This document shows positions 1-64,000 of a DNA stretch of 64,000 nt, in pieces (within the stretch, counting starts at the first letter, position 1; the number at the start of each line of letters is the position of its first letter). Under the pieces are notes generated by a model, which worked only from the letters and a program-made list of their open reading frames with translations, did not search any database and was not told the origin of the DNA. The DNA is from Cloeon dipterum. Its lineage: Eukaryota > Arthropoda > Insecta > Ephemeroptera > Baetidae. The DNA lies in assembly GCF_949628265.1 (NCBI RefSeq), contig NC_088788.1, forward strand, positions 23,360,335 through 23,424,334, in the 5' to 3' direction. A program made the position numbers and the translations under genes.

Positions 1-3000
1 CGTTGCGCTTCAACATTCAAATGAAACAATTTCAATAAAAAATATATTTTGAAAAGCATTTTGTAAGAATATGAAAATCATTGCGTACCACCCTACCCTA
101 CTTTACTGACCCTTATAAATACTTAATCCAGATCAAGGAAGAATTTAAAAGAATTAAGGCCAGTATAGTTGTTGTGACATTTGAATTGTGACCAAAGAAT
201 TTGGAAATAAAAAAATCGGCATTGCATATTCATTCTAATATTGTTAAAATTTCGTAGCCGTTCGATTACTTAGAATTTATAAATAGATAACTATCTAAAT
301 ATCTCGATATTGGGTTAACTCACCAAAAATATATTCTATTTTTCACATTATTTCCAGTATTTCTTAAGTTGGCTTATCAAATGTGCAATGAAACTTATTT
401 TTTAAAACAGAAAAATTTAGGGCCTAATAACGGTTGGTTTGGCAAGAATTCCTTCGCACTCCTGTGTTTGGAAAACCTATTAACACGCGCTGTATCGGCG
501 CCGGTGTGGCCAATTAATTAAAAAGCGATAAATTAATCAATGAGAGTGGAGGCTGTGTGATAAATCCGCGGCGAACAAAAGACCGGCGGGCGGGTTCGTG
601 TCGGTTGGCCGGCTGCGATAGAATGAAGGATGCTGCGCCGTGATGCAGACATGCTTGGGCCAGGATCAGGTTACCTTTTGCCCTGGGGCCCAACATGGAA
701 CTGCGAGTTCTCCTTTTTTTACCTGACGCTGCCTCCTTTTTATTTTTATTCACAGCCTCTATCTTGTGTGACTAATCGCGTCGAATTTATAATTCTGTCA
801 GCGGATTATGATCGACCAACATTTCATTTCCAACAATTACTCGGCTCGCGCACCGCCGCCACCATTTGATAATCAGCCGTAAAACACCTCCACTCTCCTT
901 TTGTGACTGTACACCTCATTAAGACATTGCAATCATTTTTGGCGCTGGAATTTTATAGCCAAGCTAGTGTGGATAGACATTCGGGTTTATTGAGGCAATT
1001 GAAATTCCGTCGTTTAAACAATTTAATTTAATTCTTGATGCTGCATGTCGACATAATTTTGGTGTTCTCCGTTTGTTCATGGTCTGGTCAGTATAAACCC
1101 CTGCAATACTTTTAACTTTGAAACGGGGTCATTAATAATTTAGCTAATTAAACTTCATACTAAAAGAAGAGCGATTTTACGACGAGAATAATATGGAAAT
1201 AGTTTGAAGAAAAAACTCAGATTCGGACGAAATTATTTATGTTTCGGATTTCGGACGACTTTAAATTAGAAAAGTTATCTGAAATTTAAAACCATAAATT
1301 ACACGTAAAAAACACAATTAGGGGAGCTCTTCCTGACTTCAAATTTTGACTTGGGCGACAGTTAACAGATTTTAGCTTCTGAAATTCAAAACAAGTTCTA
1401 TATTTGCCTTTGAACTATGGGTTCATTGAGAAAATTTAAGATTTTTTCAATATTTCAATCCTGTTTCCCTATCAGTTACACACGCCTATAAAATATTAAT
1501 GAACCGCTGTCGGATTCCCCACTGGAATCAAATTTATAATGTTGACAAACGGAGGTGCACATCCCCGCGGTGGAATAAAAAGGCTTTTTTGAGTTATGCC
1601 AGTGCGTGTCTGCGTGCGCGCTCACAAACACATCGAAAGGATCAGAGAGAGGCCCCTGCTGTCTGAGAAGTAGAGAATTCCAAAAGTGGCCTGCCGCTGG
1701 CCGCCTCTCGGCAGGGGCCAGCTATCCTGACCTGCCGTGATCGATGCCGCCGCCACTACATTTGGCCCTACTGCTCTCTAACTTTGTCACCCATTAATTA
1801 GCCGCCGAAAAGTGTTGCCGTGATTGATCGTTAACATCAATGGCATCACTCATCACAACTGCTCAATATGAAATGCATATTTTTAAAGCTCCATCTGGAA
1901 TTTTAATGGATTTCTCGCACAGTTGAGATAGATTAGATATTATTGATGAATTCTCGTAATAAAGAATAAAATTATAAATTGAGGATAAAATATGATATTT
2001 CTGGCGCCACTGCAGTGCAGTTTATTTAATATCTTGTAGAAAAAAATAATACAAATTAAATTTGAAAATTTTACAGTAGTGAGACTAGACATAAGAAAAA
2101 CTTAATAAAAGCTATAGCTTGAATCGGAAACATTGATAAAGGAAAAAACGAAAATAATTCATTTTTAATACTGCAGTAAATAAATATTATCGTGTGGCGA
2201 TAAATGCGTCAAATATCGATTTTATAGTCATTTATTTCCGATGGCACGATTGCTATTAAAACGATCCACTTTTTACGTACAAGACCACATTTTCGGACCT
2301 GTTTCGCCATAATATAACAGGTGTTTGGAGCATTAACGCGTAAACTGCGCTGAAGATATGTTTGAGAAAAGAGGAGAGGCGCTATTAATTTCATTAAGGC
2401 TACTTCGGTATACGACGAGTGATTATCTAAAAAAGGAGATGAACTGGATGTAACAAAAGATCTGTAATCAACACACGCACACACACATATAATTTGGTTC
2501 TCGCGGCGGCTGGCTTTTTGAAACGCTCCTTTTCGCCGCTGCTAGTGTTAAAAGAAAATTAGAGTGCGGACTAGTCAGCAAGATGAAAAAAAATTGCTGA
2601 ATTGATGTAAATGTCCTATATTTGCATTTTAATCAAGTCACACCTTGAAGTCGGATCAATTAATAAACTTGAAATATAAAGATTTTTTTGCTCTAATTTT
2701 CATAAACTTTTCGCTGAACATATAATTGATCAATGTACTTCACAATATATCAGGTTATGTTTTATCTTATTTTATGCCTGGCACTGGCACCATTCACAAG
2801 ATTTATGAAGCTTGGAACGCAGTACAAAATCATTAGAGCTTCTCTTTGGAAGACGTCAGCAGAGCAGCAGCTCTTGGCCGTCGTTTTCGTGTTTTGTTTC
2901 ACGCAGTGGTATCCACATTTCCATTTATTTCCCGCATTTTAAATTATTGGTGTAAAAAGTATCTGGCGCGCGAGAAGAAATTTGTGGAGTGTGCGTTGGG

Positions 3001-6000
3001 ATAAATCGGCCGCCCGCTGCACGCAGCAGGGGTCACTGAAATTGCGCAAATTATTATTTAGTCGCCTCTCACAAAACCGGTGCTCCATAATTTTTTAATA
3101 ATAAAACTCTAAATTATAGCTACCTGAAGGTATGCGCGCGGAGGATATTTATTTACACCTGGACAGGTCTCGCGGGGCGCGCACACCAATAGATAGCCTC
3201 ATAAAACACGCAACCTTTTATATGTAAGCCTATAGAAATGTAAATATTTTGATTTGTCAGCTCTATTCGCTGCGAAAGGTGGCTCATTTGTGAACGGCGG
3301 GGGATAAGTGTCGACAAATAATTATATGATGATGGAATGTGTCGTAAACACGCTGTGTTTACTCGGAGCGTCCTGCTCTGCGCGCGAGTTACCGTCAGGA
3401 ATAGAAAAATAAATATCCACATCAACAACAAGCGTATGATTATTCGTAATTTTGAATTAATACTCTCATATAGCTTCCTTGTTATTCAATGATGGCGTTT
3501 CTAGATTCTTTGAGAGTAATATCACGATCATATATTTTTTCATAAAATGTTAATAAAAAATAGGCTAGAACGAAGTAAAAGATTTGAGGAAATATCATCC
3601 TCAATAACCAATTAATTAAAAACTATGGTATATGTAATGTATTTTATAGGAATTCCAAAGGGTGAAAAATGATACCAAGTATGTATAGTTCTAATTAGTT
3701 TTATTTATTGCCAACTTGGTTATATCGCTACTCGGCATACATGCAAAAAAGCACAGCGAGAGACACAGCTCGACGCGATCAGAGCATACAAGTATTTTCT
3801 CTCATGACGGTGTAATCTGCCCCGTCCACTTGTTGAACATATAATGCGCCGACGGCTCGGTAATTGCGCCATTATTACAATCTCCAGGTAATTAGGGCCG
3901 TTTAAATTTTCTCTCGTTTCAAGTGCCCCTCCTTGTTGTTGGATTCTCTCTCCGCGTGGAGTTTGGTCGGACCGGATTAACGTGCGAATATAAAGTCATC
4001 CGAGTGTTTCAAAATAAATTGCCTCGAAACATTTTCGAGACGCAGCATGGAAAACCGTTTGACCACCTGATGCAATGTGTTGTCCCAAATTTCCAAAAGC
4101 TAAATATTTAATCCAATTAATTGACCTTTGTTTAGCATCTGTTGCTTACCAATTTCGGCTCTTTGATAACAAGCTACAGTAATGAAAACGTTATTAATTT
4201 TGTATCGGCCACATGTTGCTGGCGATTGAGAGGCGAAATTATCTTCTCAATTACCTGCAGGATACGTATTGAAATATAACACACGCGTGTGTTCACATGT
4301 GCATCAGATGCTGTTGTTGAGTGAATTAATGCGTTCTTGAGATGAGTTTTTATAAGAAAAGTCTATAGAGAGCTGCTGCTCTGGTAATTTCACTTACATT
4401 TGTTTTTACTTGAAGCTTAACATTTTGAATTAATAAAAAGGTGCAAAAACCATATTTGAACAAACAGTTGAAATCGACAGTTAATTTTGAATTAAAATTG
4501 ATGACAATCGTGCATTTCAGTTTAATTTTGTATGCCGTTAAATAGAAAAATTGAATCAGTCAAAGCCCACTGATTTGACGTCGAGAAAACTGCAGTGAAA
4601 GTTTAAAATTACGAAATCCTCTTTTTTCGTGCGACCCTAAAAAAGATGAGCTTACAATTTTAAACTTTATAAAAATCTCTGTTGTTATTGTCATTGACTG
4701 TGAATGAATTGTTACTCTAATGTTTTCGTTTTCTGTGGACAGCAATAATTAAGAACCTTTGACGAAAAACAATAATTTTTTTTTTCACAATTAACATTTA
4801 AAATTGGTTCGATTTATTTTATTTGCAAATTTTAGTTTCAAAAAATAATGTTAAGACCGTCCGTTTTGAAATACCAGCGAAATTTCCACGACTTGAAAGG
4901 AGCAAGAGGCGAAGAGTGGTTTTCTTGCAGAGGTGCATCAGCATCTCATCCTGCGCGTCGGCCGGTATCAAATTAGGGCCTTGTTTTCAACGCCTCCCAG
5001 TCACGTCGCCTCAATAGTACACATTAGATGGCCCCGAGGTGCTTGTCAGGATAAAGTAACATTAAATTTGTGTAAGCGCATCGTGCGCTGCCACGGATCC
5101 GAATTAATTTCCAGACTGATCAAAAAAGCAGCGCCAGTTTGAGCATAAAAGGGTTACAAGCGTGCGGCGCAGGCATCTTTCTTTCTCTCCCAAATTACAC
5201 ACGAAAAACAAGGCTCTCAATATCTGGCCGCCAAATTACAAGTTAGACCGGCGCGCTGACCACTCATCATTACGCGCGTACAGCAACTCTTTCATTTCAC
5301 GTGTGTACAGTCACACCGCGCGGCCGCGTAATTGCGTAATCACCTGTTACGGTGCCACTCTAATAAATTGGCCTCTGCTTAGACGAGAATAACGAGCATC
5401 CCAGAAGAAAGGAAAGAAATGCGCGGCGAGCTAATCAAACGAGCATCAATTTTCGGCCGCGCCGATCCTTGCTTTACCTCAATTTTTGCGTTGTAAGTAA
5501 TGCTCATTGCCAGTAAAAATCGGTAATATTACCCCGGTTTGATCACTTAAAGCTTGAGAGACACGCCTCTGCAAGTAGTGATTGGAAGGAATATTTTTTT
5601 CGTTATTTCCTTAGAAATGTAAGAAAAACCATATGTCTTGTTTTCTAATAATCGGAATTAATGTTAAATGAGGATAATCCTTCAGTTAAATTGTATACGA
5701 GTTTCCATTGAGTGCGTATCAAATACGTTAAAATGCGTCTCATGGTGTTAAATGTCGAGTTATACACACATGATGAGTGGCTTGGCCATAACTTCTGTGG
5801 ACGAGAACAGAACATTTTGCAATTATTCTTATCATATGAATCGCTAGCAATTTAAAAAAAATCAATTAATATATAAATTTGTATGATACTTACCTGCCGT
5901 GTCAGAAGAAAGAAGTAGATTGAGATGAAAAGCATTATTTATTAATTAAAAAGTATTTGTTGCTGTTTAGTTAATTTTGAGACCTATTTGTGTTTTCAAA

Positions 6001-6029
6001 AGTGCCTTGCATGATTTTTTTTGCTCTTT

Positions 6030-6310
6030 TTATCCCTGTCCGAGGACCGGAGGACCGGGAAGGGCGCGCACTGCACTAGCACGAATGCTGAAACCCGGGT
6101 CCCAATAACACCGCGAACGGATAACATGGGCGCACCAGGCCGCACAGGGACCCAGCCCACTCAAGGGCCACTTGCCTCCGCACCGAGGACTGCATTGAAA
6201 CGCTAGACATTTGTCCCGTGAAGCCAAATCACGCATGCTGGAAAGGTGCAAAACAGCAAGTAGCGAGTCGGCGCCGGTGCGCCTCCCAGCCCGTTAAGCA
6301 ATTTGAGCAA
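6030..6310. other. GC-rich island of unknown nature
   Basis: This block of about 280 bases is clearly richer in G+C than its surroundings. It contains a short tandem GAGGACCG at about 6,041-6,056. Short frames are open on both strands (6,021-6,206 plus and 6,030-6,251 minus), as expected of GC-rich DNA, and neither resembles a protein I know. It could be a decayed retroelement fragment, a short noncoding exon or a regulatory element. Confidence 0.35.
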
Positions 6311-8102
6311 TTCGAGTCACTAAACTAACCACTTTTTGCCATTTCTGACATTGGGTAGCCAGTATTAGATCTCCGAACTGCTCAAATACCTCTCATTGCT
6401 TTGACACTCCTGAGAGTGCCTTAACAATGCGAGCCAACGGGCTGGTTTTGCACGATAAGTTTCATTTTTGAAATCGAAAAGCGCTCCAGGAAATCTGTGG
6501 CTATGCAAAATCTTTTCATATAGGCCGTGCCGGTTGCATAAACCAATTTTGTTAGGAGAGCGTCATAGCTGCTTCATGATTCCACAAACTGGAGCAAATG
6601 TTGTATAAACATTCTTGCACTGAATTCAGGTTAGTTAAAATCATCCTATTTTCTTAAAAATAATGTTTTTGGCTGTAAATCAACAAAACGTCAAATCCAA
6701 TGATGGCATTTTTCATTAAATTAATTAAAAACGTTAATATGTGATTATAATCCAGCCGTCATATATAAAAACCAGTCTTGGAAGACGTGTTTCTCATTCA
6801 TATATAAATTAAAATAAACCTAACTACTGGCTTATAATTTTCAACTCAATTTGAGAATCATGTTTTCTTGCACTAGCATAAATATATCATTGGCAACACT
6901 GGCGTAGCTGAATGAGACTGTCGCTTTAGATAATTTACACGGATGATTAGCTCACGCAATTTACTCTGAAGCTTAATCGCGAGAAGTCCGGTCCGTCAGC
7001 CAGGCTGGAGATAAATCACCTTTTGTGACTAACACCTTTTGTGTTAGCATAATGAGAGGATCTGTTTTTATTTTTCATATCAGATGACAGTCGCGCGTTT
7101 GCCGGGAGACTGAGGGCCGTGGTATTAATTTAATTGCCCGATTATGTCTGATTTCTCGTATTCATTCTACGGGGCAAGATGATTTATCAATCGAGCTGAG
7201 CCGAAGTAAAAACTGGCACTCGCACAATGTTCAATCTTGTCCACATGAGCGGTCGCGTCAATAAATAAGATTGGTCGGCAGGTCAATTTGACCATGCAAA
7301 TCGTTCATCATCCATCAAATTCGCGCCGCCGAATACATGCACCAAATTATCGACCTTCTTGCGAGAATTTAAATATAATAATGCTGTACTAATATTTTGA
7401 CCACTGCGGTGTTATTTTATGAGCAAAATAAGGAAGTATCCCGTCCTATATGTATATTTTTATTATATAGTATTGTCGTATTAAAACTAATTTAAATTTT
7501 TAATGTATGGTGTTGTGTGACATTGTTTGGGGGTCAAATTTTCATGATAAATGTTCATTTCTCATATGTAAGTATCTTGAACATTAAAAAATGAGTTAAT
7601 ACAAAATTTAAGATTGTAGATGAAAAGTAAAAGTTTTTTAAGTCCAGTAAGTCTGCACCATATGTCTTTTTCCAATTCCAATAAAATAAACTGAACAATT
7701 TCCAATCACGAAAATCTTCTCTGTAAAAATGTTTTCGTTTCTTTCCTCGTAGACTAAAACTAAAGCGCCAATTTGTTTTATTTTTTTAATCGGCACGCTT
7801 AAAGCCCTCCCAAAAAGAGCAAAGATTTAAAACCTTCGAGGGCACGAGACGTGTCACACATCTCATTATCCCTGAGTCCCTGAGGCGGCCGGCGTATTAA
7901 GTGTCTGGAATCAACAGGCTTTTATCTCGCAAATAACATCTAAACTTCTATAACAATTTTCATAGCTGAGCCGTGAAAAACTGTATTTAATAAAATGCGG
8001 CAGTGTCAATTTCCAAGAGCGTCGAGTGAGCAGCCGCTGGTTATCTCGCCTCTCGCGCTTTTAGATTATGATTTACAGCCTCATTAAAAAAGTGGCCCTG
8101 GT

Positions 8103-8122
8103 CGGCCGGCCGGCCGGCCGGC
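8103..8122. repeat. (GGCC)n palindromic simple repeat
   Basis: Four to five uninterrupted CCGG/GGCC units form a perfectly self-complementary GC tract inside AT-rich DNA. It is a simple repeat; no function is evident. Confidence 0.85.
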
Positions 8123-10959
8123 TTTTTCATGCCCTCCAGTCGCGCTGATGGAATTCTTATTAATTTTATTAATATTTCTCGTACCTCGTTGCGTACCCCT
8201 TGCACACGGCGCGCAGCCTATCTGTAGGAGCTTATCAGGAAAATATTAATTTCAAATTAAGATCATAAATCAAGCGGCAAACGGCTGGTAAAACGCCTCT
8301 TGTCTTTTTCAAATTGCTATTCCGCGCGCCGGGCATATCGTAATTACAACACCTTTTCGGGCACCAAAACACTTTTCGGAATTCCGATCGCTCAAATCCA
8401 TTTACATACAACGAATATTGATCGTGCAGCTTTAGATTCAAACCAAACCAACCAATAAAAAATTTTATATTAAATAAAAAAAACTACTCTGGCATCTACT
8501 GTGACGGTTTAGTGGTTGATGGGAGCAATATTTTTGTCCTGGTGCCATCATCAATCATCACCTAAAATAAATTTAATAAGTTCGATTGCTAACGATAGGA
8601 GTATGAATTTGTTGGCAATGGATGAGTGAAATCATTGAACTCTATATTATAGCGCAATAGACTTCATTCGTCTGTTAGTTGAGCAAACGGGATTATTAGA
8701 ATTCAACAAGAAATCTAATTTTGGTTCTAATAGACGGATTGAGATAGTCATAAATCACGCTAAAATGAAACCACACTTCTCACTTCTTGCAGGGGAGAAA
8801 GATTAGTTATGTTGCGCGCCGTAAATATCATCCTTCTCGTCCAGATGTTGTTGTTGCCTGCTTTTTCACTAATATACACAGCATTATTATCACCGCTGGG
8901 CGATGATGGACAGAGCAATTAACCCAGAAGCCAGCCCAGAACATAAACCTCGGCACTTCTCGCGGGATAAGAAGAGACCCCGGCCTCCACTTCAGTAATC
9001 CTATTCGCTCGTCCGCCTCATCTCCACAAATTGCCTGGCTATCTTCGGCGTGCTTGCTGACTGTAAAAAATTATTTGTGTGAAGTCTCTCGCTCAGTAGG
9101 AAAAAGTCTTGCGCATACGCAGCTTGTTTAATTTAATTTTTAGAGCTTTTGCCACACAAGAAGTGTGAAATTAATATGAGTTCTTTAAACGTTGCCCGTT
9201 GCCCGCGTGCTGCGAGTGAGCTAATCGCTCTCTGCCTAAAGTTATTATCATTTTTAGCGTGGTTTGAAAATTTATTTCCAGCTCTGACAATTTTGCGCTC
9301 ATAAATCTCTCTGAATATCGAGCGCCTTTGCATCTAATATTGTTATGAAATTGTTCTAGAAAATAAATATTCGAAATATTTTCCAAATCATGTTATTCCA
9401 TCAATAAATACTTGTCAAACTAAGGGTGTTTAAGCGAAAGTGGAAAGTTACTCCATGGTCAAAAATAATTTTTGTCAAAAAATAATCCTCTTTGCTCAAC
9501 CTTAGGATCCTCTTATCTAAGGGGGCTTTAACCCTGATTTTTATCTCAATCTTTATTTTGACAACAGTTGATAAAGTCATTCCCTCAAATTGCTAGCAAA
9601 TTGCACCATGTGCCTGTGGTAAATCCAGCAGGTAGTCAGAAGTGTGCCTAGTGTACGAGTATATTTGATAAATCTAAAAAATATAAATACTTAACGGGAT
9701 CAAAATGATTTTTTTCAGTTGAAAGTTTATCTTCATTTCGTTTGATATTTATTAATTTAGCAGTCGTAAAAATCATAGAGTTTTACGCATTTGAAAAAAC
9801 GCACGCATCAAAATGGTCGATTTTGGTTGTATGTTGTTGAAAAATAAAAAAGGTGTTTCGCGAATCACTCTCTCAGTTCTAGACTCATTTGTCATAGCAA
9901 ATTAAAGACACGTTCAAAACAATAACCACTTTCGTCAAGGAAATATTTCACGAGTGAAATTCTAAAATTGATGATAAAACGTGAAAATTGCTTTATAGTT
10001 CCCATGACCGACAATGTGAGCTTATAAGTGTAATAATGATGATGAATCGGATGCGAGAGCGGCGCTCTTCCAATATTACATGGAAGTGTGATGGACAAAT
10101 TATTCTAATGAGCACTCTCTCGAGGCCCATTACCCGTGATTTAGTGATCCAAGCTATAGTCCTTTCGCCCTTTAGCATTCTTTACAAGAGATACACTAAT
10201 TTACAGCTATCAAAAATAAGCTTAGCTGAATGAATTCGGTTTCAATCACATTTTCATTTCAGATTTTGCGAATGCGTGGTTTTTTTTAAAAATAAGTCAA
10301 GCGCGGCCGTGTCTGATAAATATCAGAGAAAGAGCTCGTTTAAATTTTTGCACGCATAACTATAGGAGCAAAATGGTTTATACTTGTGAAATGTATACAC
10401 CTGCCATTATTATTTCATATCAACGTCCTAAGAGGTGCGAAATTTATGGGAGCTAAACACACGTTTGGACTTCAGGATTTATATGTGCTATTACACCATC
10501 ACATACACATTTTCTGCTTTAATTCTCGCACCGCAAATTTATAGCTCCTTCAGTTTACCGTCGAGGCGGGTAAATTATTGTAGCTCTTCATCTAACTCCA
10601 AATGCAAACTACTTTTGATATAAATTATTTCAAAAACACTGAATTCCAAAAGAACATTAATGCTAGGAAAAAATTCGTGATATGTGTGTAAGTATGTCTG
10701 TAGAAGAATCCTTAAAGATCTTTGAATATTTAATAATTAACCATGAGAATTTTGTTCTTTTGTCTCTAATATTTTAACTCAATCTCTTTCATCTAATTTG
10801 AGTTCCTGAGAGTTTGTACAATAGTAGTTTTGTTGACTTGTGGAGTGCGGCTGTCAAAAAATGTGTCCATTGACTACGGTAGAAATTTTGCATTCGGCGC
10901 GATGCGCGAGAGAGTGCAGACAGACAAAACGGCTTTCTCAGAGAGCGAGTGCGAGTGTC

Positions 10960-11430
10960 GAAAATTGAAAATTAATTGCTAATAAGGGGCAATTGTGGTG
11001 GTGATTCATGGCAGTAGTGACAGTTAATCGGCGAACGCGGAGCTAATGATAGCTCTGGACGAATAAGAAATGAAGCCGGCCTGTAGGCTAATAAAATAGA
11101 TTCCGTAATGCTGTGTATTGGCCAATTATCGTTGAAATATGGCCCGTTCGCCATAATGCCGCGCTCGCTCAATTTCTTTCGGGTCGAGGGTGCGGTTCGC
11201 TCGTTCGAGTGAGCGTTGGATCGCCTTTTGATCTGCAGGCCATTGTCGGCAATTATCGTGAAACGGGAAGAAGATGAATGAACTGGCGAACAATCGAGTG
11301 CCCATTGAAAGCACCACTTTCGGCACGGAATCAAAGAAAACTGCGCGTTTATTTAAATTGCGGGAATTGCAGTCAATTCTTTGCCCCGGCATGATCAATG
11401 GCACTTTTCTTAATCGTTGCCATGAGAAAC
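10960..11430. other. Balanced-composition noncoding block, possible regulatory element
   Basis: This block has more even base composition than its flanks. It contains several TAAT-type homeodomain core motifs and repeated GTTCG/GCGAAC words. Two overlapping frames on the minus strand are open for 117-120 codons, but they use the same bases in different phases and resemble no protein family. I therefore read the openness as a composition effect. A conserved noncoding element is possible but cannot be shown from one sequence. Confidence 0.25.
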
Positions 11431-12270
11431 TGTGAATGTGCATGACTTTTATTACACTCAATTTTTCATCCTCCGCCATAATCAGAGGAATTGCATTTAA
11501 ATGGTTTCACAAGGCCATACAGTTGACATTAATTGTGATATTTAAAATGGTAACGCTAGCCTACTTTGTCCATTTTGCATTTTCTTCTGGCCATCTAACA
11601 GCAAGTTTTAACCCCATTTTAATTTTATAACATAAAGAGTAGGCCACCAGAAGACAAATGGAGTTGTTATTGCAGATTGATATTATCTAAAAATGTAGAA
11701 AATGATCGACACATACGTAAAACCCTTTTTTCTTCTTTTGGTTGAAAAATCCGAAAAATCGATTAATTGATTGATAGTAAGATTTAGATAAATTTAACAA
11801 TGATTGTGTACAAAACTTTTTTATTTCTTAATTTTGTATGCACTTTCCATCCACTCCACGCAGATTGTAAATATAGTATTTTAAGTTTCGTAGACAAACG
11901 TGAAATGAATTATTAGATAATATGCTCGGACACAAGAATTAAAATATCAGCAACAATTTTGGAATAAAATATAAACATCTCTCAGAAATGTGTAGCAGTA
12001 CAGCAAAAAATACATATTATCTTAACAGCATGATCAAAGATCCAAACCAAATTTAAGAAATTTAAATATCGCAAAATAGTTGACTTGATATCGTTAAAAA
12101 GATTAAACACAAGTTTAAAAACAATGCCATAAGAAAGAAACTAGTTTTACCGTTCCACCAGAAGCAATAAAATAAAATAATGATATTTTTCATTTACAAC
12201 AACGATTTCTTTCATTTTGCAATGGTTTTCCAGGCATTCTGCTATCCTAAGAGACCAATACATGCTTCAT

Positions 12271-12456
12271 TCACACTTCCCTGGGCTGCTCACGCGAGTG
12301 ACCTTGCGAGGAGTAGCGCGAGGCAGGGTTGTGCACGGGATGCCCGACCGTTAGCCCACCGCCCATAGCACCGTGTGGTGGAGGATGTCCCGGGTGGTGT
12401 AGGGCCGCTTGGCTGTACGAAATTCGGGTGCCAGGTGCTTGACTGACATAGACGCT
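12271..12456 (-). CDS. Candidate alternative terminal exon of GPS2, or unassigned exon
   Basis: On the minus strand a good acceptor (TTTCTAG) at 12,459-12,457 is followed by 61 open codons and a TGA at 12,273-12,271. The peptide is rich in His, Pro, Gly, Ser and Tyr and includes HHPGHPPPHGAMGGG, a composition like the GPS2 C-terminal half. The reading frame starts in phase 0. It could therefore be spliced directly to the GPS2 exon that ends at 13,427, replacing the last exon at 13,337-13,164. A GTGAGC within the segment, near 12,291, could also be a donor, making it an internal exon of another minus-strand gene. Seen: acceptor, open frame, composition. Inferred: membership in GPS2. Confidence 0.35.
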   Translation of the reverse strand, partial: SVYVSQAPGTRISYSQAALHHPGHPPPHGAMGGGLTVGHPVHNPASRYSSQGHSREQPREV

Positions 12457-13163
12457 CTAGAAATCAAGAGCGCACTTTAGTGCTCAAAGTAATCTGAATT
12501 TTCAGCCCTATTTTGCGTTGATGTTTATATTTTTAAAATTCATGTGAGTAAATTTTCGATTTCAAAACAAAATTTTTTAAATTTAAAATATTGCACTAGG
12601 CCACAAATTAAACAAACCTACTAGATTACTGAAGGAAATCTAATAGAAATTTTTACTTTGTTAGATTTTCCATAATTTAAAAATTATTATTTAAAAAAAC
12701 TGTACATTTTGCAAACAAAGCAGCATTTTAGATAAGGCAAAAGAAATAAAAAATTGATCTTAGAGTTGATATTTTTCTAATTTTGGAAACGCGTTACAAG
12801 AATTTTCTATCTAGCAGTCTATAAACAAGACCAACTGTTAGCACCTCAAGTGTGATATCAAATCTACATGACAATGACAATATAATTAAGTAGCGTTGAA
12901 TTGTTTTGAGCGATCTGATCAAGGCATTTGTTTAGCAAATTATCATTGCAATAGAGCTATACAATAGCAGAATTGAGATGAATCAGTATTCAAAATACAG
13001 ATTGAACCTAAGTCGATCAAAGATCTCCATTGAGATCACGTTTTTATCAGTTATTATCTTCTGAGATGCATACCATTATTTAGATTTTAACTTGGAGAAT
13101 TCAAGCTAAACCCATGTCTCTCGAATTCAGTCAAGGTCTTGAAATATTAAGGACTTGCCTGGT

Positions 13164-15180
13164 CTAGTAATACTTAATGTAGTGATTGTACTGATAATAG
13201 GGCAGATCGCGCGGATTTTGACTCACATGCGGTGTCGACACTGTTGTCATTTGTTGGTAAGTTGTCACGGGGTTTACATGTGAAACCGGCTGTCCCCGAA
13301 TAGGGTACCCTGAGGTAATTCCACCTGATTTCGCTCCCTAGAAAAAATGTATCCATGTTATTTAAGTTTTCCAAACCCCTAAAAGGTTTCTATAGATACA
13401 TATATTGCATTCAAAGTAAGCCATACCTGTGGAAGTTGTTGCACAGGTATTGAGCCACCATGGATGGGCACCACATGAGTAGCTGGTCGAATGCTGACGC
13501 CAGGAGGGTGTCCCGAGTAGTACTTTTCAGCCTCTTGAGAAGAGTAACCACTCGACTTCTGACCACTGTGTTCCATGCTTTGATGCAGTGCCACATAAGC
13601 TGCAGGAAAGTGGAAAGAACTATCAAAAATAATCAGCACATCAATGGTTTTAAATATATAAGTTTAAAATCAAGAGTGAGTCAAATTGTATTAACAACTA
13701 TGGCTTGTGTAGGTCAAAGAGGGAGCAAGGAAAATAAATTAGCTTTTCAATTAGTTTTTTCCCATTTGCTTGAATTGTATAGACACCAAAAATACTTTAT
13801 GATCGATTTTCTTCCTTTTTTTAAAGCATGCTTTTTGAGCAATAGCAATAGTTAGTGTCAAACAACGCAACAATCACGCACAAGTAGCAGAGCGTCGGTG
13901 CGGCACGGCAATAAGTTTAGTACAAAACTCAACAGTTGTACAAGTACGAGTAAAAATCAAACATTTATTGAGCAATGTAACTATCGAACCTGACTGAGAT
14001 TGCTGCTGCATCACTCTAGACGGACCTGGTTGGGTTGAAGGTCCAGGTTGTGAATGTAAGTAAAGAGCTGGTGGTCCATGCTTGATGTCCTCGCGAGAGG
14101 GTGGTGGTGGCACCCCTTGAGACTGCTGCACATACTGGGGGTGGCTTGAGTTGCTGTACGAGTAGACGGCAGAGGTCGGTGCGTAGCTAACACTCGTGCT
14201 GGATGGAGGCGGGTGATTGTAAAATGCAGGCTGACTTGTGCCATACACCGTAGGGTTATTTTCTGCAAATTTAAAGAGAAAATACATATCTTGGGAAATT
14301 TCTCGTGTGTGAGCTTACTGTTCCACAAAACAGCCCGCGCCATGTCATGTCCGCGGCGACCTTCCTCCATTTCTGCAAGAATGTGTTAAGTTATTGCCAA
14401 CTCGGGTCAAATTTAAAATTACTTGGCTGAGAATATCCGGACACAGCCGCATGCTTGTATCCATAGCCTGGATGATACCCTGGGGTCGGTGAAGGGCTTC
14501 GTGGACGCTTGATGGTGCCCTGTAAATAATATTTTATGTTACAGGCTTGATTTTATCTCATCTATGTAATTCTTACTCTAGGAGGTGTTGAGGCGAGTAG
14601 GTCATACTGGTTGACAGAGGGTAAGAGGGTATGTCCTGGTGGCGGGAGCTTGTAAACAGTGGCCGACCTTCCTGCAAGCATGGTGGGTTGGAGGAAGAGC
14701 TGCGACGCATGTCCTCCCATCACATTAGGTGTATAGGCATGCATTCCCATCATTTCACTGAATATTCAACGAATTTTGTCAAAATGAAATTTCACGCATG
14801 AGGCTGCACCACACCTTTCTTTCATAAGTTGTCTTCTCCTGAGGTCATCCTCGTTTAGAACCTTTTTCAGCGTCAAGAACAACTGGTGCTTTTCCTCTTT
14901 TAGCACAGTCAATCTGGTCTCATGCTGCTGGATTTGCATGTTGGTTTCCCCCAGGGTCATGACGTCCTGCTTTTGTTGTCTCTCCCTTTCTTTCCGCTGT
15001 CGTTCAACCTCAGCATCTGCTTCTTGCGCTAAATGACGGCAGGGAGGAGTAAGATATTTTAATTTTTATTGAAAAATATTGCAAACCTTCTTTCTTTTTC
15101 TGGCGTTCACGTTTGATGTGAGCTTGCAGCGCAGACCATATTTCATCGCCCTTTTTTGGTCTCGCTACTGGGGCAGGCAT
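13164..15180 (-). CDS. GPS2: G protein pathway suppressor 2 (GPS2), co-repressor subunit
   Basis: GPS2 is a stable subunit of the nuclear NCoR/SMRT-HDAC3 co-repressor complex and restrains JNK and inflammatory signalling in animals. Eight coding exons join in phase: 15180-15087, 15028-14815, 14757-14577, 14519-14423, 14372-14319, 14262-13990, 13599-13427 and 13337-13164, giving 419 residues. The start MPAPVARPKK matches the family N-terminus. Residues about 15-105 are a charged helix or coiled coil containing the hallmark KEEKHQLFLTLKKVLNEDD, the region used for NCoR/SMRT binding. The rest is Pro/Gly/Ser/Tyr/Gln-rich and disordered. The end, SQNPRDLPYYQYNHY, resembles the human ending SQNPRFYHK. 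A 5' UTR piece (15,220-15,181) follows an acceptor TTGCAG. The length exceeds the human protein (about 327 residues) through the low-complexity tail. Confidence 0.93.
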
Positions 15181-15745
15181 CTTGTTTGACGAAATTTTGA
15201 GGCCGCAGAAAAAATTTGAACTGCAACAAAGAGATGTATTAACTACTTTAGGATTGATTTCGAATCTATCCATGTAGTGTTAGCAATGGCATACATAACA
15301 TACATATTAATTTTCTTGGCCCCAACACCAATCATTTCAATACATTGGCACCGGTTTCCACTTTTCCGGACAACTCTAATTCTAAATTTTGAGCAACAGA
15401 AACTAAAAGCCCGTTTAAGATGTTTGCAACATAGTTTTTTATTGTAACGAGTGTAACAATATTTATTGCTCTTGACTGTCAAACATCCAGATTAATTTTC
15501 ATAACTTGTAACAATTTGCTTTGTAGATCTGATGCTCATGTTTTATGTAATTAAAAAATATAAAAACTAACATATTTTTAGCACTCTGCGCGATCCAATA
15601 GAAAATGTTTTTGCAATCTGCATAGACTTTGAATAATATTTATTTTTCAGCTGTCAGTTTTTAAAGTGTTTTACGTGTTTTACACGCAATGTTTCAATGC
15701 GTTTTTGTGCTGGTAAACTAAGTCCAAAGATAACAAAAACTTACA
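15181..15745 (-). other. GPS2 5' UTR, probable first intron and edge of leader exon
   Basis: Bases 15,220-15,181 are 5' UTR between an acceptor and the GPS2 start codon. About 520 bases upstream, a strong minus-strand donor (GTTAAT followed by GTAAGT, exon edge near 15,745) could end a noncoding first exon that begins in the shared promoter region. The intervening 15,221-15,744 is AT-rich with no coding signal. The leader exon is inferred from splice signals only. Confidence 0.45.
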
Positions 15746-15799
15746 TTAACTAGGGAACAGCAACTCTCATAGCCAAATTCACTAAAATACCAAAATAAA

Positions 15800-16186
15800 C
15801 AAACTGGCTCTTCTCCTTCAGGTACAAAATCATCTGTTTGGGGGTTTTGTTGACAGTTATTATTGTGCTGGATCCGCCACAATGGTGGTGATGCTGCACT
15901 GATGGTTCGTCGAAGTGCCGCGAGAGCGTGATAGTGGGATTAGGTTTATAGCGCGAATAGAGCTTAGATTGGTTAAAAAAGATGCCAATTATTGCGATTG
16001 GTCGGCGATTTTGACGGCGCGAAATTGCAGTTGTACTAAAATTATTGCATTCCACAGGGATCTCTACCGACCTGGTGTCGACTATTACGACTTGGTGCAA
16101 CTAAATTTTCAAATCGTGGAATTTATTTACAAGTTATTTCACATTGCTGATATTCCACCAAACTCCTTCGAGGCTTTGCTGAAAAG
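15800..16186. promoter_or_regulatory. Divergent promoter region between GPS2 and IFT56
   Basis: The two genes are transcribed away from each other. Three CCAAT boxes lie close together: ATTGG at 15,968-15,972, CCAAT at 15,985-15,989 and ATTGG at 15,997-16,001. An E2F-like GGCGCGAAA follows at 16,016-16,024. This is typical of a TATA-less housekeeping bidirectional promoter. The 3' part must be transcribed as the IFT56 leader. I found no convincing RFX X-box, which is often present in ciliary gene promoters. Transcription start sites are not determinable here. Confidence 0.55.
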
Positions 16187-18529
16187 ATGGTAGAACGATA
16201 ATTTATTAAAAAAATTCAATTCAGATAAATAATTTACTTTAGATTTTGTCCCGAGCTAAACCCGCGAGTGGTCCTTCTACCTCTCAAAGTGCCCAAGTTC
16301 GCAGGCAACTACCGAACCTGGAAGACTTTTTGAAAATTCGTGACTATACAGGAGCACTTTGTCTCTTGGAGGTGTGTGGTGCACAATCATAATTGTGAGC
16401 AGATGATCCTTGGATATTTTATTTTTGCTGGATTTCAGTTCAACAATAGCAGTGGTAAAGGGAGCGTAGATGTTGATATGTGGATCGGATTTTGTGCTTT
16501 CCATTTGGGTGACTATAAAAAGGCCTGTCAAATGTATGAAGCTATCATGAAGAAACAAACAAAGCCCGCTGAAGCATCCACCTTTCTCGCGTGTTGCTAT
16601 TTTTATTTGGGAATGTACCCGGAATCAGACAAGGTATTTTGGTAAAGTAATGAAAACAATATCGAGATGAATTTATTTTTGTGTTTAATTAATATATTTC
16701 AAGTAAATGAAATGCCTTAATATTTTAATAATTAATGGTTTGTTTAAATTGAAATTGCAGCTCTTGCAAAATGCGCCAGAGAGTAGATTAAAAAATAGAT
16801 TGCTTTTCCATTTGGCACACAAATTCGGTGACGAGAAAAAATTGATGGAACAGCATCAACAACTGGAAGATGTTTTGGAAGACCAACTTTCCCTTGCTGC
16901 TATACACTATTTGAGATCCCATTATCAGGAAGCCATTGACGTCTATAAGAAAATCCTGCTAGACAACAGGTGAATATAGTTAAAAAAAAGTGAACGAATT
17001 TTGACCGTAACAAAATTTTAATTGCAAATTTGTCTTTCATGCGCAGAGATTATTTAGCACTGAACGTTTATGTCGCCCTTTGCTACTACAAACTGGATTA
17101 CTACGACGTATCTCAAGAAGTGCTCGCTGTTTACTTGCAGCAATATCCAGACTCCGCCATTGCACTTAATTTAAAGGCTTGCAACCATTTTAGATTGTAT
17201 AATGGAAGAGCTGCGGAGAACGAACTTAAACCTCTTTTGGTATTACATTGAATTTAAGTTTTTTCTTATTAATTTACATCTTCTTATGTTTTCAAGGAGC
17301 AATCAGGGAACAGTTTCGGGCATGATTTGATAAAGCACAATTTAGTTGTGTTCAGGGGTGGGGAAGGTGCTCTTCAAGTTTTGCCACCTTTGGTGGATGT
17401 CATACCTGAGGCAAGGCTAAATTTGGTAATTTACTATTTACGGCAGGTATGAGTGATTTTCTTTTGCAATGTTTCGCCACTTGCTATTTTTTTTTTAAAT
17501 TTTAGGAAGAAGTTCAAGAGGCTTACGCCCTGATTAAAGACTTGGAACCTGCGGTGCCACAAGAGTACATTTTGAAGGGGGTAGTGAACGCCGCCCTAGG
17601 CCAAGAGCTGGGATCTGTAAAGAACGCCTTGTATGCTTTGTCTTTCAATATATTTCACTTCATCATTCTTTCCAGAGAGAACACCTTAAAGTTGCGCAGC
17701 AATTTTTCCAGTTGGTCGGGGGGAGCGCGAGCGAATGCGACACGATTCCTGGAAGACAGTGTATGGCTTCTTGTTTCTTTTTGCTGAAACAATTCGACGA
17801 CGTGCTCTTGTACCTGAGTTCGATCAAAAGTTATTTTTACAATGATGATAACTTCAGCTTCAACTACGCCCAGGTATATGAACTGGATTTCAATTCGTAG
17901 GAATTAAATAAATACGAATCAAGATCTTGAATTAGGCAAAGGCAGCTGTTGGAAGTTACAAAGAGGCCGAGGAAGTATTTTTAACGATTCAAAATGAGAA
18001 AATTCGACAGGATCCAGTATTTGTGTCAATGCTTTGCAGATGTTGTAAGGGCTGACTAGAAAGGATATTATTGCTAATTTAATAAAATTGACAAAATATT
18101 TCAGATATCATGAACAGAAAGTCAAGCAGTGCCTGGGAGGTTTATCTGAGGATGGATACTTCTGCTGAATCGTTTTCATTGCTTCAATTAATTGCAAATG
18201 ACTGCTACAGAACAGGACAGTTTTACGTAGCAGCAAAAGCATTTGATGTACTTGAAAGGCTGGATCCAAACCCTGAATATTGGGAAGGCAAAAGAGGAGC
18301 ATGCATCGGAATATTCCAACTGGTTGTAGCTGGAATTGAACCAAAGTAATAATTTGATCCTAATTTTCAGAGGGGCGCTTGAAAATTATAGCAAATGTGT
18401 ATGTTCTTTTCTAGGGAGGCTCTGTTGGAAGCCATGCAAATTTTACGAACCTCGTCACGACCCCAAGTGGAACAAATTGTGCGTGTAATGAAAAAGTGGG
18501 CTAAAGAAAATCGCATTCCGTTGACCTAA
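16187..18529 (+). CDS. IFT56: Intraflagellar transport protein 56 (IFT56/TTC26/DYF-13)
   Basis: IFT56 is a TPR subunit of the IFT-B complex that moves cargo along the ciliary axoneme. Eleven coding exons join in phase: 16187-16189, 16243-16371, 16439-16633, 16761-16969, 17047-17239, 17297-17446, 17506-17616, 17676-17873, 17936-18044, 18105-18345 and 18415-18529, giving 550 residues against about 554 in human. The protein begins [11 protein letters not shown], matching MMLSRAKP of the human protein. It carries long near-identical stretches such as [40 protein letters not shown] and [18 protein letters not shown], and ends in [11 protein letters not shown] helices fill nearly the whole length. 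The start is chosen because the ATG at 16,187 lies directly against the donor GTAGAA, and no other ATG gives the conserved N-terminus. In insects the gene is expected to be needed only in ciliated sensory neurons and sperm. Confidence 0.97.
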
Positions 18530-18565
18530 TTTGTTCGCATATTGATAACACCATATGATAAAATT

Positions 18566-18596
18566 AATAAACACACTGTTGTTTATACCTAATAAA
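18566..18596 (+). terminator. Poly(A) signals of IFT56
   Basis: Two AATAAA hexamers, at 18,566-18,571 and 18,591-18,596, lie 37 and 62 bases after the IFT56 stop codon. They imply a very short 3' UTR. Confidence 0.7.
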
Positions 18597-19179
18597 ATTT
18601 ATCCCTGAGTGTTTTCGTAATAAAATAATAAATTTCTGTTAGATTGATCAGAAAGATCTTTGGAATTAGAATTTTACTAGTAGTATTTTTTTGATTGGTT
18701 CTTTTCTTTCGAGATGGGCGGCCCCCTGATAGTGAACAACTCGTCAAAACCCAAAATATCGAAACATGGGGTCACATCAATCAGTCCGGAAAAAAGGACC
18801 ACCCAATTTCAAGATTTAATGTGCGAAAAATCCAATTCACTCGCGTGAGCTACCAACTTATGAATAATAAAGTGTTCTGAAGGTGGGGAACATTAAATTT
18901 AAAATGTTTGAAAGTAATCAACTAGGGAAAATTTGAAGCACGAGCTAATCCCGCAACTAAAATTCAAATATTGAGCGCTAATTGGGTAACGAGAAGGAAA
19001 GGGACTCTGATTGGCCATTCCACCAGGCTACCAGCGTGAGCTGGCGTGAGCGTACCACCACCACCAGCTGACTGCATCGGCATTGTAAACAGAAGCACGC
19101 CGCCGTCTCTTGTGCACCCTCTGCTCTTCTTTTGTGTTAATTTTTGGTTTTCCTCTGGATTGTGTATTCTTTTACAGCA
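18597..19179 (+). promoter_or_regulatory. DNAJC21 promoter and 5' leader
   Basis: This gap of about 580 bases separates two plus-strand genes. It holds two inverted CCAAT boxes (ATTGG at 18,981-18,985 and 19,010-19,014), followed by a GC-richer stretch at about 19,020-19,120 that probably contains the transcription start. The sequence just before the ATG (TTCTTTTACAG then CA-ATG) looks like a splice acceptor, so the leader may be interrupted by an intron. No TATA box is evident. Confidence 0.5.
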
Positions 19180-22100
19180 ATGACGGCTGTCAAGTGTTAT
19201 TATGAAGTTCTTGATGTATCAAGGGATGCATCAGATGATGAATTGAAGAAAAATTATCGAAAATTGGCTCTCCGATGGCATCCAGGTAACAGAAACAAAC
19301 CTTCAAACCCTACTCTTATGACAGCCGTTTGAACGTGTACATTTTTTATCGTGCTTGTAGACAAAAATTTAGACAACCCAGAAGAAGCCAAGGCTCAGTT
19401 TCAGCTCATCCAGCAAGCATTTGAAGTTTTGAATGATCCCCAAGAAAGAGCATGGTATGACCAACACAGAGAAGCAATTTTGAAAGGCGGTGAGTTTTGA
19501 AACACCTAGGAGAAAATAAAATGTTATGGTGTCTAATTATAAATTTGGCCCATTTAATGCAACACTGCTCGTTCATAGGCCTTGGAGGTGATTACGAGGA
19601 TGACTCATTCGATGTTTTCCCATACTTCACATCATCTTGTTACAAGGGATTCGGTGATGACGATAAAGGATTTTACGCGGTTTACAGGTTAGCATACTGA
19701 TTATTTGATTGCATTCGATAGTTCAACTTTTTGATAGTGAAAAATTTAAAAATTTAATGTCGCCAGGGAGGTATTTAATAAAATTGCTGCTGAAGAAATT
19801 GACATATACAGAGAAGAAGAGTCGGACAGTGAGTTTGAAATTCCCGGTTTTGGCACTTCCACAAGCGACTATGAAGAAGTATTGATTTGCCATATTTGAT
19901 TTGATTCAGTAATACATTAAAGTTTAAAATAAACCACTAGGTTGTGCACGCGTTTTATGGATTCTGGCAAAGCTTTTCAACAAAGAAATCTTACGCTTGG
20001 ATGGACGAGTATGATACCCGTCAGGCTGAGAACAGACGAGTTGTTCGTGCAATGGAAAAGGAAAACAAGAAGGTCAGGGACAAAGCGAGGAAAGCCAGGA
20101 ACGAGCAGATTCGAGCGCTGGTTGCTTTTGTCAGGAAGCGTGACAAACGACTTGAACTGCACAAGGTACCACTCTTAAATTTGTAAACGTTTTCAGTATT
20201 TTTCTGTGGCTTGTTTTATTTTAGCAAAAGTTGGCAGAGAAGGCAAAGGAAAATGCCTTAAAGGTGGAGCAAAACCGAAAGAAGCAAATAGCTGAGAGGA
20301 AAAAGTTGCTTGAAGATGCCAACAACTCTGCCCACTTGAACATGGACAACATGGAGGGCGTTTTGAAGGTACCAAATTTTTACAGATTTTAAATGTGCTT
20401 GATACCTATCTTTACTCCAGGAAATTGAGCAGAACCTCACTGCTGAGTTTGGCAGAGATGAAGAATCAGATGAAGACGAAGATGAGCCCAGTGGGATGTT
20501 TTGTGTTGCATGCAACAAGAGTTTCAAAACAGATAAAGCGTAAGATCTTTTGCTACCTAAAACTTATAAAAGTAACTAATAACAATAATTAGTTTTGCAA
20601 ACCATGAAAACTCCAAAAAGCACAAAGAAAATGTGGCTTTTATAAAAGCCACTATGATTCAAGAGGAAGAAGAGCTTCAATGTGAGGATATTGAAAATAA
20701 TGAAGTCAAAGAAAGCGACGAAACTGTCGATGATGACGAGGATCACACTGAAGTTGGCTATGAACTCTTAAAAGAGGACATTGAGGAGGAAGAAATTGTT
20801 GAAGAAGGTATGATTTCAATTCTAGGTGGCCTGATGGGATATAATATATATGAATTGTTTGAAATACATTTGAATTTACTTGCACTTTCTAGGGGGGCAT
20901 TCTCGACCAACACAAACCAATGTTTATTTGATTAATTTACTTTGATGAAAAATACAGGGGAGGTATAAGTGCTGAAATCATTGTAAATAATTGTACTATG
21001 CTCCTGCACAGCTACTTGAAAATTACTTGTTTCCCCTCAAGGCATACCACTTTTTAATCATAGGGATTATAATTTTAATCCTTTTGCATTATTTGATCGA
21101 TCTTGCGTTCTTGCCTTGGATCCGTTTTTCCTTTAAATCAAATGCTATAGGCGTTTTTGTCTTGATGCAAGCTGCAAACCCGGTCTAGTATGTGATGGAG
21201 GTTAACATTTTAGAGATGCTTTAAGTATATGAGTGTGTCTGCACAAAGAACGTCTGATGAGGGTTTAATTTAAAATGCTCTTAACAGCTTGTAGTTGTCA
21301 GGTTGCTGGCATTGAAAGAAAACTTAATAATTTTTACATTTCTTTCCAGTGTTTGCTGAACATGTTTAGAAAATGTATAGCTTTCATAGATTTTGTAATT
21401 TATTTGATTAGTTTGTGTTGATTGAGAATACCTTTCCTAATGAGTGCAAGTAAATTCAAATTGAGTTAAATTAGAAATTACAGGACAGTAAAAATATCAA
21501 ATCATCATAAATAAATTTATTTTTTTAGAAACAGCATCAGCGAGCAGCAAGAAGAAAAAGAACAAAAACAAACAAGCACCCCGAGTTCGCTTAGACAGTT
21601 CTGATGTAGCACTAGAAGATTTAGAGGATATAGGAATGTCTAAAAAACAGCGAAGGAAAAAAGAAGCTCAGGCAAAGCAGAGCAATAAGCCAGCTGAAAA
21701 TGCTGTGGTGGATGCTGAGGAGGCGAGTGGGGAAGTCAATTTTGGGGAAGAGCCTGAACAGGTTCCTGTGCCCAAATCTAAAGGCAAAAGAGCGAAGGCT
21801 GCTAGGAAAGCGGAAGGAAGTGAGAAAAAGACAGCGGTGGAACCCTCTGAAGTGGTAAAGCTTAAAAACTTAAGAGCATCTTAATTAGTGCCATCTGAAA
21901 TTAACAATGAAACCCTGGGTTCGTTCCATTCTGCAATTTTTATCCTCAAATATGCTAAATTTTGTGGTGTTTGCATGGACCACCAGTCCTAAATTTTCAA
22001 TCTAGCATTGTTTTCGAGTTATGAACTGATTTTTTTAGGAAATACTTATGTATATCAATTTAAAAATACAATGTTAGGTATTGTGAAGATTTTTGGCATA

Positions 22101-23153
22101 TAGACTCCCCTTGACGAGAAAAATCGATTATTGGGTTATTTTTGCTTTTGAAATTACTAGAGATTTTAACACAAAGGTGGCTACAAAATCCTTTAATGTT
22201 ATATATTTTGTTCAATAGTTAATATTGTTCACACGTTTTATTAAATCTTATTTTTCAAACTTAACTTTTCATATTTAACAATTTTAATATAACGTCAATT
22301 ATTACTTATTTAAAAGGTTTAAAAAATTAGATGTATTGCCAAAATATTTCCAAATAATAGTATTTAAATCACCACAAATTAGTATTTTTTCAAAGTATAT
22401 TAATTTGTATAGCAATCATAACCTGTTACCTGGCACCATGAGCAAAAAATCTTATAAATTCGGGGAGTATGTCAAATATTACATATTGGTCGATTTGTTT
22501 CACCAAGGAGACAGTATACTAAATTTTATCATGATTGGAGGAAAATTGCTTATTTTCATGTATCTTTAACATGGGAACGTTTTGGCTTTGTAACTCGAAA
22601 ATAATGCTAGATTGAAAATTTGTATTGGTCATTTTCTTCTAATTTTTGGAAGTCAACACGTTTCAGGCTATTCAGGCTAAAAGTATGCATACAGTTAGAG
22701 CGGAGGGTATTCAGGGTTTCCTTGTAAATTACATCAATATATGAATTTGGCTTGAATTGAAAGAAAGAGAGCAAAGCAAAATGTTATAACTGAAAACTGA
22801 GGGAATTCAACTTGTCACTTGCACTTTGACTCTACCACTCAGTTTTCAACCAGTAGGATAGTAGGAAGAACATTTCATAATGTAGATTCTGACTATAATG
22901 TGGGCTGAATTCTAAACTCCTGTTTGTTGTAATGAACAAAAAAATAATGGGACAAAATGATCAACCAGTAAATCCTTGCAGTAAATGAAACTTATTTTCA
23001 ACTTTCCAGGACGTGGATAATACGTGTCTAACTTGTAAAGCAACATTCCCCACAAGAAACAAATTGTTCGACCATTTCAAGAGAACTGGCCATTCTGTAC
23101 CTCTAACAGAATTATCAAGTGGCACCCGGCAGGACAAGAAGAAAAGGAAATGA
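19180..23153 (+). CDS. DNAJC21: DnaJ homolog subfamily C member 21 (DNAJC21, yeast Jjj1 type)
   Basis: DNAJC21 is the Hsp70 co-chaperone that releases and recycles factors from pre-60S ribosomal subunits. Ten coding exons join in phase: 19180-19285, 19361-19489, 19579-19687, 19767-19878, 19941-20165, 20225-20368, 20421-20539, 20593-20807, 21529-21854 and 23010-23153, giving 542 residues (human about 531). The N-terminal J domain (about residues 5-70) keeps the HPD motif at 34-36, split by the first intron. A charged region around residues 140-260 ([15 protein letters not shown]) follows. A first C2H2 zinc finger spans about 303-325 (CVAC...H...H) and a second 501-523 (CLTC...H...H). Between them lies an acidic/Lys-rich linker with [14 protein letters not shown]. 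Human DNAJC21 loss causes a bone-marrow failure syndrome. The last two introns are long (721 and 1,155 bases), unlike the others at about 50-90. Confidence 0.96.
21982..22629. mobile_element. Foldback/MITE-like element in the last DNAJC21 intron
   Basis: A 31-base segment at 21,991-22,021 recurs as its reverse complement at 22,591-22,621 with one mismatch. Weaker similarity extends about 9 bases outward on both sides (ACCAGTCCT against ACCAATACA). The interior is very AT-rich and has no coding capacity. The structure fits a nonautonomous terminal-inverted-repeat element of about 650 bases, which also explains why this intron is much longer than its neighbours. No clear target-site duplication was seen and the superfamily is not assigned. 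Confidence 0.65.
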
Positions 23154-23198
23154 TCTAATACTTTGTTCACAGTATCATAAATTAAACTTAAATATTGT

Positions 23199-23204
23199 AA
23201 TAAA
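23199..23204 (+). terminator. Poly(A) signal of DNAJC21
   Basis: AATAAA lies 46 bases after the DNAJC21 stop codon and is the first canonical signal downstream. Confidence 0.65.
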
Positions 23205-23919
23205 TAACTGATTTTTGTTCTACCAACTCCCCCTCCAATTATCCCAAAAGCATGACTCATGAAATAATGATAAAGAAAATCACGCGTAACTCACCTTTAG
23301 CTACTTATCCAGTTTCCCAATCCGCACCGAGTAATTTTTCTTGGTTAAATTTAGTTCCTGTTCATGCAAAAAATGGGTAATTTTTTACGACAATTTTCCA
23401 CAAAATCCACTTTTCCACTTTGATTGAGCAGCATTTTTTGCCGCTTTCATGATGGAACACGATATTTTTCCTAAACATTTTCATAACAGGAGAATTGGAT
23501 TTTCACCTATTTGAAATAGCTTAAAATTAAGAAATTAATTTATGGGGTTGTGAGACATGTGAATTTTTGGAAGTCATAGAGAGAAGATAGAGCGATTTCA
23601 CAAGATTTCTTCACTCGCTTATCTAGTTGATTATGCTCACTAATGAGTCAATAGCTTTCAACGCCGTGTTCCAAATTTTCCTGCAGCTAACTGCTGAGGC
23701 GCTAAATTTTGTTTAAAGGCTAAAACAGTACCTGACCTGCGTGCAGTTCAATTTTTTACTCTTAGTCACCCATCCTGATTTTAAGAGTAGCCATGAAGTA
23801 TTTTTTTGAATTTCCGAATGTATCAAAATATTTCATGGCATTTAGTCCCATAGTTGCCGATCATTTTCTTTTAATGCAAAGTAAATAAAAACTTGATTTT
23901 CATTATAAAGTAATAATAA

Positions 23920-23925
23920 TTTATT
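23920..23925 (-). terminator. Candidate poly(A) signal of SOCS
   Basis: TTTATT on the plus strand reads AATAAA on the minus strand, about 940 bases after the SOCS stop. It would give a long 3' UTR, as is common for SOCS mRNAs. Other signals cannot be excluded. Confidence 0.35.
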
Positions 23926-24866
23926 TACACATAATTATTGTTTGGTATTTTTGTTCCAAGCGTACCTAGTTAATAGAAATAAACTTGACATAAACCAAGA
24001 GCGAGAAACACGATTTGTTTCGAACAATTGCATTTGGTCTGATCAGCCTCACTCTACACCATTCACTCTTAACGCTGGACAAAATCAGCATAATGTAATC
24101 TCGTCAACAGTGATCATAGCAAAATATTCAATAAATTAAGACATCAACATTCACCCTTCAGAAATACCTTAAATAATAACCTACATCTTGGCATCAAAAT
24201 GCAAACAAAACCTTTTGAATTTAGCTTAAAAAAACGAAATATCGCAGTATAGCAAATTACAGCATTTTAACTACCAAGTAGGAAAGTCACGAACCTTTTT
24301 CATAAGTTAAATTTTGCGATCGCAGTTCAACCAACAACTTGTTTGTAGATGCCTTTGAAGGCTGATTCACTGGAGGATTTCACTAAGTTTCGGGGCAAAA
24401 TTAACAGCAGCTATCTTGTTGAGTTGCAAGCGCCTCTCCAAGATGGCTGCATCTAATTGAACTGAAACATTTTCCAACCTGCCGTTTCCACGCATTTTTA
24501 AGAATTGTTAAAGGCCTATCAAGACTGCTAGCAATATTGTCACAGCGAGGCCCTCATTCCACTTTACTTTCCCAAGTTACACATTTAAGCAAGCTCAACA
24601 AAATATCCTGCCTTTGTTCCTATAGGACGTTTTTAAAGCATTCGGGGATATCAGATTTACATGAAACATCAAAATGTCTACTTTGGCATCACTAGTTGAA
24701 ATAGACCGAAACATTGAGGGCGGCCTCATAAGCTCTTGATTGTAACAATAACAACACTTAATAAGGAGTAGAGACGAGTCGTTAACGAACAGTCTAGTCA
24801 TCGCAGTGTGCATGAAAATGAGTGCAATGCTCTCAGTCCCTAAGTGTAGTAGTAACTGTCTGCTGA

Positions 24867-26173
24867 TCACTGCCTATATGGATATTCCCTGAGGTAGTCC
24901 TCGGTGGTCTTCGGAAGCTTGAGGGCCGGCAGGTCCCTGCTTTGCAGTCTCTGATTTATGGCTAGGCGCGCCAGATGCTGCAGGGTGCTGACCCTGCATC
25001 TCAACGGCTGCGTTAGCAAGATTGGTGAGTGCATCCGTCCTGAGTCGTCCACCTGAATGGAGCAGAAAACGTAAATAAATTAGCTGGTGCGACATTTCTG
25101 GCAGCTAATACGACTGAAAGCTATTAAAACCACTGAGAGGTTTCAATAATAGAAATTTTGATTTTGAAATCGTGAAAGGTCCAAAACTGAACATTTTCAA
25201 GTTGTTTATGACCAAAATAGCAATTTCCACGCCAAGGAGTAAAATTCATGGCTTGTTCAGAAGTTAAATGAAAATTATGTTAAAAATAGTTGAACCTGTC
25301 TTTGTTTTTTCAAACAAGGAAAATTATCAGGAGAAAATGATCTTACCCAAACTTGGCTTCCAGGTTCTGGGGTAGGTAAGACGTTGACGTACTTGCGGTT
25401 AGCTAGTCTGCGTTGCGTCTCTTTGCCCTCTTGTACGTAGTGCTCGACGAGTTTGAGGACGCAGTCAAAGCGGGGGACATGGTGCGCCAAATGGTGCTGT
25501 GCGTCAAGCCGGAACTCGCCGTCGAGGTAGCGGAGCCGCACGCTGGTTGGGCCTCGCGTTGTCTGAACGCTCAGCGAGAACAGGTGCTCTGGGTCAGACG
25601 AATCGCGCACCAGGAATGTGCCAGGCGGACAGTTTTTGAGAGCGATTAGCGATTCTTCACCACTGAACGCCTTGTAATACCTGCAAAAGATAAACCACAG
25701 TTAATTTTGGCAAATAAAAAAGGTTTAGAAATCAATGTGACAAGATTTTTTTTTAAATTATAATTCAACTTGTTAATTTTGTCTTAGAGAATGAAACAAA
25801 CAAAATTCAACTGTCAATTAATTTTTAAATGAGATATTTACCATCCAGATTTAACGAGTGCTTTTCGGGTTGCGATGATACTGGCCGAATGGCGGTTGAT
25901 AGTGGCGGGGGAGGGTCGCGGCCACACGATCTGCAATGTTGGCGAAAAGGGTTCCTGCAGGCCCGTCGCATGCGGCTGGATGGACAACTGCAGGTGGGGA
26001 GTGCTGCTCGTGTTCTTGACTACGATGCCGCCGCTGCCCGCGAACAACCGCAGAAATGGGGCGGCGGGGGCGGCAGTGCAGCAGCATGTGGGCGGCACGC
26101 TCCTCGAGGTGGTGTCGGACGCGCTGCCGGCGGGCCCTTCAAAGGACTGCTGGCAGTGCGGGCAGGTCAGCAT
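24867..26173 (-). CDS. SOCS: Suppressor of cytokine signalling, SOCS2/CISH type
   Basis: SOCS proteins are cytoplasmic feedback inhibitors of JAK/STAT receptors. Their SH2 domain binds phosphotyrosine and their SOCS box recruits elongin B/C and cullin 5. Three coding exons join in phase (26173-25842, 25680-25347, 25052-24867), giving 283 residues. The SH2 domain runs from about SGW (109-111) to about residue 212 and holds GTFLVRDSS with the phosphotyrosine-binding Arg at 136. The SOCS box begins with the BC-box TLQHLARLAI (245-254) and ends LKLPKTTEDYLREYPYRQ. The short distance from SH2 to box, and the ending close to the human CISH DYLRQYPFQL, place it with CISH/SOCS2. Odd: the usual BC-box Cys is Ala at position 250. 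The start at 26,173 (MLTCPHC) is the first ATG of its exon, but that exon is open upstream to an acceptor at 26,310, so an earlier start in an unseen exon is possible. Confidence 0.88.
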
Positions 26174-27696
26174 GATGGTGAAGCCGGCCGGGGTGGCATT
26201 CCCGAATCCGACGAGGCCCAGGCCTCCGTGCGAGGGGTGGGCAGTACAGCCGCCCCCCACGTGGGGCAACTGGCACAACACCAGGGACGCCAGTTGGCCT
26301 GCTGAGCGTCTGTAATCAAATGAGGAAAGATTGGTGAGCACATTGCATTAGGGTATATTATGATGAAATTCTAGATAAGCATTTCGCAGCTGTTAATTTT
26401 GCGAATGATAGGATTACAGCGAAAAGATTCCATATATTATCTTTACCATATTCTGATCATTGATTAGCTGGCGTGAGTGCTTATTCAAAAAACCACTCGA
26501 GATCCATTTTAATCAAACCCGAGGTGGAAAGCAGCGAGTTTACTAACCCCGCTAATGTAAATTAGTCACAATACGCAAGGGTGCAAATATTTGTCTAAAA
26601 AATTCAACTTCCTTTTCGTTTAACGTTTTAATTTGTTCGTCAAATTTGCACAGCGTTACAAAACTGCGGCCACTTGAAATGCTTGCCGAGAATGCCGCTC
26701 TTAACTCACCAGCCAGAGATAAACAGAATCTTATTCGCAAACTTAGGTGTGCAAACAGCATTCAGAGGAATCTGTCTGCCTGTGTATGTCAAAAGTCGGT
26801 CTCTCTATGCGGGCCGCGAGTGCCGCGCGCGCGAGAATTATCTCTCCTTAATTGCTTGATGCGTGTGTACCGAAATAGAGTTCCGAGTATCGCGGCGCTC
26901 AAAATTTCGCCAGATTCACGGGAATCGCAGCTGTCGGCTAATTGCAATTCTTAGAATAGACTGCACAAAATCTGACTATTGTGCATACTAATTAGCGATT
27001 TCTCCTTCATCATTGTTGCAAATGCTTCCGAGAAGTCGGTGAACGCACGCGCTCGCACTCAATACACCAAGGCTGTTCTTTAGATTGTTTCCCACTTTCG
27101 TAATGAGCAAGCGGAATAAAAGCGCGCTATACACTCGCGGGTACCGCGCAAGTGCCCATATTGTCAGTGAAAAAAAAAACACTCCGGGACTTGGTTACTT
27201 TACCTCACAATACCTAATTCTTCGAAGAGAGGTGAAGTGCGCGCTCATGGAGTTTTTTGCAATGATCGCGGCAAGTACATTATTATATTACTCGTTTTTT
27301 TTGCGACGCAGACTCCATTCAAGCAACATCATCAAACGAAGCCTTCAAAGGCTTACAAAGTTTGCATGAGGAAATTCTTGCATAAAAAGACCACTCAGGC
27401 TAAATGCAAGCACAACGTACACTATTTATGCCTGTGCATTTTGCGAGCATATTTGCATAGAATTTGTAGTACAGAAATACAATTTTCAAGATATATACAA
27501 CACTACCAGGTTGCAGATGAAACTTTAAGATTAAATCAGGAGGATATCAAACGTGAAGTGCGCGAGATTACTTGAGGACTTAATTAAGTTGCGGTCGAGT
27601 CACCAACAATTCTTGGCTCGGTTAATTCATTATTCGCGAGAGAAGAGCCACCTTGATGGAGTGGAAAAGAGCGAAAAGAATGACTTTGCAGTCGGT

Positions 27697-28207
27697 TGAC
27701 GTCATTTCAGACGAGAGAGTGTGACTCAGTCAGACCGACGTCGTGATCTCAGCTCAGTCAGTCAGCCAGCCAGCCAGCGAACGAGAAATGATGCGAGGTG
27801 CATTCCTCGTTCTTGCCAATTGGCCACCCCGCAAATCGTTTTAGCTCCTTTTAGGAAATTACATTTACGAGCACCGCTGCTTTTTAGGTGCGCCTCTTCG
27901 TCCGCAACCATTTCGCAAGCTGGCCACTTTTGCGTTCGCACAGGCGACCGTGCTTGTTTCCCGCCGGCCAGACAACCGATAATTCAGCTAGCAAAAGTGG
28001 TGCGTGGGCACTCTCTCACTCGCGAAATTGAAGCAATTTCAACGCTTGAACACGGCATAAATTACCATCTATCTTGATGCACGTCCGTCGCGAGAGGGTG
28101 TTTTTAGTGCTGCTTCCAAGAAACGTTCGCTATTCAAACTCGCGAAAAGAGCAGTTATATATTATGTGCTCGCGTCCGGCGCGCTGTTATATGTGTGCCT
28201 ATATAAG
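27697..28207 (+). promoter_or_regulatory. CRE, AP-1 and TATA motifs in a GC-richer block
   Basis: A full palindromic CRE (TGACGTCA) lies at 27,697-27,704, an AP-1 site (TGACTCA) at 27,722-27,728 and a TATATAAG box at 28,200-28,207. A run of CAGT/CAGC tetranucleotides lies between them at about 27,745-27,780. The TATA box points along the plus strand, away from SOCS, and no plus-strand gene follows. It may be enhancer DNA or the start of a noncoding transcript. Confidence 0.3.
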
Positions 28208-30379
28208 CGCCGAATACTGAGAATTAGGCGTTTGCAATGTTTTTGTGTTTGGGTTAGTATCACGATAAAATACAAGTTTGATTATTCTTTATAATATGCA
28301 AAGTTCGGGCTCGACAGTTTTATAGCTACGGCGAAAAAGGAACGGCCAGGAACTATAACGCTCAGCGGAATAACATTTTCAAGAGAGAGCCTGAGTGTTT
28401 CGAAACAGACATTTTGCGTCAGAAATGCGCCTGTTTATATATAATTATCCCCACGTGTTACATGGATGACCGGCCGCAGCATCCGAGAATCATTTTCTCT
28501 CTCGTCATCAGCGGCACTTCCAGAAACTCCGCAAGATAATATTATTTGAAATAAACGTCACCTGCGCGACAAGGATCCGTAATTTGAGAGGCCGAACAAT
28601 CTCAACAAGAAAGCAGCGACTTCCTTATCTCCTGCATCGAGAAATTATCATTAATAAAAGTCCAAGAAGGGGACTGTCAGACACGTTCAGAGAAATCCAT
28701 GATTGAACTTTATATTTAGATTTGCAGAAAAGTGCGTCTAGATTAGTTCATGTACAGTGGAAACTTTTGCAATCACTTTTTACTGCTTCAATATCGAGTT
28801 CTAGTTTAACTGTAAAAATTTCGTTCTTTAAGCCAACGCTTTAAATTGCATGCAATTTATTCGTCCCTTATCGATTTTATCAAACTAGGAAATCCTCCGG
28901 ATATTGCGCATTCGCCCGCGCACTTTGTTCATCAACGCCTGGAGCCGTGTAGATCAAATATTCTAGTAATAGAATGGCGTATTATTCTCAAAGTCACAAA
29001 CTTGCTCGAATACGCCCATTTTCCTTCCTGCAGAACGGATTGGGCCCTTCAGTATAGGACGCAGAACCGGCGAGGCGTGCGCGCGAATTTTCCAGGAAAG
29101 AGGATCATTATGGTCTGGATAAAATGGCGAGCGCACAGCAGCATTCGAATTTAGCGACGAACGCTCCCAATTTGTCTCGTCCTACGGCATCGGCGAACGT
29201 ATGTGATGCTGGCGGATCCAATGATGCGAGATGCTGTGCTCGTCGCCCAGTTAAAAAGCCATGCGACGTGCCGATTCCAGAGACCCTTCGCACAGCTGCT
29301 CAGTGCTCGGAAAAGCGCACGGGCCCCGGTTTTTCTGGGAATTGGCTCACGCCGGAGAGAATCGCTCTTTCATCTCCGTCTTTAATTTCAGCCCCACTTC
29401 AGCTCTCGGTCGTTGCTGGCAGGGTTATGTATCACGCTTGTACATAATGTGATCTACGGGGTTGGTTTATGCGTATAGTGACGTAACACGTAACACACTA
29501 CTTGATAGGCGCGATTGATCGCATAAAGATGATCCAGCGTTTCTGATTTGAATGCTGAACGTAGTTCCCACGCAAATCTTTTTTGGTCACTGTTTTCACG
29601 AGAGTTGAAGGGAAAAGCAATTTTGATTTCATCAGTTTATTAAATGGTATATCAAATATCGATACACGACTTTCTTGCTCTGCTTGCACAGCGAAACGGT
29701 TATATATTTAATTAATTTTTTTTCTAAACCTCCATTGACAAGAGGATTTAAGAGTGATGGTTTATGATGATATATCACGTGTGATATGCAATTCCCGTGA
29801 ATTCTGATTAGATACTTTGTCAGGGTTATAACAGTCGGTCCTAAATAATAAATTTCCGCCATCAAACAGCCCCATGTTACGTTGGTATAATGAGCAGGCT
29901 CCAGGTGAGTTTCAAGCCGGTGCAAACTCAGACCACAGTTGGTCAGGTCAATTTGTATTATTTATGTTGGTGTACCGCAGCGAAGGTTGGACACGAAACT
30001 CGCGCTCTCCCTTTTTTCCACAAGACTAAGCCTCAAATCGGCACGAATGCTGTACGGGAATATAAAGCATTTATGTTTTTTGTATGCAATGCTAGTTCCG
30101 TTTGCCCTCAGGAAACCTTCGCTGGTTTTCTCTGTGAAATCCGACAACAGCGTGTTCTGCCTATTCGTGCATACTCACAATTTACAGTAAAAAAAGAAGG
30201 AAACCCCTCGAGTTCGTTGGCTGCTCCTAAGTCTATCTATCAGATGTAAATATTTCAAAGGCAGCAACGAATAATAACGCGCAAGACACTCCGCTTCAGC
30301 GCCGCTCGGCCCCTACTAACCGGCGCTTTCGTAAAATATATGTATATTCGACCCAGCAAGGAGTGACGTCGGCGGGGAT

Positions 30380-31545
30380 TTCTCGGAAGCGGCGGCGCTT
30401 TTAACAAACACACACATCAAACGCAGCCTACGAGAAACACACACACACGGCACCAGCCTACAAATAAAATCAAATCACTCGCCGCTCTCATCTCATTCAA
30501 ATTTACTTTGGACCGTCCAAAGTGTACAGCGCGAGACGTCTGCTGTTTCGAGAGGGCACACTCATTTTGACTCTCAAGCAGCAGATTTCTCATTTCTCGG
30601 ACCTTCAGTGCTTCTCGGAATCGCGCCGTTCTCAATGACACTTCGCAGCATCTCACTCTCAACACGTACGAATTTCCAGGCGATTTTAACTAAAGGAATT
30701 GGCAGCGGTGCTCAGCAATGCGCTTCCTGCACGTTGCATTTGGAATACACAATTGCGTTACGTTCTCTCTGCCTACTTCTCATTCGTTTATTTATTTATT
30801 CCCTCTTTCTTTGTGTGCGCACGGACGGCGCTGTCCGTGCGCTCGCTCTCGGCACTGCCAGGATTCTCGGAATGCAGTCTTGGTTAATTCACTTGAGCAA
30901 GCGCCATCTGTGCAATATGCAAATTTGCTTCCGGATTCTCGGAAACGACGAGCGAGATTAAAACGCAGAGAAGTGGAAAATCAGCTCAGAAGATGTAACG
31001 ACATAGAAATCCGAAGTTTGCCATACAAATCGACCATCATAGCTGCAGGAAATTTATTTGAGATTCAATCTTTGACCGGGATAAGTTATGAGCTGCACAG
31101 GTGTTGTCAAGTGTAACATACATTACTTGTCTTTTAGTTAGACATTTCTTTACCAACACGCACGAAAAAGAATAAATAAATGTAATTATTTTGTTCCAAG
31201 CTTTTTGATTGGATCATTGATTTTACAGAGTGATATTATCAAATCATGCAGAATATCACAAAAAGTAGAGCAAATGGTTAGCAATTTTAACTTTTTTTCA
31301 ATAATTCCTGGAAAAAATATATCTGCCTCGAATCAACTGATAAAGAGAATAAAAAAGGCCAATGAAACATACCCTTGAGTCTAGCATAGTGACTTTCGGT
31401 TCTGCAAATTACTTGTGGCCAAACTCGGCATCCATTTTAACGATCGCTCTTTTCATCTGTCCCAATTATACATTCTACCAAAGGTCGCTCGGCATTACAA
31501 GGGAGCGAGTGCGACGGCAGAAATTAGCGAAGCGAGTTCTGAGAA
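30380..31545. promoter_or_regulatory. STAT-site subcluster with four identical TTCTCGGAA
   Basis: Six STAT palindromes lie within 1.2 kb. Four are the same nonamer TTCTCGGAA (30,380, 30,612, 30,864 and 30,936); TTCCTGGAA (31,305) and TTCTGAGAA (31,537) follow. The block is GC-richer than its flanks. It is a good candidate for a core JAK/STAT-responsive enhancer or promoter of the SOCS gene. Confidence 0.6.
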
Positions 31546-31667
31546 TCGGCAATTCACTCTGGCCGATTCAATTAATGTTCTACTAGCATGAGCAGCAGGC
31601 AGGCAAGCGGCTTTGAGACGCAATAGAGAAAGAAGAGATTTAATTGAAGAAGAGACAAAGTGCATTT

Positions 31668-33495
31668 CGTTACGCGTCCGGAAAAAAAGTAAATATGCAT
31701 TGTGCGTCAGCGAACAAATGGTACATATGCATTCTGCGTCAGCGAACAAAAGGTAAACCTGCACTTTTCACGATTTTACAGGAGGAGGTTTTATTTGTTT
31801 GCTGACATTACCTAAAACTAACCGGTTTAACGACTCCAGACATTAAATTTGAGACTGAATGCCGCTCATTTCAAAAAATGATTCGACTTGATACATGCAA
31901 CAGAAACGGAGAAATGGCACATTTCTCTGCCAGCATGCACGAGAGCCAGCAAATCAATCGATCAAATTTCAAAATTAAAATAGAAAGCGAAGCTGATAAA
32001 CCGATTTCCACGACACAGAACTAATGCCAACCGATTTAACTACATAATACGACCGGTATTTAATGAATTAAAAAACCAATATAAGAAAGAAATCTGTCGA
32101 TTTTTGACTTGAGCAAAAAATACGAGACTCTGGAACGCGTCTTTTCTCGTCTCTTAAATTAAAATAGCGATTGCAATTTGAGGTTGCGGCATCTGTTGAC
32201 AATAAATTATCAAAAATAAATTGCAAAGTTTTCGTGCATTATCCATGAAGCACTCTGATAAATTGTGTCGCAACTAACCTCTTTTATCAAATAAAACGCA
32301 TCACCAAATCTCGGGTTTGAGCCATCAGAATTGCAAAAATTGAACACCGTTTGGCTCGTCTCAACCTCCCCTAGACAGCCAACGGGTTTTGGGGGTGGTC
32401 ACCTACCCCACCTACCCCACCAACCCCAATTTCTGCTTTTTTTCTACCTCTGGAACTTTGTGCCACCCGAATCTCGGGTTTTAGTGGTCCTATTTACAAA
32501 AAATACGTACTGTTTGACTAGTCTTTGAATGAACTAAGTAACTGAATGGGTTTAAAGAGGGCAATTACTCGTCAACGTCGTGCCAATGTGTTGAAACAGA
32601 CGAAAAAATGCTAAATTTCCCGTTATTGAGGGGGTTAAAAGGGGGTTGGGGGTTGGTTGGTCCCATACCCCTTTATTGCACTTGGGTACGTCAAGACGAG
32701 TCTAACGGTATGCGGTTTTTCAAAATCAGATGATTAGAAGTCGAGATTTAGTCGATCATCGTTTTTTAACAACCTCGAAAAACAAGGTTTTTCAAAATTT
32801 CCATTATTTTAATAAAACGAAGAAAAACTCCAATCCAAATTTTAATGTTTTTAACTAAACTTTCTGTACTCTACAAAATGGCTATGGAAAAAATAAAAAA
32901 TTTCAGTATATTCAATTTCAAATTCGAGTTTTAAATAAAAAATCAATTTTATGACCTTGACCTTTGACCTACCACTTTGAGGTCAATATAAAAGTTGTTT
33001 GCCATGTTGAGACGAGTTAAACGGTTTTTTAATTTTTGTTCTAGAACCATCCTGAGCAAAGTTACAAAGTACTCAAAATTCCCAGATTTTGACTTTCGAA
33101 CGCCCGCAAAACCCGCAAAAATTAGAAATTCGGAGTTTTTTCAACTATTTTCTCGGTCAATTAAGGCAAAGTTTGCGCAAAAAAAAATTCTTCAAAGTCC
33201 ATTGATCCCTGGACAAAAATTTGTTGATTTTCACCTTTTTCACAGATTTTTGCAAATGACATCTTTTGTCAGGCTATAAGCTAAATTTAAATTTTCCTTT
33301 ATTTGCATATAGATGTCACTAATGATGAAAAAATGAGTCACCCCATGTATTTTGACCCGAATTTTTCATTGGTGGAATAAAATCGTTTTGCGTCAAAAGT
33401 GCATATTTACCATTTTCACGATTTACCTTTTGACAGATGTACCATTTGTCCGCTGACGCACAATGCATATTTACTTTTTTTCCGGACGCGTAACG
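31668..33495. mobile_element. 1.83-kb element with long terminal inverted repeats
   Basis: The ends are inverted copies: 62 bases from 31,668 match 62 bases read backward from 33,495 at 60 positions. Similarity then resumes after a gap at CAAAAGGTAAA. The left repeat holds a 33-base tandem duplication (31,693-31,758, word TGCGTCAGCGAACAAA) that the right repeat lacks. ATTT directly flanks both ends (31,664-31,667 and 33,496-33,499), consistent with a 4-base target duplication. The interior has no transposase-like frame; the longest, 32,995-33,279, resembles nothing known. I read it as a nonautonomous DNA transposon of unassigned superfamily. Confidence 0.75.
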
Positions 33496-33503
33496 ATTTG
33501 CGA

Positions 33504-33825
33504 ATGGAGAACACCTCCGGGCCAGACTACAGCGGTTCAGAACAATGGAGAAATGCCGTGAATGGTGGTGTGCCTGCCTTTAGCGCTAGCACTTGATTAT
33601 TGGTATTGCTTCTCGGAAAAAGTGGGGCACCAGCTGCTCGATACACTGCTTGGTGCTCATGGCGGCGAAGAACACCTCAAGCCGCTTCGGATGCTTTTCG
33701 AGTCGGTTAGTCTGCTGACGGAGCGCGTTTTTTGCTGTGCGGAAAAACTAGAGGTCAACAAAGGAAACGGTGCAAGCGTTAGGAATTTGCTGTGGTTGGG
33801 AAATAAGAAACCAAGCTACCAGTAA
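33504..33825 (+). pseudogene. Unrecognised protein-like segment, possibly frameshifted
   Basis: Just outside the right end of the inverted-repeat element, a frame starts at 33,504 (MENTSGPDYSG...) and stops at 33,596. A second frame, shifted by one base and open from 33,562 to 33,825, continues with a helix-like peptide (GHQLLDTLLGAHGGEEHL, then RMLFESVSLLTERVF). Base composition is more even than the surroundings. The pattern could be a short gene fragment or retrocopy broken by one frameshift, an exon of an unseen gene, or chance. I do not recognise the family. Confidence 0.25.
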
Positions 33826-36800
33826 GGAGTAAAGAAGACTATGCATTAACGAGACATGCGCAAGAATCTCTACCGCACTATTGTAAAATTTAACAAACCA
33901 GACATAGCTTCTAGCTTTCGAAAACTTGCAAAGAAAATTTTTCTCGATTTGGAAACCACCAACAAAATAAAAAGGCCTGCTATTTTTAGAATGGTTTAAC
34001 GGACAGGAAAAAAGCGTCCCCTTGCCTCTCCCACAGCCAAATTGATTTGGCGAGGAAAACGCAAGAAAGGAGAATTCGGGGTGATTTTAATATTGACGCG
34101 CTCTTGCTACCAGTACCAGTTCACGGAATTCAAATTACATGAGTATTAATATCCGCCGAGCAGGCAAAGAGCTTTGATGATGCTCTTTCCAATGCCAAAC
34201 CCAGCCGCCTCTATATCAGATAATTAGAGAGTGATACGATTCCATGCAATCGTGCTCTTATAAATTTGTCACAGGCAAACGTGAATTATGATTAGCACTA
34301 ATGAGAGATTAGTCTGAGAAACACAGCGCGGCAGAATTCAAACACGCAGATTGGCACTACTCAAACACGCTGCAAGGGATGGCTCCAAGCTCCATTCGGT
34401 ACGACAGAGAGCAGCTTTTCCGAGAAATTTAATCAGCACCGCTGATGAATCTAATGCTCACTCGCCTCCACGCACAACCGAGCTAAGTCAACTTCATCAG
34501 TGCCAGCCTCGCGAATAGATGTCATAACGCTCAAATTGATGGCGACTTTTTTTAAATATGTGTTGTTTAATTAAGAGTTGTTGGGATAGTATCCTCTTTC
34601 AACTCGTAAATATGCCGGACTAAATGCAGCCATTATTGATGAGTCAGCGTCCTCGAATCAAACACCTCTCTTGGAAATGGTGTACATATATATCCCCACA
34701 TTATAAATTTCAGAAATAAAAACAGGGCGATGACTAAGGAAAAAGGTGTGCTGGTTGCCCTGCGGCCTCCCCCCTTGTTCTCTTCGTTGGCGATCCCTTT
34801 TGTGGAAAAATGATTAAAATATGAAGGTTGCGAGGCGGTCTACACAGCCGCCGGAATTCTCTGCTTGCGGCCGACGAGGCTGCTTATAGTGAATCGCCAA
34901 GAATGTGCTGCGCTGATCAAATTCATTTTCAGTGACAAGATTTCCGAGAAATGCTTTTCGACGGTGCCAAAAATCCATCTATAAATATACGAACGCGCAC
35001 TCTGGGCGTTCTTGATCGAGTTTTCTGAGTGTTCATTACGTTACACGAGAGGATGATTGAGTAGTTTCCATTATTTTTATATGTAGCCAGATAATGTAAC
35101 AGAAAGTACAACTGAAAAAGGCTTTTGAAAAAGATAAGATAAACTTGGAAACCTTCACTGTTGACATGGATCAAATTAAATTGGAGATTCGAGGTCATGG
35201 ACCAATCGAATCAACATAAAAAAGTAAATTCACCGCTCCACGCATGCAGGTAAAACATTTAATTGAAAAAAAATTGGCGCACGTTTACCCCACTTAAGAA
35301 CGTAAGCAGGCGATAATTAAGAGTGCTTTTGACACTCTTGAAGCGCGATCCAAGCAATGAATACTGCGTCAAAACATTGGGGACCAAACGCGGCTGGCGG
35401 ACGACTCATGTGTTTGCAACTTTTGACGCGTCGGTTTCGTTCTGGGAATCCACTCTGGCGTGCATGTGTTTGAAATACTTAGGGGTTCCGAGTAATTATC
35501 CTTGGGCCCCTGCCAGGCTCAATTGAGAGGGACCGCGCGCTACGCGATTACTGATTATTGACCGCAAGCACATCGCGCACTCTGTTTATATGTGTGTGCA
35601 TGTGCGAGCTGAAGTGTGCTTTACAACAACGTCCAAGTGGAAGAGTGCGTAAAACGTATATAACCGCTTCGCCGCGGCGCCTGTTAATTATTCAGTGGTT
35701 AATATGCGCATCGGTGGGTGTACGCGATAAATTACCAAGAGACATAATTCGATATTGGCCCCGGTGTGTGCCGCTGATAAACCAGTGTTTGCTAAAACGG
35801 GCGCTCGAGACAGCTGTGGCCCTATATGGAATTCGCATTTAGTGTGCGAGCTTTTATGGGGTGGAACACGGATGGCGTTTGAATACAAATGATCAAAATT
35901 TGTGTCTCGTACAGCCGCTCTCTGAGCTGGCAAATTTGAGGATCACTATGCATGGGAATTGTAATTATGATGGCAGGTTGAAATGGAAATCGCCGTTGCT
36001 CGCCATCGAATACTGCACACTTGAGATATATCTGAGCATCACATTTTCAGCTCGCATTCACACAAAGCACTCTCTCGCTGAAGCAATCCTTTAGAAACGG
36101 TATCCGCATCGCAGTAATTGGCAAGTAACCGTGGATCACACCATAGAAAATCTTCCATTTTGCGCACAGCTTTCGGCGATACCAAACAGGGAGTGCAGAT
36201 TTCCGGGCTCACACGAACATCGGTCCAGCCACAGCCACACCGCAAGCACATGGCTTGGTGGTGGAAAAGCACAAAAGGAGTCGATTCCACGCCTGCCTCT
36301 CTCGGGTCGAAACAAAAAAGAGAAAGGAACGGTGCCAGCGCACCACACCGAGAGGAAAAAGCCCTCTTCTCGCGGCTTTTCATCAATCGGCACAAAGAGA
36401 AAGTTTATTCACCTCGCTTGCGAAGAGCAGCATATGAATGCGGCCACACAGGAGAGCGAGCGGTGGCACACGTACCGAAAACGAGGCATTGCAAACATGA
36501 ACACCGCGTAATTGCGCACCTGAATTAGCGGCGCGGCTCCTCCGGTTTCAAGTTGCCATGGGCTGCGGGTCGGATTCAGCGTTCGGCCGGTTGGGAAGCA
36601 CAGGAAAGCGTCGGATTCGAGCGCAGCCTAGCGTTTTCTCCGCAGCTGCACCGCGATCGCGAGTCGGTGCTCTCAACACTAAGACTGACTGACTGGGAGG
36701 TTGTCAAGAGGCGACCTTGCTTCGTGGCGCACGCGCACCAGCAGGCCAGCAGACAATTTCATCTCTTTTCCTCAGGAGAGCAAGAGCAGCCAGAGTATGC

Positions 36801-37890
36801 GTTTTTTCTAGCAATCACCGGCCGTTTTTTTCCATCTCGCCAGACAGCAGACACTGGTTCAAATCGTCACAATGCTCAAAATGGCCAGTCCGTTGTATTG
36901 AAAAACTTTGTGTGGGCCTTTAAGCTTGGTTTACTTTCAGCTCCATTCATTCTCTCTAGTATACACCTTGTCCCATTCAAACAATGCTTCACGCAAATTT
37001 GTATTATTCAATTTAATGGCCATCGCGGGTCCGCCGCATCCGTGTGAAATTCTACTTGCAAACAACAAATCATGCCAATAAAATAGGTCAATCAATAAAC
37101 CCTATTTCCAATTGATTAGTAGTTTCCTATCAAAATCCTTTCAATTTAAATCAATGAAGCATTGAAATTTATCTGCAATAGTTGTATTATCTTATCTTCA
37201 CCCCTCATTGATTTATTCATTGCGTATCTCTTTTAACATTATTATCTATGTTACAAATACGTCGCAGAAAAAAACAAGACACATATTATAAAGTTATCTC
37301 TTAAGACACTTTATTCTTAGTAGTGCTTTGAAGGAGAAAAGATGAAGGTAAAATAGGCGAGGTCGAATATTAGGCCCGTCCAAAATATATCCAAATTCTT
37401 TAAAAATGGAAACGACAAATTTAAAAACTTTTTTTAATGCGAGGAAAAAGGCAGTGGTAAAATATCCTCTCACGCCCAACCGACCCTTCTCAAGGACGAA
37501 TATTATCAAACGGGCAAAGACCTTAAACGGCAGCGATTGCCGATTACGCAGAATTCCTGTACCGTGGATAAAAATTTCATAACTTCATTTGCGCAAGTGC
37601 CAATTGAGTAATTCTAGCAATGCTGTTTTAATTGGACACGTGACTCGCCGAGTTTTGGCTAAAAATAATAACGTTATTCAAAACTACTGCCAGGCAAATT
37701 TGAGGCGTAAAAGCACACGTGGATGCAATTAAGCGGGATTCCCTAAACCAGCGAGATTTTTGCGTGGCTGCAAGGGTTTATAAAAAATGTGGATGACGTT
37801 GGACCGACTATTATTACTGAGCTACTTTTCCTCATGTTAAAATATTCCACAAATACGCACTAAACAGCGCTCACACGTAAGTCAGTGCAC

Positions 37891-37922
<32 letters not shown>
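37891..37922. repeat. CAG/GCA microsatellite
   Basis: An uninterrupted trinucleotide run of about ten GCA units lies in noncoding DNA. No open frame through it suggests a polyglutamine tract in a real protein. Confidence 0.9.
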
Positions 37923-38075
37923 TGGCGAAAATAGCAATTAAAGGTAGCAACTAACTAAAAAACATAATTTCTTATCGGCAGCATAAATTGACGCCATGCA
38001 AGCATGGAAAACGCACACTGGCTTTCGCTATTTTCCCTGTTTAATCTCATTTGAAACATCGCTGACTGCTTGCTT

Positions 38076-41000
38076 TTCCTGGAAACGGCGCAGAGCGCGA
38101 CTGCTGCCACGGTGTACGCAACGCTATAACAACAAAAAATAATAGCAGGTCATGTGCGCGCTTCACCCATGCCTGTATCAGAGATTATGAGTAACTTTTT
38201 GTACATTTATGCTCCATAGGTTTCGCTTTGTTGAGCGCATTATAATGAAAGTAAAAATTTTAGATTTAATTTAAAACATTTTTAGTTAAAACTTATCACC
38301 ATGAGAAATTTGAACCTAATCCCACCCACTTTGAAAACATCTCCATCTGAAATTACAGTTACGGGAAATCTTGATTCAAATATGTGATAAGGTTTTTCAT
38401 GCTAAATGTTTGATCATCAGAATAAATAGAAAGATTGAGTTTATCTCCCATTATACAGGGAAATTAAGATTAATCTTATCTTCGCTGGCTATTTCGTACA
38501 AGTTCGCGGATCAAGGTGATCTTAAATCAAGAACACAGAAAGATCAACGATAAAAATACACAATATTAGTTCAGACCGTAAAAAAAGTGTAAACTGGAAA
38601 ATTTTGAATGACAAAGCAGATTTAATAGCACAAGGCTGGTTGATTAGCTGGCAAACGAGGTTTTGCGAAACCAGACTTTGTCCATATGATGTTTTACATA
38701 ATAAACACAGAGCGTTCTCTTTTGAAGTGAGTTGTTGCAAAGGAATTTCTCAGAAACGAGACAATCTCGAGGCAGGCAATTTATCTCATCCGCCTAGAGT
38801 TTAATGCTCTAGTCTTATTAGTCTTTCTCGTCTTTCTGGAGAAATGCAGCTTCAACCACAAAGCAACTGCTGCTTTCGATGTGAATATTACATCAAAAGC
38901 TTTTTGCATATTGCTACACAGCAGGCTACATACATGCGGGTGAATCGTTCAGCTAGGCGCTTTCCATTCTAAATGCACGTGCTATATAATCCCTTTTTAG
39001 GCTTTCCTGAAGTTAAAAAATTGCAAATGAACAGAGATCCCTGTGGAAGGAATAATCTCCTAACCAAGAGGTGGGTGGTACAAATGATTTTTTATATTTG
39101 TTATAAGGTCACGTGCGGGTACATAGCAAGGGTGGACTTTAGAGCACGCGTCAGTGAATAATAATACGGATAATACGCGCATGTGTTAGTTCCTTTATTG
39201 ATTAGGGAGAAAATATTATAGTGCGATAATGTGTACTAGGGTCAAAAATAATTCCAGGAAACTGAGAGAGCACAAGTCACATTATTTACTCGTAACACAC
39301 AAACATAGGAGTACTATTTACTATTTCCAATTAAAAATATGAGTAGTGCAGCACAATATAATGCGCAGCCTTGCTGTCGAGCGAATATTTTGTTTGAGAA
39401 AGAGATAACAATCGTTGCCCAATGTTTATGTTGTGAAGCACTCTCATTAATAATTTATTTATTTATTCATTACCTGGACTCAACAATTCTCAGAAAAGTT
39501 TTGAAAAAGATTGTCTTGTTTATTTAAACGACTAAAACGCGTTCGAATGTTCGAAAGAATACAATTTGATAACCTAAATGAACAAAAATACACCTTTGTT
39601 TTATTAATCATTTTACCAGTAACAATTCCGAGAAGCATTGTTTCCAAGAAAATGTCATAATCGCTGGAAAGCGAGCTTTAGAGCGCACTTCACTGAATAT
39701 TGGGAAAATTTATTTCACATAATGCCTCTGCACTTTATTTAGTAATATTATGTTGGCAAAGGGCGCTCCCGTAAGCAGATCTGCCGTCAAAGAAATAAAA
39801 TTATGGCTGGTTCGCGTGGCATATGGCATTTGCATGTTAAGACCACCTAAATTAATCCAGGAGGCTCTATATATGTAGCATGTGGATGACGTACACTGCG
39901 TGCACATATATTCATGAGCTAAGTACTTACAGTACATTTCTCTTCGAGAGAAAAAAAGATCACGTGCACGAATTTCCAGCGAAATGTGTATCAAGAACTA
40001 GAAGAGAAAGTTGAATAAAATCAAAATAGCCGAGTTTGAGTTCCTTGACGGACAGCGCGATATTTATAGCTACACGTGAAACGTTCACGCAAAGCAAAAG
40101 GCGAGTTAAGTGATTTTTACAACATCCGTTGAGACAATTAGACAAATCAAGCTAATGCTCGATTATAAAGACTTTAAAGCATGGAGAGCACAAAATTGCT
40201 GGTTAAATAAGTTTCATTAAAAAAATTAGCTCATACTTTGCACGATTTAGGAGACACGAACGCATCTTTTTCTTGTTCGGCGTACCGCTTTCGCTAAAAT
40301 ACATATGGGTATACGACGTCCGTGCGTGCACACTGTTCCTATAATACGCGTTCGTTGAATGGGCCGCCGCCATGATTCCTGGAAGGTTGACGTCAATGCG
40401 CATACCTCGTATTTTGCTTTTGCACAAACCCTTCGTAGCTATAGAGCCGCTGTTGCTGTTACAGTCGCGCGCGCTGCTCAGCTTCTCTGCTTGTGTCATT
40501 CGAGCTCATGTGGGTTTTGCAAGGCGAGTGAAAACTAATTGAGCAGGCTGCGTGCTGCAGATTTATTTTCCTGACAGTGACAACCGCTCGGAGTAGACCA
40601 AACACTTTTGTGTTAGGAATATGGTTGGGGAGTGTGAGTGATTCGTTCGATTTGTATTTGTATTCAATATGAAAAGCAAACAAACAAAAGAGAAGCAGTC
40701 ACAGTAAAACCAAATATAGTGCATTCCATTAAATTCATGCAACGAGTTTTTAATATCGATTTTTTACGATTATGAAAAAACCTGCATTTTTTATATGCAG
40801 TGCACTGATAAAACCGTTTTTACCAATTTCGTGCAGGCATGAGAGTTCGACCAAAGTCATATGCCAGTCATACGAAATATGAATTTAGTAAAATATTTTA
40901 TTTAAAAAATTGCATGAACTTCACTTTACCTACTTTACCCTGAACACATTTTATATCGTGAAAAATCCATTTGATGGCAAAGTAATTTGCATTAAAATTA

Positions 41001-44000
41001 AGATGCATAATTATGGTATAAAAATAATTTTTATGCAATTCTTGCGCAGGAAATTGGTAACAATTGACTGGTAAAACCAGGTGGTGGAAAAGACCGGGCG
41101 ATAAAAAATACAACCTGGTGAGCACAAGCTAAGAATAAAAAATTAAAATTGAAAAGTGCATTTTGGTTTACTTAATTTAAATCTGAAAATCAAAATTTAC
41201 TTAAAAGTCACCAGTGATCAACATTAAACAAGATTGCCCTCGCCATCAACATATTTAAATTAACAAGTTTGTATGAAGATTTAAGATTTTGATGAAAACC
41301 CGCACGAGATAAAAAGAAAGCATCCTGTGTGACGCCCCTTATTTAGCCATTATCCCATACTCGAATCAATGGCATTGAGGAAATTCAAAGCAGATCACTG
41401 ACCTTTCACCTTTAACAACCCCGAAAATAATGATTTATAGGGATGAACTTCCAGGAAATATGTATACTATTATGGTTTATGGTACACCTTTTAAGAGATA
41501 AATAATATCTCAACCTATTGTATGAGGGTGTAAAAATCCTAAGAATGGAATGAATGGAGATAACAATGTTGAGAGAGTACATAAACTGTTTACACCCTAA
41601 AATTTCACAAGAAATGCACAAAGAACCCCTGGCATGAGGTCTCTTCCCGCGAAAAAGCTTCAATAGAAAAAGGGGCACGCGGACACATGGAAGGTACGTA
41701 AGCATAATGTTTACTGAGGAGCCCATTCCGCGAACCACACCGCTTAACAGCAGTTCCGGGAATCGCTAGCATAACCACCTCCCGACAAGGCGAGCAGCTT
41801 TGTGGAACCACTTATACCTCGTTTGTATATCCAAAATAACAGGCCCTAACAAAGAGAGACGAGAAAGGCGATAGTTCTATGGAATGAGAGCACCTACCAT
41901 CTGAAATAATGAAGTAAAGATACGATCTTCATCCTGATCGAGACGAAATTCAGTCATTTTTCAGAAAGCAATGAATGGACACAGCAACCTGCAGTCTATC
42001 TTTTTAAAGCAAACTATTTCAAGGAAAGTGTGACGGTTATAACAATTATTTTTATATTTTAAATTAAAAATTCTAAATAAAATTACAAATTTAATTTTAA
42101 TTTAATGACAAATGATTTTACTAGCATCATAAATTGAGTGATATTTCCGTTTGAATATGTTTGTGCAACGGGTATAAAATTGAATGCCACACTAATGGGG
42201 CACAAGGCTGGATCGAATCTTGACAATATACATATATGTGTATATTTGGTCATAGTAAGACACACAGAAATTGATTTGATCTGGTTGAGTCTGTGTTCTT
42301 ATTTTACAACTCGCGGCTGCTGAGTTTTCTCATTTTGAAGGCCTCTTCTTGGAATACGACCGTTTGCGAAACATGCGTGCAAAATTTATCTTTTCACAAG
42401 AAGCTAGCCAAGTGGTCGCCGATAGTGAGATGTGGAGTACTATTTACAATCCAATCAAATCTTGATTACCAATTCTAAGCGGTTCCTAGACCTCTAGTGA
42501 GTGACAATCTGAAGCCACAGAAATACATAGTCCTCGTAACCTTTTTTTGGGTTTTTTTTCTGAAGGTTATGATATTTCATTCTGAACTTGACCATCAGAT
42601 TTAAGATTAGCTTATCAAGAAAAGGTCCCCCAGTTTTTCCCGCCAATCAAGTTACCCACCTCCAATGCAGCTGTTGCCGGATACAGAAATTTCCGATTCG
42701 CAGAATTGCGGCTAATATGAATAAATAAGCAGGTACGGGAGTGCAGCAGGTGCTGTTGGCCTTTGCGAAGCGATTTCCACCGCACAATATCTCGTACAAG
42801 GACTACTTAATCCTGACTGCGACGAGACGCGTGTAACGTTTAATTAATGCTCTTTGAGCGCGGCATAGAGAGATCATCAGACTCCGTGTACGTACATAAA
42901 GCCAATAGCCTTGGGGTGCGATATCACACAAAGCCACGGGAGAAAAGCGGAATTAAACTGTTTCCATTTAGCCGCTTCCGAGAAGTGCAGCGTGTAACGG
43001 AAAAGATTGAGCAACCATTTACTGTGAAAATGTCCACATGCTCAAAAACGGTACGGCTTATGGCAGAAGCAAATAATTATCAAAATAAATAGAAACAAAC
43101 GGGCCCATTTTCGCGGAAAACAAAAATTAAATATAATATTTGGTGATTGTAAAGGAGAAAGGAGCATAAAATTCATGAATTTAAAAAATAGCTCTGCTTT
43201 ACAGCGTCTGCAAACTCACACGAGATTGTAAAATAATTTAGAAGTAACTAAAACTTATGTTTCTAATATCTTGTCTAATTAGTAGGGTTTTAGTAAACGC
43301 TAAAGTGGCGATAATTTGATTACAATGTTTGAGCTCACGTTGTTTTCTTACGTCACGTTTTAATATGTGTCTAACAGCCAAATGATTTTCATGATAACTC
43401 AAATATAATATTGTTTTCTAGTGAGCCCATTGTGATTTCGTTCCATATTGCAAAATCTATGTGATAGCTGCTTCCTAGAAATTTGCATGACGCACTAAAT
43501 CAGCTTCACTGTGCCATGCAATCTATAAAATAACAGCAGTTTGCAGAAAAGAATGTTATCATCAAAAAATCTTCAATAAAAGCCATAAAGTTGCTGCAAG
43601 CCTATAAAGCACACACAGCAGGAAAAGTGCACGCAAGCTTATTTGAAAGTGACATCAGCAGAATTCAGTGAAAGTGCCCTAGCCCTTATCTTTTCACTGT
43701 CAAACACACACACCTTTTCTCGAGCGCATTCTTAGTAATTGGAATTGGTCTGCAAACAAACACACATGGTTCCGATCGGAATGGACAAATAAAGCCGTGC
43801 GTGGCCGTCTGCGGGTACCGATCGATCGATCCATCGTTTCGAAAATGAGTAGTCGCGCGCGCATTATTATGCAAGTCGTCAACGGGTTATCTATTCCGCC
43901 GATCGTCATGTGGCTAAGCAGCTATTTTATTGTTCTCAGAATCGGTTAATTATGAACGCCATTTCATTTTTCCAAGGAAGTGGGTCGCTTTTCTAATTCG

Positions 44001-44300
44001 TCGGAAGTGGAGCTCATGTTTTTTTCCGATAAAACGTGTGATTTCTGAACAGGTAGTAAAATAATTTTGCCCCTCTTGATGTTAACCCATTTTGGATTGG
44101 AAAATAATTTGTATTTGACTGTGCGAAAATTGCGTGAGTTTCACAGTGTGTCACTTTTTCCCTTTTGTAAGCAATAATATCTGGAATTTCAGAGTGAACA
44201 CGAGTTTGCCGGCTTGGCTTCATATTATGTACTACGGCGAACGCGCTTTTACGACTTATTGCGTTTTGACATGCAGAGGCATTCCTTGCTTTTCGGGGAA
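38076..44300. promoter_or_regulatory. Densest STAT-site subregion
   Basis: Twenty-one of the strict or near-strict STAT palindromes and several looser ones fall in 6.2 kb. Close pairs occur at 39,626/39,642 (16 bases apart), 40,351/40,376 (25) and 41,726/41,754 (28, including TTCCGGGAA). Paired sites favour cooperative STAT tetramer binding in other animals. No gene overlaps this subregion. Confidence 0.55.
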
Positions 44301-47300
44301 ATTTCAGCGTTGGAAACTAGGAGCTCGACGTGTTCAACGGAAGTTAAAATAAATGCAGTGTCAGAATCGAACCCCTTTTTGGAGAGCTGCTTTCGAAACA
44401 CTTCTCAGGAAACAAAACAACGGAAATTCATAGGAACTGGACAGCTCCGCTAAACTTTATGAGGCGTGGAATTGTGAAACGTATTTTCCGGGTATTTTTT
44501 AAAAGCCGTGAAATTATTTATGTAATTTATGTTTCCTTGTCAACAACGGTTTTGCTGCTTTTCCTTAGTGACAACCAAAGTGTGGTTGCATTTACCGATT
44601 ACTACATACAGCTTTTAAAATAACATCGTCAAATTCAACGGCCACGTGATATTGAACATGCTGCATTCCAGCTCATAAAAACACGGGTGGCAATATGACA
44701 ATGTATTTTTTTACTTTTGTTTCAGTCTGCAATCAGAGTTTAAGTGTGATTCGAACATGGGTGAAGGACAAATAATTTAAATTAATAACCCCCCGAACAA
44801 CTGGTGCTTCTAAAGAGCACGTGTCGTGCTATCAACGGTGGGTGCAAAAGAAAATAAACATTGCTGATTGTGAATGAATCGTACTCACTGCTGTTTTGGT
44901 GAAATGGTGACGGATTGTTTTCAGCTTCGATCGCGAAAACTCCGATATCTCTCCATAGATTCGCTGTCTAAAAATCGTCGAAATTTGTTGCGCAGCAGCT
45001 TGAATAATGGGCAGGTGTAGCTTGTCAGAGGGAAACACAGCATGCAGCACACACCCCACACAACACGCCAGACGCTGGACTGGCAACAGCAAGCCAGGCG
45101 GGGCAGATAATGAAGAATGAGCTTCGCGTCCGTGTTGTTATTCTTGCTGGCTGGCAGCAGCGTACGCAGAGCCCTCTTCAGTGATTTGTTTCCCCCCTCC
45201 CCTCGGCGGCAGCATTATCGGCCGTAGTTTCCCAGAACTGCAATAAACAAGTTCAGCTGGGACTTTCAGGAATCCACTGCTCTCCGCGAAGCTCTAATAG
45301 AAAACCGACCCAGCTGCCCGTAGGAAGGGGCACTATATTTATATCATATACACACATTTTAATGTAGATAAAAATACTCAAGCTATCTCGCAGCGGCTGT
45401 CTAATGTCTGTGCTGTGCCCTTCAGCATCAATGATTTTTGATAAAGATTTTTTCATTCTACAAATTCTAGCTTCAACAAAAAGATTGATCTGAAAAGAGA
45501 CAAAAATGACACCAAAAATTCGGCGTGTATGACAAAGATAATTTTACCAGGCCAGTGCATGTGCAATTTATTTTTTATTTTTTTGAGTAAAACAAATTTT
45601 CAAACAAGAAAAAATGAATTATTTGAGGGACAATAACTTCAAAGTTATTGAAAAATATTGTACTTTTAAATAGTCCAAAAACCGATTTTTGGATTGAGCG
45701 AAATCGTGTCGGTCATAAGGGCACAATTCTGCAGAAAAATCAATAATTTGCAGCAAGCTGCCAGCATGTCTCATTATTTCGACACTATAAACTCAAACTC
45801 TGCTAACAATAAGGTATTATTTCTAATCGCTTTAGACCACATCAAGGCGGTTTATGAATCAGAATGCTTTAAAAGTTACTTGAAGTGATTTTTAGACAAT
45901 ACAAAGCGTAAACTATAGAGATGGTGAAGGGTGGTTACAAAAGAGTGTTGGTACAACCAGATTTATGTTGCAAAACAAAGCATCATCCAGCCGCCGGACT
46001 TGGAATAAGGTCAGAACAGGCGAAATCGGACTGTTGCAACTACATTCCCGAAACTGTTATCTTCTCTGAATCACACTGATTGTGCGATAAAAAAAGTGAC
46101 GGCGACGAAACGCTCCGCACTAGGTTATTAAAATCAAATTTCCGGAATTCACCGTAATTCCGCCGCTGCACAATAATAAAAGTGGTCCCTAATTCTCGGT
46201 GCGGTCGCTTTCTATACTTATATTTAGAGAGGCGAATTATGTAAACAAACACATTAGAAGAGGTGCATTTCTGTCATGATGCCGTCCGCTTTTCTTGGGA
46301 GCAGTAAAGTCATTTCGCAGAAGTGTTGCTGCGGTTTGTTTATTTTCTTAAACGTGTGTTAGTTGATTAACCCTTCTCGCCTTGACAAGAGTAGCCCCAT
46401 TATTTCGCAGAGTATTGAGTGAGAAACAACTACAGTATATGGCAACAATTTGATAAAGCAAATTCAAATGCGCTAGCAAGAAAATTAAAAGGCAAAATTT
46501 TAAAATAATAAATTGCTCTTTTGTTAATATATTTTCTAATCTAAATTTAAATACGTAAGACAGTATTTTAGCCGAAAAACTTGTCAATTTCGTTCCTCGT
46601 TTTTTTTCGTTTGCACACAGCCTTTTACAAATTCTGACTTTCATTTGAATAAATATGTATTTGGCTTTGAGGGCTTTCCTAGAATTGCAAAATGGGTCTG
46701 CACAAAAGCTTCACGGCCAAGCGACGACGGAGAAAAGTTGGATTATAAAACAGCCCGGAGAAAGCAAAAAGAACATTATCCTGCTCATACGTGCAATAAA
46801 AGATCAGATAAAATCGCTCATGTGCAAATATAAAAATACTAAAAAAACGCTCTCTTTTGTCTTGTGGAAGACAATAAAACATCGTGCGCCACGGCTTGAG
46901 ATGAACCTATATGCGGTTGTTCTGCTCAACAATCACACGTATATTTTCTCTTAAATATAAAGAAGGAAAGGTCTGGACACGTCTTAGATGTACCTCCCAT
47001 GCATTTTCACGACGTGACTTTAAATTGAATTCGTAATAAATAAATTTAGTTACCTCGATATTTTCTAGAATTCCTAAGTACAGAAATTGATATCAAGATT
47101 TTTATTTCTCGAGTTTTATTTTACAATATATATATATTGCACAACCAGCTAAAGTATTAGTTAAGAAAATTAAAGCTTAAGCAATTGCAGATCAATCGAA
47201 CCGAGCATAATACTTTGTATTAAGCGTATTCAATGGCAATGATGCAATTTCAATTTTTTTATGAATTAGGTTTTTAACGAGACTATTTGGAATCCAAAAG

Positions 47301-50292
47301 CTTTTCAGTAACTAATATTTACAGAACTAATTCGTTGAAAAATAGTTTTCAGGAAAAGTGTTGCTTTCTTACTTAATAAGATCCTGGAATGGCCTCAGAG
47401 GGAACACAAATACGAATTTAACGATTTCCCAGGGTGCAGCTGGCACAAAGCGAACAAGAGAGAGGGAAAGAGACGCTTTACCAGGAAAGGTGAGCATGAT
47501 GAAATGTATACAACTGCAGGCTTTATCAACGGTCCTCATCTTTTCATACAAATCGACTAGACAAGTGACCAAATTGATTACGCCTGTGAACAAAAAGGGT
47601 GGGTTCCAAATTGGAATAAAAAATTATGCTGCGTCGACAACGGCGAGAGAGCCGAAATTCTGAGAACCGCTTTTGTGTAAAGCTTCATTAATCCTCTCAG
47701 CTCGGCATGAAGCTTTTTAAGCTGCATCTGGACGAATATTGCGCCTGCCGCCACCAGAGAAAATTCATCCAGCTTTTTTGATCCGCTCATCAATCCACTC
47801 TGAACCTTTTGATGTTGCCATTGATATTCTAATTGGTTATTCCTGGAAATCTGCTGTGCCAGCACAGATGATTTTGTTTTGTGTCAGAACTGGCTCGTTG
47901 TTCGCCGCCACAGGAGTTCGCGCCTAACTTTTATCATCGTTGCATTAAAATTAGATAGTGACATGAGCGTTAGATTATTAGTGTTTCATAATTTAAGATG
48001 TTGTCAACGAAGACTTGGCTAGCTGACGATCAATTCTAAGAAACACATTGAAAATTACTGCTTTCCTATGTGGTTGCATACCTTAATGTTAAACAACACA
48101 TTTAAAAAATTCATTTTGAAATTACGTCTCATGGCTTTTAAGAAACCATATATTCAAGGTATTCAAAGAAGGATAAATAATAAGAAACGGATTTGTTATA
48201 ACATTACAAACTTGAAGAAATCTTGGAATTCTTGTATTTTTATGCTTTTTATCTTGTTTTCTTTATCTCAATCAGCTAAGCTATTTTTAAACCGCTATAT
48301 CCCTCAAAGCGTTTTTTTTTTAATTTTTCCTTTTAAATTTCTTATCATTGCTACATTTTTGAATAGGTAAAAATACGGTATATGCTGCACCCGCGTGGAA
48401 ATTGGATTAAAATTTCTGCAGAGTAAAGGAACGGCGATTACGTGTTCCGATTTGCGTTATTTAAGTTTCACACTGAATAGAAGCATCCATTGAGTTGAGC
48501 ATACAGTGGCAATGCACATGTGGAATATTTTGCCGCAATTATCCGTCAGTCAAACAGAATACCGCTGCTACTGGTAATACTAATTGCCATTATTACCAGG
48601 AATGTGCTACACAATTAACTCTTTAGAAGCAAATAACGAGCGAAAATGCTCTCACTGTTTCGTCTGTCGCACGGCAACTGAGAAAAAAGCAAGTGGAAAT
48701 AATTGCAAATTAGGCAGAATAGTCTTTGAAAAAGAGAACATAGCCGCTCAACAGCAGTGGTCTGGAAATATGTGTCATTATCATTTTAAGCTCGCCTGCC
48801 ACCAAATTGACTTGCAAACCTCACCGATTCGCAGAAGAAAGACACAATTTATTAAAATTTCTGGAAATAGGAGCAGTGAAATCGTGTGAGGTTGAAAAAG
48901 TTATTGGTTAATTTTCTGCAAGGGGGCTCAGAAAAAATTTAATGGGAAAAATGAATCCAAGAAAAATTGCATTTTTTAAACATATAATTTAAACAATAGA
49001 TCTAAACAACTGTTTTTATATCAAGATTGTTGGTGGCTTGAAAACTCAATATCTATAATTAAAGTGGAATGATACTGGGCAACAATTGAAAATTATTTAA
49101 ATTATTAGATGCCTTAAGCAATTGACCGATAAACAATTTGTTCAACGATTTGAAATAATAAAAACATGACCTTCCTACAATAAAAATTCAAATTTTGCCA
49201 ATTTTCTCCAAAATTTACAGCGCTTGACTACATTTTCTTGTCACATTCCGATTCCTCTCGTCGAGATCTGTCCAACGGTGTATGCCGCTTATTGGGGAAA
49301 CTCTTGGTTTTGAAATTAAATCGGATTTCAAGTAAGGAGACAGCCCTTACCATTTGGAAAGCACAGTAACTTTCCAGCCAATTTTCTCGAATAATTACAG
49401 CGCTTCTTAGGTCAATTTAGGCTTTAACTGAATCCTAAGGGACGAGTTTATGTATTGGCAACAAGCATTTTCCAGGCTTTTCCAGTATCATTCCTCTTTA
49501 ATTGATCATAAAAACATTATTGCATAATTTTAAAACGAGGAGTTGTTAATTTGGAGAATGAATATTGGTGAATACACGTAATTGATTTTTTTAATTTTAC
49601 ATTTTTTAAGAATTCTCATTCAGGGCCACGCTCGATCTGCTTTGTTCAGATCCTTAACCCCTTCAGGGCCAGCCAAACTGATATTTTCAGTTACTCACAA
49701 CCCTCTGAATACCGAAAAAAACGTAAGTTGTCCCCCAAAAAAGATATCATCGCGTTCGACGAATCCTTAAAGAATGCAACTCTTTAACCTGCCAAAAGAC
49801 ACGTCAAAATCTCTTGCAGCAAAAATTTAATACTGAATTCGACGTTCAGCTACGATCGCAATGCACCCGTAAAATTATACGGAATCCAAAATAATAATAA
49901 CCAGGTTAAAATCTAAAAAAATACCCTCAATGTGAGGAATTTAAAAAAAACTAATGAAAATTCATGTTTATTTAGGCTTTTTAATTAACCTAAAGGGAAA
50001 TCAATGTTCTAACTTGCCATTTCCCTTCCCTCACTTGTTATTAATCTTCATTCTGATTAAGTGTAAATTTTGCCTTTGTTGCCCTGCTCACACCACTCTT
50101 TTGCACCTGAGCATGCATTTTAGTTGGTGACTGGGTGCAAATATGAAAGTTTCTTGCTCTTATACTCAATTTATAAGATTTGAATGCAAAGCTGCACGCA
50201 ATCATTTCTGTGGGAAACATTAAAGACGGATAAAATTCTAGCTCTCAGGTCTGATGCATTTGCCGCGAAGCTTTGTTCATTCTGCCATAAAA

Positions 50293-51207
50293 TTCGCTGA
50301 ATAGAAAACACTAAAAAAATGCTTAAATCCAGACTTTTCCCGTTTCTGAGTAGTGGCATTATGCAAATGAGCTTTTTGTTGCACTGAAAAGAGAATGGCT
50401 GATGTAATCATCTCGCTAGCACCTAAATGGCCGATTCCACGAATATCTCTGAATATAAAAAAGGAATTATATCAAACAGCGAATCATTTTTCACAGAAGA
50501 GGCCGCATTTCTTTTCACATACGGCGATGCAGCATAAAACAAAACTCATGTCATCGACGAGAGCTAAATTGATGTGTGGCCGCGACCAAAAATATTTCGC
50601 GCACGCAGCGCCCTGTAAGCGCTTTTTCCGAGAAGAATGTGAGGCAAAGGTGTTTGGTAGCCTCGCGTTTTAAGCAGGATCGGATCAGGCTTTTGGTGAA
50701 GAGCTAGAAATTAAGGAAAACCGAAAAACTAGAAAAATCCAAATCCAGCACGTTTTAAATGCAACAGCAAGTTGAATAAGTGTAATTGCTCTATAGCAAG
50801 CAGACAATATGTGTGACAATACAATCCCCTTTACTTACAAAATAAACTTAACAACATTTCTCAGAAGAAACCCCCTACACGCAATGATCAAATAGTTTTT
50901 CTGAGAAAATGCAGAGAATATGATTTTGAGCCATTCTATTGGCACAGTTCAAAGACATTTAGGTTTATGTGTCCAAAGTTATTCCCAACAAAGGGCGTCC
51001 CACACCCACAGAGAACGTAAGTTAAAAGAGGGCGATTTTCTTTGTTGTGAAATTTCCGGTGAAGAAGGGTCTGTTTTTATGCCCCCACTTTTTTTATCTT
51101 TTTCTGTGAAATAAATGGTGATACATCGATTTTTCTTTTGTTGAGCTTTACACACGTGACAAAATATTTATATTTTCAACACAAAAATGTTCGAAACGTT
51201 CTAAGAA
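50293..51207. promoter_or_regulatory. STAT-site subcluster
   Basis: Eight TTCNNNGAA palindromes occur in about 0.9 kb: 50,293, 50,435, 50,490, 50,626, 50,868, 50,899, 51,102 and 51,199. They include TTCCGAGAA, TTCTCAGAA and TTCTGAGAA, and two lie 31 bases apart. The surrounding sequence is AT-rich and noncoding. Confidence 0.5.
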
Positions 51208-54200
51208 ATCAACTGCGGAATGCATTACGGTCTGTTTTACCGAGACATATCGAGCGCATACACAATTATCATATTCCGCATATTCCTGATTACGGCAAAT
51301 ATTTACATAGAGCCAACAGCAGGGTCGGAATTCACAACCAAATTGTGTAATTTGCATTGACAGCACGTGGCGAGAAGGCACCGGACGGACAATCACTTTG
51401 TTCAGCTCATAAATTTAGCGATGCAAAGAAAACAAGGAAACGCCAACTACAAAGCACACTGAACGTGATGTCTGCTGCCTTAAAAGAGTAACGAACGGAG
51501 CTTGCTCGATGCATGACTTTTGGTGACTTCATCGACATACGGAATAACAACCGTTCTGCATTAAAAGAAATGGAAATCGTGATTACTCTTCGACTTTCAT
51601 TCGACCCTTTCGCCGAGAGCCGAGACATGCAACTAAAACAGTGTTGGTTCTTTCAAAACGATACACAAGTATTCATTGCATGTTCCAGGAGGAGCGAGTT
51701 GCAATATTCAATAATTTTCCTACTTTTATTCAATAGAATATTTTCGCTGGAAATTTGCTGACCAGATTGCGGAATAATTTTCTTCGACATGGATTGTATG
51801 AGCACACGCTGCATCACTTGAATCGAACAATCAAATCAATGGTTGCACGCCGTTAAAAAGGCGTGCTTGCTGAGTGAACAATTCCGCTGATTGAGCTTTT
51901 TCCAGGAACAATCTTGAAACGCTGCTATGCACAAGAATCGCGCGATTTTCAAGGGATAAGAAGCATTTTGCGCTGTTTACTCTGTGAAATAGGGAAATGC
52001 AAGGGCAGTCAAGCGGGTAACCGGTATAATTATTCAGGTAATTGCCAAGGATATTAAGGTCGTCAAACGTTTTGTTGCATAATTAAAAATGCGTCGAAAA
52101 AAAATAAAAATGCGTGTATTTTACGATTAAATTTTCTAGAATGATTTTTAAAATCAGTGACGAAATTGAGCATGGATTTCACTTTCCTAACTCTTTTGTT
52201 TGCATTAATTGCTTGTTGCGAGGATAAGTGCACTTTTTGTTCCCATTTTACAGCTTAACTCTTTTGTAAGAGTATGTCTAGCCAAGATGGGAGTCATTTT
52301 AGCCGCAAGGCCTGTCTTAAGAAAATAAAAAGGTGAATAAACGATTAAAACTACATACACACTCGGGATAAAAAAAACCTCAAACTATTTCCAGATAAAC
52401 GTGTTATTTTACAAATAGTTGACATTTTACTACCAGTTTTACGTAGGGAAGTTGAATAATGGAGTGAAGAGCTTAAAGCGCGTAACATTTAATGAAATAA
52501 CACACGACACTCTGCAAATAGTGTTGCATTTAGTGTCAGTGTTTATACAGTACAATTTCCATCAGTTAAAAAAGAGTATTACTGGGCAGGAGCGTTTAGA
52601 GCAAAACGTTTTTTTTTTTTATTAAAATCCACTTTGGAGCCACGTGTTAAAAGGGAAAAAATGATAGAAGCGGAAACATGACTTCCTCAATTCCTGGAAA
52701 ACGCAGGCGCGAGAACGGCTTGCACAAAGCAAATATTTGTCCCAACTTTTGTGTGCTCTCTGCTTCTTTAGCTTTTAGAATGGTGTTGTTAGAATAAGCA
52801 GGTGACACAGCTTTCACGTGTATTTTGGCTTTGTGATTTTCAGTATTTATGAGTTTGACATCTCTCTTGTATTTCTGACACAGCACTATTTACTATCGAA
52901 CACAAATAGTGTTTCACGCATAACATGTGCCCTGATAAAAAAATGTTCAAATTTTATCGAAGAATACAAATTGAACTTACTTGTGCAAAATTGACTGGCA
53001 CGACAAAATTGAACCATCTGTGCAAAAGACTGCATTATTTATTTTTCATTTACATATTTAATTTAAATAATAAAATGGAAAATACATGCCAGAATGGGCG
53101 ATCGGAACTAGCAAAATATCTATTCTCAACTTATATATGTATTGTTAAGATGAGTGATGAGTGTGGAGAGTGGACAATTTCAAATTATTCTAGCAATTCG
53201 CATCAGCTAATAACTAGTGACTCATGACAAACGTCAATATCAAACTTGGCAAAGCATTTGAGCATTGGCTAGGGCGAATAATAAAACGGCGCGAAATAGC
53301 GATGCTGGACACAATGTGTCATTTCCAGCGGCTTTTCTGGGAAACAAAACAAAAAGGAGGAAATTAATTGCGCGCACTGCACCTCTCCCTTATACATCCA
53401 AGAGGCGACGATATTTTAAAATGCAGAGTGAGCCGCCTATCAGTGTGTACAATTGGGTGTGATTTCTAGGTACAATTAAAGCGTCCTTTCAGTAAAATTA
53501 AATGCGGCTGATTGATCGTTGGCGGAGTGACGGCGCGCCAGTCATGACTCGACACGATTCAAGTGATAGATTAAGAGAAAAAAGTCAATCCCAGGAAGCA
53601 AAACAAAGGTGTTATAATACAAGGAACGTAGTGTCATTAATGTGCCCGCCAAGGGGACACTGTACGTAGTCAGCAGTTTCGAATTCGAAGAAGGTGGAGA
53701 TGCAACCACTGCGAGTGAAAAAGACCCACCTCGGTAACCTGAGCACAGCGCTGGGCTTTGTGTATTCAAGCTGCTTTTTACTCAGAAACGCGGCTCGTTG
53801 GAAAAGCTAATTGAGGGCAGGAAGCACTGTTTCACGCCGACCTCCTCTTTTTACTCCATTTTAATTTTCAGCTTCATCAAGCACCGGTGCCGAGGGTACC
53901 GGAACCATAATCATTTTTCAATTTAAACCGAAAATTATTTTTTAGATTGCGAGATATTTGTCAGAGAAATAGCGCTCCAAAAAATAAAACATTCAGGTGG
54001 TGCAGGTTTTGAAGCCCATATATATCCAGTTACAAATAATGCCAGCGCCGAATGTCGAAGATTTTTTTAATTAACTATCTCAACAAAAAAGCAAATCGCA
54101 CTACAATTGGCACACTACTATACTTTATATTTAACTAGAAACTGTGCCACTCTTTATGTTTCCTTTGTGAATGCGAACAATAAAAGAGCAGAGTCACATT

Positions 54201-55070
54201 TCCACTAACCGATATCCAAGCGTGGCCCAGTCCAATGCCCAAAAAAGCAGGTCACCTTAGAATGCTCAAGGAGTGCAAAAGCAAACTAACAGTTGCTTGA
54301 AATTTCTTCACATGCACAAAACATTTGGGAAAGTAATTTACGTTTAACTAACGCAATTGTTTAATTAGTGGTGACGTTCTTTAACATAGCTGTGCAATAA
54401 ATATTACTGTTTGGAAGAGTCACAATTGCAAACATGGCACCTGCATTCCGAGAAGCATTTATCACAAAGCGTACAGTGATAAAACCGATAAAACGAACTA
54501 ATTATCGTAGAGAGCGCGTTCACGTTTAATTGCCGAAAAGAATGTTAATGAACTTCCAGTTAACTTTTAAAAGAAAAATACTAAAATGTATGATAGTAAA
54601 ATATCTGCTCAAAACCTTTTAAAGTTATCTATTTCCCCCTTTCCAAGAATATTATTATCATATCCAGCCTTTTAAATATTTCCTTCCTTCTAAGTGAATT
54701 GAAGAAAAGGCTGTCCATGATGTGGCATAGGCAGTTAATATTTGAAAAATTATATAAAATTACTTTTATCATTGGAAAATTTAAAGATTTTGCAAATTTT
54801 ACTCCACTGACATCATTACTCTAATTGTAAGTACAAAGCTAGATGCAGGTAAGAAACGAAATTTTAAGATATTAAGTTCGTATAAAATATTCATAATCAG
54901 CACCATAAAATTTGGTTCATTCGAATTGTCGCCAGGAACTATTGTGTAGCTTAAGCGATGATTAATTAATTATACGTCTTGATGTTAAGCAGCCTGCAGC
55001 TAGTTGCAAGAAAATAAGAAAACGCAGTGTTAAAAAAACATACACCATGTTTCAAACAAAGATAGGCACT

Positions 55071-55076
55071 TTTATT
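55071..55076 (-). terminator. Candidate poly(A) signal of LRRC45
   Basis: The minus strand reads AATAAA about 470 bases after the LRRC45 stop codon. A closer canonical signal was not noticed. Confidence 0.4.
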
Positions 55077-55547
55077 AATTGACTTTGTTCCAGGTATTGA
55101 AAATCATTAGTTCCCTTCATACAACAACTGCGACTGACAGTTTCATTTGAAGACAAGAAATATATAACCCTTGGAAGCAGCAGCGATTTGGTTATCGCTC
55201 CATCATGTGGAACCGTTTCTGGGAAGAAATTTACATTGCACTTGCTTCATCCAACAATCTCCAGAATAAAAAATGTTTTCTCACTTCTTTGTACGTACAA
55301 AGACCCCGCCCAACCATGTCTACAGTGTCAAGATAGCATCTCGGAGCAAACAAATTGAAAAATGATGCATCACCTTCCTAACCCATAACCGCAGGTAAAG
55401 ATCATTCATGCATAAATTAACCTCAATTGAATTTTAAGGTAAGTAGTCCTTTGGTGTTAACAAAATAACTTACAATGATTGGTAAAAAGAGAAACACCTA
55501 CTTTGAATACAATTGTTTCGCATCTCCTCCAGGTCAGTTCACTGAAT

Positions 55548-58059
55548 TCACTGTATATTTTCAGATGAGCCTACAGTAGCACCAACTTTCGTTATGTACT
55601 GCGTGACAGCTGAGCACAGTATGCCAGTCCGCTGAGCTTCTCCAAATCTATATTTTAACTATGCAAAAAATCAATTTGATATAATATAATAATATTCACC
55701 TTAATTCAGCATAGTGTTTTTCTTGGCTGGAAAGCAATTCAGTTAGTTGCTTAATCTGAGAGTCCTTTTCTTCTCTGAGCGAGATTAGTTCTGATTGAAC
55801 AAGTGCAATTTGAGCTTTCAGGCTTTCTGCCTCTCTCTTTCGATATGCTGAATCTTCCAGTTTTTCAACAAGGGTCAGATTTTTATCTTGTTCTCTTGAA
55901 ACCACCTTAAAATAACAAAAGCATTAATACCTATACCCTCTTTAAATTTGACAAAGAGAATTTCCCTACCTGCTGCAGTTCGGAAATAGTTAAACTCATT
56001 TTAGCTGCTTCTTCAGTTTTGAGCTGCATATCTTTTTGAAGTGAATCAAACTTGCTTCTGCACTTCTCCACAGCAGATTGGAGTTCAGCTTTTTCACTTG
56101 CCCAAATATCCAAATTTTTCTCCTACAACAGAGAATATTTAGCTGATGATGCGACAGTTACCATTTTTATCCAACCTCTTTATCAAGCATATTTTTTTTC
56201 AGGGTAGTCAACGCTTCAAGGTGCGATTGATTTTGACTTTGTATGCGCGTCTCCAGGTCAGCTCGCAACTCATTTATCTTTCTCAGCTTATCCTCATAGC
56301 TTCGCTGCATTTTCTTAATCTCCTCTTCAATCTCAGTTTTCTCCTGCCTAGCTTTGTGAATTGCAGATTTGGCTCTCTCCTCCGCAGCTTTAATCACGTC
56401 TTTTGAAAAGAACCGTGAGTTGTTCGAAGAGAAGGAGTAGGTTTTTCTCACCTTCACAGTTTGTATTGTGCAAGCTCATGCTATCTTTCAGGTGAGAGTT
56501 TTCCAGCTGTAAACCTTTTTTCTCTGCCTCTAACTCTTGGATTTTCATTTTGAGAGTTTGGATAAGAGTTTGAGCACTGAACAATTGCTCGCGGACAAGT
56601 CCAAGTTGCTCGCCTAACTCAGTTGACTCCTAATTAAAAAAGTTAGCTGGCTACAATTTAAAATCCATGTTTTGATACCATATCTTTATCCTGCTGCAAT
56701 GATTTGTTCATCTCTTGCAGCGTTTCTATTTGATCTTCTCTGTCAAGTATAAGGGATTCCATCGTTTCCATCCTTTTTTTATTGACAAACAGCTGCTCCT
56801 CGGCTTTGATCATTTCATTACGTTGCTCTCTACCCACGAGATTGGAAATCATTAATACACAGGGCACTAAGAAATAATTTTCTTACTTGTTCATAGTGTT
56901 AATTTTTTGTCCCTGCTGCTGCAACAAGAAGCGAACACCAGAGGACCTTTTCCCATCTCTCTTTTCCAGTTGGGCTGTGTGCTTGGAGAGGATATCACAC
57001 CGCGCTTCCCACTCACGGGCAAGTTGCATCATATCAGCATTATGAGAGGCGGCCAATTCTTTAAAACAAGCAAAATATAAAATATTTACAGAGTGAAAAC
57101 AAAAATGTACCAATGGTCAAAATCATATCAGCAGTGAACAAGTTTCCATCCAATTGAATAGACGTTAGCTGTGGCGAATCTTGAACTGCGTGAAGCAAAC
57201 TTCTCCCATCGCCTGGACCCAATGCGTTCCAACGCAAATCTGAAACAAAATATGAGATAACATAAACATTATTGAACAAAGCTACTTAAACTAACCAACT
57301 GTTTTCAGTGATTTGTTAGATTTAATTGCAAAAGCCAAGTCCTCAGTGGAAACCGCAGTCAAACTATTATTCCTCAAATCTAGTTCCTGCAAACTTTGGT
57401 TTGCTCCAATGGCTTCACTAAGAATGGCAAATGTTTCTTTGCTCTGACCCAGCGAGTTCCATTGCAAGAATAACCTGAAAATCAAAGAAGTTGCGTTCTT
57501 TTTTTACTGTTTAATCGGTTTACCTTTCTAGAGTTTTATTATGTCTCAGGTAAGTGCCCAGATGCAAAGCAGAGTCAGCCTGCAAATTGTTGCTGCTCAT
57601 GTCCAGTTCTCTGACAGATTTGTTTTTCTTGAGTCCACACAGTAAATCAACAACACCAGGGGATGGGAGCATGCAGTTGGAAAAGTCCAGCTTGATGAGT
57701 GCATGAGTCGATGAAATTATCTTAGCGAGAATTTGGCACGTAGTAGCAGACAGGGTTGTGTCTCCTTGGAACGTAAGACACGCTGAAGTGCTACAAAAAA
57801 TGTTTATCAAAGGGAAGCTTTAGTTTTGCGCTTATTTGAAATAATATTTGAATAAATGTTTTAACTGGTCGCTTTTTCATGTGACAATAAGGTAATAAAA
57901 GTGATTTAAAAATTTAAAATTTTGCAATACTTAGAAATTAGGTAAAAGTCATCATTAATTAACACACTTAGCATTTTTTAAAGCCTTTTCCACTGAGGCT
58001 TCTGGCTCTAGTTCGAATTGGTTGCACAGTTCCTGGTACTCAGCACGCAAACCGCTCAT
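55548..58059 (-). CDS. LRRC45: Leucine-rich repeat-containing protein 45 (LRRC45)
   Basis: LRRC45 is a centrosome linker protein that sits between the proximal ends of centrioles, helps centrosome cohesion and, in ciliated cells, basal-body function. Eleven coding exons join in phase: 58059-57968, 57790-57524, 57474-57296, 57239-57111, 57058-56887, 56829-56679, 56629-56452, 56399-56176, 56122-55970, 55905-55700 and 55647-55548, giving 616 residues (human about 670). Residues about 35-220 contain RNase-inhibitor-type leucine-rich repeats (LDFSNCMLPSPGVVDLL, LFLQWNSLGQ, LQELDLRNNSL, VDLRWNALGPGDG). From about 235 to 590 the protein is continuous coiled coil. The last exon encodes FGEAQRTGILCSAVTQYI, matching EEAQRASFLQNAVLAYV near the human C-terminus, and shows that the in-frame TGA after YAELR at 55,700 is intronic. 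The ATG at 58,059 follows an acceptor TTTTACAG, so a noncoding leader exon exists upstream. Confidence 0.95.
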
Positions 58060-58300
58060 TTTTCACATCCTGTAAAATTAAACTGACATTGCATAACTTA
58101 AATTTAGATGGTGAAAACACATAGACAAAAATAATGATCAACAAGACCCAAGTCCCAAGCATGTATGTATGTATGGGGGACTCACACTTTCCGCTCACTC
58201 ACACTTCTCGCTCTGATGGGAAGATTCAATGTTAATCCCTATCCTAGCGAGAAGTGAGAGTTGGGCGAAAACGGTGAGTCTGCCATAATTTATATTATAT
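58060..58300 (-). promoter_or_regulatory. Probable LRRC45 leader and promoter region
   Basis: An acceptor ends at about 58,071, so the mRNA has an upstream noncoding exon. A minus-strand GTGAGT following GCGAGAAGT near 58,203 is a plausible donor for it. A 16-base inverted repeat (58,197-58,212 with 58,246-58,261, 15 of 16 paired) overlaps this position. ATGT tetranucleotide repeats flank it at about 58,161-58,176. The exact transcription start is unknown. Confidence 0.35.
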
Positions 58301-61300
58301 TGATTGAGCAAACGTAAATATTTTGGCGTGAGAATAGAAAAAATTGGTACATCTATGTATGTATGTATAAATAAAATTATTTATATTACATTATTATATA
58401 CATTACACACATATTATGTACAATACATTATGATAGACTGAATTTAAAAAGACAATTACATAATATATATATATTTATATATAGATATATGTATAAATAG
58501 ATATATTACATAAACTTACAATGAGTTGAATTAGTTTAAATTCAAACCAGCATGAAGCGCACGCGCCACGCGTTCATATAAAATGCAAGCAATGCAAAAT
58601 TGCGTGAATTACATGAAACTTGTGGAATTTGAGACAAGCACAAACCGAAAATTGCCGCTGCTTACAGTGAGAGCAAGAACGTGCGCTAGCAAGTTCGGAC
58701 AAATAACTTACAGATGGCGTGTGAGTATGGTCGGCGGTAGAAGGCACTAGGCAGAAGCAAGGTTGTCTAGCTGCTCGCTGGTACTGCTTGCGCGTGCTCA
58801 TGTTCGCATTCGATTCGCAATTTCGTTATATAATAATACATATGTAGTTTGGTAAATAACTGGGAGGCTTGGCAGCAGTGAGAGTGAGGAGTGAGCGAGT
58901 GAGGCCAGTGAGCTACTAGCCATGGCCATGAGTCGATTGTGATCTAATGAGAGTGAAAAGCGTGAACCGCTTGTAATATTATCCAAATAATTACGATGAT
59001 ACCTATTCCTCCAAAGACATAAATAAAGTTCACATAGGTTCACTTGAGTTAAAAAATTTATTTTTTTAATTCGCTTTACGCATAATATTATAGCAAAGGC
59101 ACTTGTCTTGATGTGTGTATCTATTAATAAAAATACTTTTCAATCAGGCTTTGATGTAGAGATAGTTATCAATTACACTCAAAATTTCGCCTTATAAAAA
59201 TGCACGTTAAATAAAAGAAATCAATATAATTTGAGATATGTATGATTTTTCGGTAGATTTTGATCAAAATAAAAATCAAGATACCTCTCCTGTCCCCTAT
59301 TTCAAAATTAAAAAACCTTGATAGCTCTGATTATGCTCATATTTGATTTAATTAATTCCTCAAGGAAATTAGCGAATTAAAATTTTAAATCAGTTTAAAG
59401 GCTATTAAAATTCTTACTCGTCTACACAACTACTAATAATATAGGGCATCTTCAATAATTAATTCTTTCGCTAGAGGCGCAATATGCTTAATAATATAAA
59501 ATGTAAATCACAAAAAATTCTACTTGGAAAAATAAACAAATGAACATATTAAATCAACGTTTTCTAGCTTCACTAATCGGTTGCACAGCAAACTTTAGCT
59601 GCTTCGAATCTGTTTTGCAACATGTCAATATTATAATATACCGTAGCGACTGGCGCAAGCCATCAAAAATATTTTTAACAGGAACGCATTGCTGGACATA
59701 GTACTTTTTTTCGTCACATAGAATTTTCAATTAGTTGAGGCAGTAAGGCAGAAGCAATAACTCCTGTTGAATAAAAATCAGTGAACAACTTGCTAAATTG
59801 CAGTTTAGGCTTGGATTTTTTTCATGATTATATAAAAATAGGTCTGTGAACAGTTATTGATTTCTCTTTTGACGATGTTGCAGCTTGCTTGTTAAATGAA
59901 AAAAAAGTTTCAAAATTTAATAATATGATATTGATTCGTTTTACATGCGTCATGACTGCCACAAAGAATCCCCGATTTGATCAAGTGACTAATTAGAGAT
60001 TAGTGTAATTTTTCATTTTTGAAACATTGACATAACTGAAAATAAAATAAAAAAGTCCCTTTATTCTACATGTTTTTTTATGAATAGCTAAATTACCTGA
60101 TCATTAGATTCCTATCAATAGCGATTGGTTAGTTAAAATTAGAAGTATTATAACCATTTGACTGCCACATCAATTGCGAAACTTCAATCAATTTGATGGT
60201 GATCCTCCAGGCAATGCACTGCGCCCTCAAAGTGCAAAGTGGACAGCAAAAATGTTTTCAATATCTTTTGTCATTTTGTTTTCATTCATAACGAACTGAA
60301 ATAATAAGTGAGTTAAGTATTGTTAAGCAGTTACCTAGCAAGTTACCGACAAGTCACATTCTAAGCAGACAGATTGACGGTTCCTTTTTAGTTTTTTCAC
60401 ACGCCTCGCAAACAACACGCTTTGAATATCGGCCGAATTTAATGGATTTACAATGTAACATGAAAGGGGCGGGGTATGCAACTGGCCAAACTGGCAAGCA
60501 TAGCGCAAGGCCTATAATGCTGCACGCATATATGAACAGCAGAAGATAAAACGATTATTGCGTTTGGCGTTCTTTGTTAATGGAGTCGACTTGATTTTAT
60601 TGCTACACTCGCAAACAAAGAAGCAACTGGTAAATCCTTTTTACTGCCCTTGGAAATGGAAATGGTAGGGAGAAAAGGGTGGTCAATGTGGACTATTGTG
60701 GTCTGGAGAACGATGTAAAATTAAACTGCTTGCTGATTTGCAAATTTATTGTGAGCAAGCTGGCGCTGCCCTACTTTGCAGCTATCTTGCTCCTGACCTT
60801 TCTTCAGTGTGAAAGAACGCTTAATGTTGCCAGCTTTCCTCCACGCTTTTGTCGCAGAGAACGAGGACTAAACTAATTGTGTACATACAACAAGTGAGGG
60901 AGAAAGAGAGGGTCATTGAAAACTAATATTACAAATTACGCAAATTACTTACAAAAATAGATGCAAGTAAAAATGAAGTGCTAATATTTTTCTGACTTCA
61001 GACTTTCCTTCTAGATGGAGATGCATCGTGTACGATAATTTCCCAGGATCTTTGTTAAACATTTATTTTAAAAACCAATTTCAGTCAATCGTTGCTAACC
61101 GTCCTGGTAGCGGAGAAATTGCGCATCGCTCAACAAGCACCCAAATTTGCAATGTCGAATTGATTGTTGCCCTTTTCTTGCATCAAGAAAATTCGCGTTT
61201 GGTTGTTGAGCTTTATTTGCGCCGTTTTTCTGCTACCTAGACGAACTTTAGTTATTGATTTTCTTTAAAAAAAGATCTGTTCAACAAAAAATATACATTG

Positions 61301-64000
61301 AAATCCATCTCATTAAAAAATGTTACGAGTGCGCTGGGGTATCGATATGCGCAGGAAATTTGCAACTCGTTTAGCGGCGTGTGAAATGAGGGGTAAAACG
61401 CGTCATGAAAGCGAGAGAGCGATCAGCCAGCAAGCCGCGGCACGCGCGCTGTTTAAACGACGATATAATTTGATTTATTCTGAATTCTAAATGCGTTTCA
61501 TCTCGCTTAAAGCACGCCTGCAAATCCAATTTCCTCATCACCTGCTCGGCACGGAAGTTTCCCATTTTGTATGCAAATTTCAGCAACGCCCAAAATAAAT
61601 CTTTCGTCCACATTGAACAGCAAAAAAACAGCACCGGGTCCAGCCCTTTCGCAAATCAGCCTAGTTTCTCATTTCACCCGACAGAAAAAAAACGAAGTTT
61701 ATTTTTTTTCCAGGCCCACATCTCTACTGCTTTGTGTTCATTCATACGTGAAAATTACATTACTGCTCGCGTCTCTGCGAGATGAAAGCAGGTTTTGTTA
61801 CAAATGAGCTTTGACGGCTTAACGTTTCACTGAAAATACGGAGTCACCAGCTTGTTTCATCAGAATTTTCATTTGAATCTGATTGTGAGAACAAGAATGA
61901 TTTCAGTTTTATAAACAAGAAAGGAAAAATTGAGGATTGTGAATTTTAGACAACCGACTAAATATATTTTCTGAGCTTCGAATCAACACGTGGACCATTA
62001 AATTAGTACAACCCTGTGATTTTAGCCATTTGAAGGTGGGTTGTCTAGGCTATTTTTAAACAGGTTTTCAGTCTCAAATTCTATATAGTTTCTACCAAAA
62101 CTCAATTGCACGTCAAATTTTTAAAACAGGTAATTTTTATTTCAAAAATCATAAATATTTCGAGTCTTATTATTTAGGATTTATTTCTAATTAAAATAAA
62201 AACAACTAGAACCTCATTTAATAGGTTCAAAAATAATTTTGTTCAAAATTAGGTCAGGGGTCAGAAATAAATTATGTAATATATCTGCTATACAAGTTCA
62301 AGGGTTTGATTAACAGAGATCTGTTTTGTAAAAAAATCAAATGTAAGTAGATTATTGCATTTTCCCTTTGTAAGGATTTTTTATCTTTTATCTCCCAAGT
62401 GAAAAATACAAATTCTTCATTTGACTTTGACAAGTAAAAGAAAATGAAAACTTTTGAAAACGAAAAAATGTTAATTTTCCTTAAAAATCATAGCCTGAGA
62501 ATAAGAAGAATAAAATTATGCTAAAAATGACGTACAAAACACAAAATCCTTCTAAATCAACTGAGAAATCGTTAAAAACCAATATTAATCAAAGAAATCG
62601 AGTGAAATTCGAAGCACAGGAGATATATATCCGTTTAATAATCTGAATACTATCTACTTGTACAAAATGCTTAGCAAAATAAATCGTGCACTTAAAGCGA
62701 ATTGAGAGTCAATATTATTTATGTCCTAACCGAATTTAGACCAATTCGTGCAGTCCTCATTCAGCTTAAATAACGTCATCGCTGAATCTATTGAAACATT
62801 GAATTGATTCTCCTACACGACCGCAATCTACCCACGCGCACAAGCCTGATGATTAAATTTAGCAAAAGGGAGGAAGGAAATTCGTGAAAAGTTGTTAATA
62901 AAATTACATTCAATTGGTTGAATTTCGCGTTTCTCTCTTTTTCTGCTCGTCTCATGTTTGTTTCGTTTGCAAAAGCCTACGCGCCAGGGGGCTAATACGA
63001 TGGTGTCTGAAATAGGTTCTTGCTAAATGAAAATGCTCGCTGCCTTAATGAATTCTATGTTCATTTCAATTTGTTAACACTTTGCCAAGGTTTTTTCTTT
63101 TTGCTATCGCCAAGAGAGTAATTTTGTAACAAAAAAGAAGGCGCTCTGTTGCACAATGCCCTTAGTTTTTGGTATCTATTAAAGGAAAATATAATTAACA
63201 ATTAAAAATGCCTGTAATGAAAATTTCATTAATATTTGTTCAGTCGAGTAAGAATCATGAGAGCTTACTTTTCAACACCAAAATTCCTGAAATACTGAAA
63301 AAAAGTATTACTGAAGTGCGCCGTTGAATCTTTGGCCCGCTCGTATTTCAGAAATTAAAATCTGCTCTAACGTGCGACACAAAATTGGCAACTGATCGTG
63401 GAAAGAGAGTTCAGCCAAGTAGTTAATGGCTCCAAAGTGCGCCTACTGGTGTCACATCGTAAATTATGTGAGGGATGCGATATTTCTCTGAGATTCGCAG
63501 AGAGAGCGTTAATTTACGAAACCTCCGGTTAAGCTGCTGCGCAGCTAGAAGTGAAGGGTTAAGGCCTTATACGATATTTCTGGCTTGGTCAGGGTGTAAA
63601 ATATTTCAGTTAGAGGAATGATTAATGACGTTATGGTTGGCGTTTTATAATAATTTAGGTCCTTAACCTCTTTTACGAAGTTGAACATAAGCGTAAATCT
63701 ACCAATTCTGATTTGAATAATTCCAAAACCAAAATCTGCTTCAAAAATGTCTATAATCCATCGCAATAAATTTATACTTTTATATATGTAAAAATGAATC
63801 GTTATGACGTTATTTTTTTAAGTGGACCAGTAAAACTAAAAGTAACGCTGAATACCTTAACAAAGCAGAACCAAGAGCGAATGATTGGATAAAATTTCTC
63901 TTCTCCTTCTCTACTCTCTAACACCATTGCTGCGATCCAGGGAGTGATCGGATCAAGCTTCACCCCCGCTTCGATGGCGAACCCCAGGCAGTTTCATTTC
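58301..64000. other. AT-rich noncoding stretch upstream of LRRC45
   Basis: Between 58,340 and 58,510 the sequence is nearly pure A/T with ATGT and TATA simple repeats. Short frames elsewhere (for example 60,679-60,876, 61,371-61,634 and 63,545-63,766) show no family resemblance and no convincing splice context. Only one loose STAT palindrome (61,826) was seen. The window may end inside an intergenic region or a large intron of a neighbouring gene. Confidence 0.65.

What the first reader, a model, noticed from the sequence alone, without database searches (positions are those of the whole stretch)
26948..55225. A 28-kb STAT-site megacluster beside a SOCS gene
I counted about 65 TTCNNNGAA palindromes in 28.3 kb, one per about 435 bases. 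With about 62% A+T the expectation is near 9. The strict STAT form TTCYNRGAA occurs 43 times where about 2 are expected. In the other 35.7 kb I saw four TTCNNNGAA (2,710, 15,906, 55,538 and 61,826) and no strict site. The cluster starts just upstream of a SOCS2/CISH-type gene and stops at LRRC45. STAT regulation of SOCS is established in flies and vertebrates; a control domain this long and dense is, to my knowledge, not described. Known Drosophila Socs36E control regions hold far fewer sites.
Basis: partly seen in the sequence, partly recalled or inferred. Interest (0 to 1): 0.92.

Follow-up and report, generated by a model that had tools for sequence, protein, structure and literature searches.

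The report
Mayfly SOCS gene's huge STAT-site array
In the mayfly Cloeon dipterum, the gene for a brake on JAK/STAT signalling sits in a 28-kb non-coding stretch with about twelve times the usual number of predicted landing sites for STAT, the protein it is expected to restrain, so it is probably an unusually large feedback control region.

Summary
Between 26,948 and 55,225 there are 65 TTCN3GAA and 43 TTCYNRGAA, against 13.5 and 3.1 in resampled sequence and 10.7 and 3.5 from 130 kb of the same genome. TTCN3GAA is the most enriched of 832 gapped palindromes. Flanks of the sites are no more alike than random positions, so they are not copies of one repeat. The genome is the mayfly Cloeon dipterum. 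The cluster therefore fills the 10-kb first intron and the 18.7 kb from exon 1 to the neighbouring gene. Twenty kb at the STAT gene and 30 kb before a SOCS5-type gene show no such cluster. Sites are scattered evenly and no partner motif comes near STAT's strength. Best reading: a STAT-responsive feedback control domain of extreme length. STAT binding, chromatin state and conservation in other species could not be tested here.

The parts
26948..55225 (.). Homotypic STAT-site cluster: 65 TTCN3GAA, of which 43 TTCYNRGAA; 22 TTCN4GAA in addition
24867..25052 (-). SOCS gene, coding exon 4 (SOCS box, stop codon)
   Evidence: SOCS_box hit at C3:23385225-23385326; splice sites read; protein P0001
25347..25680 (-). 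SOCS gene, coding exon 3 (most of the SH2 domain)
   Evidence: Pfam SH2; splice sites read; P0001
25842..26309 (-). SOCS gene, coding exon 2 (N-terminal region)
   Evidence: P0001; acceptor and donor read
26310..36412 (-). SOCS intron 1 (about 10.1 kb): holds 18 of 65 TTCN3GAA and 15 of 43 strict sites
   Evidence: acceptor, donor; counts
36413..36498 (-). SOCS gene, coding exon 1 of the annotated isoform X1 (start codon); no TTCN3GAA in it
   Evidence: P0001 N-terminus mapped; donor AG|GT; count
36499..55225 (.). Region upstream of SOCS coding exon 1 up to the neighbouring gene: holds 47 of 65 TTCN3GAA and 28 of 43 strict sites
55696..58062 (-).
   Evidence: open frames; Pfam LRR_1 below its cut-off; the name comes from no call

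Best explanation
The 28-kb cluster is the STAT-responsive cis-regulatory domain of a SOCS2/CISH-type gene in the mayfly Cloeon dipterum. Activated STAT dimers would bind many of the 43-65 sites in intron 1 and the upstream region and raise SOCS transcription; the SOCS protein, through its SH2 domain and SOCS box, would then damp the receptor-JAK-STAT pathway (negative feedback). Shown here: the site excess, its spacer specificity, its independence from one repeat family, the gene and its exon layout, and the lack of a comparable cluster in 20 kb at the STAT gene and in 30 kb before the SOCS5-type gene. Inferred: STAT occupancy, activation of SOCS, and feedback.
For: Excess 65 against 10.7-13.5 and 43 against 3.1-3.5. 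Leaving out the commonest satellite word, 39 strict sites against 3.2 from the whole-genome count. Spacer specificity: N3 23.0 per 10 kb against 3.7 background, N4 7.8 against 3.6, the other nine spacers from 0 to 10 at 2.1-5.0 against 2.4-5.0, of which N0 is about twice its background. Strict sites 16.5-fold, one-mismatch 1.56-fold, two-mismatch 1.00-fold. TTCN3GAA first among 832 gapped palindromes and 26,548 gapped pairs. Flank identity equal to random positions. TTCCGAGAA plus its complement 12 against 0.46 expected from the genome total. Gene is SOCS2-like: best solved-structure match SOCS2, E 6e-27; SH2 and SOCS box present. One STAT locus found in the genome. Drosophila Socs36E and mouse Socs2/Cish are STAT targets (PMC3238392 and PMC3564941, passages seen).
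Against: No binding, accessibility or expression data. No other species examined. No TTCN3GAA lies within about 1.6 kb upstream of the annotated start codon (nearest 38,076) or 1.0 kb into intron 1 (nearest 35,440), whereas the mouse loci have promoter-proximal STAT-bound sites; the true transcription start is unknown, and by my own arithmetic about 0.9 gaps of 2.6 kb are expected among 42 strict gaps, 2 being seen. Sites are evenly scattered rather than grouped into compact enhancers. The STAT gene of this genome, itself often a feedback target by my recall, shows no cluster in the 20 kb examined. NCBI names the protein SOCS3-like, not SOCS2.
Confidence: 0.78

Rival explanations
1. STAT sink: the array mainly holds activated STAT, buffering its free level, and SOCS activation is secondary.
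For: Sites are many, high-consensus and evenly scattered rather than in modules (CV of gaps 0.90-1.00, exponential gaps not rejected); no partner motif of similar strength.
Against: The strict word TTCTTGGAA occurs 26,995 times in the genome, probably mostly in a satellite (only the first 100 places were listed, all in one array), so 43-65 sites would add little to any sink; and a sink need not lie in the intron and upstream space of a SOCS gene.
Confidence: 0.06
2. The sites are read by another factor with a STAT-like palindrome, such as a BCL6/Ken-type zinc-finger repressor, alone or in competition with STAT.
For: The core overlaps the BCL6-type consensus (recalled); Ken and Barbie is named as a transcriptional repressor of the fly pathway (PMC3238392, passage).
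Against: The accompanying rise of N4 sites (22 against 10.3) fits STAT, for which both N3 and N4 sites are reported as regulated in vivo (PMC2877871, passages); the neighbouring gene belongs to the classical STAT target family.
Confidence: 0.08
3. The excess is neutral: a repeat family, satellite fragments or a local compositional bias.
For: The genome holds an array with TTCTTGGAA, and less often TTCTTAGAA, at 72-base spacing; a few short inverted matches of 20-22 bases in the stretch include sites (I17 and I23).
Against: Flank similarity of the 65 sites equals random positions at 10 and 25 bases each side; of 43 strict sites 4 are the main satellite word or its complement and 3 more the minor one (list); Markov order-1 and order-2 models of the region give 13; other spacers lie near background except N0 and N4; the repeat finder shows no family of more than three copies.
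Confidence: 0.03
4. The control domain belongs to another gene, such as an unannotated transcript in the 18.7 kb or the LRRC45-like neighbour.
For: 28 of 43 strict sites lie upstream of SOCS coding exon 1 and could in principle act elsewhere.
Against: 10 of the 44 open frames of 90 residues or more that overlap the stretch were scanned and have no Pfam match above cut-off; 15 of 43 strict sites lie inside SOCS intron 1; the neighbour lies with its 3' end towards the cluster.
Confidence: 0.05

Closest known systems
Drosophila Socs36E control region
   Same: SOCS gene, STAT target, several STAT sites in promoter region and first intron (PMC3238392, passages).
   Different: That paper gives 19 putative sites for the promoter region; here 65 (43 strict) over 28 kb. 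Socs36E is SOCS5-like; here the SOCS2/CISH-type gene carries the cluster, while the 30 kb before the SH2 exon of a SOCS5-type gene has 12 TTCN3GAA and 5 strict.
Mammalian Socs2, Socs3 and Cish STAT-bound elements
   Same: STATs of many cell types bind GAS sites at these genes (PMC3564941, passages).
   Different: There promoter-proximal conserved elements are described; here an even 28-kb scatter with a gap around the annotated first coding exon.
Drosophila vvl and trh STAT-regulated loci
   Same: Clusters of putative TTCN3/N4GAA sites point to STAT enhancers (PMC2877871, passages).
   Different: 85 N3+N4 sites in 144 kb against 70 expected, and 53 in 70 kb against 34; here 87 N3+N4 in 28 kb.
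Homotypic clusters of transcription-factor sites in general
   Same: Many sites for one factor in one regulatory region.
   Different: From recall, such clusters usually span hundreds of bases to a few kb; this one spans 28 kb.

Membership tests
Homotypic STAT-site cluster | Significant local excess of the STAT palindrome over resampled and genomic background | tested here: met
Homotypic STAT-site cluster | Excess specific to STAT spacer length and core | tested here: met
Homotypic STAT-site cluster | Sites independent, not copies of one repeat | tested here: met
STAT-responsive SOCS feedback region | Target gene is a SOCS (SH2 plus SOCS box) | tested here: met
STAT-responsive SOCS feedback region | Genome encodes a STAT | tested here: met
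   three STAT_bind matches at one locus
STAT-responsive SOCS feedback region | STAT binds the region and SOCS responds to JAK/STAT activity | not testable with these tools
   no ChIP, ATAC or expression tracks reachable
STAT-responsive SOCS feedback region | Sites or their density conserved in related species | not testable with these tools
   the genome is reported to have no relatives held; scans of viral and prokaryotic contigs found no SOCS

The most novel reading that the evidence does not exclude
A non-modular STAT-reading domain: the whole 28 kb works as one distributed array in which site number, not arrangement, sets SOCS output, giving a graded read-out of STAT level without compact enhancers or a fixed partner factor.
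Probability: 0.22. Interest if true: 0.82.

Novelty: new variant of a known kind. Interest (0 to 1): 0.62.

Why it matters
STAT feedback on SOCS genes is well known, but its cis-regulation is usually described as a few elements. If bound, this locus would be an extreme natural case of homotypic site enrichment, dense and even enough to test whether site number alone can drive a graded response. [quoted passage not shown]

Tried and rejected
One-repeat or satellite origin: rejected by flank identity, the repeat finders and the small share of satellite words. Partner motifs: with the STAT sites masked, no 6- to 8-mer of similar strength remained; the best 8-mer was a small-count word (4 against 0.1) and the best 6-mer CACGTG (14 against 5.2). 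Fixed spacing or compact modules: gaps fit an exponential and positions fit uniform (KS p 0.19-0.93), so neither is supported. Extended flanking consensus: weak at best, 0.16 bits or less per flanking position over the 43 strict sites. Hidden genes in the cluster: 10 of 44 open frames of 90 residues or more that overlap the stretch gave no Pfam match above cut-off; the other 34 were not scanned; the window has no Rfam match at gathering score. Relatives in other collections: 0 loci in viral contigs and 0 in prokaryotic genome contigs. Genome-wide ranking of clusters could not be done; the only partial look is the first 100 listed places of TTCCGAGAA, all on C1 (0.29-8.09 Mb), with at most 3 in any 28,278 bases against 12 here. 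Papers on Cloeon dipterum, by term search of the main text only: the genome paper (PMC7250882) and the ATAC-seq paper (PMC11491810) have no hit for SOCS or JAK; the gill regeneration paper (PMC11597413) has two for JAK, in its introduction and reference list, and none for SOCS.
Full report
Identity. The SOCS protein read from the window (283 residues) is 100% identical over the whole query to a 357-residue protein named 'suppressor of cytokine signaling 3-like isoform X1 [Cloeon dipterum]', on a contig of 37,097,636 bases, the length of contig C3 on which the window lies. The window is C3:23,360,335-23,424,334 of a 190-Mb genome. So this is the mayfly Cloeon dipterum.

Gene model. The 357-residue protein maps on the minus strand to four coding exons, 36,413-36,498, 25,842-26,309, 25,347-25,680 and 24,867-25,052, with GT/AG splice sites that I read directly; their lengths (86, 468, 334 and 186) add up to 357 codons and a stop. 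SH2 and SOCS box are present. Against solved structures the best match is SOCS2 (E 6e-27), ahead of SOCS3 and SOCS1. Of the listed relatives that bear a specific name, most are called cytokine-inducible SH2-containing protein or SOCS2(-like), a few SOCS3 or SOCS7-like (120 of 238 listed). I therefore call it SOCS2/CISH type, though NCBI's label for this one is SOCS3-like. Its SH2 exon matches no other place in the genome by protein search (1 match of 3 candidates).

Size of the effect. In 26,948-55,225: 65 TTCN3GAA and 43 TTCYNRGAA; order-1 and order-2 resampling give 13 and 3 (60 each). In 13 stretches from elsewhere (130 kb) the density is 3.8 and 1.23 per 10 kb, so 10.7 and 3.5 are expected. 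Each of the 21 ten-kb stretches fetched outside the window has 0-3 strict sites, while 5-kb windows wholly inside the cluster have 4-10. The whole genome has 48,665 strict sites, but 26,995 of them are the single word TTCTTGGAA or its complement, probably mostly a satellite: the 100 places listed lie in one array with 72-base spacing. Without that word 3.2 are expected in 28.3 kb and 39 are seen; minor satellite words such as TTCTTAGAA remain in that expectation, which makes it an upper figure. TTCCGAGAA and its complement occur 3,105 times in the genome, 0.46 expected here, 12 seen.

Specificity. Of spacers 0 to 10 between TTC and GAA, only 3 is strongly raised (23.0 against 3.7 per 10 kb); 4 is raised about two-fold (7.8 against 3.6) and 0 about two-fold (5.0 against 2.4); GAA-TTC in the other order runs between 0.4- and 1.7-fold. 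Against background, exact strict sites are 16.5-fold, one-mismatch sites 1.56-fold and two-mismatch sites 1.00-fold. Among 832 gapped palindromes TTCN3GAA leads with 65 against 10.8; the second, TCC-N-GGA (14 against 4.0), is contained in TTCCNGGAA, and the third is CACGTG (14 against 5.0). It also leads 26,548 gapped pairs, where the next ones (TCC-N2-GAA, TCT-N2-GAA) are parts of the same motif. With the sites masked no word of similar strength remains.

Not one repeat. Pairwise identity of the flanks of the 65 sites equals that of random positions (mean 0.316 and 0.316 for 10 bases each side; 0.296 and 0.296 for 25). Of 20 direct families and 25 inverted pairs found in the stretch none has more than three copies; a few short ones (D14, I17, I23; 20-23 bases) include a site.

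Arrangement. Gaps fit an exponential and positions fit a uniform spread; 1-kb counts have a variance-to-mean ratio of 1.0 for all and 0.81 for strict sites. So the cluster is one even field with sharp ends, not a string of compact modules. The largest strict-site holes are 35,440-38,076, around exon 1, and 48,034-50,626; by my arithmetic 0.9 such gaps are expected among 42, so two are not surprising.

Comparison inside the genome. One STAT locus was found; 20 kb around and upstream of its DNA-binding exons hold 3 strict sites. A second SOCS gene, of SOCS5 type, lies on C4 (read; the naming is mine from recall of that family); the 30 kb before its SH2 exon hold 5 strict and 12 TTCN3GAA, near background (3.7 and 11.3 at the rates). 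These speak for specificity, but only two other pathway loci were examined, and only part of each.

Literature. Socs36E has 19 putative STAT92E sites in its promoter region and a first-intron fragment that is used in the reporters (PMC3238392, passages); it is SOCS5-like. Putative N3 and N4 sites number 85 in 144 kb of vvl and 53 in 70 kb of trh (PMC2877871, passages), against 87 in 28 kb here. In mouse, Socs2, Socs3 and Cish are among the loci bound by most STATs (PMC3564941, passages). Searches for a comparable array showed none in the titles and abstract starts listed (20 of 54 and 12 of 114 papers listed); only open-licence papers are held, so this is weak evidence of absence.

Interpretation. 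The simplest account is a STAT-responsive control domain of the SOCS2-type gene, selected to hold many sites. The one-mismatch excess would fit site turnover, but it includes non-strict N3 sites and proves nothing by itself. What is not shown: that STAT binds, that the chromatin opens, that SOCS responds, and that other species share the density.

On the second reading I corrected the runner-up among palindromes (it is part of the same motif), the wording on the satellite (inferred beyond the listed places), the share of open frames scanned, the short repeats that include sites, and the TPR matches (below cut-off).

Noticed in passing
G000 C1:152,188 to at least 178,252: A tandem array with 72-base spacing carries the STAT-like word TTCTTGGAA in many units; the word occurs 26,995 times genome-wide against 1,248 for its reversed control. 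Whether STAT binds this satellite is unknown.
   Followed up: partly
whole genome G000: Outside the main satellite word, strict STAT palindromes number 21,670 against 9,964 for the reversed pattern (that word's reverse included), and TTCCGAGAA 3,105 against 1,396: about two-fold over control genome-wide, perhaps partly minor satellite words, otherwise unexplained.
   Followed up: no
window 31,662-31,729 and 33,434-33,501: A 68-base inverted repeat, 94% complementary, arms 1.7 kb apart, inside SOCS intron 1; the left arm overlaps a 32-base tandem repeat (31,684-31,757).
   Followed up: no
window 35,440-38,076: A 2.6-kb hole without any TTCN3GAA around SOCS coding exon 1, where promoter-proximal sites would be expected by analogy with mammals.
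   Followed up: partly
window 26,948-55,225: CACGTG is the strongest 6-mer after masking the STAT sites (14 against 5.2), a possible weak E-box partner.
   Followed up: no
window 37,891-37,921: A perfect GCA repeat of about ten units upstream of SOCS coding exon 1.
   Followed up: no
window 13,874-21,884: Exons of other genes on the far side of the SOCS gene: a GPS2-type match on the minus strand, a frame with TPR matches below their cut-offs and a DNAJC21-like frame (name by recall) on the plus strand.
   Followed up: no
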